Assembly: GCA_963920765.1 (NCBI GenBank)
Contig: OY987246.1
Span: 10,350,868 to 10,414,867, forward strand
Reading direction: 5' to 3'
DNA: 64,000 nucleotides
Source: Ulota crispa
Taxonomy: Eukaryota; Streptophyta; Bryopsida; Orthotrichales; Orthotrichaceae
In this document: positions 1 to 64,000 of the stretch, in pieces
Layout of the letters: each line of letters begins with the position of its first letter
How positions within the stretch are numbered: the first letter of the stretch is position 1
Notes under the pieces: generated by a model
Seen by the model: the letters and a program-made list of their open reading frames with translations, nothing else
Told to the model about the DNA's origin: nothing
Databases searched by the model: none
Program-made: the position numbers and the translations under genes

Positions 1-213
1 GCAGTTGGTTGTACTTGATAGTTTTATAACTTAAGATGACAATTTTGTAACCGAATTATGTAACCAAATCATGGGGATGAGAGTGCATGGGGTTTTGTGA
101 CCAAATTATGGGGATGGGAGGGTATTCCATAACTCCAAATGACAATTCCATAACCGAATCATGTGGATGAGAGTGCATGGGATTCCGTAACCAAATTATG
201 GAGATGGGAGGGT
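1..213 (+). repeat. Tandem repeat, period about 90 bp
   Basis: The block beginning at about 71 (ATGGGGATGAGAGTGCATGG) recurs at 161 (ATGTGGATGAGAGTGCATGG), each followed by ACCAAATTATGGRGATGGGA. A partial third unit (GACAATTTTGTAACCGAAT) starts the window, so the array probably extends to the left. No coding sequence. Confidence 0.7.
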
Positions 214-539
214 ATGAGAAGGTGAAATGTCATTGGAAATAGTGAATGAAAAGGTATTGGAATTGTGAAAAGTTATTAGAAGGTGAAAAGTCATCTGAAA
301 TTGTGAAATGTCATTGTAGTTGTGAAATGTCACATGGGTTAAGATGACACAAGACAAGGATGGGACCATGCAATGGGAGAATGGGGGCTTGAGATTGGAA
401 CATGGGATGGAGGGATGAGGAGCATGGGATAGGGATGGGGGGCATGGACCCACATCACCCGTCGATACGACAAGTAAGTAAGACTTGTATATGTATAACA
501 GAATATGATTTACCAATTTGGCGATTCTTTTACCGCAAT

Positions 540-970
540 CCTTTTATCGCATGGGTAAATAAACATGCATGGGTAAAAACTTCTTTTGATAAAAACCTAC
601 GTAGGTGAAAACCTGCATAGATAAAACATTTGTGGAGGTAAAATTTGAGTGAGAAGAAAATGTATGGGTAAAAAATTCTATGTGTAAAAAACTGAGTGGG
701 TAAATAATAACAAATGTAACAAAACTGCTTGGATAAAAAACAAAAATATATAAAACATTGTGTGAATAATTACTACGTGGTTAAAAAAATTGTGTAGGTC
801 TTTTTTTTTTGCGCGTGGAAACATTGATGCTCCTTTTATTGAGTGGATAAAAAGCATTATGGGTATAGAACAAAAAATGCTTTACTACAAGGAAATGTTT
901 TGTAAAAAGACAAACATTTTACTATATGGGTAAAGCTTGAAGTTGGAGTGCATAGATAAAAAACCATAAT
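540..970 (+). repeat. Degenerate array of GGGTAAAA-like units
   Basis: Short words of the form TGGGTAAAAA, ATAGATAAAA and GTGGGTAAAT recur every 15-25 bp over about 400 bp, with no fixed period. It is purine-rich on this strand and has no coding potential. A decayed minisatellite is the simplest reading. Confidence 0.45.
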
Positions 971-1249
971 TATTTTCTTCTGGGAGAAATATTTTGCGTA
1001 ATTGGACCAAAATTATTTTGCGTCCCGTCGGACTGATGGGTGCCTATACTATTATGAGATATGAAATCTTGCCTTTGGAAAGGTTTAAAAAATTGTTGTT
1101 TGAAATTTTGACATCATAATCTTAATCCTAACAACTTAGTCTTAACGAGGTTTGCACTTTCAAATTTTGAAAGGGCACTTTGTAACAAATTAATAGTAAG
1201 ATCTTTTGACTTGATTTATGAAGAAAATATCAATTGGTTAAAGATTTTA

Positions 1250-1572
1250 GGGGAACTTACAACTAGGGGCACAAAAAATGAAAAATATTACAAATAGGGG
1301 CATAGTTTCAAAATAAGTACAAATAGGGGCACAATTTCAAAATCCCTTTACTAAAATATCCTAATTCAAACTTGATTTGGAGAGACCTTTAAGTCTTTTG
1401 GAGCTTAGCTAACATTCAATATGATGTATCTAAATCAACCAATGTCCAAACCAAAAGTTTACACAAATTTACAAAAAAAAAAATTGAAACTATGCCCCTT
1501 TTTGTAATTATTTTGAAACTGTGCCCTTTCTGTAATATTTTTCATTTTTGTGCCCCTATTTGTAATTTCCGC
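1250..1572. mobile_element. MITE of family C, copy 1 (9-bp target duplication, imperfect)
   Basis: The left arm GGGGAACTTACAACTAGGGG and the right arm, read in reverse as GCGGAAATTACAAATAGGGG, are inverted repeats. Both continue with the GGGGCATAGTTTCAAAATAA type of sequence and its complement. It is flanked by AAGATTTTA (1241-1249) and AAGAATTTA (1573-1581), 8 of 9 identical. A second copy lies at 59240-59685. Probably Mutator-type. Confidence 0.65.
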
Positions 1573-1842
1573 AAGAATTTAACCATACTTTATGAAGAGT
1601 ATTTATTTGAGTAGAATTGAAACGCAATAGCCAATAGGCCACAAAGCTTTAGTAAATATGTTGTCCAGTGTTAACTCAAGGAAATTAAAAAAAAAAAAAT
1701 TCCTACAACAGATTGGCATCAGCGATCCCAAAAATGATTTTCGCTTTTAGGTAAATTGGCAATAAACCGTGCTAAAAAGTGGAAATTCTCATATTTAACA
1801 CTGTAATTACTTCACATATTTTTTTAGCTGCATTAATTTTAA

Positions 1843-2560
1843 CCCCTAAAGGATCACTTGTCCCTACGAGGGACAAATGGGATTTTGGGCAGGTACTTAT
1901 GGCTAAACTACTTTGTGTAATTTATAAAAACTTTCATAGAAGGTGAGGAATTCAAAGATCTATGTGGGTATCTAATATTTTCCTCATTTCGACATTTACT
2001 GAAGAAGTTAAAAATGAATTTATGATAATTTTTGTTTGATGGGTAGTCCAAAAACTTTTTTAAAAATTGCATTTTAAAAAAACAAAAAATTGAGGTTAGT
2101 TCTTTAGACTTAAATATATGTGGGAGATTTTGAATTATTTAATTTTCATTGATCAGGTAAAAGTTATGAAAAGTTTTAGTTTGCGTGTAGGCATAGTTTT
2201 GAGATTTTTCACACCTACCCGCAAACTAAAACTTCTCATAACTTTCATCTCACCAATTAGAATTGAATGATTCAAAGCTTCCCACATATACGTAAGTCTA
2301 AAGAACTAAACTCAAATTATTATTATTTTTAAAAGAAAATTAAAAAAAAAATTGGGTTGCCCGCTGAACAAAAATTCTCATAGATCCGTTTTCAACTTCT
2401 TCAATAAATATTGAAATGAGGAAAAAATTAGATGCCCACACAGATCTTTGAATTCCCCATCTTCCATAAAAGTTTCTAAAAATTACACAAAGTAGTTTAG
2501 CCATAAGTACATGCCCAAAATCCCATTTGTCCCCTATAGGGACAAGTGGTCCTTTAGGGG
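1843..2560. mobile_element. TTAA element, family A (copy A1), palindromic
   Basis: TTAA at 1839-1842 precedes CCCCTAAAGGATCACTTGTC; the right end is ACAAGTGGTCCTTTAGGGG followed by TTCA (mutated TTAA). The two halves are complementary almost throughout: 'gggcaggtacttatggctaaact' on the left is mirrored by 'agtttagccataagtacatgccc' on the right. The whole element would thus fold on itself. Non-coding. Confidence 0.75.
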
Positions 2561-2564
2561 TTCA

Positions 2565-3485
2565 CCCCTAAAAAACCGTGGCCTTTATTTTGTCAAAAGA
2601 CACTCAAAACTGCCACTTCTATGACAAAGAGTAAAAAAGTTTGAAGATTGGTTTTTTGCATATCTAACCATAGGATCTTGTACTAGACTTGTATAAGAAT
2701 GTGTTGCTCAAAACTTAAAAACTTTGACCACACAGATTGCAAGATATTTGCATTTAAAGTGTAAAAAACAAGCTATTTTGGACCTTGCTCGACTACATTA
2801 TTTGACTTTGAACTTTTTAAACTTAAATTTTTTGCACCATGGAGTTTTGAGGTTTATTTTTTTATGGTGGGGAATTGAGTTGAGAATCTTTGGAAAAATA
2901 CCAAAACAAAAAATACTTAATTTTCATTCTTAAAGAAAACATTAAATAGGGAAAGATTTGAGATTGAACAAAATCTTACATTGTTAATAACCTTGCAATG
3001 GAATTGAGTCACAATAATCCCAATGGTGAGATTGTTCTAGCAAGCAATCTTCACCCTTTCCAATAGTTTGTTTTGCAAAAATGTTAAATTTGCATTCAAA
3101 AATGAAGTTTATAAGTTATTTTTTCAGAGCAAAACCACACCTACCTGCAAACTAAAACTTCTCATAACTTTCATCTCATCAATGAAAATTGAATGATTCA
3201 AAATTTCCCACATATATGTAAGTTTAAAGAACCTATTTCAAAATTTTGTTTGAAAAAATTTAAAAAAATAAAAGAAGCTTTTGGTTGCCCGGGGAGTAGC
3301 ATTTTCTAGATTTTCATCCATAACTTCTTCAATAAATGTCAGAATGAAGAAAAAGTTACATTCCCACATATACCTTTGAATTCCTCACCTTTGATAAAAG
3401 TTTCAAAAAATCACGCAAAGTAGTTTAGCCATAAGTACATGCCCGAAATCCTTTTGTCCCTGAAGGGACAATGGTCCTTTAGGGG
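2565..3485. mobile_element. TTAA element, family A (copy A2)
   Basis: It starts directly at the TTCA shared with copy A1, with CCCCTAAAAAACCGTGGCC, and ends GGTCCTTTAGGGG before TTAA (3486-3489). The left half, from TTTGTCAAAAGACACTCAAAA, is the same subfamily as 46299-47199. The right half resembles the arms of A1. The open frame at 2724-2933 is an internal chance frame. Confidence 0.7.
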
Positions 3486-3489
3486 TTAA

Positions 3490-4699
3490 GGTAGCAATCT
3501 TACAAAATCTAGCCAATTTAAAGATCACTCATTGGCATTGGAATATATAATAGATTTCTTTAATAACAATAAAGAAACAGTTGCTATGGCCAGTTGAATT
3601 TGGTTTGGCATTGTAAAATTTTAGATAATAAAATTTCTAAGTCTCAAAAATATTTTAAATCTCATAATATTCCTATGTCATTTAAACACACTGACTTAAC
3701 TTTTTAATAACAAGTATACCCTCCAATCGCTCCCGTACTTGACTTTTCTATGTGAGTTTTTACCCGTACTTGACTTTTCTATGTGAGTTTTTACCCGTAC
3801 TTTCCCTACCTTTTCCTCTCCCTCCCCTTTACTTCAATTTCAAAATTTGAGAACATAGAGACACCCAATGTTATAAAGAGTTTCAAACTTATAAAAGAGA
3901 ATTGAACTTCTAACAACTTTTCATCCTCCCTTTCAATGCCTTTTTTTCTTCCCCTTATGAATTTCAAGTTTTTAAGTGACTCTTAGCCATCCAATGTTTC
4001 ACATTCAATGTTTTAAAATATTGAATTTGAAAAATTCCAATAATCTCACAATTCTAATAACCTTTCACCCTCCATTTGAGTGCCTTTTGCTCTCCCGTCA
4101 TGACGTTTCACCCCTTTGATGCATTTTTCTCTCCTTTCCTCTCTTTATTAAAACTTGTGATGTTAAAGAATTATTTCATGGCACATCATCATTAGACATT
4201 TTATCATGAGACGTTGTTTCATGAGACACACCATGCTTCATAATACAGATAGATTATACTTGATCACACTATGAAAATAATCTAAAATATGCATAATTTG
4301 TTTTGATTATCGCAAAATTTTGTAGAGTGTGATTATTCCCGATTTACCTATAACTGATTTGAACTTCAACATCGAAGAAAATCAACAAAATCACATATTA
4401 ATTTCTACTAAGCATTGACATTTATTATTTCAATTATTTTTAGGTATTTCACAACTTTTAATATAACAAGCAATGACTTTATTATGAAACATTTCATAAA
4501 TGTTTTTTGAAAAAACCTAGTCTACCTATAGTACATGAATTCTTATATATGTTCTGTTATAAAAGTTTTCATCAACTAGTAAAAGAGTCCAAATAGTGCA
4601 GAGACTCCTTTACATCGACTTACATAAATTCCAAGATAATCAAATCTAATTAGTCTGAAGGGTAGCCATGCCTTCCATCCTTGTTCTCCAAGCAGAGTT
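3490..4699. other. Gene-free AT-rich spacer with a small tandem repeat
   Basis: Apart from the period-31 repeat at 3732-3803 (CCCGTACTTGACTTTTCTAT unit, two and a third copies), nothing was recognised. Pyrimidine-rich runs occur at 3800-3960 and 4060-4150. Confidence 0.4.
3732..3803 (+). repeat. Tandem repeat, period 31
   Basis: The unit CCCGTACTTGACTTTTCTAT followed by GTGAGTTTTTA starts at 3732 and 3763, with a third start at 3794 (CCCGTACTTT). The first two copies are identical, so it is recent. Confidence 0.8.
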
Positions 4700-4703
4700 T
4701 TAA

Positions 4704-5614
4704 CCCCTAAAGGACCCGACTCCCCTTTTTTTTGCAACATAGGGATTTTGGGCAAGTACCTATGTTTGGAGCTTTTCATATTTTAGGTTGAAGTTTTAAT
4801 AGAATGTGGGAATGAGGTCTATCTTTTATATGCACTAAATTTCATGACATTTGGAATTATGAGTACAAAGTTATGGCCTAATGTGTTATTTTTTACGTTT
4901 GTTGGGTAGCCTGGGCATATTTTTAAAAATCATTTAAAAAATAAAAACAAAATCCAAATTAGTTTAGGAGAATTATGTGAAAGTAGGAAGCTTTGAATCA
5001 TTTCGTTTTGGTCATCAAGATGAAAATTATGAAGATTTTTGGTTTGCGGGTAGTTATGGGTTCTCTACTCTAAAATAAACTTTGAAATCCTTTGTTTCAC
5101 TCAATTTCAACATTTTGGAAAAAAACAAAACCCAAGGATGTAGATTGTTTATTACAACATTATGACCATTGGGATTGGCATTTTTCATTTCCATAATTAA
5201 ATTCTTAACAATTTAGTGTTTTGAATCATTCTCTACTTCTTTTTACTTACTAATTTTTTTTGTATGTTATACAATTCCAAATGATTTGAAACTTTTTTGA
5301 CATGTACTTTACTTAGGTGGAATAAGGAATTTAGAGAAGCACCACCCACACGTCCTTCTTTCCTTAAGGATTTCACCTTTTGAAGGGTAGCTGCCCAGTT
5401 TTTGACAAGACGTTTTTGAATATTCAAACCATTATATCTTCCAATCCACATGGTGAAAACTCTGAAATTTTTTTCACATCTTCTAAAACAATTCTTCTAC
5501 AAGATCCTACGGTTGCATATGCATAAAAATGTTTTTATCTTCAAATTTGATTGATGCTATAAAAATGGCAGTTTTGGAGAGTTTTTGATGAAAACTTTGC
5601 TTGGTCCTTTAGGG
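4704..5614. mobile_element. TTAA element, family A (copy A3)
   Basis: TTAA 4700-4703, left end CCCCTAAAGGACCCGACTCC, right end TTGGTCCTTTAGGG, then TTAA 5615-5618. Its internal sequence (TTTTTTTGCAACATAGGGAT, GGGTAGCCTGGGCAT) matches the element entering the right edge of the window at 63580. Short minus-strand frames within it are not genes. Confidence 0.75.
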
Positions 5615-5965
5615 TTAAGCACAACCTTTTACAGCCATTCAAGCACCAATTTTACTAAGCGACTTCTGTAATGCTGCATTTGTACTCTTATGGTGTCAAA
5701 CTCACAAAATTTCTTAAGGATTTTGGCCACTTCAATATTATAAATACATAAAATTAGTGCTTAAAAAAGCAAATGAAAATCATAATGGTATACACAAGAT
5801 AATTTTTAAATTCTCTAGCTCCAAATACAACAACTAGTAAGTTTTCCTAGATTATTGTGAAGCGTGAACCACTTTATTGGCAAATTCACTTCTTTCCTGA
5901 GTTAGTGCAAAAGCAAATTAGCGAGGAGTGCAATAATTGAAATGACTTTCGTGGAGCAGAATTAA

Positions 5966-7810
5966 CCCTTTAAGGACCACACCTATTTTCACAAAATCCA
6001 CTAAAAACAAGGGTTATAAGTTTAGATGTGCAATTGACTCAAATATAGACCCATTTTCAGTAATCCAATCGTACAAATGGGAAATACATCTTGTTTACTG
6101 TAAAGTACCAAAATTTCATTAGATTTATTTTTGGAGGTGAAACATTATAATGAATGAGTGGGCCGTATGCGGAAAATCTATAGTGTTTCATGCTTGTGTG
6201 GTTTTGAATGTTAACCCCTAAAGGCCCATTGTCCCCTCGGGGAACAAATGGGATTTTGGGCAGGTACCTAGGACTAAACTACTTTGTGTGATTTTTTGAA
6301 ACGTTTATTGAAGATGGGGAATTATAAGATCCACGTGGGAATCTCATTTTTTCTTCATTCTGACAATTATTGAAGAAGTTATGCATGAATAACTGAAAAA
6401 CAAGGGAGAATTGGGCAGCATAAAAAAATTGGAACTTTTTTAAATAAAATTTTGAATTTGGTCCTTTAAATTTTTATGTATCTAGGAAGCTTTGAATCAT
6501 TCAATTCTGATAGATGAGATGAAAGTTATGAGAAGTTTTAGTTTGTGGGTAGGTATGGGACTCCCAAACCTCCATTCCTTTTCCCCTTTGTAAGACTTAT
6601 TGCTTTATTTTTTGAGCTCTTTGTGTACTTTTTTTTTGACTTTTTTTTTGCAAGTTGTAGTAGACTAAGATTCCTTGGTTTTCACCATTTGGATCAAAAA
6701 AAATTGGGTTTTTGAATTTTACATAAATCCTCCAATTTTGCCTAGTGTATATGCAAATTTCATGACCTTACGACATTGCAGGATTTTACAAAGTATGATC
6801 CACACCTCTGTTTCATTTGAAAATTCTCCCACATTTACCTAACTTGGTCTTCTACATGGAAAAAATTAACCTCAACTTGGCATAGAGCAATTTTTTTGAT
6901 ACAAGAGCCATCAAAGGCTTTTGAAATTTTTGGTCAACCGGAAAAAAAACTTTTGTTTTCACTTCAGATGTCAATATCTCACTCCTCTACAACTAGAATG
7001 AGCTAATTTTTTTCCCACAAGTACCTCCCATAGTCTAGGGCAAGATCTTCTAATTGGATTTCCAAAAAAAAAAAATTACATTTCTCCTCACTCCCCCAAA
7101 AGTGGCAGTTTTAAGTGATTTTCACAAAAAAAGGGCTTGGGCCTTTAGGGGTTAACGCTTCATGCAGGCTTTGATTGAAAAGAGCCTTTCATCTCTAGAA
7201 AGGAGGGTTTCCCACCTTTACAATAAGACTGGTTTCACACAAAATAGACAAAAATAGCAATCACAAGGTGTAAGTAAGTGGACAAAAATGGTCAAAAAAC
7301 CCACTTTCTTTGCTACCCTAAAACAATTCTACAAGAAATTTGATAACTATTTGGAAAATCCAATTGTTGAAAACAATCAAGAATAGGTCTTAAATGTTGG
7401 ATGACAAATTTTAGAGCCAAAATGACAATGTTATTTTAGTAGATCTTCAAATACTACAATTATACAACTACCATATAGGAAAACAATACAAGCGTATTTT
7501 GTAAGCAATTTGATTTTTTTTAGAATTGTGCAATTGAAATTTGGCATTCTTCTTGCATACTTGATGGACTGTGTTGTTGCTTTGATCCATCTTTGACAAA
7601 AAATGGATACGTATTTTGAAACCATGCCGTATAAACACCATTATTTGTCAACTCACATACTTGATTGCATTGTTATTTTTTTAGATGGATGCAAGATTCT
7701 TGTGATCACAAGCGTTCTTCAAGACCAAATTCTAAATTATTGAGCGATTTCAACCTACAAGCCAAAAACCACTCCCAGCAACCAAAATATGGTCGTGTGG
7801 TCCTTAAAAG
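5966..7810. mobile_element. TTAA element (copy A12) interrupted by copy A4
   Basis: TTAA 5962-5965 and left end CCCTTTAAGGACCACACC; right end GTGTGGTCCTTAAAAGG before TTAC (a mutated TTAA, 7811-7814). Removing the inner TTAA element 6215-7151 leaves about 900 bp, the usual size of the family. This supports nesting: an older element split by a younger one. Confidence 0.65.
6215..7151. mobile_element. TTAA element, family A (copy A4), nested
   Basis: TTAA 6211-6214, left end CCCCTAAAGGCCCATTGTCC, right end GGGCCTTTAGGGG, TTAA 7152-7155. Internally it has the same order as 37316-38229 in reverse (GGGATTTTGGGCAGGTACCT near the left; GTGGCAGTTTTAAGTGATTT near the right). It sits inside the older element 5966-7810. 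Non-coding. Confidence 0.8.
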
Positions 7811-7814
7811 GTTA

Positions 7815-8685
7815 CCATTACTCCAAAATTAGCTTGAGTTAGTATTATTAGTGTAGCGTATACCCTAGTCCCGGGGTGAGGAGGTTTCACCATGGCCGTG
7901 CCTGTCACCGTGACTGCAAAGACTGGACTCCATAGTTAAGGAAATTTTTTTAGCTTAGCCGACCAATATCCAAAAATCTCTTGGGCCAACTGGTTGTCTA
8001 GAGTATACTACAGACTAAGCCTATAGAAAATAAAGAATATTCTCTTTTTTTCCTCTTAAATGGTCTGGAAACTTTTGAATTCAATTTGGCAATTCTCAAA
8101 ATCAACCGGCTAGCTTGTAACTCAATGCCGGTACTCCCCGTACATTGGGCTGGAGTGCTCGACAGAGTTTCGAGTTCCGACATGCGTGTCGCGGAGGAAC
8201 GGAATCATCAGGAGCTCGATCAGGATGCTGGCGTGCACGAGGATTTCACAGTTTCACACGAGTCGGTGCAAGGTTCTCCAATCCTAGTATTCCCGAGATT
8301 TTGAGAGTATTGATGCCCTGGTATGGGCGATGGTGGAGTCCTTGACATGGTCGTGAATTCTTGCCTCCCTGGTGCTCTGCAATATTCCCCTGGATCCATC
8401 CTAGCAATGAAATCTCCAGGTCTCGGTTCTTAGTCTAGCTGTGGCGTGAGAAGCATCACATTTTAAAGTGAATACGATGCAGTGAAGCTGTCATTCGAAA
8501 CGAAATTGGAGTATTAGGACCTAGAGTTAGGGTTTTAAGATCGTTAGGGTATCAAGTTCGGGATAATCCAATTCTCAATGTCGTGAGAGGCATCATGTTT
8601 TTAAGTCAACACCAGGATGAAGCATTTGAATTTCAATGTAGACGGGGGGTATCGGGTTCCAAAATTCGGATGCTGGGAGTTTTTT
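7815..8685 (+). other. Upstream region of the RBFA gene
   Basis: Mixed-composition, gene-free DNA between the last TTAA element and the telo-boxes. From about 8090 it becomes more GC-balanced, like a transcribed or promoter region. Short open frames on both strands here (8086-8345 on +, 7998-8183 on -) resemble no family I know and overlap each other, so they look like chance. It may hold the RBFA promoter or an untranslated exon. Confidence 0.3.
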
Positions 8686-8714
8686 TAGGGTTTTGAGTTT
8701 TAGGGTTTAGGGTT
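8686..8714 (+). promoter_or_regulatory. Telo-box cluster in the RBFA promoter or 5' UTR
   Basis: TTAGGGTTT at 8700-8708 overlaps a second TTAGGGTT (8707-8714), and TTTAGGGTTTT lies at about 8686. Another TTAGGGTTTT lies at 8528-8537. Such interstitial telomere-like boxes just upstream of the start codon are a known feature of plant genes for ribosome and translation components, which fits the RbfA call. The transcription start is not visible, so they may be in the 5' UTR. Confidence 0.6.
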
Positions 8715-8730
8715 GAGTGGAACAGTTGCA

Positions 8731-10548
8731 ATGTTGAGGGGTTTCCTTCGAGCCAGCATATGCCACTCACGGCACCAGATATTTGCGGAAGGATACGTGC
8801 CACGAATCGTCTTGAATGACAGTCAACGTTATCTGTCAAGGTCTTCGAGGCGACATGGGGAGCAAAGCTTGGGCAGAGGCAAGGGCAAGGGTGGAGAGGC
8901 CTCTCTTCGGCAGCACAGATTGGCCTCGGAGGTGAAGGCGATCGTCAGCGCTGCTCTGCAGCAAGGGCCGTATGATGCTGCCCTTCTACAACGATGTGGC
9001 TTTGAAATTGAAGAGGTTGATTTTTCCCCACTTTTTTCTGAAATCAAGTCATTCAACCCAACCCTCTGTGTTGACACACACGCTATATTGCAGTACCTGT
9101 CATGTTGTGTTCATATTTGATTGGGACAACTTTAAGTGTGCGTTCGTTTAGAAACCTCTCCAAAGTATTGTCATTGGATAAAGTCGAGTGTACCCTGTAG
9201 GAATTGGTTTACATCTGTTGAAGTGTATGACACTGCAAACTAGCTCATTGTGAAATTAGTTCTCAACATATATCTTTTTAACGTTGTAGACTTGTGCACT
9301 TGATTACATGGAGTTATGTAGCATTATGAAAACACAGTGCTATATGTAGAAGGGGCGTTAAAGAAAGGGAAAATTTCATGGATACCCTTGAAGTTTGCAA
9401 TATTTACATAGGTACCCTTGCTTTTTCAAAAATTACACAAATTCTCAATATCCTTGGACCGAAATTTTCAGGCATTTATTTTGTTGTGCATGCCACTTCC
9501 CTTCTTCCTTTGTGCGCATGTTGCTTCTTTTTTGTTTCAGTACATTCCTTTCTTTAACATTGGTCTTGAAGAAAGTACAAGCACAACAAATGAATGCCTA
9601 AATATTATGGTCGAAGGGTATTTGTGTAATTTCTGAAAAAGCAGGGATATCTATGTAAATATTGCGAACTTCAGGGGTACCCATGAAATTTTCCTTAAAG
9701 AAATCTATGGGTGAGGAAGATAGGCTAGAACCCTTTTCATACCCCTTTTTCACACCTGTTGGAAAATCTTTATTATCCAATTTGAATGCAATTTCGTGTG
9801 AGTAGACAAAGTGTGAGGCAGCAGGGATGTCGAACCTCGTGATTCCTTTGCAAACTTGTTCTAAAATTCTGTTTGCAATGCAATTTTTCTTTCCTCAAAA
9901 TCACTATCCTCATAAAGTTTTAGAAAGTGAATCGAAAACCAAAAATCAACATGTTTTGGAAGCCATTTCTAACATCCCAATTGAAGTTAGTTTTGAAATT
10001 CATGTTAATGTTCTGTGCTAGGGTATCATAGTGTAAAATTCTCTCTTTTGTTTCAAGTTTTCCATTTTCAAAATTCTAGTGATGGTATCGTATTGTACTT
10101 ACTATGTACTCTCAAATATTTGTTTAAATGCGATCAAGATTGTTCTAAAGTAAGTTTAGATCATGAAAAGTTTGTAGTTGAGCAAAGGATATTGTCTTGC
10201 ACTTGGTAATCCTGGTTTGGTGATATTGACGAGGTTAGGGCATGCCTTGTGGTTTAGTATCATAGTGAATCTTTCTAAATTTTGTTTGTGCTACGTACTG
10301 GAATGGTTGCGCAGGTTAGAATGAGCAGTGACCTAAGACAAGCTTTTGTGCTGTGGAAAGCGCTGCCGGGAATGCTTCAGACAGCGGAGAAAGAGCTGCA
10401 GGCGCAGGGGAAACGGCTGCGCTCGCTAGTGTTTGAGCACCTGTCTTTGCCATTCTCTCCAGCCATACAGTTTCGCGCGGATAAACTGAATCCTCAAGCG
10501 CAAGCCATTGATGATGTTCTCTCTAAACTGGACGAAGAAAGTGACTGA
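8731..10548 (+). CDS. RBFA: RbfA-type ribosome-binding factor, probably mitochondrial (2 exons)
   Basis: Exons are 8731-9015 and 10315-10548, giving 172 aa. RbfA is a small KH-fold protein that binds the small ribosomal subunit during 16S-type rRNA maturation. Seen here: residues 1-50 are rich in Arg and Ser and poor in acidic residues (start MLRGFLRASICHSR), like an organelle presequence. The KH region follows, from HRLASEVKAIVSAAL to FEIEE at the end of exon 1, continued in exon 2 by VRMSSDLRQAFVLWKALPG and a C-terminal helix ending in LDEESD. The junction gag^gttgat / gcgcag^gttaga is phase 0 and restores the family's usual order of an E/V-rich strand followed by V-x-M-S-x-DLR-x-A. Reading through exon 1 instead gives a short unrelated tail and a stop at 9120. 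The ATG at 8731 is the first in frame; upstream only TTG is available. Telo-box motifs precede it. Mitochondrial rather than plastid targeting is inferred from the presequence. Confidence 0.85.
9367..9694. mobile_element. Mutator-like MITE (family H, copy 1) in the RBFA intron
   Basis: Both ends carry the same inverted sequence: GGGAAAATTTCATGGATACC on the left and its complement (CCATGAAATTTTCC) on the right. The inverted arms continue inward through 'TTCA/TGAA...aat-attt' to a central stretch. The element is flanked by an identical 9-bp direct repeat, TTAAAGAAA, at 9358-9366 and 9695-9703. A 9-bp target duplication is the mark of the Mutator (MULE) superfamily. It has no coding capacity and lies wholly inside the RBFA intron. 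A second copy is at 61180-61491. Confidence 0.8.
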
Positions 10549-10697
10549 TGCTTCCGAGATCCTTGTTGTTCTAAATTTCCAACAGCCTTGCTCCTTCTCT
10601 TCACATCACGGCGAATGTTTCTTAACCAATAGCTATGCTAAGAGAAGCTCTGACACATTGTAGCATCATTGTACCTGAGCAGCAACCTTCTCAGGCT

Positions 10698-10905
10698 TCA
10701 TAACCCTTCAACATCTGAAAGACCCCTTGTGGCCAGTACAATACAAGGTATTTTTCTTGTATATGGAATGGATCCATACCTTAAGAAGTTGGAAGATCAA
10801 CGTGGTTCTAGTGAGCTATTTTGAGATCTCAAATTAAAACTTCTTGTTGGATGCCAATTATATGGCAACGTATCTACTATGCCCATGGGACATTTAAGGG
10901 TTATG
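10698..10905. mobile_element. Short TTAA-type MITE (family E), degenerate copy after RBFA
   Basis: The segment runs from 'taacccttcaac' to 'acatttaagggtta' and matches the two better copies (36863-37088 and 48960-49180) over its length. Shared blocks include 'aggtatttttcttgtat', 'ttctagtgagctattt(g)aga' and the TTGTTGG/GGCAA region. The flanking TTAA is mutated on both sides. It begins about 150 bp after the RBFA stop codon and may be part of that gene's 3' UTR. Confidence 0.6.
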
Positions 10906-11800
10906 GGTGTTGCTTTTGTCAATGCAGGGTCACTCTATTGATCCAAAGTCAACAAATTGAAGCAGTTCACCAAGATGAGGTGAAACTAATCTAAAAATGA
11001 CGGTTGTTTCTTGAAGCTTGTACTGACACATGCTCTCATGAGAAAGTTTGGGTTTGGTCTTGTGGTTGGCTTGTACTATAGAAGATTTACAAGAGATTGT
11101 TCAACATATTGTAGAATTTCTGCTTCCAATCCCAATACTTTGAAGATATTTGCAAATGAAGAATTTACGTGTAGGCTTTATGATACTCTTGGAAGACTCT
11201 TACTAAGTGAAAATCATTTGGAGGAATTGTGATTTGTTCGTTTGTACGGGGGTTGTCTTTGTTAGAATCTTTGTTTCAGATAATACTTATGCTTGTATTC
11301 ATTAGAAAGGATGTGGGGCCTTAAACAAGGTCTCGATTTCCCTTGAAATTCACATGGTTTGTTTTCTTAAGTTAGAATTTGGCTTGGTTCGTTGGCTCCA
11401 AAAACGTTGAAACTCTATACGTGAGAGTACCTCATCTAATTTAGTGTGAATATACTGCTTTAAAGTTCTTGGAAATGTGTTTCTAACAATATGAAAAATG
11501 CCTCCTATTTCAAAGAATTGCTAACCCACAAGAGTCTAAAATTTACCTTTTTTTTGTTTAGAGGGTTTGAGAGAATAAAGGAAACAACATAGAAGAACAT
11601 GAAGAGAACATAGAGGATGAAAGACAAACAGAGGGAGTTCCTTCAAGGTCAAGTGTCTTCCTAACGTTGTAGGACTCAAGCGGGTCCTCTTTACTACTCT
11701 TGTTTTCCATTATTTTCAATCAAATTGTATATCAACATATATTATATATTATTATTATGTGCGATTAAAGTTCTTGATCTCAAAATCTTTATATCAATAT
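10906..11800. other. Gene-free stretch after RBFA
   Basis: No conserved protein, RNA gene or clear TIR element was recognised. The open frame at 11011-11232 has no recognisable domain and no splice partner that I can find. An A/G-rich patch lies at about 11560-11640. Confidence 0.3.
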
Positions 11801-11809
11801 AATTTGTAT

Positions 11810-12205
11810 GGGGATTGATATGTCTACCACACCTTGGGGGTAAATTTTAGATTTCTACCATCAAAAAGCTGAATTTGAGAATTTGGAATTCATATTTGGA
11901 CTTTGGACTTAGAGATTGTGATTTAGTTTAGAATTATAAAAAGGTTCTAATTGAACAACACCCAATGAAAAAGCTTATTTTTTTTATAAGCAAAAGTAAA
12001 AGTAATATTTCCCCCAAGCTAAGCTTTTTCATTCGGTGTTATTCAATTACAACCTTTTTTTTATGGTTCTAGACAAAAGTAAGGTCTCTAAGTCCAAATA
12101 TGAATTGCAAATTCTCAAATTCAATTATTTGATGGTAGAAACCTAAAATTTACCCCAAAAGTGTGATAGAAAAGTTGAAAGGGTGTGGTAGACATATCAA
12201 TCCCC
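11810..12205. mobile_element. Mutator-like foldback MITE with 9-bp target duplication (family G)
   Basis: Perfect 15-bp ends GGGGATTGATATGTC / GACATATCAATCCCC are flanked by identical 9-bp repeats, AATTTGTAT, at 11801-11809 and 12206-12214. The arms stay complementary for most of the length, meeting near 11990 in the AAGCTTATTT/AAGCTAAGC region, so the transcript would fold into a hairpin of about 390 nt. The long TIR and 9-bp duplication place it in the Mutator superfamily as a non-autonomous element. A diverged half-copy is visible at about 49560-49720. Confidence 0.85.
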
Positions 12206-12214
12206 AATTTGTAT

Positions 12215-13095
12215 TGAGCAGAGTTTTTTTTGCTGGCGAAATTTTGCCAGCTCTAATAGATTTCTGCAAATGTGATTCCTTCCCTCTAAATATTGTTCAA
12301 TGTGAGGAGGACAGCTGTCACTCAAAAAAAACCCCTGATATTGAGTAGTAAAGAACTTGTGTTTGGCTGCAATTACTAAGCTTCATGTTGGTAGGTGTTC
12401 ATTTTTTTGTTGCCTTTTGTTTGTGCCTTTCAAGCAAAGTCTTTAAAAAAGCTGTCATTCAAGAGCAAATGAAATTTTCCTTGAGTGCATGTTGTCTTCA
12501 TAACATATAGTGCATGATACTTATATATAACCAACTAAATTGTCGCTATAAGAAATATTAAAGCACAACTCATACACCCATTAGCTCAAAACTAGTTCCA
12601 ATAGTAAGAAGAACAAAATCTGTACTTCATCCTAATGATCTTGGATTTTTGATAGCTTTTTTTTGGAGCAATAAACTAGCTGCTCAAATCTGCGAATTAT
12701 TGGTTATAAGTGTTGCGCACCATATGATGCAATATTTTGTAAAGTTAATGCTAATTCAAATACTAAATACTAGAGTGCCTACATACTCATGAACACCATC
12801 GAAATAAACTTGAGCATTTGTGTTGGTTGTTTTGTATTACATTAGGTTATAGGTGACATTAAATAGAATGAATAATTTGTTTTTATTTTATTTTAGCCAA
12901 ACCGGATGGGCTCTTAGACTGAAACAAGTTATAATTTCCATTAATAAAACATCAACGGTTTATTCCTAATTGCATTTAATTGCTATAAATGAATGAAGTA
13001 CTGAACATTAAACCGTGTGACAGTTGCCATACTACGGTGGTGCTACTGTAGAGAGGGTAGCCACGATGATAAGCCCGGCATTTAAAGGTTAATCC
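12215..13095. other. Gene-free stretch
   Basis: AT-rich, with only short chance frames. A GC-richer patch at about 13020-13085 (ACTACGGTGGTGC and neighbouring bases) resembles the outer part of the repeats ending at about 13820 and 29635, so it is probably part of an older TTAA-type element. Confidence 0.3.
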
Positions 13096-13822
13096 CTAAA
13101 CAACAAGGGAGATGCTTTTTGTCCACTGGGCATTAAAAAATACTCTACATGCCAGAAAATAGGAGTTCATCATCTAATTTTTTTACAAGTGATCATATAT
13201 AAGGTAGTCACACCCATGGGTGTGACGTCCCCATGGGCGTCATTGACAAAGTGAGGGTGGTTATGGGTGTCATTGACAAAGTCAAGGTGGTTATGGGTAT
13301 TTAAGTGATATTTATGGGTGACAAAGTGATGGTTATGGGTTGATTCCATGACAGTTTGAGTACCCATCTCACTATTTAAGGGCCAGCAAGCCTTGTTTTT
13401 AACATCTCTTACACATGGTCCTTATAATTTCAGTGATTTGACTTTGAAGAATCTTTATGAACAAATGCTTGCAATTGGAACCTTGAAATTGATGCCAATG
13501 TTTTTGGTTTCCATTTCTTAACTTACAGTATTTATTTCAAAGTTAGTCAATTGTTTTACGTACTTCAAAACCCTTATTTCCACGCTTATGGGTGCACCTA
13601 CCTTACATGATACATCATGGAAGGCAATAAACGACTTCACAAAATATACTCATATTTTTAGGTAAGAAAATTCTCACACATAGGCTTTGGTCCCATGCTG
13701 CCCTTCTTGCAAATTTCATGAGGTCAACACGTACTGTTGACTTTTGCAACTTGTGGCAATGGTAGCACTAAATAACACTGTACCTGGGCTGGTCGCGGTG
13801 ACCAGCCCGACGTTTAAGGGTT
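13096..13822. repeat. TTAA-type composite repeat (family F-like) enclosing a family D element
   Basis: It begins at TTAATCCCTAAACAAC and ends at CGTTTAAGGGTTAA. The inner right part (13660-13822) shares blocks with 29180-29635 and, inverted, 49181-49345: a block like 'cccttcttgcaa(a)ttt', another like 'atgaggtcaacac', and a GC-rich hairpin GGGCTGGTCGCGGTGACCAG. Family D (13200-13604) lies within it. The TTAA ends are inferred to be target-site duplications. Confidence 0.45.
13200..13604. mobile_element. Family D TIR element, copy 1
   Basis: The ends AAGGTAGTCACACCCAT and ATGGGTGCACCTACCTT are inverted versions of each other. It contains a short internal array of 'ggttatgggt' and 'cattgacaaagt' units (13250-13345). 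The right half is shared with 36510-36750 and, inverted, 63165-63370 (for example the 'caaatgcttgcaattggaa' block). It has no coding capacity. Confidence 0.65.
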
Positions 13823-14809
13823 AATAGCACCTGGTTTCAGAAGAAATTGAAGAGACTCTAGCTCAACAGGGTTGTCACACACAAGGATCGTGGAGGACTC
13901 ATCGTGAATCATGATAAGCATGTGCTTTGCAGAGTGACGACAACGCTAACTGCAATCAAGTCAAGTGAGCCGCCCCACGTGCTCGTATTTCAACAATATG
14001 AACATTATAATACTATATGAGCATTTATCAGTTATAAGTTTGAAAGAAAAAGAAAGGTCTGTGACACGATAAGATGTACAATTTGAAATCTCATAAGAAA
14101 AAATTCATACATAGTAAAAGAGAGTTTGGCTCTCGTGGTGCCCAAAGTGATCTCCCAATGATAGCACACTCCTACGTATTTGGTTAAAATGCTACAAAAA
14201 GACCGCAAATATTGGCCTCTATCTGGATAGATAGAAGAGCTTCCAAATTGCAAATCCTCCGATGGTGAGTGACTGAAATCAAATTCTTCTCAGAGTTTTG
14301 ACCGAGACAACAACAAAATTAACCAAGCACAGAAAACTGCGCTGGTAAAGACTATTGTATGCTGACCTCTGAATCTATACAAAGGTACCTGGACCAAGAG
14401 GGATCGTCGCCATCACAGCTTGGGCACGCATCTCTCCTTCACTCCACCCTTCACTTCGGCCACGTTTCTCAATCAAGTGGCAAGGTAGCAGCAGAATTTA
14501 GAGCCTTCTCCTGCTGCTGCTGGAGCTTGTTAGGTAGTAGAGTTTGCACAATGATGAAGCAGGTTTTTGAGCTCTGAACATCAGACCATTGTTAGCTGTT
14601 CCATGAAAGGCACGCCAAGTCACGAGCTATGGCGTTTTGAGTTAGCTGGCGATGACAGCAGTGGAGCCAGAGCCTAGCCCACAGAAAAAGCCAAGTTCAA
14701 AATCACGTTTCAAAACGGTAGGAGTGGAGAAAATACTCTGGAAAAATAGGAGAATCCAGTTGTGCTGAAATTGGTAACAAATGGTAGAGCAGGGATCGTA
14801 AGCTCTGAC
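13823..14809. other. Flank beyond the RecA 3' end
   Basis: From about 14280 to 14809 the composition is richer in GC and probably holds the RecA 3' UTR (minus strand). I see no clear AATAAA signal on the minus strand. The open frames at 14032-14253 (-) and 14359-14577 (+) have no recognisable domain. Confidence 0.3.
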
Positions 14810-17800
14810 TCATCCTGTTCCTTCCAAAGTATCAGCGTCGATCTCTAAGGCGTCATCTTCCTCTTGAAAACCTTCGTCACCGTCCAAATTTCCAGCAGGA
14901 CGAGATTTGATGAGCAACTTCTCTTTGATTGCTCTCACCAGCATATCAGCTAAGTCTGAATGTTCTTGCAAGTATTTCTTTGCACCCTCCCGTCCATTTG
15001 CAAAGTTCTTGCCCTCGTAGGAAAACCATGAACCTGACTGTCCCAGAAAACCATGCTTCACAGCTAAATCGAGGATTTCGCCTTCACGAGATATCCCTCT
15101 CCCATATTCAATATCAAACTCTGCGGTTCTGAATGGCGGTGATACTTTGTTCTTCACCACTTTCACTATGATAGCACTTCCAAATGGCTGCGTCAATTAA
15201 CAGACGATTTTTCTCTGTGTTAGTGAGGACTAGGATTTTTAGGTCACAAAAGCTGACTAGGAGGTTTAAGAGGAATGGCCAAGGAAGTGATTACCACATC
15301 TCCACGTTTTAGCTGTTCCTTTTTCCTGACTTGTAAGCGCACAGATGCGTAGAACTTGAGAGCATTTCCTCCAGCTGTTACTTCTGCTGTAGGTCCTCCA
15401 CTACCATATGTGTTGAGCTTTGCTCGGGTCTGTAATCAACGTAGCAGTCACATCACAACAAAAGGTTCAGCACTCACAGTTTTTCATCATTTCCCTATAG
15501 TGAAACAGTACCACCGCATACTGAACAAAACCTTCTGGCAGAAATTTCATCCATAAAATTGCTGAGTTCAAAAACCACTCGGTTAATACCTGGTTTATAA
15601 AGATCAGCATACATTGGGAGGAGTTGAGAGAGTGAGTTAGTCTGCGGAGTGCCTTGCTCATCAGACGGGCCTGCAAAGCCATCTGGGCATCGCCCATATC
15701 TCCTTCCAGTTCAGCTTTTGGCACGAGCGCAGCAACCTGCCCCGACCCCAAATTATCTCAGTTCCAGACTTGTCAAGCTACGGTGCTTGTTCCTTGAAGT
15801 CTGAAACAGAAGTTCATCATAATTTCCCTCTCGGTACTCATCTCTAGAGATGCCACGCAATATTTTCTGCACATACTACAACAAAATTCTTGTCCCAAGT
15901 CAAAGACACGGCGAGGCGAACATGAAATCTTCTTGAGAGGGCCAGAACGGGTATTACGCTGTCAACGACGATAACATCAACCCCCGTTGAGCGTATAAAG
16001 TGATCAACGGTGTCCAGAGCCAGTTCGGCATAATCTGGCTGAACAAACAAGAGGTCCTTCGTGTTCACACCGATTCCTTCGGCGAAATGCATGTCCAAAG
16101 CATGTTCCGCATCCACAAACAGACAATGTCCTGCACTACCACGTCCTGTCAGATACCGTGTAAATGGGAAGATAGGACTGAATGTGGCCGATACTGGCAC
16201 AGCAACAAAACTTAAACCTACCTTTGCATTCAATCTACATAAACCACAACAGGGTTCACCTCTTCCTATTTTCTGAGCCTCCGCAATGACATGAAGCGCA
16301 ATCGTCGTCTTCCCTGAAGCTTCTTGACCAAATATCTCCACCACCCGACCCTGCCACATGAGCAAGGATTCGTTCAGAAAACCTCGAATGATGTGAAAAC
16401 TCCACAAAAGAATACCAAAGCGTAAAGTTCGTTTACTTAGTTGCAACACGCAAACTTATTCATTTTGGTTCCAAAATCTTAGTGACATCATATTCTATGT
16501 TGCCTATATGTCTCAGCGCTGCAATCAGGTAACCTTACTTTACTACCCCTTCAATATTGGTTTACAAACTCTCACTTTGAATGATTGCATAAGCGATTAT
16601 CCAACATGTCAAGCGAGCAAAAAAATGATCCTGAGAGAATTTAGCTGCTGAAGTATCGAAAAGTACTGAACTCTCCAGTAAGCTCTATACTGCTCTCCCA
16701 ATGAAAGCTGACTTATGCATGTTGGTTAGAATGCTTGAAATGACGCAAATAGTACCCTCAATTTAACATACCTTGGGACGCACAAAATAAAAACAAGACC
16801 TAGAAATGCATCGAAGGAAGGAGTCACTCACCCTCGGTAAACCGCCAACACCTAAAGCAATGTCCAGATTCAAAGAGCCAGTAGGCACGACATCGACATT
16901 GTTATGGTTCTCCCGCCCAAGCCACATCACAGTCTCTTTACCATGCTTCTTAGAAATCTGGTCTATTGCAGCTTGTATGAGCTTCTGTTTCTTGTTCTCC
17001 TGGTCTATATCGGGATTATCTGCGTCGGTAACCTCGGCTGTCTTCTTCACCCGCCTGCCTACTTCCCACCCATGGCACTCAAAGTTGACCCCAAGACACA
17101 AAAGAAGCCCAAACCGAGCCTCAAGTAAGCCATTTCTAGTAGTTCATATGCGGACTTTCTTTTGTCTGATTTTAGTTAGTTCTTCACTAAACACACGCAG
17201 TGTGCTTCACTGATTCCAGTGAGGTAAAAATAACTCCATTTGTATTATACAGTATTATCTATTCACAAGGTTCTGATTTACTATCATAAAAATCTTGGTC
17301 ATTTAGGGCACAAAAAAGAGGACTATACTTGCAAGAATCCTTAAAACCTACACCCCTCCATGCACTCACAACAGAATCCATACACTCTCAACCTGGACTG
17401 TCTTAAGATTTTGACCGATTTCTGGGATAATATGGAGATGTGAGAAGCTTGTATGACATGGACATGCGACAGCAGTGTAAAACCCTCGCTCCTAAAACCC
17501 TAACTCCTAAAACCTCCACCCTTTCTACCTTCATTTCCTCCATTTTAATTGCGTCCTCTGGTGGTATTAGAGTGTGATAGTGCAAACATAAGGGTGGGTT
17601 TAAACCGGAAACGTTCATTTCTAGGATTCTGGTGACATTATAGAATTGCACCGTTTAGACATATCTACAACGAAACTAGATTTGCATATAATTCACATGT
17701 CTGTTGTTGCTGGGACAACAAAAAAACTCAATACGGTACCTCTTTTAGTTTCAGTAGCGAAAGCAGAGCTCCGGGCAAAGAAGACCGGCGCAGCAACGTC

Positions 17801-18082
17801 AACAGCCCCCTGAAAATGAGGGCAACACGAGATGAACAGGGGATGCCAAGCGTAACACACAATCAAGACTTCAGGTGTTCTCCTCCAACCGTGTACTAGG
17901 GTGGAGAACATAATAAAGGGTACCTACAGCAAAGAATTGGTAGTACTCGACAGAGCCAGAATTTGAGGGGGGGGTACCAGGGCGTAGGAAGTGGAGGGAT
18001 CGGCACAGCCAGCGAGGCAGACGACGCGTTGCAAGAGATGGCGAGATCGAAGCGCCCCGCGCAGCACTGCTGCTCCCGCCAT
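14810..18082 (-). CDS. RECA: RecA-type recombinase, organelle-targeted (8 exons)
   Basis: This is a bacterial-type RecA, the ATP-dependent strand-exchange protein that plants keep for organelle DNA repair. Exons on the minus strand: 18082-17978, 17809-17740, 17058-16832, 16350-16260, 16130-15958, 15736-15590, 15429-15295 and 15187-14810. All phases agree and give 441 aa. Walker [10 protein letters not shown] is at residue 142, the FVDAEHALD motif carries the catalytic Glu at about 173, Walker B VDVIVVDS closes exon 5, and loop 1 [14 protein letters not shown] is in exon 6. LIFINQ ends exon 6, loop 2 and [13 protein letters not shown] are in exon 7, and [13 protein letters not shown] in exon 8 is followed by an acidic tail ([11 protein letters not shown]). 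Exons 3-8 are secure by homology. Exons 1 and 2 supply an Arg/Ala-rich presequence and are my best-phased choice. Mitochondrial targeting is likely but not proven. The motif QPDYAELAL departs from the usual QPDTGEQAL. Confidence 0.88.
17459..17520 (-). promoter_or_regulatory. AAACCCTAA-like boxes inside the long RECA intron 2
   Basis: AAAACCCTAAC at about 17494-17503 sits among imperfect repeats of CTCCTAAAACC. In gene orientation they read as telo-box-like GTTAGGGTTTT. They fall between the transit-peptide exons and the first conserved RecA exon, so they may mark an alternative promoter, or simply be intron sequence. Confidence 0.3.
17740..18082 (-). other. Candidate transit-peptide exons of RECA
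   Basis: The ATG at 18082 starts [20 protein letters not shown], a typical organelle presequence: Arg and Ala, no acidic residue. The donor choice is open. CTG^GTACCC at 17978 joins in phase to the exon at 17809-17740, which encodes [15 protein letters not shown], and then to an acceptor at 17059 (TAG). Alternatively, GCT^GTAGGT at about 17927 opens a second frame through the same exon ([17 protein letters not shown]) and would need an acceptor near 17079. Both are open; transcript reads are needed to choose. Confidence 0.5.
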
Positions 18083-18480
18083 GGCGATGTATGGCGATTC
18101 TCGTACAAAAAACACAGAATTTGGAGGTGTCGGCAAAGGGCTTGCTACAGAAAAGGGAGGATCAGATCATCGTCATTCTGCAGCGACAACCACGACGACA
18201 ACGAAAGTGAAGAAGACCGGCCATGGCCACACTTCACACTCCACACTCCACAGGCATGGCCATGGCCAGGCAACGCTAAGCTTACTAAGTTACTACGCTG
18301 GCTTCAATGGGAAGGCTTCTCCTCGGCCCGCTCAGGTCCCAGGCTCTTCAACTCCCAAGCTCATTGACGGATTTCCCAAGGTTTCTAAACAATTCCATGA
18401 AATTTGTTTGAGCCTAAAGTCCCAAACTACAAAATCAAATAAAACTATATTAAAAGAAGTCTACTTTGGTAGCTAACTAT
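18083..18480. other. GC-rich region upstream of RECA
   Basis: Balanced composition with a run of ACNACGACN and repeated CATGGCCATGGC-like words at about 18180-18270. It is most simply the RECA promoter and 5' UTR. A plus-strand frame across 17991-18476 translates to low-complexity His/Thr/Ser sequence and overlaps the RECA first exon, so I do not treat it as a gene. Confidence 0.35.
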
Positions 18481-19059
18481 CAATTGTTTAAACGCAATAG
18501 CAGATTCAACATAAGACAATCATTTTTCAACAAAAATAATTGCATCACATCTATCTATACTACTAAGTGGGAGGATTTCAACTCCGCACCCTTTTCTAGA
18601 ACATTTTAGAGCTTTTTAGGTTGAAGTTGAAGTAATAGAGGACGTCTTAGATATAAAACATCAAGCATTCTTCAATCATGTCCTTTTTCAAAATCTTATA
18701 GATTTTTTTTGGTGAAAGGTGAAACAAGAAAGAATGTCCCAAATATAAACCACCAAACGCCATCTAACCATGTGTTAGGAAACCAATAAAATGCCAAGCA
18801 CCCCCTAACAAAGTATTAAAGAGTAGCATTGTGATAAAGGCATTTACTGTTTTGGTTTCAAAAGAGGACCAAAATGGCAGTGCATCAAGGTTAGATCATG
18901 AACTAGTTACAAGATGTAGATTTTCCATATTGTGCATCAAGATTAAATTCTAGACCAATTGATTTGATTATGTAAAGTTGAATGTTGCATTATCCATACA
19001 TGTCCAACTTGCGTATAGTGTGTGCATGTATTGTAGTAGTCATTATTCATTGGTCATTA

Positions 19060-19460
19060 TTGTTGCCTCTGTTGGTACAACGGGTACGTAAACTAAGGGT
19101 ATTCTTTAAAATAATCCCATATTTGATGAAAAGTAAAATAGAGTGGAGTACAAGTTTAACTAAATCTATAAATGAAACAAAGTAAAATTTGAGGGCACGG
19201 GGATAGGGGGCATGGGGATAAGATTGCTACAATGTTGCACAATTTTTTTATTACAAGGATATTTTTGTTGCCTCTGTTGGTACAACGGGTACGTAAACTA
19301 GTTATCTATAATAATTGGTCATCTACCACTAAAAAAAAGGTCATGTGTGTCAATTTAATGAATCCATTTTTAGTTCAATGTCCACTTAAAAATAGTGTAG
19401 AGTACAAGTTTAACCAAAGTAAAAAAAATCAATTCAATGTCCAAAATAAAAATAATTAGT
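19060..19460 (+). repeat. Imperfect tandem duplication of about 0.2 kb
   Basis: A 33-bp word starting GTTGCCTCTGTTGGTACAAC occurs at about 19062 and again at about 19269, both followed by GGGTACGTAAACTA. Downstream of each is a related block containing AGTACAAGTTTAACYAAA. Words such as 'aactagttatctataata' recur again near 19608. Probably an old tandem or segmental duplication. Confidence 0.6.
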
Positions 19461-19665
19461 TCAATGTCCACTTAAAAATAGACTATAGTACAAAAGTAAA
19501 AGTGCAAAAGTTGTATAAATGGGATTTTTCTTATACAAATCTTAACCTAATAAGCTCGATGAAATTTTCACCATTGTTCATTTAGCCTTGCTAAAAAGGA
19601 CGACAAACTAGTTATCTATAATAAGCACATATGAAAATTTGAATTTGATAGGGCCAAGGGCTTAA

Positions 19666-19770
19666 CCTTTAAATCAGGCATAGTAGATATGTTGCCATAT
19701 GATTAGTATTTGCTACCAACAAGAAGTTCCAATATGGGATCTCAAATAGCTGTTCTATTGAGGTTTTTGA
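19666..19770 (+). mobile_element. Family E MITE, truncated copy
   Basis: It starts at TTAA (19662-19665) with CCTTTAAATCAGGCATAGTAG and matches the left half of the element at 36863-37088, through the blocks GTATTTGCTACCAACAAGAA and GGGATCTCAAATAGCT. The right end with its TTAA is not visible, so the copy is broken. Confidence 0.55.
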
Positions 19771-21770
19771 CAAATTTCTTTGAATTTTCTTTTATAGAGG
19801 AGAGTCATGTAAGAGTTACATAGAGATGTTGTTTTATTTTGTTGAAACTTGGTTTATAATTCAAAAATTATGGGGGTTGTTTAGAAAATTTGCACTTGAG
19901 AAGGAAGGTCAAGCATGCCAATTGTTCTTGATTTTTACCGTGGGCAAGCAAGAAGAACACCACTGCCAAGAGAGGGGCAACAAGTGAAGATCTTGTGTCC
20001 TTAAGACTATCCACAATCACGTTTTGAACGACAAGAACTTGATGTCTTGGGAAGAAATTTTAGCGTGCCTTTGTCTAATTAAGATTGAACATAATGGAAA
20101 CTTGCAAAGAACATACTAGAATCCAATGGCAAAATTTTGAATTTTCTTAGAGGCCATTAATTTTTGATGCTTTTACCATTTATTGAGTCTAGGCTGGGTA
20201 CATTGGAAGCAAGTGTGAAGTATGTTTACTTTGTATGACATCATGATTGTACATCACAAAAAGCATGTATATAAAATGGTAATCTAGCCCTTGTATGAAG
20301 GACCTTAGCCACAAGCACAATCCAAAAGAATACAAAAAGTATTGTACTAGTAAAACATGTAAATATACTCACTACTCATTATCCAAGTACTTCACTCATT
20401 TATAAAAATAAAGTAAAATAGGTTTTATAGTTCTCTTGTACCCACATCTTTGTTCAATTGGGATGCACAACAATATAACTTTCATGATTGCATTAAACTC
20501 AAAGGGTGGGTGGAAATAGGAGATTAGTAATTTGTTTATTGTAAAAAATATGTATCTTAGTGTCCTTTTTGAGACTTGTTAAGGGCCTCTTAGAGGGTTC
20601 AAACTTTTGCTAATGTTGAGTAATGGCAAGGCAAGCCATATGTTATATGAGTGCCTCAAGAGTCTTAATTGGGTGAAACACCATACGGGCGTGGCGGCAA
20701 GTAATATTTTACAAGCTACAACTAATCATTACTCATTGCAAGCTTCCTTGCATGTGCTTTGTGGTAGCAAGACATTTGTTAGTAAATGTTCAAGCATGTT
20801 CTAAACCCGTGTTGGAGCAACCATCACCAATTGTAATGGTCATTGTTTTGGGTGCAATAGCAAATTGTAGCCCTAAAACCTAACCTATATAAAAGTAAAA
20901 TCTTCAATAATTTGCAAGTGTGTGCATTCACATCTAATCTTGTTACCCAAAAAATTCAGATGAATCAAGGGCTTATAGAATTTTGTAAAAAACATTAAAT
21001 AGCAACTACCTCCCAAAAATCTCAATTTTGCCATCACTTGTTGTTTGATCAAATGTTATAATCTCCTATCTCCCATGATCAATTGTTTCCAAAATTTGCT
21101 AATTGTTTTTTGAGTAGGTGTTCCACTATTTTCAATGGTCACTTTTTGTAGATCATCCAATTGGTTGAGATACAATGCACAAAGTTGTAAATCTCATTCT
21201 AGGCGCTTGGAGGTTAATCATTTCTTACAAGTTGAAACATGTAGACCTTGCATTCAAGACTATGGTAGGACCACCCATTCCCAACCCAATGTCGCTCAAA
21301 TATGCATCGTGAGTACATTTGAATTCTCAACTAGACATGTCATAGATGTCTTATCTTCTGTGCTATGCATATTTGAGCGGCATATTTGAGAGGCTGGTCG
21401 GAAATGGGTATTTTTTTGGAGGGAAGTACATACATTCGTCATAACCTGTCAGGGGTGGTGAAACATCGCCAGCAAAGAAAAGGTAGGAGTCCTACCTTAC
21501 TCAATTTCAACTTCATATATTCCAGTTTCATGCTTAAGTTTAGGGCAGGGTCGGCAAAGGCGTGCCAACCCTCATAGGGGTCCTAAAATAGTGTTGGTCA
21601 TGTCTTGAAAGTCCATACAGCACAGGTACGAGGACCCGCATGGTATATTTAACCAACCGACCCTTCTAAGTACACTCGACGAAAACTCTCGAATCTATAC
21701 TTTTCTCCCTCCCTCTTTCTGCCTAACGGTATGGGATAATCCTCGAAAACATCAGGGTTTACCGTATCAC

Positions 21771-22200
21771 GAGAGAAGTGATTGGGAGAAGGTTGCGTAC
21801 CTCGAGTAACTTATGGTCTGCACGGATTCACGAAGGCAGTGAGCCATCTGGATTTTTCTGGGCAGCTTGGGCCATGCCGGCGCTCTGTTGCTGCAATCGT
21901 TGATCAGCAAGCTCCTTCTAGCTCCATTTGCACACCTCGCATTTCGCCCTGAGAAGCGCAGGCCAACCAACCCTTGTGCGCTCATCGTCGCCGCTGCCCC
22001 TCCTCAGCGCCGTTTTCGTCCATGCGCGTCTTGCTTCGGGCCCCTCGATCGGTTTCGACGGGAGTTCGTGTGCGACCGCCGAAGGTGCAACTCCACACCC
22101 GAGGAAACCGATTCATGGTCGGTACTGCATTCAGTGGTGTCTGTCTCAGCGCGTCCTCATATTCCAAAGTGCTGCTGTTCGAATCACAATGAGCCCCCCC
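21771..22200. other. GC-rich island of unknown identity
   Basis: This block stands out from its AT-rich surroundings. Open frames exist on both strands: 21867-22217 and 21928-22374 on plus, 21767-21985 and 21982-22167 on minus. None shows a domain that I recognise. It abuts the RecA pseudogene fragment, in the position where RecA exon 7 would be expected, but no exon 7 similarity is visible. It could be a decayed or unrecognised first exon. Confidence 0.3.
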
Positions 22201-22209
22201 AGATCATAC

Positions 22210-22925
22210 CTGATTGATGAGGGCCAGCAGACATTGGGCGAAGTCGAGAGACGGAGTTGGCATGCAAAGTTCCTTCCTCATGGGACGTGCTTGCAGAGCC
22301 ATGATCTGTGCATCGCCCATCCCTCCTTCCAGTTCAGCTTTTGGCACAAATGCGGCAACTTCTCTCAATCCTGAAAAACTCCATTCCCCACATTTCCAAC
22401 TTCGGCTTCCTGTTCTTTGAGCCTTCATCAAAATTCCCAGCCTTCTATCCTCTCGTCACTTATATCTAGAGCTGCCACTCCCAGGCAAGTATTCTTGCAC
22501 ATATAATCTATATTTACGACAAGATTCCTGTCTACGACCATAGATTTTAGCTTGACTGATATAGGCGAAAGTTTCAACTCAGAAAGACGAGCAAACAGAA
22601 ATAATCTGATCAACCCCTTACAGGATGTTGCCTACCAAAAGGGTTGGCTGTATTCATATTAGGAGCATTTAGTACTTGAAAATTGAAAAATGGCTTTAAG
22701 ACAAATGCTAAAAATTCCCCCGAAAAACCTAGCTGATTAGTAATATGTTTGTGACTTGATTTGAAATTTACAATTCCAATAGGATTCATATGCTACCCAA
22801 GTGCCCCATCTGTATACAACATGGGAGATCGTATACAAAACAAACAACAACATGGTTAAGAGGGACAAATGCGTATCAGAAGCATGGTCCGCATTTACAA
22901 ATAAAGAAGGCCCCGACCATCTCAA
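22210..22925 (-). pseudogene. Partial RecA pseudogene keeping its intron
   Basis: An exon-6 copy lies at 22359-22210, reading [18 protein letters not shown]...LINQ, with one extra codon after GDAQ and many substitutions in the loop-1 helix. An exon-5 start lies at about 22925-22870 (SLFVNADHASDTH for [13 protein letters not shown]), after which the frame is lost. The intron-5 equivalent (about 22365-22550) still aligns with 15740-15890, for example around ATCTAGAG.TGCCAC and TTCTTGCACATA. The copy therefore arose by DNA duplication, not by retroposition. The acceptor that should precede VAA reads GAA instead of CAG, and Walker A is absent. It is collinear with 15590-16130 of the intact gene about 6.5 kb away, in the same orientation. 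Confidence 0.8.
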
Positions 22926-23097
22926 TATGCGCAAATGTTCGGGAACTGACTCAATCGATCTTGTCCTTACTTCCTCTTGTTAGCTTTGCGCCGACATGTT
23001 GTATCAACACCAAGCTACGTTGCAGAGGAATGAGAACTTTGTAAGTTGGTTGCCAGAAACTATGATTAATAAACTCCCATTTACCAAATCCACTCGC

Positions 23098-23251
23098 TAG
23101 CTCTGCCTTCAAGTTCTCCAGTTGAGAGCAAGCTTGGCTTGAAGGTTCTGCAGAAAATGCTGCTGGGGCCAGAGCATATTCGATTTGGAGTGGAAGTCAC
23201 ACCTACAGGCCAAAGATTGTGCGATGGACCCTTGTGTAATTAATCCACCTA
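23098..23251 (+). other. Possible isolated coding exon, unrecognised
   Basis: One plus-strand frame reads SKLGLKVLQKMLLGPEHIRF and then GVEVTPTGQRLCDGPLCN before a TAA at about 23250. Its composition is less AT-rich than the neighbours and the peptide looks protein-like (balanced, no low complexity). I do not recognise a family. No start codon, splice partner or second exon is evident, so it may be a fossil exon captured beside the RecA duplicate. Confidence 0.25.
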
Positions 23252-23259
23252 AGGTATGT

Positions 23260-26200
23260 ACACCCAAAAGTGACACTTACTTTAGATATGGTAATTGGGA
23301 GGGTGTTTTGAGAATCTAATGGCATGGGCTTGTTAGGAAATGGGTACACATCCAAGGAAAATTATCTTTGGACTTTTTTGAGATCATATGAATAAATTAT
23401 GAATTGTTGAAAACAACTCCCTAAACTTATCTGTTGTAAACACTATACTCTTGATAAAGCAACAACAAAAAGACCATGTCACACTCAATTATAAACTACC
23501 ACCTACACAATTTTTGTTTCTTTATGTCAACTTGCTTGTCTGATTTGGGTGCATGTGTGTCTTGTTTGGGTGCAAAAATGCTTACTGTTAGGTTTAATTT
23601 TAGATGTCACTAAAGGACTGGTGTTACTAATGGGTGTACATACCTTAACTGGATTACCTTCTAGCCAAACCACGTTAACGACACTATGGGTAGTCACACA
23701 TTCTCCGAGAATCAAATTCCATGAAGAATGAGAAGTGGCAGAGTGAAAATAGAAGCCAATGCGAGCAGTTTGCGCAGTTTTTCATGGAAGAAGGTGTGAC
23801 TCCCCTTGTGTGGGTAGTGGAGAATAAAGAATGGGGAATGGTAAAAACAAACACAATGACGTGAAAGCAAGATTTCTAAAAATTGATAGAGGCACGCCAT
23901 GGTGAACATAAAGGTGAAAAAAAAAACGACAACTAGGTTAAAACTTTGCACACAAAGACTTTTCCACCCAATTCTTCACTTAGAGAAAAAAATCCCTATT
24001 GTAAATAAATCTTGTCTCAGAAGAGATGGAAATGGAGAATTTGGTGTTAGGTCCAATGACACCGCCACCATATAATTATTCTTAGGTACGCATTTTAACC
24101 TTTTGCAACTCTCATACTCGAATCTAACCCGAACATAATAAATTTAGGAAATTTGTGTATAACAACAATGTTTGTTTCAGAATTAAAACTCCACTAGTGA
24201 TTAGAAACTCAAGCTTAGTGTTCTTATTAAAATGTAGAATAATCAAGCTACCACCGAGAAAGATTCCAATATTTAATAAAAATTCCATGAATTATGGTAG
24301 AATAGAGATAAGCGTTTAATACTTCAGTCGCAGATGAAAAGGAAATTTTACGAATAAATTTCTTGAGTTGTAGATTGACGAACTAGATTCCAATATTCCT
24401 AGAAAATAGAAACTGATAAAATAAACGGCAAAGTTATGGTTGGATGAAGTTTTAAATGGAATCACGAAAATGTAGCAAGCTCAACGATTTTCTAATGAAA
24501 AACAGAATGTTTCAAGAGGATTCCAACAGTATCGAAAGTTTTGAATTTGAATCAAACTGCCCAAAGATAATATCCACCATATCTGGATGAAAAGATATGG
24601 ATGATCTTGGATTTGGGATGTTATGGTAAAACAGCTAGAATCTACACATTGAATATTTAACCATTAAACAAATTTGCATTTGCTCCAAAAATTCAAAAGA
24701 TATCATTGGATGAAATTCTAGTGTCTCAAAAGGCATCAAACCTTGAGCTTTTGTAGCTTTGCTAAAAGAATTGAGATCCAACGTGCCACATCATTTTGGA
24801 AAGGTTGTGAAAAACCATACAAGCTCAATTGGATAGATTAGGGGAACTCAAAAGTCTAAAACGTAGGGTTTGGTTTTTGGCTTTAATGCACTAAATTCTG
24901 AAATGATAAACTGTTTTTTATTCTTAGTGAACTCCTTGGATAATTCTGTTTTGCACATGTAGATAAACAAATGAACTTGTTTATTGTTTCATAAACCAAT
25001 TGAGCAAACACATAAATCCCACTATTATATTTGTTTTTGTTTAACAAACAACTAATAGAACCCGGTTGTGGAAACTCTACGAGGAAGAATAGGGCTCTCA
25101 CAAGTGTCCTTCATTCCTAAACCTTGAACGTTTGACATCTACACAGAGGAAATCCCGGGCCCTTGCACCTGCTGAATGCTTTGAAGAATACATCAAACCG
25201 GAATGCAATACGAGAGGTCTGAAGAAACTAGTGTGAGTTTCAAGTTGATTTTAGGCCAGGTTAGCAATTGAATTCATCAAATGCCCAATTAGTATACAGA
25301 ATTATTTTACTTGTTTTTTGGAAGGTTGAATCACAAAAGTTTGGATTTGCAATTGCTGTAGAGGCATTTTGAATGTTTAAACGAATTCCAAATTTTGATG
25401 GATGATTTCTAACTTTCCAATAATATGCACGCTATTTAGTTTACTGCACCCTGCACTGATATCGCTTACACTATTTCAAGAAAAATGAATTTGCAAGGCG
25501 TATAAGTAAGGTGGTTCATAGTAATTTAGTATAAGGTAACCGCACCCATACCCAAGCGTTTAAGCATTTCAGGGTTCAGGGTGTTTCAAGGTCTCGGAAA
25601 ATTCAGGAATTTTTTTTTGTATGGTTAGCCTTTTAACAAGCTATCATGGAACGTAATTTTTGTGAAAAAAGTATTGTAGATTACTTTATATTAAAGGACA
25701 AAGTTGTAGCTCATAGGGTTCCTATTAGCAACTCTAAACTATCCTTGAAACTGTTTTGATGTGTTCCTATACATGTGCTTAACGGTCCCGATCCTAACCG
25801 TTTCAATAGCAACTCAATAACTAACATGTGGCAAGATTTGCATGTGCAAAGTGGCATTCACTGCTCCACTATGTGTTTAAAAGTGTGTGAAGAACACCCT
25901 AAACGTAGAGTGCGGGAATGGGGGCCACTTATGTATGGGTGTAGTTACCTTATTGTGAACTACAATTTCCAAATACCATGACTTCCATCATGACTATAAT
26001 TAGCTTTATAAATCAATTAAAAATTCAGGTGCATGTTAGGTTGGACAAACCACACACTCACTCAAAACCTCAGGACTTAGAACTTGTAAAATACACACAC
26101 TCTTAGAGATATGATTGTGCCCAACAGTAAACCCTAATCCTTGCTAATCCTTGTCTTCCAATTTTGCAATAACTCGTTTGCTACTTCCCTTATCAGTTAT

Positions 26201-27285
26201 CACATACAATTCTCCTACTTTTAATTCAAACACAATATCGCAAATGCATTGAAGTCACATAATTATGAGTTGAAATTGCAACTTACTATCATTTGCAGCA
26301 TTTGCTTTTTTAACAAAATATTGATTAGAGTGGTGCTTGGTTAACGTCAACTTTTGTAACAAAAATAATTGAATAAGATCACAGCCCCACTCCCCTTTTG
26401 CCCAAAGCGTGTATCATGAGCTTGGTTAAGGTCAAGTGCTTGTGAATGATCAATGCCTGCTTTTTTTTGTTGCCCATTATGATTTGTCAATTAGAAAGGC
26501 ATTTGGTTAGTGTACCAAAAACACAAGTGGGAAAGCACCTCCAAAGTTGCAACCACCAAAATTAAGGAAAGTAATACAAATGGAGTGCTTGTTTACGATC
26601 ATTGCTTGAATATGGTTAACTTTTTTTTCTAGCCTGAAGTGTCAACCTTATCCAAGCACCACTGTATATAACCAAAATTTAGCTTGACAATCAAGTGGCA
26701 AGGTTTTAAGCACAAACCTCAACTTGAGAGCATGTGGAGTCTTCCACTTTATGAAGGTTGAGGCTCCAAGTTGTTGCTTGAGGAACAACAAAAGGTTGTG
26801 GCCAAAATCCTACTTGGAGAATAAGGGAAAAAGACAAAAACATTTCTCCCATGTGACATTAAAGGTCCTTGTCAATCATAGATGAAGTTCAAAAGTTGAT
26901 ACCCATGTGATAATTTTGCTACCTTCAAAAAGTCCATTTTTTTACAATTGTAACTGTTCCTATTTATAAAGTAGGCACTAAAGTGTCATAACCTTGCAAT
27001 TGCAAGAGCTATAACAAAACTAGACCCAGAACACACAAAAAAGTGGAACCTTCACACTAGTATCCAAACATTTTTTTTCGAAAAATTTGACCTCATCCAA
27101 GCATCAGTGTATAGCGCAAAGATCAACTTGCGTCTTCAAGTTAACATGCTATTCTCTATGCCCCCTTTTGCTCAATGCAAGCTCTTTGCTTGATCACCAA
27201 GCTTGGATTTGGGCATTCAGAGTCAAGGGAAATGCTTAGCTCTATGCTCAGCAAGGTCCGGGAAGAACTAACAGCTAGTTCAATG
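23260..27285. other. Gene-free AT-rich stretch
   Basis: I see no conserved coding sequence, RNA gene or well-formed TIR element. From about 26340 to 27130, loosely repeated phrases ('aagcaccac', 'ttggttaacgtcaac', 'tgaccttatccaagca') suggest a decayed repeat, but the borders cannot be set. Confidence 0.3.
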
Positions 27286-27289
27286 CTAG

Positions 27290-27475
27290 CTGAGTGAAAT
27301 GAGAAAAATCCGTTTGCAATTTATAAACTTCGGCTAAAAACCAATAAAAAATCTTTAAATTTTTTATTTATAGTGTGAAATACAAAAAATAACCGAAAGA
27401 GCTCCTTGATAAACAGGTTCAATATAGGGATTGAAGGAAATCTACCGAAAAATCTCAAATATTTCCCGGACCTTG
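27290..27475 (-). repeat. Dispersed repeat, inverted relative to 30822-31005
   Basis: The reverse complement of this segment matches 30822-31005. Shared words include the TCCGGGAAATATTTGAG end, a block of AT-rich ATAAATAAA, TTTTTAATTGGTTTTT.AGCC and ATTTATAAATYGCAAAC. The two copies lie in opposite orientation about 3.4 kb apart. There is no coding sequence and the class is unknown. Confidence 0.5.
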
Positions 27476-30327
27476 ATGCTCAGTTATGAAAATCTCAAGC
27501 GCCCCTTTTTTTTTTGCTTATGAAGATCATCCAACCAATCCATCAATAATCTTGCCTACAGTGCACACATTTTAACATGAAAGTTTAGAATGACTTTTGA
27601 GTGCATCTAGAATGAATACTTGAAACAATTCATAGTTTATTCGTAGATTTTTTAGTGTATCTATGTGTGTATGTAAAGCATTTGACATCTTGTTTCAATT
27701 TTTAGTAAGAAGATTTTCCAAAAAGCAAAGATAATTTTCTAACAAGAACTGTGGTCAAAATGCTTATTTGAAAAATTATAGGTGTGGTTGTCATGAGCTG
27801 TTCTGCTTTACTTGCTAATGAGGATCACAAGATGAGTGATGATCGTGTGATTTTTTTGACATCAACTCCGCACTAAAGGTCAATATTGCATCTCAATAGC
27901 TATGTGTGGCGTTTTTTTCATTCCTTCTCTTCTAAAATGTTCAAAATTTGTAATTAGGAGCATAATTTTTTGGCCTCAAGGCCTTTAGGTACAAGAAGAA
28001 AGCCCCTACAAGACTCTCATTGTAATGAATACTTAAGATTGCTCTTGAAGTTATATGTGCTAAAAAATTCATTTGAATAACTCCAAGTTTTTTATGCTCT
28101 TAACTACCAATGTAAAACAGTTTTCAGGGGAGATTCCTACCATGTCCCACATCCCAAACCTTACTAAGTCCCAATTCAATATCAAACCCCAACTTTATTA
28201 TGTTATAAATGACCAAGTAAAACAAAATTAAACAAAAAAATAAAATTTGAATAATTTAGGCCAATAAATTTGTGGATTTCAAGTTGACTCGCAATTTGGG
28301 TTTGTTTTTTGCTAGACACAAGTGTGAGATCAAAGTTCCACTTTATCCGTGCCAAAACTTCTAAAAAGTGTTCTCTTACAAACTTCTTCAAGGGGAAGTA
28401 GAACTTACAACAAAACGTGAAACCCCAAGTCCCAATTTTCGTGACCAATCAAGTTTTGAAAATTGAGTGGGACTTTGGACAGAGTGTGAATCGCTTTTAA
28501 GGTCCGCCTCGGATTTATCCGTTTTCAAAAAAAGTAGCCTGGGTTGTGCTCTTTTGAAAGCTATTTCTAAATAACATCACGCCAGCAATTGCGAAGCACA
28601 AATGTCATGAAATCCAAGTAGCATCTTTGAAGGTAGATCCTTCTAACCAAAATACTCGTCAACAAATACTTGTCCCAGCGATGTCTGGAAAAGGACTGAA
28701 TTCCATATTATAGTAAATTTCATGCAACCATATTTAGTGGTCACTCACTCACACAATAAAGTAAAGTAAAATAAAGTAAACAAAAACTTGTGAATTGAAA
28801 TTGTAAGAATATCTTGCTAAGTTACTAAAAGTCTAACACACTATCCAAAACTGATAAAGCATTTTTTCCATATGGACAAACAAGACTTTGAGTGATCATG
28901 AGTAGGGAGGGAACAAAGTGAAGAGGTTGAACTATCTTGTTTTCAAAGAATTCTCAACCATATTGGTATTTAAATTATGTATTTTTATCAATTCATTAAC
29001 TCTTAAACGTTGTTGTGGATGTTTTTTTGTCCAATGGATAACAAAAAAAACTCTATGTAGGATGAAAATGGTTGTTTTCATCTTATTTTTATAAAAGTGA
29101 TCATGAAGACTTGGTCTATCACAAAAGGTAAAAAATAACTTCATTGAATGCACTGGTATTTTTAGATAACTCAAATTGTGAGAAGTTTCACAAACACAAT
29201 ATTAGGTTCCACGTTGTCTTTCTTGCAATTTTCATGAGGGCAACATGCAATGTTGACTTGTAACACCATATTAAGTAATCTGGGAAGAAGGGTACTTTTT
29301 GGGACTTTTGAAGGTTTTAGGTGATCATCTAGAATTGAGCTCCAACTTTTTTTGGGCACACGTGTCCTCACTTGAGAGGAGGAATTCATGAGGGAAAAAT
29401 TCTTAGTGGCTCAAACTGAATCTGATACCTTTGAATCTGGTTTAAGGTGACTTTTTGGGTTCTAGGTGGAGTACAAAATGGTGCCTCCTTTTTCCCAAAT
29501 TACTTAATATGGTGTTTTATATAACATATGAAAACAATATTAAAACGTGTGGACACTTGCCACACCACTAACACCATTGAGCACCATTTCAGTGGGCAGC
29601 CACAATGACCAACCTAATGTGTAAGGGTTAATAAAGTTACATAAGAGGAATTTTTCTCCAAATTAGATGTATAATATATGGTTTGAACGCTCTTGACAAC
29701 ACCTTTCAAATCTTTGAAAGGAAACATTACATGTACTTATTTGAAACTAAACCAAGCAATGCCCAATATAGTACAGTAGGGAGCAAAATAATGGTGGCAA
29801 TTGCTTTTCGGAAATCTATCGTCCTGTCATTGTTCATGGTCATGTGCATTTTTCAAGAGTCCACTTTGCCTTCCCACGGAATTCGTAGAATCGCATAAAA
29901 AGTCACCTTATTTTGAGATTGGTGGTGTCGCATCACATGAGCTGCTTGAGTCCAAGCATGGGAGCATTGGAAGCGTGGGACTTGAAGTGAATGTAGTGTT
30001 GAACAAAGGTCACATGGGGTGCAAAACTGGAACATTCTTTGAAGACGGCTGACAAAATGCTTCACTCTGCTAGGGCCAAGGTCATTTCGGAGCCCTTGCA
30101 TGAGTAAATTTTTCTTTGGTTGAACTTTTTGAAACTAGCTCCTAGCTTTCTATACTACGCGTGACGATCAACTTTTTGAGGATAATTTATTGCTCAAAGG
30201 ACAAGACTGAACGCAGTCTCAACTTGAAAAACTGTATTTGTTGAAAATGGAAGGCCAATTTGTTGCCTTGGGGTTGTTGTCACATGTCATTGAAACACAC
30301 TCGTTTTAAAAAAAGAATCAGCTTTTG
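27476..30327. other. Gene-free stretch with a decayed TTAA-type repeat
   Basis: No gene is recognised. The 29180-29635 segment ends in TAAGGGTTAA and shares internal blocks with 13660-13820 and 49181-49345, so it is a decayed family F member. Elsewhere only chance frames are present. The frames at 29683-30101 occur on both strands and overlap. Confidence 0.3.
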
Positions 30328-30330
30328 ATG

Positions 30331-30460
30331 CACTACAAGAAAATCATGGTCAAATTTACAAAAAGTTGACAAAAATTGTGACCTAATTTACAATATATTG
30401 TAGATTAGGTCACAATTTTTGTTAATTTTTTGTAGATTTGACCATGATTTTCTTGTAATG
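30331..30460. mobile_element. 130-bp hairpin MITE, CACTA-type ends (copy 1)
   Basis: It begins CACTACAAGAAAATCATGG and ends CCATGATTTTCTTGTAATG, with near-complete complementarity of the two arms around an AATATATTG centre. A 3-bp direct repeat ATG flanks it (30328-30330, 30461-30463). CACTA ends plus a 3-bp duplication fit non-autonomous CACTA (En/Spm) elements. The same 130-bp element occurs at 62020-62149. Confidence 0.8.
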
Positions 30461-30821
30461 ATGAAACCAATACTTTTGGATGTAACCTCAATGATTCTAT
30501 TTGTTTCCTTATTCATGCCACCTCATATATAAAATTCTGACATTTCCACGTTTGTAGTTTCAAGAGACCATTTAACATGAGAAGACCCTTTTTATACGCA
30601 TACAACAATAAGTACTTGGGGCTGTTCTCGAGACCATATGGGCTAAAATTTGATTCAAGTGGCAACAAGCCTCGATGGCCTTGATTGCTACCACCCCTTA
30701 TCGTAAGGGCAGGGTTTGCAGAAAAAATAAAATAAAACAGATTCTAATATTTCAGGGAACCCAACTAGGATGTCATATTACAGTAATTCAAAACAAGCAC
30801 ATTGCTGGGTGTATCTCACTG

Positions 30822-31005
30822 TCCGGGAAATATTTGAGCTTAATCGGTTGATTTCTTTCAATTTTCATTGAATCGGTTTATCAATTAACTATTCCAAACA
30901 TTTTATCTATTATATACTATAAATAAATAAATAAAATATTTTTAATTGATTTTTCAGCCAATATTTATAAATCGCAAACTATTTTTCCTCAGTTCAACCG
31001 GTTAG
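30822..31005 (+). repeat. Dispersed repeat, partner of 27290-27475
   Basis: Starts at GTCCGGGAAATATTTGAGC and ends near CAAACTATTTTTCCTCAG. It is similar to the reverse complement of 27290-27475. A short tandem repeat (period 20, CACTAAGGCAAGAGGGTGAA, two copies) follows at 31019-31060. Confidence 0.5.
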
Positions 31006-31060
31006 CTTTGAACTAGTGCACTAAGGCAAGAGGGTGAACACTAAGGCAAGAGGGTGAACA

Positions 31061-31220
31061 AAGAACCCCGAGAGGGGCACCCGGGAGCTAACATGTAACA
31101 TAAAATCTAGACACGAAGGCCTCCCCGCCAAGAGCGGGCTTTGTAACATATCATTCTTCACACCTGTGGATAATTCACACCCACAAGGATTATTATTAGT
31201 TAGTTTAACAAAGTGTTTAA
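31061..31220. other. Small GC-rich spacer
   Basis: Contains CCCGAGAGGGGCACCCGGG and CCTCCCCGCCAAGAGCGGGC, short GC stems in an AT-rich setting. I tested the region for a tRNA or snoRNA shape by eye and found none. Confidence 0.2.
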
Positions 31221-31864
31221 TCCCTCAATGCCCAAGGCCATTCTGAACTTCTTGGCATTTTCAGGAAAGTGAACAATCAACCAACCTTTTCATAAATCTC
31301 ATCAAGTTTTTTTAAACTATAATCTTACAAATTTAAACTTGACATGTTAGAGATTACATGGAAAAAGAAAACTCAACAATATCACTTATAGTTTGAAAGA
31401 TTATAATGTTTGAACATGAAGGTGTTGAAACTGCAAAAGTGGCTTGAAGTTTTCTAATCCTTATTTCACATGTCAAATCTAAAAAGTTGGTCATCAAAAA
31501 AATATGAGGTTTAAGGTCATTACATGTTTAACCTCAACCAATTTACGATTTTCAAAATCTACTCCTGTATTTTTTATAAATGGATTTCTAATGCGAATTT
31601 TTCTTCAAGCTCTAGTGTATTTGAGGCTCATTTTCAAGATCTTCCAACTCTAGAAAAATCAAGATTGCAGTGGACACCCTTGTACAAAATCTTGAATAGA
31701 AAAATCATGAACATTCATTTTCAAAATCAGATTCTTGATGTTGAAAATAGACTTCAAAACAAACTTGTGTTGAAAAGAAATATCAAAAATAATGATTTAA
31801 TAAGGTTTTATTTGTCTTCAAAGTTTTGCAAACACCCAAATTGGGTGCCTTGGGCATTTAGGGG
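31221..31864. mobile_element. TTAA element, family A (copy A9, shorter)
   Basis: Left end TCCCTCAATGCCCAAGG follows TTAA (31217-31220); right end CTTGGGCATTTAGGGG precedes TTAA (31865-31868). It belongs to the 'TAAATGCCCAAGG' subfamily with 43048-43945 and 61906-62872. The 114-codon frame at 31524-31868 inside it is Asn/Lys/Phe-rich and has no recognisable domain, so I read it as chance. Confidence 0.6.
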
Positions 31865-31868
31865 TTAA

Positions 31869-32744
31869 GTCAGAGATGACGAGGTGTAAACCACCCCACC
31901 AACTGTATTATAAGCAAGAAATATAGGGCCGTAAAATGCCCAGAAAACCAAGTCTTGTAGACTTTTGACAAGCTTTGAACCAGCGGCCGGTTCTTCCAGC
32001 ACGTTGGGGCAACTAAGTTACATCCACCGGTAAGGAGCACCAGAGCAGGGTATATTCGATTGATACCATCCATTTCTGACAGATGCTACCACAGGTGATT
32101 GAAATCATTCATCGCCTCCTCATTCGTCGTTCCCCCAATCGACGCCTGCAGTTTCAGGGGTGAGACGTTAACCAGCTGATTCCATTTGGCAAGGTGGCAT
32201 TACCTCCGTAAATGTCAGTCGCGCGAGGATCTTATGGCCAACGTTGCTCCTCGCTTAGATTTCCAAAGTTGTAAGCTCCAATAGGATTACGCCACCGCAC
32301 TAAAATGAAAGAATCCCACCGGCACACTGGCACCAGTCAGCAGACACATTTTTCTGCTAGGGTTTACAATGTCACCACCCAACAACCCATAAATTTGTCT
32401 GGAATGTCAATGGAGTACCACTTGTCAGCAAGGAAGGTGCTGAATGCAATTGCTACATGCCATGAAAATATCTTCATGTGCACTGGCCCCTTCCAAAAAT
32501 AAAAATAAATACCACCAGTCCACCACATCCATGTCAACAGCTGATTAATAACTTATTTGGTCTCCCCAATTCTCAGCAGTGATCCCGTAAGCCTATGTGC
32601 AGATGTGCTTATCAAATTTAGTTCACCTTGCTGAATACGCAGCCACATGTGTTATCAGAATTCTAAACTTAACGCTGTTGTGTTTGCAGACTACCAAAAA
32701 TAAGTTTTGCCAAGTGTAACAGCGTTTGTGAGCACCGGTCCTCA
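31869..32744. other. Gene-free stretch, less AT-rich
   Basis: Composition is near-balanced at 31960-32350 and could mark a decayed gene or promoter. The overlapping frames at 31870-32073 (-) and 32305-32502 (+) match nothing that I recognise. Confidence 0.25.
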
Positions 32745-33389
32745 GAGCATCTCCACCGGTCCTGGCTTGTTCAAAAGCTTCTATGTATTATTGAAGGGCC
32801 CTCAAGGCCAAGGCACACAGGCCAGAACCAGCGTTTCAAATCGGCAGTCTGTAAAGAACGTGCGGTTGATTTTACATGTTTGTAAAAAAGCATATTCTTT
32901 GATTTTCTAGGGTCCACTTATCTGGTCTATTCAAAACTATTGATTTTGAGAGTCCATAAATTGGTGTCTCAAACCCCTTGTCCTAGAATGGTAGAGAGGT
33001 TATCTTTAGGTGAACAATAGATGAAAACTTGGAAAAGTGATTGTCTCCCAATTTTCCAAAAATACAAGTTACTTCTTCATTTGTTTCAAATTGCCAATTT
33101 TGGGCATGTGCGGCCTTGGCATCAAGCTCCTTGATCTTCACCTATGCTCCTCAAAAAGGTGGCCTTGCACTTCAACATGCCCCGTAAATAATCATTTGAC
33201 CACTTATCAAGGAAAGTAGAGGATAAAGTTCACTAAACTTAAGATGAATAGTGATGAATGGTGTTTCAAAGGGCCCTTGCAAGATACACCAGGATGGAGT
33301 ATCTTGAGAGGATTTTGAAAAGACTGTTATCACTTTTCATCCACTTTGGGTGTATGTCAAACCCTAGGAGGGTACCAGTGGAGATGCTC
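32745..33389. mobile_element. TIR element with GAGCATCTCCAC ends
   Basis: Left end GAGCATCTCCACCGGTCC, right end ACCAGTGGAGATGCTC. The inner parts are not strongly palindromic. GAGCATCTCCA-type termini are common in plant DNA elements. I cannot make out an unambiguous target duplication. A relative with GAGCATCTCCACTAGTTGG ends is at about 60628-61109. Short frames inside (32707-32910, 33037-33219, 33346-33531) look like chance. Confidence 0.55.
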
Positions 33390-35310
33390 TAAGGGTGGTT
33401 CACATTGTGTCTCAAGTCTTACTCAATTCCCATTGATTGGGAAATTGAAATTAGGGTTTATGGTTTCAAGGGTTTATAGTTTCATGCTATGTTTCAAGTC
33501 CCCAAGTCTTGGTTCATTGGAAAATGCCTAAGTGGTAGACTTGAAGTAGCTTTTAGAAAATTGGTTCCAAAAAAGTGGGACTTTGCTTGAAAATTTGGAT
33601 TTAGTTATAGCAGAAACTTGAATAAGGAGTCATATTCTAAGAAGTGTATCACACTAAAATAAAGGCTTTATAGTTATATTTATATTTACTTTTCATAATA
33701 GAACAAAGTTATCATTTGGCATCAAAATGGGACTTGTAGAGTTGAGACATGAGACATTGAGTGAACTTCGCTTGATCATCTTCTTGATCTTTTTGGGTTT
33801 GGTTTTCTGTTTGAGTTGTTCTTCAAGTTCTCTTAATAGTTCTCTTATGTTCACAAGAAACGTGTTGGTGTTTTCCTTAATGGACACTGATTCCTTGTTT
33901 TTCATTCCAAAATCTTGTAAACTTTCCTTGAAAAATCATTCTTTTGTATTAGCTCATTGCATTTAAAATAAATTTGCACCCGTTTGAATCTTCCAACGTT
34001 GATTTACGATTCAAATACTTATATTTATTACATTCTTAGAGAATACTCTATTTAGCATAGAAATCAGGCGTTTGAAGGCTTTGGCACTTGCTTCAAACTT
34101 CAAGTGAACTCCAAGAGTCTCTTTTATTAACATTATTTCAGCTTGCAAACATCCAACTTTAATGCATTCCACTTTAAAATGAATTTGCCTAACATAGAGC
34201 TAAGCCAAAATATTCAATACTTTCTCTCAAAATCCAGCTTCTAGTACTTCCAAAAAATGCACTAGTTTTAGATCATTTATTTTCAAATAGAAACTTAAAT
34301 TATTTCACTTTCTCTTGAATGCTTGTTTTCCTTGACCATTAGAGCATTCTTTGAGGAACATGAAGTAGGCATCTTTGTAACACTCAATTTAAACCATTGT
34401 ACTCTCTCAGTTCTTCTATCTCATAGATTGTATTTCACAAATGTTTACATTCATGCTTGAATTACTTCAAATAATATAAAAGATAATTTGGTATAAATCT
34501 AGGCTATGAATGTAGCCGTGTGGTTTTAGACCACATCTTTGTTGTTCCAACCTACTTTAACTCCTAAGCATCTTGTTGAGAAAATTTAGCATATCTCCAA
34601 TATGGAACCTTCAACAAAATCCCTCAATATTTATTCACACAATCCAAACCGGTCATTCTATGCCCAACTATAAATCAAAAGTTTCAAGCTAGTTTGATTT
34701 CAAATCCAACTAAATATGCTAAATCCCCACCGTTGGGAATCTCATGTTTGTTAATTTAGGTAGCAATTCACAGTATGGATTTTGGACTTTCATATGATTT
34801 TTTCCCAAAAAAATTACCTAATGGTTGATCCCATGAGACCAAGTCTAGCTATACTTGATGGAAAACAAAACTCCTCAAATGGGAAAAAACTCCAAAACTT
34901 ATGGTCATTCACAGTAAGTGGATCTTGTTGGCTCACTACTTTAGAGCTACAAAACCTTGCCCAATCGAGAGAAAAATAAGTGACACATCACCAACCTTCT
35001 CCCCTATGCATGTAAGTGTGGGCTTCCAACCTATCCCATCCAAAATTCCTCCATCCACAATGCAATGTACAATGCCTATATACACTCCCACTAATAGTTT
35101 CAATATTAAAAATAGTAAATTCAAATGTTTGGGTGCAAAATCTAGAGGCTTCAAGGAACAACAAGCTATTCCAAAAGACTTGTTGGACTTTTAGCTTCAT
35201 TTGGACTTGAGTGGCACACCAATACTTGAGCATGCAATACCTTTTTTTGTCTAGTTTTACACCTCCAAGAACCCCATTTGGCCATATTGGGCTCTTTGAT
35301 CCTTTAGGGG
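33390..35310. other. Gene-free stretch ending in a family A terminus
   Basis: No coding sequence was recognised. The last bases, GATCCTTTAGGGGATAAG at about 35298-35314, are a typical family A right end with TTAA mutated to ATAA. A matching left end could not be placed with confidence. Confidence 0.35.
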
Positions 35311-35360
35311 ATAAGTTAGCCACACCCCTCTTCGTGGGTGTCCCCAATGGCATTGCCTAC

Positions 35361-35510
35361 CACTAGAAGAAAATGTTGTTGAAGTCAACATAAACTACAT
35401 GATGTCTTTTTGCTTCTAATGCAGAAATTTGCACTGTTCAACGCAATTTTTGAGCGGAAGCAAAGACATCGTGTAGTTTATGTTGACTTCAACAAAGTTT
35501 TCTTCTAGTG
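35361..35510. mobile_element. 150-bp hairpin MITE, CACTA-type ends, nested in family D
   Basis: Starts CACTAGAAGAAAATGTTGTT and ends AACAAAGTTTTCTTCTAGTG. Arms of about 60 bp are nearly perfect complements around a loop near 35425-35450. The flanking 3-bp repeat is TAC (35358-35360 and 35511-35513). Confidence 0.8.
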
Positions 35511-36596
35511 TACGGGCTAGTCTGACACAAATTTTTATCCAAGTACAAAAAAAATTTGGTTATGGGTGACAAAGTGATGGTTTTGGGTGATGGGTGGGAT
35601 GCATGGTCGGTTGTACCAAAATGCATGTCCCATTTAATTCTCAGAAACATATTTTGATTGCATGGCTTATTCTTATAGAAGAAGGAAAATTAGGATAAAT
35701 ATGGGCCCTCAATAAGGCTTGAGTTCCCAAGCATGGGAACTTTGGGCCCACACCCCCTAACCCTAGAAATTTCACAGGCTAACGTGGCACCATTGGTGCC
35801 ACGTCATTTATTTAATTTTAAAAAATAAAATAAAATAAAAAAAGTTTCTAATTTTTTTCTAAGACTTTTTTTTCCTAAATTAGTGAATATTTTACTATAT
35901 ATACTTTTTTATAAAACAAAACATGTAATAAATGTTTGTTAATTTTGATAATATTAAAAATAAGGGACTTTTAAATGCATGTATTTGGATTGTTCAGTTC
36001 ACAACATCCTTTGAAAATGATAGACATAATCTATCAATTTAGCTTTAATGCCTACATAGGGACTGCATATGTGATTTAGCATCTTTTAAGTATTTCAAAA
36101 CCGTGCTATAATTTTAGACAAATGAAGTTCAATAATAGCCATGGACTTTTTAGTGCCCAAATTAAGGATGAATGTTTAAGTGGCAATATCTTAATGATTT
36201 TAACATTTTTTTAGTTTTTAGTTTTTTCTTTTGCAAAAGCCTTCCTAATGGCTATATAGGTTTGGTCTTTTTTTGTAGAATGCACATATTTGTGTAAAGG
36301 AAAACAAACATTTTGTGATCCATACTCATAGAAATCTCAAAATTTTGGACTTTTTATGAGGTCTTATTTGCCGTTTTTGGGTCAACCGACCATGCATCCA
36401 TCATGATTGACATGATGGTTTTGAGTGCCTCATCTCAGTATTTAAGAACCCCTCAAGTTAGTATTATGAGCGTATGAGCACACTAAAGACTTCACTAATA
36501 GTTTTATTTAGCATCTCCTACTTACCACTATACAATTTTAGTGATTTTGGACTTTGAAAAATCTTTGTGACCAAATGCTTGCAATTGGAACTTTGA

Positions 36597-36664
36597 AATC
36601 GATACCAATATTTTTGGTTTCCTCTCCCTAAATCGATACCAATATTTTTGGTTTCCTCTCCCTA
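36597..36664 (+). repeat. Tandem repeat, period 34, two identical copies
   Basis: The unit AATCGATACCAATATTTTTG followed by GTTTCCTCTCCCTA is present twice without a difference. The other family D copies carry it once, so this is a recent duplication. Confidence 0.85.
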
Positions 36665-36862
36665 ACTTGACAATATTCTTTTCAAAATTTGTCAATTGAT
36701 TTTCCTCCTCCAAAATCCTTAGTTTCACGCTTATGGGTGTCGCTACCTTATAAGGCAATCTAAAGAGAGGTTCATGTCAAGACAAAAACAAAAAACTAGT
36801 GAATTCTTTAAACAACAATTGGTCCAAATAGTTTGTAACGGATCCAAGCCTAGTATGCTTAA

Positions 36863-37088
36863 CCCTTAAACGACCATAGGGCATAGTATATATGCTAACG
36901 TATAATTGTCATTTGCTACCAATAAGAAATTTTAATTTGGGATCTCAAGTAGCTCACTAAAACCGCATTAATCTATTCTCCAACTTTTTTGTTAATCTCA
37001 AATATAGGAGAAGTGTGAATCCATTCCAAACACAAGAAAAAAACCCCATATTGTACTGGTCGCAAAGGGCCTTTCAGTAGTTTAAGGG
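36863..37088. mobile_element. Family E MITE in TTAA, intact copy
   Basis: TTAA 36859-36862, left end CCCTTAAACGACCATAGGGC, right end TTTCAGTAGTTTAAGGG, TTAA 37089-37092. It is about 226 bp, and matches (inverted) 48960-49180 and the degenerate copies at 10698 and 19666. Non-coding. Confidence 0.75.
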
Positions 37089-37315
37089 TTAAATTCAAGG
37101 CAATGCCAGCCTTTTCTATGAATGAAAAGTCCGTTTGAAATCATACACGGACAAAATAAACAATGCTTGTTTCACAATTCAAGTAATTATTTTCTTTTCC
37201 AGTTTCAAACATGCTTGATAGATTTTCAAAACACTAGAATGCCATACGTGAAACAACTGCAGACTTTGTTTATTCAAATGGTTGATACAATTCACCTCAT
37301 AGAATATACATTTAA

Positions 37316-38229
37316 CCCCTAAAGGCCCAAGCCCCTTTTTCTATGAAAGTCACTGAAAATTGCCATTTTTTGAGGAATGAGTAGAAAAGTAGGAACAAAA
37401 GTTTTTTTTTGGAAATCCAATTGTAGGGTCTTGCCCTAAATTGTAGGAGGTGCTTGTGGGAAAAAAATTAGCTCATTCTAGATGAAGAGGAGTGAGATAT
37501 GGACATTTGAAGTGAACTTTTTTCCCCAGATGTCCAAAAATTTCAGAAGCCTTTAATTGCTCCTATATCAAAAGATTACTTTATGCAAAGTTGAGGTTTA
37601 TTTTTTCCATGTAGAAGACCAAGTTAGGTATGTGTGGGAGGATTTTCAAATGAATTGGAGGTCTACAACATACTTTGTAAAATCTTGCAATGTTGTAAGG
37701 CCATGAAATTTGCATATACACTAGGCAAACTTGGAGGATTTATGTAAAATTCAAAAATCTAAATCAGTTTGATTCAAATGGTGAAAACTAAGAATCTTAG
37801 TCTACTACAACTTGGAAAAAAAAGGTCAAAAAAACAAATACTCAAACCACTCAAAAGGTTAAAATACCAAATTTTACAAGGGGCAAAAGGAATGGAGGAT
37901 TGGGAGTCCCCCAAGATGGGCACCTTCCACTCCACTCCACTTTGCCCAAGTGTTCACACATTGTGCCCACAAGGGTTGACCCTCTTTGGAGTCAACACCT
38001 ACTTACAAAGGAGAGGCCATGTCCAAATTGCCCCTTCTTGCCAAGTTTCAAAAAATTCTTGATAATTTTATCATCGAATGTCAGATTGAAGAAAAAATTA
38101 GATGCCCGCGTAGGTCTTGGAATTCCTCACTTACAATAAAAGTTTCAAAAAATCACACAAACTGGTTTAGCTATAAGTACATGCCTAAAATCCATTTGTC
38201 CCTTGAGGGGGCAGTTGGGCTTTTAGAGA
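37316..38229. mobile_element. TTAA element, family A (copy A5)
   Basis: TTAA 37312-37315, left end CCCCTAAAGGCCCAAGCCCC, right end GGGCTTTTAGAGA, TTAA 38230-38233. Much of it matches 6215-7151 in reverse. Frames at 37769-38276 are three overlapping reading frames of the repeat and not a gene. Confidence 0.75.
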
Positions 38230-38233
38230 TTAA

Positions 38234-39020
38234 AGTAAATACTATGGGTTCTTTTAATATCACACAAAGATTATAGCCATTATACAAAGTCCTATTATTT
38301 ATTTATTTTGGATATAAAAGCAAACATTCATGTTGTTTACATATCATAAAATTCAGAAACTATAGAAACAACAAACATACTTTTTGGGTTACCTTATATA
38401 GGGGCCAACACAAAGGTATGCCTAAGGACAAAACGACGTTTAGCAAATGAGAAATAATGGACCAATAAAAATTCATAACTTATTTTCACAATATCCATTT
38501 GAAAGTGCAAACTCAAATTTTTCTTGTTCCTAATAAGATCTTATAATTTGCTAGTTGTTTATTAGTATTCATCATGTTCAAAACTCTTGGTTTGACGTTT
38601 ATGGATGCTCCTACTTTACAAGCTATCCATGGTCATTCAACAAAACGCAGTTGACCGCTGGTACTCCGTTTCTTTGGTCTTAAGTGTAAACTAAGGTGCG
38701 GAGGAACCAACATTTAGTGTATTGTCACCTAGTTGAAATCACACAAAAATTGGTTGAAATTCAAAATCACTCAATAAGATTTTGGTTTTGTTTTTTAATA
38801 AAAGGGATAGAAACATGTCCTTATATAAATATAGGAAACGTCCAATGCATGGCTGTGAAAACTGATTTAAAATGAGAAAATGCCAAATTTTATCATGCTG
38901 AAGCTACAATTTCTCCCTAAATGCTATCGCAAACTCGGTTGCTCCACCTTTGTACCGTAAGGAATGGTGGGTATCGTTACTCCCCAAGCTTACCCCCAAT
39001 TTTCACAAATTTTCATTACT
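38234..39020. other. Gene-free stretch with a decayed family D end
   Basis: The part ending near 38620 (TTGACGTTTATGGATGCTCC then TACTTTACA) looks like a worn family D right end. Nothing else was recognised. Confidence 0.3.
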
Positions 39021-39023
39021 AAA

Positions 39024-39955
39024 CAACCTCTAAGACTGTTTGTCCGTCCGGGGATAAATGGATTTTGGGCATGTACCTATGGTTAAATTATATTGTGCAA
39101 TTTTTTAAAACTTTTATTGTAAGTGGGGAATTCAAATATCAATGTGGGCATCTAATTTTTTTTTCATTTTGACATTTGACAAAGAAATTATGCATGATTT
39201 TATGAAAATTTGGGGAGGACTGCACATCCTAGCAGCCCAAATTTTTTTTTAAATTAAATTTTTTAAATTTTGTTTTTTGAAATTGGTTCTTTAGATTTTT
39301 TTATACGTGAGTAGCTTTGAATCATTCAATTTCAATCAATGAGATGAAAGTTATGAGGAGTTTTTGTTTGTGGGTAGTTAGGGATTCTCTACTCTAAAAT
39401 AAACTTTGAAGTCCTTTATTTTACTCAATTTTCATTATTTTGGAAAAAAAACTAAACCAAAAGAAGTAGATTGTTTATTGCAACATTACAACCATTGAAA
39501 TTTGCATTTTTCATTTCAATAATTAAATTCTTAACAATTTAGAATTTTGACTCATTTGCTACTTCTTTTTACTTACTATTTTTTTCCCATGTGTTGTATA
39601 GTTCCAATTGATTTGAAAATTCTCCCACATATAACTAACTTGATCTCCTACATGGGAAAAATAAACTTAAACTTTGCGTAGAGTAATTTTTTTGATATAA
39701 GAGTGGTCAAAGACTTTTGAAATTTCTGGGCAGCAAGGATTTTTTTTTTTTTTTTTGCACTTTAAATGTAAATATCTCACTCCTCTCCATCTCAATTGAC
39801 ATAATTTTTTCCCATAAGTTCCTCTAGTAGTCTAGAACAAGATCCTACGGCTGGATTTAAAAAAAACAAATTTTCTTACTTTTCTACTCATTCCCCTAGA
39901 AGTGGCAGTTATCAGTGACTTTAACTTGAAAAAAAAGCTCACTTGCAGACATAAC
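39024..39955. mobile_element. TTAA-family A element, worn (copy A6)
   Basis: The interior is clearly family A: GGATTTTGGGCATGTACCTA near the left and AGAAGTGGCAGTTATCAGTG near the right. Both ends have decayed (AACCTCTAAGACTG on the left; no clean CCTTTAGGGG on the right), and TTAA cannot be assigned. It ends close to an ATTTTATTTTT microsatellite-like run at 40040-40115. Confidence 0.55.
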
Positions 39956-40039
39956 CCCTACATAACATTTAGTAGCATGAAGAGAGGCTGTCTTTCCCTC
40001 TCTTTAGGTATCATCCACAAACTTCATCATAACAAAAAC

Positions 40040-40115
40040 AAAGTTTTTTATTTATTTTTTATTTTATTTTTATTTTATTTTTATTTTATTTTTATTTTAT
40101 TTTTATTTTTTTTTG
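40040..40115 (+). repeat. Low-complexity (ATTTTATTTTT)n run
   Basis: Repeated ATTTTATTTTT units over about 75 bp. Simple-sequence repeat with no other content. Confidence 0.85.
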
Positions 40116-40495
40116 ACATGGTTGGCTCCCACATCGACGTATGTGCACTAAACTGAGCCTCTCTTTCATAAACTCTTTGACAAATTCAATCAAGTATCCT
40201 CTTAGTTACTGATCGGTGTGGAATATTCTACACTCTTCAGTTGAAGGGAGAGCAGGCATGTTGAGTGCTACTGAATGTCATGTAGCAGCCTTAAAAAGGC
40301 ATTTTACCTTAGTGCAAACCACATTTTTGTACAATGGGTGAAAAGTAAGGACCATATTCTCATCCAAAACACCTCAAAATCGAGCATTCAACAAATCACC
40401 ATGAACCTCAAACCAAAGGTATGCAACATCTTATTCAATTATACTAGGACACGCCAATGGCTTGGAGTCCCTTTATAAATCCCATTCCCTAATAA

Positions 40496-40650
40496 GGGCC
40501 TCCTTCCATGTGAGGGGTACCCGGTGGATTCATTTTTAGTCGACCGATAATTAGTTAGATCAGTTTCCAGTTTTCTGGGACACCGATCTGACCGATTATG
40601 GGTCTAGTAAAAATAAATCAACCGGCCACCCCTCACATGGAAGGAGGCCC
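40496..40650. mobile_element. Tourist-like (PIF/Harbinger) MITE with TAA target duplication
   Basis: The ends are perfect for 23 bp: GGGCCTCCTTCCATGTGAGG and its complement. Arms of nearly 70 bp pair with few mismatches. It is flanked by TAA at 40493-40495 and 40651-40653. A GGGCC-type end plus a 3-bp TAA/TTA duplication is the Tourist (PIF/Harbinger) signature. Near-identical arms suggest a recent insertion. Confidence 0.85.
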
Positions 40651-40653
40651 TAA

Positions 40654-42416
40654 AAACAGGAACAAGTGTGTGAGAGAGTATTTTCAACGACATCCAATTT
40701 TTATGGATGAATACTTTAATGGATAAACGTTTATTAGTAAACATGAGAAAGGCACACAAACAGAGGGCACCCTTGGACGGATGTGGGCAGAGCCGCAGAA
40801 GTTGACAACTAATGGACGGAAATGGAAGGAAAACAGAGACCTGGATTGAAGACACAACCGAGCTGCCACAGATCCCATCCACCAGGAACCCCTGGCAGCA
40901 GTTGATTGGGCCGGGTGGAGGGTTTATGAAGTCTGACACTGAACGACTACCTGACAAGGTCTTTCTGCCGTACTGGTCTTAACATATTTTTATCCACGTG
41001 GCGTCATCGCTGAAGGGTTTGATTGGCAAATGTGAACTGAGAAAATGCTAGATTGAGCGACTCATAACTCATAAGTATGGACTTTACCCTTTTCTTGCCT
41101 TGGTGGGGGGTTTGTACCAGCGAAACAGTCTGTGGTTCTCTTCTGAGACAACTCTTGATATTGATGGCATCAGATTCAGAGCCCATTTTCAAGACGGTAG
41201 GTTCGTCCATCAGTGGGCGTCAGAGTAGAACTCTTGGGTGATATACTCACATTTGTAAAGAAAAATAGAAAATAACTTTGATATTTGTACTATAGTTACA
41301 TGTAAGTTTGTCTTTTCTTTGTGATAAAGCTTCACAATTTCTTTGTGATAAAGCTTCACAATTTCTTTGTGATACGGCTTCACAAAAGTAATTTCAAATA
41401 TCAAGAGAATTCTTGAAATCCAATCCCACCCGTTGGTTTTTCACTTTTTAGAAAGATTTAGACTGCTAAAAACTGCTTACATGACTCAAACGTTCTAAAA
41501 ACAGCTCAGGTCTTCAATCTTCAAAAACCATGGAATTAGGCTCTTGTGATAATTGGTTGTACAAATAATATCCAAAAGCATAAATATGGAGATCTCTGTT
41601 AGACGGGCTCATGCAACACTTGTCTTCAACGTCTCTTCAATTTGTTCAAACACGTTATCCCAACGCACTTCTAATTTCAGAGGATTTTTGGTTTTATTTT
41701 AGTTTTCATTTTGTTTTTGCTTTTTCCGCGTGCAGTTATTACAGTACTTTTTCCTTTACAACACAATGGGTGAAGTTTACGGATTGGTGCTCAAAACGTG
41801 TAGGATTAACAACTTAGGTGAGGCGCTCTTTCCTTTCATGTGTAATTGATTGTGGACATTAGTATCTAGTTTTTTTGAGTTTTTTGAGGATTGTTGGGCT
41901 TTGAATGTTTGAGGTTTTGCACTAAATCCTCCAATGGTTACATGGACCTAGTGATGCTAAGAGCTTAGATTGGAATGTCGTAGATTTTGTTTTATAAACA
42001 TGTGTATCTCAAATGCACGTGAAGGGATAGGAAATAATACTTTCAACAAGAGTTGTGATATACATTGCCAATAGTAGTTAACAGGATGCATGATGCCTTA
42101 ATTCTATCCTACATAACGGACTACGAGAGATTTAAAGAGAGAAATTTGAGAATGCAATTCAATTCATGAAGCATAAATCAATATTTTTAAAGTTTGCTCA
42201 AAACTGATGGATAGACACTTCTTAAGCAAAAATGAAAATAGAGTGTCCCCAAATGAGGAAGGAAAATTGATGCATTTGCCAAATTTGGAATGGAACGAGT
42301 TGTTAACGCTTAAATCACCTTATGATTTTTTTAATCTCAAAATGCACACTTACCAATTTGTTGCAAACAAGATTGAACTCAAATTCTAGTTTTGCACATA
42401 GGGACAACGCTATTTT
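40654..42416. other. Gene-free stretch
   Basis: 40680-41220 is less AT-rich. A minus-strand frame at 40604-40957 runs through it and into the MITE, and shows no domain. The period-24 tandem repeat at 41314-41386 is noted separately. Confidence 0.3.
41314..41386 (+). repeat. Tandem repeat, period 24, three copies
   Basis: The unit TTTCTTTGTGATAAAGCTTC followed by ACAA starts at 41314, 41338 and 41362. The third copy has two changes (ACGG for AAAG). Simple minisatellite. Confidence 0.85.
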
Positions 42417-42564
42417 CACTACAAGAAATCAAGACCCAAATCAAGACTATTGTGTTAATTTGAACATCTTGATTAAGACATTTTGAACATAATTGTGTTG
42501 ATTAGAACGTGTTTGTGCTTCTTAAAACTGCTTGATTGATTTGGGTCTTATTTTTTACTAGAGT
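42417..42564. mobile_element. Worn hairpin MITE with a CACTACAAGAAA end
   Basis: Left CACTACAAGAAATCAAGACC is mirrored by TTTGGGTCTTATTTTTTAC-TAG on the right. The middle is partly palindromic (AATTGTGTTGATT). The right end is damaged, so no target duplication can be assigned. It belongs with the other CACTA-type hairpins. Confidence 0.5.
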
Positions 42565-43043
42565 TTATGAGCATAAAACAATAAGCCATGAGCAAATGAG
42601 CCAAGGTTTTGTGAGCAAGAAACAATCACGAGGTCAAAATCAATGGAAAAACTATAAAAAACCAAGTATTTCGAGAGATAGAAAGTTTGAAATGCACAAT
42701 TATTAGACCATATGTACATGGTTGCAATTGAAATTTAGTATTTTGACAAAAAATCCAAACTCACGGCTCATGGCTCACAAATCCTTGCTCACAGTATAGT
42801 ATTCCTCAAATCAAGGTTGAAGTTTTGGGAAAATACTTTAAATTCTCAAAAAATTAACCATAAATACAACTCCATTACTGTACATTCTTTTACCCTAGAC
42901 CTTTGTCACATTTTATTAAAATCAAATCACATTTTATAACTTTTCTTTTTATATAATCAACATTGTAGAACAAAATTAAAATCCCCAATGCTCTATTGCT
43001 TTGCTTCCTCATTCCTTCTTTTCTAAAATTTCAAGGCTTAGTG
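42565..43043. other. Gene-free spacer
   Basis: AT-rich with a repeated phrase about 'gagcaagaaacaat' / 'gctcacaaatcc'. No element or gene recognised. Confidence 0.3.
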
Positions 43044-43047
43044 TTAA

Positions 43048-43945
43048 CCTCTAAATGCCCAAGGCACCAGCTTTTGGTGTTCAATTTTTTTAAGGAAACT
43101 ATGAAACCATGTTGAAGGCACAAAATTGGTTGTTTTAAGGTTTTTATTTTGGAGAAGTTGCAGATTGAAGTCAACTTCAATTTTCAATTTTAATTTCTTC
43201 CACATCTTATTCCAATTGTTTTTGGGGGAAGCTAAATTACAAGCATACCTTTTGTGTCATGAATAGTGTTGTAAATAGTGTCACATAGTCTATGACAAGT
43301 TGCCACATTGAAAAGACGGGCATCAAGTTGAGAAAAAAGGGAGGATTTCCCTTGGGCACTCTTGTAGGCAATAATGGCCCTTTTACTTAAAATTTGTTAT
43401 CTAACAAAATCTATAAGTGCTTGGATTAACTTCCCTTGGAATGCTTTTTTTATAAAAATTAAAATTTATTCACCATTGAATTTTCATTTCATTCATAATG
43501 ATTTTTGGTTAATAATTGAAGCTAAAAAATATCTTTGAATTAGGCGGTTGCACTTTGATAGTTGCATTGCAGGCTCATTTGTGATACCGTGGTCATGGAT
43601 ATGGAAGGAGGGCAATTAATTTTCAAGTAAAGGCAATATACACTAAAGTATCCTAAGTGGTTGTTTCCCAATTTTGTATCCAAAAATTGCCAATTTGCAT
43701 TAAGAATTTTGGGCAATTCTAAAAAAATTAAGCAAATAAATTCCATATTCATCCACATTCAATCACAAATTTCTCAAAATTTGTGTGATCATTTTGGATT
43801 AATTAGATAGTGCCATCTAGAAGCCTTGAAGTTCAAGATTCTATGGTTACAAGTTTACTAATAATCTACAAGAACAATTTAAAAACTTCAAAACTGCCCT
43901 TCAATAAACGAGAAAAACACCCTTGGGCCCTTGGGCATTTAGAGG
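43048..43945. mobile_element. TTAA element, family A (copy A8)
   Basis: TTAA 43044-43047, left end CCTCTAAATGCCCAAGGCAC, right end CCCTTGGGCATTTAGAGG, then TTAT (mutated). Same subfamily as 61906-62872: both carry the TTTTGGTGTT block near the left, then TTGCATTGCAGGCTC/TTGCATTGCATCTTG and a CATGGATATGGAAGGAGGGC-like block. The frame at 43540-43758 (-) is chance. Confidence 0.7.
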
Positions 43946-45995
43946 TTATCCCTCACCTTTGTGGCCTCGACTCTTTTGCTTAGTTTTAAGGTTTAACGTT
44001 TTGGCTTGGTATTTTAGGCTTCAATTTTTTTGCTTCAACTTTCTGGAGTCAACTTTTTTGTTTGAACTTTCTGACATTTAGGTTTCAACTTTTAGACCTT
44101 TATACGTTTGGACGTGAGAGAAAAGTCCCCTAATCCTCCTCTTATTGAAATGAGTGCTTCTTTGGTTCAAACAACCTCAAGTTGTGATGGTCTCCGCTTG
44201 TAGCACACTCTAAGTTAAATCAACCTTTAGACTGAACGGGGAGGCAGTAGTAGTGCCATAAGCTTACTGCCGTGTGTTTTGCCCAATGCTGGGGAGTAAA
44301 GCAAGTTATTCCAGCATGGACCCTGAAACCTCCTTGGTCATCAGTATGGGCTCGCAGTCCAATCTTCTCTTGTTTTTCTCTCGGATCCATTATCACGACT
44401 CAGCATCAGTGTCCGGGGAGGTTTTAAAAAAAAAAAAAAACTAGGTACATTTCCTTGTCTTGTGTGGTCCACTTGGTTTAAAAAAATTAAATCGGTCATG
44501 GCATATGCATGTATTTTTTGGTCAAACAATAATCTTTGTTTTTTTTTGTTTTTTTTCACTCAATTGATTTCCTAAGTCTAGAGAGATAGTTTAGTTGGAA
44601 TCTGAATTTCAATATATTATATCAATTTTTTTTTCTTACAAATGCTGTAAACAAATCAATCTTTTGCTTACCATGTGCATGGCATAGCAAAGCAGGACAA
44701 TAATCAAGATATAAAATCCTGTCAAGTTACCCCCAACCAATGCAGACTTTTTTATACGAAGGATTTATTGTTGACATTTGTTACTTAAATATCTTAAGCT
44801 GGATTTGAATTAGGTCAAGTCCCACCATTTTGAGATTGAGCACCACGTTTCCTCTAAAGATTAATGCACCAAGTGCACCTCTTATCCCATTAACCATCAA
44901 GTGCATCGTTTATCCCATTGACCATCAATTGCATCGTTTATCCCATTGACCATCAAGTGCATTGTTTATCCCATTGACCATCAAGTGCACTGTTTACCCC
45001 ATTAACCATGACACAGTCACCCACTCATCCACTCACCTTCTCATTTACTCACCCTCTCATTTACTCACCCACTCACTCACACCCATTCACCCACATGGCC
45101 ACCTCACCCATGTTTCTTGTTTTAATTTATTTTGAACTTTTAGCACCATGTAATAGCTTGTGAAATAAAAAAATATTTAATTTTTGTTTAGAAAGTTGGA
45201 AAATTTCCTTTTCATGGAAAAGTTCATAGGTTGATTTCCCATAGCTTCAAATTTCATTTGGCCCATTACCTCATCTACAAGTGCAAGTTTGGCTAAATTT
45301 CCTAAAGATGAAATTGTAACTCAATTGATTTCCTAAAACCATGTTTTTATGGTTTAAAGTAAATCTGCCAACTTTCATTTTTTTTTGAGCAATCCTCAAA
45401 AAAGGTTGGCTAACTTGTAACTAAAACTCGGTTCTCCCCTGACACTACTCAACATTCAAAGTCAAGACGGCTTATGACTGGTTTTATTTACACAAGTGGT
45501 AGTTAAAAAATTTGGAACAAAATTTCAACCAAAATTACAGCCCTTATGGTCTTCCCACAATTGGACACTCCATATACTAAGGGTGTGTTCAGCCCAGTTG
45601 AGATGAGGGTACAATAACAATACATTTAAGTTGATTTCAAATGTAATGGAATAAAGTTGTCTTCAATTTGGTTGTAAAGCCAAAGGGGAAGTTCATAGCC
45701 ATGGCACAAGAGTAGTCTTAGCTAGTGCTTAAAGGAAATTTGCAAAGCCCAAAGAGCTGGTGGCTATCACTATAGTTAGCAACTGCAGTCGATTCTTTGA
45801 TAGTTCCCTTTGCAATTTTTTTGGCTCCTCTTGCAATTAGCCTCCTTATGCGATTCTATTTCCCAAGTAGCTCCACATTCAATTGAGCATTAAGGCCACA
45901 AACTTTTTAGAGACATTGTTATAAAAATTGCACACATATCAAGGCCTTCTTTTTGCCGTTTCCAAGGCTCTTATCCGTGTTTCAATTAATTAAGG
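43946..45995. other. Gene-free stretch with a minisatellite
   Basis: Apart from the period-28 array at 44868-45010 and a neighbouring CTCATTTACTCACCC repeat (45025-45085), nothing was recognised. A poly-A run at 44426-44440 breaks the only longer frame. Confidence 0.35.
44868..45010 (+). repeat. Minisatellite, period 28, about five copies
   Basis: The unit CCCATTGACCATCAAGTGCA followed by TCGTTTAT starts at 44886 and recurs every 28 bp to about 44998. Copies differ at two or three positions (AACC/GACC, TCG/TTG/CTG). Confidence 0.85.
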
Positions 45996-45998
45996 ACT

Positions 45999-46216
45999 CA
46001 CTATTAGAAAAGGGTCATTTTATGACTAGCGAGATGACTAGCGCATATGACTCTTGATTGTCATCCAAAATGAGTCATATTTTGGAGAGCATACAATTTA
46101 CACTATATATGACTCTATTATATGACTTTCCAAAATACGACTCATGTTGGATGACAATCAAGAGTTATATGCACTAATCATCTTGCTAGTCATAAAATGA
46201 CCCTTCTCTGGGGAGT
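45999..46216. mobile_element. About 218-bp hairpin MITE, CACTA-type left end
   Basis: The left arm CACTATTAGAAAAGGGTCAT and the right arm ATGACCCTTCTCTGGGGAGT pair after a short damaged end. The arms also share TATGACTCTTGATTGTCATC and its complement. The proposed 3-bp duplication is ACT (45996-45998 and 46217-46219). The core is strongly palindromic. Confidence 0.65.
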
Positions 46217-46298
46217 ACTCCCTAAAGAACTGCTTATTGTATGTCCACAAGTCCCAACTTTATAAGTCAAATATCAAGATCCAACTTTCAATTGTTAA

Positions 46299-47199
46299 CC
46301 CCTAAATCCCTAGGGCCTTTATTCTGTCAAAAGACACTCAAAATTGTCATTTCTATTGCAAAGAGTAAAAAAGTTTGAAAATTGGTCTTTTTGCATATTT
46401 AATTATTGGATCTTGTACTAGACTAGTATACAAATGTGGAAACAAAAATTCAAAAACTTTGATTGCATAGATTGCAAGATATTTGCATTCAAAGTGTCAA
46501 AAACAAACTCATTTGCACCTTGTATGATTAGATTATTTGACTCTGAACTTTTTTAACTTAAAATTTTTGCACCACAGAGTTTTGGGGTTTATTTTTCAAT
46601 GGTGAAAAATTGAGTTGAGAATCTTTGGAAAAAAAACTAAAACAAAAAATACTTGATTTTTATTCTTAAAAAGAACATTAGGTAGAAGAAGGCATGAGAT
46701 TGAACAAAAACTTAAATTGCTAATAACCTTGCAATGGAATTGAAACTCAATAATCCCAATGGTGAGGTTGTTCTAGAAAGAAAACTTCACCCTCTCCAAC
46801 AATTATTTTTGAAAAAGTGTTAAAATTGCATTAAAAAATGAAGTTTATAAGTTAATTTTTCAAGAAGATGCTTGAGGTGCCCAGAAAACAAGATTGTCCA
46901 TAACTTTCTCATGACTAGTCCAAATGGAATGAATCAAAGCTTCACATGTAGAAAAAACTATAACCTATAAGTAGAAAATTTTTAAAAAGAAATTTTTGGA
47001 AAAAAATAATTTTTGCCCAATCTCCATATATTTTTGCTTATTTAGGCATAACTTTTGCTCTTGGGCATATATTGGAATAAAAATTATATTCCCCAAAAGC
47101 TAATGTGTTTTCCTATCTTCAAAAAAAGTTTCAAAAAATAAGGACAAAAATTGAGGCCAAAGGTACTTGCCCAAAATCCCATTTGTCAGGATTTAGGGG
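46299..47199. mobile_element. TTAA element, family A (copy A7)
   Basis: TTAA 46295-46298, left end CCCCTAAATCCCTAGGGCC, right end AGGATTTAGGGG, TTAA 47200-47203. Length 901 bp. The left half matches 2565-3140 (for example TTGTACTAGACT.GTATA and the ATAACCTTGCAATGGAATTG block). No open frame of note. Confidence 0.8.
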
Positions 47200-47203
47200 T
47201 TAA

Positions 47204-48955
47204 AAGGAAAAAGCTTATGAAGAGATTACAGTAACCATTACACCAAATCTTGAATATGTTGTGCAAATATACTTATACAGTGATTCACAAAGATGAGTCA
47301 GTGTTTGGCTGCTTTTCAATAAATAAGCAATGCCATCACATGGAGTGAACAATTCAACAAGTAAAAAATCATTTTAAAGAGCAAAAGCTTTACTGATTAT
47401 TCACATGAAAATTGAAAACATAATACACATGATATATGGAAGCACAAAAAGTTTAAAATCAAACCCCCTCATTGACTTAGTTTTGGATTTGTGTGTATAC
47501 ACACACTCAAGAATCAATAAATATTACACATTTTTGGAAAGATCCTTCAAAACCACTAAGAGACCTTGGTTCCTCAAAGGAAATCATCTTTGTACAAATA
47601 GGCATCACTTGTTAATAAAAGATGGACATATTATATTTTGGAACATAATTTTTTATTTGTTAGTGATATGGTGTCCATTAGAAGAAAAATGTGTCCTAAA
47701 CAACTAATTCACAACAACTATAAATATCCTAGACAAATGTACAAGAATTCCATTACAATCATTTAGGACATTTGCAATTGTTGTGAACCAATTGTTTAGA
47801 ACACATTTTTCTTCTAGTTCTTTGTATTTTACTCTTAGTTGAGCTTGATTAAACAAAATCTAACCATTGAAATCTAACCATTAAGGATATGTCCAAGAAT
47901 GTGAAAATGTAACCTAGCTCTTCATGTAAAATGATATCCCTCACCATTCCTGTGGTTCAACATGCTACTGCCCACTATAAGGGTCTCTTTCCATGTTATG
48001 TAGTTCATTTTGACAGACAAAAGACTTTTTTTCAGTTTTGTCCAAGGTTAAGTAAAACTACTCAACAGACTCTTTACGTACAACCGGCTCAAGGGCCGTT
48101 CACACTTATGTCCCAAGCCATAAATTCCATTGAATTTTCAAAACTCCATTTTGTAAAACTAGGAATACAAGCTTCACACTATCACCCAAGAATTAAATCT
48201 TAGTTCATTTAAATTTACATGATACCACATTTTGGAAAGTTTTAGTTTAAGAGAAAGGAGACTTGCCTGCCAAAATTTGGTTCAACAGATATTCAAAACC
48301 AACTTGGGAGCCAAGTCCCAACAATTTTGCTGCATAAATTATTAAAAAATATGGTTTTTTCTAATTTCTCTATTTTGCCTTTTGCAACCCAACTAAGGTT
48401 GGAGTGTTAAGCTAAACCACGATTTAAACATTTGGAACCGTGGACGTATTGTGAACCTCCCTTTTGGACTAAGGTTTACTCTTCCAACCAATATCCTCTG
48501 CAAGGGGTACACAATAGTCATCTCCAAATAATGGAAGGCCCCTTAGGGCTAGACCCCAAACCAATTTCCTGGAAGATCTTGAGCTTCGTTGGTAAAAATC
48601 TTACATTTCTCAAATTCAATTGGTCTTTCCATACAATATTGCCTATGTACATATACTATTATTTCAAACTTTCCAAAAATCTAGTCAATTTTATTTAAAT
48701 GATTCAAATATCAACAGGATTTTTTTGACATTTCACTTGGTTGACATTCTACTGTTTTTCAGATTTCCCCGCTCATTGCCCCCAAACCAACCACATGTAA
48801 ATTAATTTATAAAATTTGAGAAGCACATTGGTAAAGCAAGCTTGCCAAGAGAAAAGGTTAGTTGACATGCATACTTGTGGAACCAGAGTGGCATAATCTC
48901 AGTATTTATACAAACCAGGATAAAAGTAATAATTTGCTCCCTATTTTTACATTCT
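47204..48955. other. Gene-free stretch with one hairpin MITE
   Basis: Contains the hairpin at 47676-47818. The plus-strand frames at 47405-47707, 47931-48203 and 48432-48805 have no recognisable domains; the first runs into the MITE. Confidence 0.3.
47676..47818. mobile_element. Hairpin MITE with CATTAGAAGAAAAATGTG ends
   Basis: Left CATTAGAAGAAAAATGTGTC and right ACACATTTTTCTTCTAG are complementary, as are the inner CACAACAACTATAAAT and CAATTGTTGTG parts. The end sequence differs by one base from the CACTAGAAGAAAA type at 35361. A target duplication is not clear. Confidence 0.6.
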
Positions 48956-48959
48956 TTAA

Positions 48960-49546
48960 CCTTTAAATGATTGAAAGGCCGTTTGCGACTAGTACAATAC
49001 AGGGTATTTTTCTTGTATTTGGATTGGATCCATACCTCTACTACATTTGAGACCAACAAAGAAGTTGGAGAATATCAATGCAATTCTAGTGAGCTACTTG
49101 AGATCCCAAATTGAAATTTCTTATTGGTAGCAAATGACAATTATACGTTGGGGTATATACTATGGCCTACGATTGTTTAACCCTTAAAGGACGGATGGAT
49201 CACTGTGGCTTGCCTTGCCTGTAGCAGTCTACAATGTTTTGCACATGGGCACCAGTAGTATTATTTCAAAAAGTTGGAAAAGTCAACAGTGCATGGTGCC
49301 CTCATAAAAATTGCAAGAAGGGCAGCTTGAGAGCTAACACCATGTTTCTAAATCTTATCACAATTTAGGTTACAAAAAAAAAATGAATGCATCTCAAGAG
49401 TTAATTTTTTGTCTTCCATGATGGACATGTGTTTATGGTCACTTTAGAAAAAAATCATATGAAAAACAACTTTTTTTTTAATCACATAATCCTTTTTCAG
49501 AGCTGAAGGACGTTTTCTGTCCTTCTTGATGTTTAGGAGTTAAGGG
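48960..49546. mobile_element. Family E MITE split by a family F element at its own TTAA
   Basis: TTAA 48956-48959, left end CCTTTAAATGATTGAAAGGC. The element matches 36863-37088 inverted, up to GATTGTTTAA at 49180. Its last bases, GGG, and the outer TTAA (49547-49550) lie only after the inserted element 49181-49539. The intact terminus would read GTTTAA-GGG-TTAA, as in the other copy (GTTTAAGGGTTAA at 37080-37092). Confidence 0.75.
49181..49539. mobile_element. Family F element inserted into TTAA
   Basis: Left end CCCTTAAAGGACGGATGG, right end CTTGATGTTTAGGAG; flanked by TTAA at 49177-49180 and 49540-49543. Internal blocks (GTCAACAGTGCATGGTGCCC, TTGCAAGAAGGGCAGC) recur, inverted, at about 13695-13750 and 29215-29250. 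About 359 bp, non-coding. Confidence 0.7.
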
Positions 49547-49550
49547 TTAA

Positions 49551-50090
49551 TGATATTATTCTCCAAGGTTAGAGAATAATTCAGGTTCCAAATCCAAATC
49601 TAAATTCCAAATTTCCAAATTCAATCTCCTGATGGTGAATAGCTAAACTCTTACACACTTTCTGGCCGGTAGAAAGTTGAAATTTTATACCCTGGCCCCA
49701 CAAAATGACATGTTATCTAACGTCAGCCCTTGCCAAGAGCCATTGTCACTTATCTTTAGACAGTGAAGTTTACGCCCTGCAACCAATGAATCTCCCACCA
49801 TGATGCAAAGTGGCTTATAATGCCATGTACCACGCATTGCCCATATCCATGTGCAGTGCACATGGATATCAGCATCAATGGTAACAGCAACATCAATCGT
49901 TCATCAATATCAATACTGCACTTGTACTGGACCGTCACAGGATGACTTGAATTTGCATGTAACCCAACCCCAATACATTTTTTCACATTGAATTCTCCCA
50001 CGAATCTCACTCCCTCACTCACACAAGCAAAAGAATTACCCCTCACGGCCACTTGGTCTCTCCATTTTTGGACGTGCTTAAAGTTTTTGA
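49551..50090. other. Spacer with a worn half of a family G element
   Basis: 49560-49720 resembles one arm of the Mutator-like element at 11810 (TTCCAAATTCAATCTCCTGA TGGTG; AGTTGAAATTT). The rest is gene-free and less AT-rich. A minus-strand frame at 49756-50052 has no recognisable domain. Confidence 0.35.
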
Positions 50091-51008
50091 ATGTACAGTA
50101 CAGTACCCAGAAGTAAACATACGTACTGCCCTCTTTTGGCAGTGAAAAACTTGCCTAAAATTTGCATGGTATAAAGTATAATTGACATTTTTTTGTTGTG
50201 CATCACAATTTTGTAATTCTTATGTAATCCTAAACAAGTATATCAAATTTTAGATTTAGAAAACCTAAATTCCATTTTTAATGAATTTTTTTGTATCAAC
50301 TTCATGGTTTGTACATGATAATTGATTGAAAAACATTGGTGATGAATTTTTGAGATTTGATTGCATGGGTATACAGGTAACATCCATATGCACATCCTCC
50401 ATGCTAAAAAGAAGCCTCTTAAGCAACAAAAATGTGATCTTGAAAGGATTCAGTCAATTTTAGTGTGACTTGTGATATGTTCAAAATTTTGTAAAATAGT
50501 TATTTTTAATTTTGAACTTTTCTCTCACCAAGTAAACATAATATCATGTTCAAAACCACAAACTTAGTCACAATGTATGATTCAAATAGCAAAAATTGAT
50601 TATCATATAGAAATATCTGTTTTACAAGATTTTGGACATATCACAAGTCACACTAAATCTTTTGAAAATCACATTTTTGTTGCTTAAGAGGCTTCTTTTT
50701 AGCATGGAGGATGTGCATATGGATGTTACCTATACACCCATGCAATCAAATCTCAAAAATTCATCACCAATGTTTTTCAATCAATTATCATGTACAAACC
50801 ATGAAGTTGATACAAAAAAATTCATTAAAAATGGAGTTTAGATTTTCTAAAACTAAAATTTGGTATGCTTGATAAGAATTGCATAAGGATTACAAAATTA
50901 TGGAGCACAGCAAGATAATGCCATTTATACCCTATATTATGCAAGTTATAAAGCAAGTTCTTTAGCTGTCAAAACCGTTATATATGTTTACTTCCGGGTA
51001 CTGTACAT
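50091..51008. mobile_element. Giant foldback element (about 0.9 kb)
   Basis: The left arm from ATGTACAGTAC to about 50540 is the inverted complement of the right arm from about 50600 to 51008. The match is close: AAGAAGCCTCTTAAGCAACA is mirrored by TTGTTGCTTAAGAGGCTTCT, and GGTTTGTACATGATAATTGA by TCAATTATCATGTACAAACC. The arms are 350-450 bp and the centre is short. The left end has an extra AGTAC. No target duplication is certain. The frame at 50632-50841 is just part of an arm. Class unknown. Confidence 0.8.
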
Positions 51009-53110
51009 ACAGGTCTAATATAAAAAGGTTAACATGGAGGATTGTTTTGGAGATGATGCGTGAAATAAGAATTTTAGATTTTGAAGTTTAGGTTAAATTC
51101 ATATGGTCGTATCTATCATTTTTAGTGCTAATGTACTAAAACGAAACTTGAATAATAAAATTTGTGACATACACAAGGGGAACAAAGTGCCACATGCTTC
51201 CGCAATAACAATCTCTTTGTAATGTTTTGTTTTGTTTTTTTTGTTTTTTGTTTTTTTGGTGGTTTTTATAGTTAACAAGCTTGTTTTTTTGCAAGGACAG
51301 GTTTACTCAAGAGTTGAATTTTAATAGGATTTTCAAATATTTTTTATTTGTTGTAATTCTACCAAAGTGCGTGCTCTAGTAATGTTGAATTAGATTGTTA
51401 TGTGATAGAGTTACCTCTCCAAGATACTTGAAAGAAAAACTATGATAGCAACAACAAAGAAACAAATGCTTTTGATTGTGAGTGACATGAGTTTAAATCA
51501 CCCATCAATAAGGAATGGGTTGGTTGAGCATTTTGGGATTGACCATCATTATTGGCAACATGTTTTTTGCACAATCAAGAGTACCATGCTTTCAGGGATA
51601 CCTAAATGATGAGAGCCGAAGGTGCCTAAGAAAAAGCAAACCTTCCTCTTCAAATCATGACCATAAATCAATGCAAATCAACAGGGGTTCATGCGAAGCA
51701 CAAACAAAACATGTCCCTGTAAACACTCCCCATGGTATCACTGGTAACTTACCGTACCTCACTTCTCTTGTTTGTTTGGGGTACAGACTACAGAAACAAT
51801 GAGAGCTCTCAAAGTGAGGGTCTCCTTTCCAGAGATTTTTTTTTTGTTACTATAGCAATACAAAGTATAGAATGTGTGCAAGTATGGAAGAAAAAAAAAT
51901 TGAAACATCCACATGTGCACGTTCATCTATAAAATCTGCTATTATTAACAACTTTTGTCCATATGATAAGAAACTAATGTTACATAGAGAAGGTCTTGTA
52001 GATTTAAGTTAATCATTTCACCCTTTTTTAGCCCTTAAGATATTAGTATCAACAAAAAGTATGATTCTGGCAAGAATTTGAGTTTAAAAAAAGAAGAAGC
52101 TACCCACGTGTATCTCACAAACATATATGATTACAAAACAAGTTTCAATCAACAAAAATAAATTACAAATTTGTCCTCACAATACTTTGGCACATAGTAT
52201 CTCAATAGTAGATTTTTGAAAAATGTTGCAGTGTGCCACGTGGCAATATATGATTGGGAAACACCTGCTATTAGTGTACGAGGCAATTTCATTTGACTGA
52301 AAAGAGCTTGCGGAATTAGGTATCAACATATAGAATACTGATTTTGAAAAGAAACCATATCACAAACAACAATCTAGAATGTACTGTACAACAATGAACA
52401 TATCCTTTCGACAATTTATAATCACATCCTAAATTACCAACGTATATACATATATCAAGAGTTTTGTAATGTTGACTTGGGAACGTGACAACACAAGTTA
52501 CCAAAGAGATACAATGATATAGAATTCCAAGCTCACAAACCTTGGGTTCCTAAACCAATATTATTATGCTCGTAATAGCACCTAAATATAGAAGCGTTCA
52601 ATAAAACAATAAATCGAAATAATGACAATAAAGCATTCAATGTTTTAGTTGCTTCATTGCAAAATGAAAAAATGATTATAATGTTTTAGTAATGATTTAG
52701 CATTTGTACCTTATTAGTTGTACGTATTGATATTCGAGTGAAATTTGTTGTTGTTTGTTTGTTTGTTTGAGTGTGGGGTATCATACCATCTGAATGGTCA
52801 CGTTTGCCTTTCCGCAATTGCCAATTTTGTGTAATCATGTTTACTTGTAATTGAATGTGACTGTTGGGCGTGTGAAAGTGCCTTGGTTAGGGGACGGGGC
52901 CACGGGGGTGGGATTTCCATTGCCCTTAGTGGATTTTGTGCAATAAGAGAGAATGTGATCTTGGTAAGGGTGATAGGTAGGGTGATAATAGGGAGCGGGG
53001 AGGGGGGTAAGCTTAGTGAGATGTTGAGGAGAAGCCATCTCCCCAAAGAGCAGCTCCAATGGATACACCAAAAGAAATTATCATCCACGTGGGCAGGGGA
53101 GTGATAATAT
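51009..53110. other. Gene-free stretch before the DUF789 gene
   Basis: AT-rich to about 52800, then richer in GC. The plus-strand frame 51515-51802 (95 codons) and the minus frame 52798-53316 (172 codons) have no domain that I recognise. The latter overlaps other frames in the same GC-rich patch and looks like chance. Confidence 0.3.
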
Positions 53111-54413
53111 GCCAATATGGTCCCCAGATTTCCAAATGCAGTTATCCACAATAACAGGAATACAGTCACAAATGGTGGGTGGGGACCTGAGAGAAATTTG
53201 TGGCAAGGAGGCAAGTCAGGCAACTCAGCTGAGACTACTGGGAGGATGATATTCGTTAACGAGCAATTTTCGATGCGGATGAAGAATCTGATGTACAGCA
53301 AGCCGGGCCGGCCCATGACGCAGGGCTCGCGTGTGTCTCACTTCGTGCCGAAGGGTCCGGAACCTGCGAGAGTCTTCGTCCAGCGGTCGGGGCGATTCTC
53401 TCAGCAGTCGCCGAACGGAGGCCTAAGCGCGGGGTGGCGGCGACTGATAGTAATTAGGGTAGTTAGCCACATATGCTCGGGTCTGGGAACAAAGGGGCCT
53501 CGTGTACATCACGAGATTGTTGTTCGCCCTATTGCGACTTGGATTTGCCGTCGTCTTGCATTCCCCGTGCTGCGTGATCGTCGAATCGTGCGAAGAAGAA
53601 GCCTTGTAGCGACATTTTGAGTTATTTAGTGCTCCATTTGGTGACTTGTGCAGGAAGCGGTGCGCGTTTTTATGCGAGTGCTGGAAGGTTCTGCAAGTGT
53701 TTTGTGGTCTTACGACTGGTACTCTATCGCCGTGTTTGAGGCGGAGTTGTTTGACAACCGAGAGTATTGGTTTGAAGAAGAAGAAGTCGAAGACGCCTCG
53801 GTTGTTGTGGGAAGAGTGGAGTGTTAGTAGTAGTGAAGTCGTCCTGGAGAAGGGGAACAGGAGAGAGTTGTGATGTGCAACCTTGCATTTTGTTTTCTGA
53901 TTTGAATATCGCAGGAATTTTAAGCCGACGGCCTGTTTAACGCGGTTTAATCGCTATTTTTGTAGGATTTTGGTTTTGGTTTGTGTCACTGATCAGGCCA
54001 ATCGAGTGGCTGTTGAGTTCCAGGTGTGCTCATGTTCGTTTTCCGCAAACGACAGTACTCTGTTTTGCAATCGGTGTCTTTGTTAAAGGTGTTTAGTTTG
54101 GAGAACATATAGTTGGAGATTCGTGAGGAATATTTGATTTGCAGACGATCTTGGTTAATCTCCGGTGAGTGCGTGGTTATCGTCCATTGAGGCATTGTGG
54201 AGTGGTTGTTTTTGATTGTGAGATATGGAGCCGTGTTAATATTTCATGCGAGTGTAAGAAGTTTAGCATTTGGCTAGGTTAACCAGATTACAGAGTTTAC
54301 AAAGTGGACGTCAGTAAGGTATCAGAGGTCGATAGGGAGACAGTGTTTTGGTGTGAGATTGCGTTTGAAAGGTGTATGAGAGTTTTCCAATCGAAGTAGA
54401 ACAGTTGGAATCT
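53111..54413 (+). promoter_or_regulatory. Promoter, long 5' UTR or 5' intron of the DUF789 gene
   Basis: GC-richer DNA directly upstream of the first coding exon. A plus-strand frame, 53117-53620, is open for 167 codons but Arg/Ser/Gly-rich without a domain and out of register with the gene. The composition and position fit an untranslated exon plus 5' intron, as is common in plants. Exact transcription and splice sites cannot be fixed from sequence. Confidence 0.4.
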
Positions 54414-56898
54414 ATGGTTGGTCCAGCTTCCTCCAGAGTCACCGATAGTGAGGGCTTGCATCTGAGCGATCGTAGTGGCGAGAAGTATCGTTGGCAAGCC
54501 CATGCTAAAGGTAATGCGCAGAGCAACTGGCATTTAAGGCAACCGAATATGAAGCATTCTCTTGGAGGAGAGTATGGGAGACAGAATGGCCAGAGAATCA
54601 ACAAGGGAGCAGTTTACAAGGCAGAAGGGGCGCCGGTTGTTAATGGAAGAAACTATCCGCTATCATCGACCTCTTCCTCTGGTCGTGCTGAGCATGCTCC
54701 ATCTAACGAGGATCGCTTCCTTGAAGTTACGACTCCTTGTGTGAAAACTCAAAACCTCGGGAAGGTACTTATCTTTCGGACATCATAAAATTGCAATGAA
54801 CTCCGAGCATAGAACTCAGGATTTTGCTTGATTCCTTGCACTTCAGATCGGGAACTGTTAAATGATAATCATCTACCCGGTTGCAGACATCCACACTTCA
54901 AGTTATGCTCTTTGCGGCACCAATTAGATTGAATGACTTCTCTGCTGTCGCTACGTTGTTATAGTCCTTAATTTTTGTATAAGGAGATTCTGACGATGTG
55001 GTTTAGCAACATTGTATCTCTCTTACTTCTCGCAGCTCCCAATCGGGAGACATACTTTGTTCTTCGATTCTGTCATTGCAAATAAAACTTAACCGTCTAA
55101 TTATAGACAATGACGTTGCTCGACTTGGAGTTGATCATTCTTTAGATGAGTCATATGGTTGATTCTATATTTCTAGTGGACTGTCTCGTGCGTGCAAGTA
55201 CTTTGTTTCGGCATTTCATACGTGTGGCACGACAGCAGGGCTTAAAGCGTTAGGCGGAGTAACTTGGACCAGTTTGGTTTCGTGTTGGGATTCTTTATAG
55301 TACCTGTTTCAGAAATTTTCGATTTTCACTTACTGTTGATCATCCTTCAGATCGAGAATCTTGGATCATGGTTTCTCACACTTGTGTGTAATTATCTGCA
55401 GTCCCGTGTACGCGATGCTTCACAGAAGAGGTGTTTCAACCCCGAAGAGGCAACTTTCTTCAGTCTGGGAGATTTATGGGACTCTTTCGACGAATGGAGT
55501 GCTTATGGTGCCGGCGTGCCCTTGGTGCTGAATGGTGGCGAAAGCGTAGTCCAGTACTACGTCCCGTATCTTTCTGCTATTGAACTTTACACATTATCAT
55601 CAAGGCGGCCAGATTTTTCTACTGGATCCAGGTGCTTGTTTAGAGCATCCCCATGGATACAAAGATTTATGCATATACCCATGGTGTTGCAGATTTTAGG
55701 TTGCTGAAAGGATCCAGTTTCTTGTGTCGATGTGCTTGAGCGATGTCTCCTGGAAGGGTATCTCTTAGTACTTGTGATTCCTTCGGCTGTGACAGACATT
55801 GTAAGTAATGATACGCTCTAATTTATATAACTCCATATGTTTTGGTTCTTGTGAACAACGTTAGTGTAGATTCTGTGCTCATAAATTAAGTTGAGTAACT
55901 TAGTGATTCTTATTCCGTGCAGGAATCGAGGGTCCGAGAGTGATGCAAGTAGTGAAGCAAGTAGTGATGGTGAAAGTGAACGCACCTTTCGTGGCTACAA
56001 GGGTTCCGAAAATTCGTCAAGTAAGATAGGTGCTTTAGGGAGCAGTTCTAGGATGAAGTGTCGACCGTTTAAACATGGAGATGAGGAAGGGGAGGTTTGG
56101 TACTGTTTTGAGACAATATCGCCGTACAGTCGTGTACCTCTTGTTGATAAGGTTCGTTTTATTTCATCCTTGACCAATTTCGAAAGCTCCAAATCTCCAG
56201 TAGTCACATCTTTTCACACTGATTTTTGCTGAAGAATGTGAATGTAATTGTAGAATATTTTACGTAGACATCTATCAATTCTAGGTTCTCGTTGGTAGTT
56301 GAGGATTCCCTTGAATGTTTCCTCTGTAAATTACAGATAACGGAGCTTTCACGAAATTTTCCGAAGCTACGCACACTGGAAAGCCACGAACTTTTGCCGA
56401 ACAGTTTTCTCTCGGTAGCTTGGTATCCAATCTATCGAATCCCAACTGGACCCACTCTTCGGGATTTGGATGCTTGCTTCCTCACATTTCATCCTCTGTC
56501 AAAACCATTGCAAGCTGAAGGAGGTATTATCACGACCACCCGTCTGTTAAAGGGATCAAATATTTGTTAGGGTTCATTTAATATATCGCTATTTTTGGCA
56601 CGATTAGTCTTGTTCTCCTTCTCTTTTGATGAGCTGACTCTTGGTTTTGGTGGCAGATGCTTCTTTGATGTTACCTCGTCGTCACAAGCGCGTTAAGCCG
56701 AAAAAGGCTCCTCTGGGTACTCAGGCGCTCGATGTGTTTGCGCTTGCTTCCTACAAGCTCCGTGGTGCTGTTTGGTCTTCCGATTTGGAGACGCGTCAGG
56801 ATCTACAGGAGGCTGCTTATGAGCATCTCACGAATAACGGTGTGCAACATGGGGATTTCAACTATTTTACTTCTCGCAGTACTCCGAATCGTCGTTGA
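54414..56898 (+). CDS. DUF789-family protein (5 exons)
   Basis: Exons are 54414-54764, 55402-55631, 55923-56151, 56337-56523 and 56657-56898; all four junctions are GT-AG and in phase (0, 2, 0, 1), giving 412 aa. DUF789 is a plant protein family without an established biochemical role. Family hallmarks here: the [13 protein letters not shown] segment near residue 100; [20 protein letters not shown] and [20 protein letters not shown] in exon 2; an acidic/Ser linker in exon 3 ([16 protein letters not shown]) followed by [16 protein letters not shown]; then [20 protein letters not shown] and [14 protein letters not shown] in exon 4; and [16 protein letters not shown] with a terminal FNYFTSR in exon 5. 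The N-terminal 95 residues are not conserved and look disordered. The ATG at 54414 is the first in frame; upstream only GTG is available. No membrane segment or transit peptide is obvious. Confidence 0.9.
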
Positions 56899-57600
56899 GC
56901 CGCTAGAGTGGACTCTAGCATCTCCCTGTATCTATTGCCCTCCATCACTATGGTCAACCTTTGACTGCGATGCTAAAGTATTCATCTCGTCAAATAGCGG
57001 CCAATGGCAATCTCTCGAATTCTTTCCCAGAGTTGCCGAGCCAGCTTTGGGAAGTTGCATTATCTGCATTGGCATTGTGAATTGGCCAGGTAGGCTGCAG
57101 TTTCAGTTTTTTTCGTTTATCTGAAACAAAAAAATTAAAAATGAGAAAATCGAAGAATTTTGTTTTTTTTAGTGATTGCACTTCATTCGAGCTTTGTAGG
57201 ATAGGTCGGAGGCAGAGTTTTTTTGTAGCCTCACAGGCTTTTGCCGAACGCAGGGCTTATTTAGGAACATCAATACGTAACATTTGGAAACTATTGATGA
57301 CGCGTAATCTTATGTGTAATGGTAGTTGAAGTGACAATCTTTAGTAGGGACAAGGGAGGAGAAGAATACTCTTATTAGCTATTCCTGTAATGCTTCTGTC
57401 TTCATAGCATCATTTTCAGAGGCTTGGATCTAAGATCTAGTGCACTGATGACAGTACTCGGGACCTCCGTTTTTTTCTTCCACACCAAGTGCTACATGTT
57501 GTTGACCTTCAACATTTTATTTGCTGTAAATGTCTTGAGAAATAAATGTCGGATATCTGTATTCCTGTCTGCTGTTTTGAAATCTTTGACCCTTTGACAT
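56899..57600 (+). other. 3' UTR and downstream region of the DUF789 gene
   Basis: Moderately GC-balanced sequence follows the TGA. AATAAA at 57541-57546 is a plausible poly(A) signal about 640 bp after the stop. Further introns in the 3' UTR cannot be excluded. Confidence 0.45.
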
Positions 57601-59239
57601 TTTTTTGGGTGTGAGATGCTTCGTTCGTTGAGTTCTGTGTTGCCTTTTTGGACTAAGTTGGATTATTTTAACCTGGTTGCTGACCTTTGAATTGTAGAAC
57701 GCCTCGTGGGACTGGTACGTGATGACCTAACACTCTGATCAGCTGTTGCTATGGTGTCCTCACGGCACATGCAGCTTTGCAGTCGCTTCTGCTTGAACAG
57801 TCTCCAACAGGAAAAACAGCCGTTCCATCCGTAAAGTTTGCTATCTACTGAGGTAGGGACTAGGGAGAACTTGTTTTTGTCGCTGTCAGCTGTTTTGAGA
57901 AGTTCCTTTCATCAATGTGAGCCTAAACTGCAGAGATGCGAGAATTTTTGATATACCAAATTACATATCATTTTCTGCTTAATCATTATAACTTTTTTTG
58001 ATTGTGTATATACTGTGAGTAAATTTTTGGGTAGCCTTGCTGTCATCTTCATTGAATCTTTGAACCTTTTTTTAGTCTTTACTTGTACTCTAATTGTGAT
58101 CTAGTCTTGGCATCTCCATAAAAGTTAAAAGTTCTTTCAAAAAAAAAAGATATCACCTTATAGTTCCGGTAAAATACTATTCGGTCATTGCTGAAGGTGG
58201 ATCTGAATCTACATCCGAAGAATTGCTACACAAAATTTTGATTGACCATAATGCACCTTACAGCGTTTGGAAATTTCTGGTTGACCTCACAAATAAGTTA
58301 AACAGCCTAAGATCTGGAAGTTATTATTGTTAATTTTTGCTGATGGTTAAGCTTTAGCAGGCTTAGGGTATTTTCACACTTGCGTGTTGAGAGGGTATTA
58401 CGAGGGTATTAACAAAATGAATGCAGGTTAGCAATATGAATGCAGTCTAAAGATGTGTCACCTCCTCATGGTTTTGATTGTACAAGTCCCTGAGCCATTG
58501 CACTTGAATTGGTCATAAAGATATTTATCAAATTGTAAACGCGTCAAATTCTTTTAGAAAACCAATAATAATCCTTGTGCTTCTCTGCTATGAATTATCT
58601 CTGCTTGTCCGCCTTTGTGGCAAAAATATATGCAAAACTAAAAGATCTTGCAGAACGGGTTTTGTAACCCTATTTTTTCTTTTATGGTTTATTGGGAAAT
58701 TATTTGTAAGCTTGATTACTCCCGAAACAAGCGCTAGAACTTCGTTCTTTACTATAAATGACACGTGTCGCTGTGGAAGAGGCGGTTCTATAGTTGTGAT
58801 TTATTTTTTCATTTTCGGTTTTCTGATGACCATTGTGGGCCACATGGCTATGTGGTGGGCATGCAACTTGGCTGCCTCAATTGAAGGTAAAGCGTGCCAG
58901 GGACTGAGCCGGTAATCTCCAGCAGTCCAGGTGTTGAACAACCCAAAACCCTGCATACCAGCATGGACGCATGTCCCCGTATCTTGTGGAAGGATCTCAG
59001 GAATCAAGGACACGACGAAGTATCTGGGCCAAGTTCCCCACTTGATGCTACATTCCCTTCTGATTCCCTCTTGGTTCCATTTTGATTCCATTTTGATTCC
59101 GTTTGGATGTTTATCGATTTCTTAGCCATTGACTATCCCCCGCGTGTGCAAAAGTCCAAAAGTGGCGACGAAGGCTTTAGGAAGGTAGAAAAGCATTTGT
59201 GGTGTTTGTATACAAGGGCATAAAAAAGAAAAAAGAAAA
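57601..59239. other. Gene-free stretch after DUF789
   Basis: The frame at 58577-58915 is hydrophobic in two patches but overlaps a minus-strand frame (58801-59091), and neither shows a known domain. From 58840 to 59110 the composition is GC-balanced and could be a decayed exon. TTTTGATTCCATTTTGATTCC at about 59075-59100 is a small tandem repeat. Confidence 0.3.
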
Positions 59240-59685
59240 GGGGAAATTACATATAGTGGCAAGAAAGCAAAATAAATTTAGAGATAGGGGCATAGTTTCA
59301 AAATAAGTACAAATAAGGGCACGGTTTCAAAATAGTTTGTGGATTCTTTGTCAATTTTTTATTTGGACATCACATTAAATGTTAGCTGACATCCGAAAAA
59401 CTTACAAGCCTGATCTTCAAATCAAGCCCAAACAAGAGAATTTTAGTAGAGGGATATGTACAATTGTTGTCTCCTTTACTAATATTTTCTTATTTGGGCT
59501 TGATTTGAAGAGACTTTTATGTTTTTTGGAAGTTATATACTGGCCAACATTTAATGTGATGTCCAAACAAAAAAATATAAGAACTTACAAATCATTTTGA
59601 AATTGTGCCCCTATTTGTAATGAATTTGAAACTTAGCCCCTTTTTGTAATATTTTTGATTTCATGCCCCTATTTGTAATTTCCCC
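59240..59685. mobile_element. MITE of family C, copy 2
   Basis: The left end GGGGAAATTACATATAGTGG and right end TATTTGTAATTTCCCC are complementary. Inside, GGGGCATAGTTTCAAAATAA and the mirrored TTTTGAAATTGTGCCCC match copy 1 (1250-1572). An additional inner hairpin (59355-59575) has ACATTAAATGTTAGCTGACA / GGCCAACATTTAATGTGATG arms. The flank is A-rich, so the target duplication is ambiguous. Confidence 0.65.
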
Positions 59686-60625
59686 AAAAAGTAATTATAA
59701 ATACAACCTTCATGTATTTTATTGTTTAGCTCCTCAATGTCACTAACTACCTATTGCTAACGTTTGGCATTTCTAAGAGCTTCTTGTCAAGAACCATGTG
59801 CACACAAGCAAGGCGTTCCGTTCCTTCTATGTGCATTTTGAACAATGTTGTATTGTTTGTGACAATATGGTGTTTTTCCCCTCCTTCCAAAAAGCAAAAC
59901 TTCTTTAGTTGATGATTAATATTGCAATGACATTAGGACAAAGTATTATCTTCTTTGCATTTACTTTTGATATTGTGCCATTGTTTGTATTTATATTGTG
60001 ACGTTATGCCCTTCTTTGCAATTTTTTCAAAAACATACCAATAGAAAGAATGAATAAACAGTGGCTTATGTTTCAAAAAAAGAAGGAAGTATGTACACCG
60101 TGACCTTTTGTTTGACTGCCTATGTGATAATTGCGTTATTTTCTGATTAGTTTTAATGTGTGACATATGTGCTACTAATGATAGTATGACAAATATATTA
60201 AGTGAATATATATATATGCATGTCCATCCTAGAATGTCATCTTTGAAAAGTTCTAATCCAAAGGCTTTGAATCAAGTACTGTGAGAGTTGAATTATAATC
60301 CACTACTGGATGGATGTTCTTCCTTGGAATGAAAAATTTGCTACTACTTTGTTGCACTCTTCCAATTGATTTTGGACTTTGCTCCATAAGGTACTACAAC
60401 TCCCTATGAGTTACATTGAAACTATTGTAGGTTTCATACAAAAGGGTTTTTTGGATTTGAGTAATGTATATAGCCAAGAAAAGTTGTATGGCAAAATGCA
60501 TGCATAAGAAGCAACTTTTAGGCTATCTAGACACATCAAAGTATATTCTTTTAATATTGGTTTGCTCTATCCCCAATTAATTTTTTGTGAGGATTTTTTG
60601 GTTATGTAGGGCCTCCATTCCTAAT
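59686..60625. other. Gene-free AT-rich spacer
   Basis: No element or gene recognised. A minus frame at 59933-60166 is chance. Confidence 0.3.
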
Positions 60626-60627
60626 GA

Positions 60628-61109
60628 GAGCATCTCCACTAGTTGGCAGTTGCTTAGGCGCGCCAGAGGTGTTTGAGAGGCCCTTGAGTAGTGAAAGGGA
60701 TTGGGCAAGCATTTGGATGTCCACCCATTCACTATGTAGTCAACAAGCCAAAGAATTGCAGGATCATAGCGGTGCTAAAAGAGGTTGCAAGTCCTAAGCA
60801 ATTGCGGCTTTTGACCTTCTCCCAAATTACCCAAAATCTTGCAACCCCCATCTAATGCCTATGCCCTTTTGACATGCCATATGCACAATCATCATAACCT
60901 CAAAATACCCTAAACCTCAAAATATATTATTAATTCAAGCCCATTGAGAATACTAACAATCTGAGTAGCTCATTGTCTTTGAACCTCTATTTGGCGAGGC
61001 TGCTCAAGAACTTGCCCTCAATGTGTCACTGGTGGAGATTGAAATTGTAAACAATAACCTAAGGCCATGCCGTTTTGCCGTTTGGAGTCAACTAGTGGAA
61101 ATGCTATGA
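60628..61109. mobile_element. TIR element with GCATCTCCACTAGTTG ends
   Basis: Left GAGCATCTCCACTAGTTGGC and right CAACTAGTGGAAATGCTAT are inverted repeats with a few mismatches. The interior is not palindromic. Related by its ends to 32745-33389. No clear target duplication. Confidence 0.5.
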
Positions 61110-61179
61110 AGAAACAATACTAACCTACAACAACTCAAGCAAATATTACACAACAAGAGAAAGGTCACATTAATAATTA

Positions 61180-61491
61180 GGGAGAATTTCATGGATACCC
61201 TTGAAGTTTGCCATATTTTCATACATACCCTTGCTTGTTTAGAAATTTCACAAATACCTTTGGATCTGAATTTTGAGGTGTTTGTTTTGTTGTGCATGCC
61301 ACTTCCTTCTCCCTTTGTACGCACACTACTTCTTTCTTGTTATATGTGTGCACAAAGGAAGTAGGAAAGTGACATGCACAACAAAACAAACACTTGAAAA
61401 TTTTGCTCCAAGGACATTTGTGAAATTTCTGAAAAAGCAAGCGTATCTATGAAAATATGACAAACTTTCGGGATATCCATGAAATTTTCCC
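61180..61491. mobile_element. Mutator-like MITE (family H, copy 2)
   Basis: Ends GGGAGAATTTCATGGATACC and GGATATCCATGAAATTTTCCC. Flanked by identical 9-bp repeats TAATAATTA at 61171-61179 and 61492-61500. The internal order is the same as copy 1 (9367-9694), including GTTTTGTTGTGCATGCCACT at about 61281 and its complement further on. This second independent 9-bp duplication confirms the borders of the family. Confidence 0.85.
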
Positions 61492-61500
61492 TAATAATTA

Positions 61501-61905
61501 ATGCTCAGTCAGAGCTCCACTCGTACTAATAGATGCTTTTCATCCACATTCATCGAAGCCTGGGAACCTCGTTAATGCTTCCACCAATCCGAACTCCGAA
61601 GAAGAAATTGCTAAAGTCAACTACTAAATTCCAGATTCCCAGGTGGGGAACGGAAAGTCGGGGACGTGCGTTCCCTTCGGTCGGGTCCAGCAATCCCGGA
61701 CTGCCAGCTGCCGGGGTGCGGAGGGCTGACGCAGGAATGTCCAGACGCAAGGCAGTTGACATGTGGAGATAATTTCAGCTTCCGGGCAGGGGGCCTCTTT
61801 TGACGGTCAGTTTGGATTTCATTCACATGTCGTTATTCATCCATACTTCATCTAGTGGATCCCAAGCACGAGTTTCCTAATTAGCTCAAGTGACTAACAA
61901 ATTTG
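61501..61905. other. GC-rich island of unknown identity
   Basis: 61620-61800 is strongly GC-rich (TCGGGTCCAGCAATCCCGG and neighbours) in an AT-rich setting. Frames are open on both strands for 60-80 codons, and none has a domain that I recognise. It could be a promoter, an isolated first exon or a gene relic. Confidence 0.25.
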
Positions 61906-62019
61906 CCCCTAAATGCCCAATGCACCAAATTTTGGTGTTGAGGAAACTTTGAGACCTTCTTGAAGGCAGAAATTTGAAAGTTATATATGTTTTTTTGGAG
62001 AAATTTGGGTTTGAAGTTA

Positions 62020-62149
62020 CACTACAAGGAAATTATGGTTAAATCTATAAAAAGTTGACAAAGATTGTGACCTAATCTACAGTATATTATAGGTTAGGTC
62101 ACAATCTTTGTCAACTTTTTGTAAATTTGACCATGATTTCCTTGTAGTG
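62020..62149. mobile_element. 130-bp hairpin MITE, CACTA-type ends (copy 2)
   Basis: Starts CACTACAAGGAAATTATGGT, ends CCATGATTTCCTTGTAGTG; flanked by TTA at 62017-62019 and 62150-62152. Same length and internal order as 30331-30460, with a few substitutions. The target sequence around it, GAAGTTA/TTAACTTC, is itself palindromic. Confidence 0.8.
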
Positions 62150-62751
62150 TTAACTTCAATGTTTGGTTCAGTGTCCTTCATATTACATTTCAATTATTTT
62201 TGGTGGAAGCTAAATTGTAAACATGCCTCTTGTACACTAAAAATATGGTAAATAGTGTCACTAAAGAGCTTATGACAAGTGGCAACATTGAAAAAATGGT
62301 CAAAAAGCTGAAAATAAATTCAAGATCTGCCCCTTGGCAATGAGGGTCTTCTACTAAAATCTCAACACTTAATAAAATTCAAATGTGTTTTTGTGCTAAT
62401 TTCACTAGGAAGGTTTTTGTTATACAAATTAGAATTCTTCCACAATTGAATCTCTTTATTGCAATGATGTTTGATCAATAATTGAAACTAAAAAATTCTT
62501 TGCATTAGGAGGGAGCTCTTTTACTGTTGCATTGCATCTTGTTTGGGAAGCTGTGCTCATGGATTTGGAAGAAGAGTCATTAGTTTTTAAGTAACAATAA
62601 TAATCACTAAACCACTATAAGTGGTTGTTTCCCAAATTTGTACTCAAAAATTGCCATTTTTATATACTAAGTTTCTAGTAGCTTCAAAAAAAACAGTAAA
62701 TCTTGTACTCAACCACATTCAGTCACAAATATCTTGACACCCATGTGGCTT

Positions 62752-62756
<5 letters not shown>

Positions 62757-62788
<32 letters not shown>
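62757..62788. repeat. (TA)n microsatellite
   Basis: About 16 uninterrupted TA units inside family A copy A10. Confidence 0.95.
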
Positions 62789-62789
<1 letters not shown>

Positions 62790-62872
62790 CAACACCATAT
62801 AGAGGCCTTGAAAAATCTTATGGTTACAATTTTATATCAATGTTAATCTCTAAAGGGCCCTTGGGCTTTAGA

Positions 62873-63163
62873 GATATGGTACCAAATACAATTGCAACAA
62901 ATGTTTAGAAGTTTGAATTAGATGGAAATTCAGTGTTACAACCATACATATTGAAGGGTTGTACGATGGTGGGTGCATAATTCTTTTTGGAAAGCCCTCA
63001 GAGCAACTCAAATATGGTTGTATATATGGCCGTACATACGGCCAGAGATGGCCGATGGGCCGCTCAGGAGTTAAGTTTTTGTTTATAAATTTGAGGTCAT
63101 TGTTATGGCACAATAATGGATGCTTGAAGAGCACGGGAGGTTCAAAGCTTGGTAGACCTCTCT
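62873..63163. other. Spacer between repeats
   Basis: No gene. GTATATATGGCCGTACATACGGCC at 63018 is a small palindrome (GGCCGTACATACGGCC). Overlapping frames on both strands (62868-63134, 62959-63210) are chance. Confidence 0.3.
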
Positions 63164-63561
63164 ATAAGGTAGGCACACCCATAAGCGTGGAAATAAGGGT
63201 TTTGGAGTAGGTAAAACAATTGACTAACTTTGAAAAAAATATTGTATGTTAGGAAATGGAAACCAAAAATATTGGCATCAATTTCAAGGTTGCAACTGCA
63301 AGCATTTGTTCACAAAGACTTTTCAAAGTCCAAAATCAGTGAAATTGTAGGAACCATATGTAAGAGATGCTAATCACAAGGCTTGTTGGTTCTTAAATAG
63401 TGAGATGGGTACTCAAAACCTCATGCTAGTCACCCACAACCGTCACTTCATCACCCATAACCATCACTCAGTCACCTACAACCATTTTTTTTTATTGATT
63501 AGCCTTGCCATTGTTAGGTAATGGGCATGGAGATGCAACGCTTATGGATGCTGCTACCTTA
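63164..63561. mobile_element. Family D TIR element, copy 3
   Basis: Ends ATAAGGTAGGCACACCCATA and TTATGGATGCTGCTACCTTAT. The order is inverted relative to copy 1: the ACCAAAAATATTGGCATCAA and TTGCAACTGCAAGCATTTGT blocks come first, then CACCCATAACCATCACT-type units. Confidence 0.65.
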
Positions 63562-63579
63562 TATGCATAAGTTGGTTAA

Positions 63580-64000
63580 CCCCTAAAGTCATGAACATCT
63601 TTTTTTTTGGCAATGTAGCAATTTTGGGCAGCTCACAGCAATGGGTTTTTCATTTTTTTTCTTTGAAATTTTCACACATAATGTGTCCAAGGAGTAGTTT
63701 CAAGGCCCAACAATTTTCATGACTTTTGACTTCATAGTTCAAAAGTTATTGCTTGATATGTAGTTTTCTTTGAGAGGCGGGCAACCTAGGCAACTCATAA
63801 AACTTTTTTTAAAAGTAACTTTTTTGAATTTTGTTTTTTGAAATTGGTTCTCTAGATTTATACATGGAAAATTTTAAATCATTTCATTTTTATCAATAAG
63901 ATGAAATTTATGAGGAGAGTTTGTTTGCGGGCAATTATGGACTCTCTACTCTAAAATAAACCTTGAAGTCCACTATTTTACTCAATTTTCATTATCTTGG
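63580..64000. mobile_element. TTAA element, family A (copy A11), cut by the window edge
   Basis: TTAA 63576-63579 followed by CCCCTAAAGTCATGAACATC. The interior matches copy A3 (GCAATGTAGCAATTTTGGGC; later GGACTCTCTACTCTAAAATA). The right end lies beyond the window. Confidence 0.7.

What the first reader, a model, noticed from the sequence alone, without database searches (positions are those of the whole stretch)
1839..64000. A large group of about 0.9-kb elements bounded by TTAA with CCCCTAAAGG ends, resembling piggyBac behaviour
Seen: at least ten segments (1843-2560, 2565-3485, 4704-5614, 5966-7810, 6215-7151, 31221-31864, 37316-38229, 43048-43945, 46299-47199, 63580 onward) start CCYCTAAAKG right after TTAA and end in its complement right before TTAA. 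Full-length copies cluster around 900-940 bp. Known: piggyBac-superfamily elements insert at TTAA, duplicate it, and have ends beginning CCC. Inference: a non-autonomous TTAA-targeting family, either piggyBac-related or an independent class. piggyBac elements are not a usual component of land-plant genomes, which makes this worth a search.
Basis: partly seen in the sequence, partly recalled or inferred. Interest (0 to 1): 0.75.

Follow-up and report, generated by a model that had tools for sequence, protein, structure and literature searches.

The report
piggyBac transposons crowding a moss genome
The repeated DNA segments in this moss chromosome are short, gene-less relatives of piggyBac, a jumping-gene family best known from insects and mammals, and the same genome also carries many decayed copies of the enzyme that would have moved them.

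Summary
TTAACCYCTAAAKG occurs 22,981 times genome-wide, against 20 for the reversed pattern. TTAA is the duplicated target: copy 6215-7151 sits inside another TTAA element, and 39 of 40 listed genome matches to the joined host run uninterrupted across that site; the two read carry one TTAA there. The genome holds 120 scored matches to the piggyBac transposase domain (PF13843, best E 1.3e-73), on contigs C1-C11. A 5,738-bp element on C5 carries such a transposase between 14/14 inverted ends CCCCTAAATGCCTA with TTAA on both sides. Window copy 43048-43945 aligns with both termini of that family, so it is an internal-deletion derivative. The 3' half of the 937-bp family aligns with the 3' ends of two other transposase loci; its 5' source was not found. 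Short copies come in several length classes, down to 71 bp. None of the 13 transposase loci read at length is intact with both ends; activity and other plants could not be tested. Eight literature searches listed no moss piggyBac paper.

The parts
1843..2560 (.). 718-bp fold-back element, CCCCTAAAGG ends; its two halves are 81% complementary along the whole length; TTAA left, TTCA right
2565..3485 (.). 921-bp element abutting the previous one; right end perfect with TTAA, left end CCCCTAAAAA behind TTCA; a composite of parts like 46299-47199 (84%) and like the first 345 bp of the 937-bp family (80%)
4704..5614 (+). 911-bp element, TTAA both sides, right end one G short
5966..7810 (+). ~0.9-kb TTAA element of a second family (CCCTTTAAGGACCA ends), split by the element at 6215-7151; 39 uninterrupted relatives listed in the genome
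6215..7151 (+). 937-bp element, perfect ends, TTAA both sides, inserted in the 5966-7810 element; 39 further near-full-length copies listed at 89-92% identity
31221..31864 (.). 644-bp element (CCCCTAAATG type), TTAA both sides; two copies read elsewhere are 90% and 92% identical
36863..37088 (.). 226-bp element CCCTTAAACG...TTTAAGGG with TTAA both sides; a short related family with further copies or pieces at 10701-10904, 19662-19751 and 48955-49180
37316..38229 (-). 914-bp element of the 937-bp family, TTAA both sides; right end degraded
39040..39937 (+). body of a 937-bp-family copy whose ends no longer match
43048..43945 (+). 898-bp internal-deletion derivative of the transposase-bearing element family on C5 and C4
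46299..47199 (+). 901-bp element CCCCTAAATC...GATTTAGGGG, TTAA both sides
61906..62748 (+). copy related to 43048-43945, left flank TTTG, broken by a ~130-bp palindrome at 62020-62149
63580..64000 (+). left part of an element cut by the window edge (TTAA CCCCTAAAGT)

Best explanation
The segments are non-autonomous (MITE-like) members of the piggyBac superfamily in the nuclear genome of a moss. Shown: TTAA target duplication; CCCY inverted ends; transposase-bearing elements with the same ends in the same genome; sequence descent of one short family (43048-43945) from both termini of such an element, and of the 937-bp family's 3' half from another lineage's 3' end. Inferred: piggyBac transposase made by autonomous copies bound the ~14-35-bp ends of the short copies in trans, cut them out at TTAA and reinserted them at new TTAA sites, while internal deletion and fold-back rearrangement produced the length classes. 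The one lineage whose frames I compared was kept functional for a long time (dN/dS 0.09-0.19 in 5 of 6 comparisons). The transposase loci read at length are now broken by stops or frameshifts or lack recognisable ends, so current activity is doubtful but not excluded.
For: Ends and counts. Target duplication: 30 copies fetched by element sequence alone have TTAA left in 24, right in 26, both in 21, with no clear base preference outside TTAA. Genome-wide, 6,783 CCYCTAAAKGCCCA ends: 5,934 are preceded by TAA and 5,644 (83%) by TTAA, so the outer T is kept in 95% of TAA cases, against a TA-only duplication. Empty sites: 39 of 40 listed matches run across the 6215-7151 insertion site, the fortieth being the window's own right part; L075 and L076 read with one TTAA. 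Transposase: PF13843 120 matches, best E 1.3e-73; the two PDB sequences matched by two of these proteins at E up to 10 are piggyBat and T. ni piggyBac transposase. Element A, C5:10867270-10873007: of 150 TTAA pairs around the transposase, one has a 14/14 inverted match (CCCCTAAATGCCTA, 5,738 bp apart), the next 8/14. L065 has both CCCCTAAATGCCCA ends, 5,448 bp, TTAA left and TTGA right. L062 has a different lineage with 12/14 ends CYCCTTGAGGAC, TTAA both sides, 5,300 bp; next pair 10/14 of 315. Descent: 43048-43945 vs A, L065, L066; 937-bp consensus 415-940 vs L063 79.6%, E 1e-131, and 429-940 vs L064 75.8%, E 4e-99. Catalytic columns over 13 copies: D in 12, 9, 11 and 13. Selection.
Against: No intact autonomous copy was seen: element A has two in-frame stops. 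Of 13 transposase loci read over 6 kb or more, 3 show convincing ends on both sides (A, L065, L062), one a weak pair (L016, 10/14), four a 3' end only (L050, L063, L064, L066), one a 3' region without a matched end (L067), and four none (L049, L052, L053, L074, the last with a candidate left end). The 5' 345 bp of the 937-bp family found no counterpart upstream of the three transposase loci searched. In one search, 12 of 17 paralogous alignments lack TTAA at the site (4 TTTA, 6 TTCA, 1 TTCT, 1 gapped); 5 have it. One of four 71-bp copies read (L071) has no TTAA. One recent pair (L065/L067) has dN/dS 1.5. The 0 of 14 control genomes says little: those named are bacteria and archaea. No cysteine-rich-domain profile matched the C-terminal tail.
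Confidence: 0.95

Rival explanations
1. A different TTAA-specific superfamily (Kolobok, Sola3) or an independent class moved these elements, and the piggyBac copies are bystanders.
For: TTAA alone does not prove piggyBac; other TTAA superfamilies exist (recalled; a Kolobok paper with TTAA and MITE appears in the listing). The 5' part of the 937-bp family has no transposase-bearing counterpart yet.
Against: Transposase-bearing piggyBac elements carry the same 14-bp ends and share hundreds of bases of terminal sequence with the short copies. Kolobok and Sola transposases were not searched for in this genome.
Confidence: 0.03
2. Tc1/mariner-type insertion with a 2-bp TA duplication and ends ACCCC...GGGGT.
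For: TTAA-CCCC...GGGG-TTAA can be read as TA duplications around an ACCCC element.
Against: The outer T is present in 5,644 of 5,934 ends preceded by TAA; the transposase in the elements is piggyBac.
Confidence: 0.01
3. The piggyBac sequences are contamination from an animal or another organism in the assembly.
For: The assembly has some foreign or chimeric material (L057 on contig C97).
Against: Matches lie on contigs C1-C11; the ends number 22,981 and copies are nested in other repeats of the same genome; the copies are deeply diverged and degraded (30-81% identity among 13).
Confidence: 0.01

Closest known systems
piggyBac (Trichoplusia ni) transposase and element, PDB 6x67/6x68
   Same: Sequence match over the DDE region (E 2.5e-13 and 3.6e-20); D268 and D346 of the chain align with D in the moss proteins; TTAA target and CCC-starting inverted ends (recalled for the insect element)
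   Different: Full moss elements found are 5.3-5.7 kb (insect element ~2.5 kb, recalled); host is a moss; short copies with ends in five figures
piggyBat (Myotis lucifugus) transposase, PDB 9c0f
   Same: Best PDB match of element A's transposase (E 7.4e-16); the alignment runs through the GVDxxDQ motif
   Different: Host; no intact copy seen here
Coral CMITEs (PMC2872659, abstract and section list seen)
   Same: MITE families tied to piggyBac-like transposons of the same genome
   Different: In corals the internal region is more conserved between families than the ends; here ends and subterminal parts tie short copies to transposase elements
PiggyBac named for plants: C-fern repeat table (PMC6890710), angiosperm MITE review (PMC10004981), plant TE review (PMC10794571), piggyBac mining paper (PMC10813416); passages seen
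   Same: The superfamily name applied to plants
   Different: The passages read show no transposase-bearing plant element, no empty-site test and no comparable copy number (C-fern: 1,230 pieces, 122 kb)

Membership tests
piggyBac superfamily | 4-bp TTAA target site duplicated on insertion | tested here: met
piggyBac superfamily | Short inverted ends starting CCC/CCY | tested here: met
piggyBac superfamily | Transposase of the DDE_Tnp_1_7 (PF13843) family encoded between the same ends | tested here: met
piggyBac superfamily | DDD catalytic residues | tested here: met
   D268/D346 aligned; columns counted in 13 copies (12, 9, 11, 13 with D); D447/D450 numbering is recalled
piggyBac superfamily | Cysteine-rich C-terminal domain | tested here: inconclusive
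   tails of A, L066 and L067 are rich in C by eye; Pfam gives no match over a cut-off for the L066 tail
piggyBac superfamily | Seamless excision and transposition | not testable with these tools
   needs a cell or in vitro assay
piggyBac superfamily | Subterminal internal repeats besides the terminal repeats | tested here: inconclusive
   one search lists only short shared words
Tc1/mariner | TA duplication only, with free outer bases | tested here: not met
PIF/Harbinger (Tourist) | 3-bp TTA/TAA duplication | tested here: not met
   TTAA on both sides and a single TTAA in empty sites
Kolobok / Sola3 | TTAA duplication with their own transposases | not tested
   no search for their transposases was made

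The most novel reading that the evidence does not exclude
piggyBac has been a long-standing, diversifying resident of the moss lineage rather than a stray in one genome: several transposase lineages, many pairs of them only 30-50% identical, at least one kept under purifying selection, have repeatedly thrown off MITE families, down to a mostly uniform 71-bp palindromic element made of little more than two ~35-bp ends, which would define the minimal mobile unit of the superfamily. Some end-less loci could be transposase genes kept by the host.
Probability: 0.4. Interest if true: 0.72.

Novelty: new member of a known kind. Interest (0 to 1): 0.6.

Why it matters
piggyBac is a working tool in animal and plant engineering, yet the plant papers I found only name it and show no transposase-bearing plant element. 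A moss genome with 22,981 exact ends and many transposase copies gives a plant-native set of piggyBac transposases and ends to study and bears on how these elements entered or stayed in the green lineage. It also warns that repeat annotation of moss genomes could file such copies under other classes. The 71-bp class offers a natural test of how little DNA a piggyBac end needs.

Tried and rejected
Element B (L050): its 5' end was not found up to 3.8 kb upstream of the transposase. The element around L016 gave only a 10/14 pair, no better than the best pair seen for B (11/14), so it is not counted as proven. L049, L052 and L053 showed no matching TTAA ends, also after L053 was extended to 10 kb. 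L074 was fetched to find both ends of the 937-bp lineage and gave only a candidate left end, TTAACCCCTAAGTG at 806. A plasmid search with the 937-bp element gave no match. A tree against animal or algal piggyBac proteins was not attempted, since no collection of eukaryotic proteins other than PDB chains is on hand, so vertical descent versus horizontal transfer stays open.

Paper searches bearing on piggyBac in mosses or plants: (one search was for the organism). They listed 20 of 99, 3 of 3, 25 of 243, 25 of 86, 15 of 25, 10 of 10, 25 of 395 and 15 of 890 papers. None of the listed titles is a paper on moss piggyBac elements; several listed papers with one or a few mentions of the word were not opened. 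The Niphotrichum moss-genome hit was the word 'piggybacking'.
Full report
What was checked. The window is bases 10,350,868-10,414,867 of contig C5 in a 274.8-Mb, 157-contig assembly. Contigs C1-C10 are 41.37, 36.98, 34.06, 25.69, 25.64, 22.91, 22.03, 21.16, 19.14 and 15.79 Mb. They match, within 0.01 Mb, chromosomes 1-10 of the moss Ulota crispa (cbUloCris4.1: 41.37, 36.98, 34.07, 25.69, 25.64, 22.92, 22.04, 21.16, 19.14, 15.79, and 6.3 for chromosome 11; PMC11803377, passages seen). The paper gives 275.00 Mb in 408 scaffolds and a 123.54-kb plastid genome. Here there are 157 contigs, and the contig with an intact rbcL (C157) is 112.5 kb. So the name is an inference, though a tight one; rbcL reads as a plant's by eye.

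The observation. The motif is far beyond chance in the window (27 sites at up to two mismatches; shuffle mean 2.89, maximum 9 in 100 shuffles) and in the genome (22,981 exact TTAACCYCTAAAKG against 20 for the reversed pattern). Matches to six library sequences cover 8,251 of 64,000 window bases. About 420 of these, at 11808-12157 and 49567-49636, match a palindrome that also lies inside element A. That leaves about 12% of the window, with the families at 5966, 31221 and 36863 not counted.

The target site. Thirty copies of the 937-bp family were fetched by element sequence only (30 of 42 listed matches; one of the 30 is the window copy itself). Left TTAA 24 of 30, right 26 of 30, both 21 of 30; bases beyond TTAA show no clear preference. 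Genome-wide, 6,783 CCYCTAAAKGCCCA ends: TAA before 5,934, TTAA before 5,644. Copy 6215-7151 lies in a ~0.9-kb element of another family. Removing it and one TTAA gives a 904-base sequence with 40 listed matches (40 of 2,413 candidates scored): 39 run across the junction and one is the window's own right part. I read two of the 39. L076 is identical to the joined flanks through GGTTTTGAATGTTAACGCTTCATGCA; L075 has two differences in the 46 bases shown, one next to the TTAA; both have a single TTAA. Among five other copies with paralogous host repeats (17 alignments), 5 alignments have TTAA at the site and 12 do not (4 TTTA, 6 TTCA, 1 TTCT, 1 gapped). TTAA is thus target, not element end.

The partner. 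PF13843 finds 120 stretches (116 of 528 first-look candidates scored), best E 1.3e-73, on contigs C1 to C11. None of 14 control genomes has it, but those named are bacteria and archaea, so this control is weak. Two distinct PDB sequences match two of these proteins at E up to 10: T. ni piggyBac transposase and piggyBat. Element A (C5:10867270-10873007) carries a frame with two in-frame stops, from an acidic N-terminal part through the DDE domain to a cysteine-rich tail (by eye), between 14/14 inverted ends CCCCTAAATGCCTA, flanked TTAA/TTAA. A blind comparison of 150 TTAA pairs around the transposase gives this pair and nothing else above 8/14. Relatives L065, L066 and L067 align with it over the coding part and the last ~670 bp (77-80%), and L065 has both ends. 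A second lineage (L062) lies between 12/14 ends of a different sequence, also TTAA-flanked.

The link from short to long. Counting its TTAA flanks (906 bases), 43048-43945 aligns with A over bases 1-135 (70%) and 346-885 (79%), and with L065 over bases 1-299 (66%) and 338-885 (73%), so nearly all of it is terminal sequence of that element family. The 937-bp consensus, bases 415-940 and 429-940, aligns with the 3' ends of transposase loci L063 and L064, and the last ~57 bases of 6215-7151 with L050. The first 345 bases were not found upstream of three such loci; they also match both arms of the fold-back 1843-2560.

Length classes and age. Among 100 listed ends, 20 neighbouring convergent pairs fall mostly into classes near 71, 640, 720 and 940 bp. 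A gap pattern finds 68 places with two perfect 14-bp ends 30-60 bases apart; 50 are printed and 42 of these 50 are exactly 71 bp long. Of four 71-bp copies read, two have TTAA on both sides, one on one side and one on neither; both halves of one (L069) match the 5' end of L065. The 30 copies of the 937-bp family differ from their consensus by 4.9% and from each other by 8.6% on average; they are the best matches to one copy, so this leans young.

Selection and decay. In the A family, five of six pairwise comparisons give dN/dS 0.09-0.19 at dS 0.68-1.34; the sixth, a recent pair (L065/L067, dS 0.045), gives 1.5. The simple reading is long function followed by decay. Across 13 transposases of several lineages (30-81% pairwise identity) the four catalytic aspartates are kept in 12, 9, 11 and 13 (D447 and D450 numbering recalled).

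Mechanism. Shown: the target, the ends, the partner with the same ends, descent of short copies. Inferred: cut-and-paste movement in trans by the piggyBac transposase. Not shown: activity now, the 5' source of the 937-bp family, and how many transposase loci in the genome keep both ends (3 convincing of the 13 read over 6 kb or more).

Place among known things. The target duplication, the ends, the transposase family and the catalytic residues of piggyBac were met; the C-terminal domain and subterminal repeats were inconclusive and movement could not be tested. What is unusual is the host and the scale. In eight literature searches of the held open-access library (listings partly capped) I found no report of moss piggyBac elements. 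Against strict novelty, a fern repeat table (PMC6890710) lists 1,230 PiggyBac pieces; a review (PMC10004981) lists PiggyBac among angiosperm MITE superfamilies; another (PMC10794571) names it among plant superfamilies; and a paper's abstract (PMC10813416) says it was isolated from plants too (passages seen). Subscription journals, Repbase and Dfam could not be checked.

Noticed in passing
G000:C97:118173-118940 (L057): Plastid rbcL (and, by eye, accD) sequence runs in one open frame into a bacterial-looking protein; probably a chimeric unplaced contig.
   Followed up: no
window 9366-9698 and 61179-61494: Two copies of a ~320-bp palindromic repeat (GGGAAAATTTCATGG...CCATGAAATTTTCC) that seem flanked by 9-bp direct repeats by eye, as in Mutator-type MITEs (recalled).
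   Followed up: partly
window 30331-30460 and 62020-62149: 130-bp near-perfect palindrome beginning CACTACAAG, resembling CACTA-type ends (recalled); one copy sits inside the piggyBac-type copy at 61906-62748.
   Followed up: no
window 11808-12157; L051 802-1165; L063 1076-1461; L065 4352-4681; L067 4250-4570 (of its reverse complement): A ~350-bp palindromic repeat inside four of the piggyBac transposase loci and once nearly whole in the window; in L051, L065 and L067 it lies 3' of the gene at a corresponding place, in L063 upstream of it.
   Followed up: no
L049 525-875; L052 422-1054; L053 4812-5546 (minus): Upstream of three transposases for which no TTAA ends were found, open frames share stretches by eye: NGYI/PPPPP in L049 and L052, RHIAKLLGW / RQIAKILGF in L049 and L053. 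Pfam has no match over a cut-off for any of the three. Possibly an extra N-terminal exon or domain of that lineage.
   Followed up: partly
window 15844-16449 (minus): ORF matching Pfam RecA (E 2.2e-30), probably exons of a nuclear gene for an organelle RecA (inference).
   Followed up: partly
window 62843-62882: Tiny palindrome TTAATCTCTAAAGGGCCCTTGGGCTTTAGAGATATG, like two piggyBac-type ends fused head to head.
   Followed up: no
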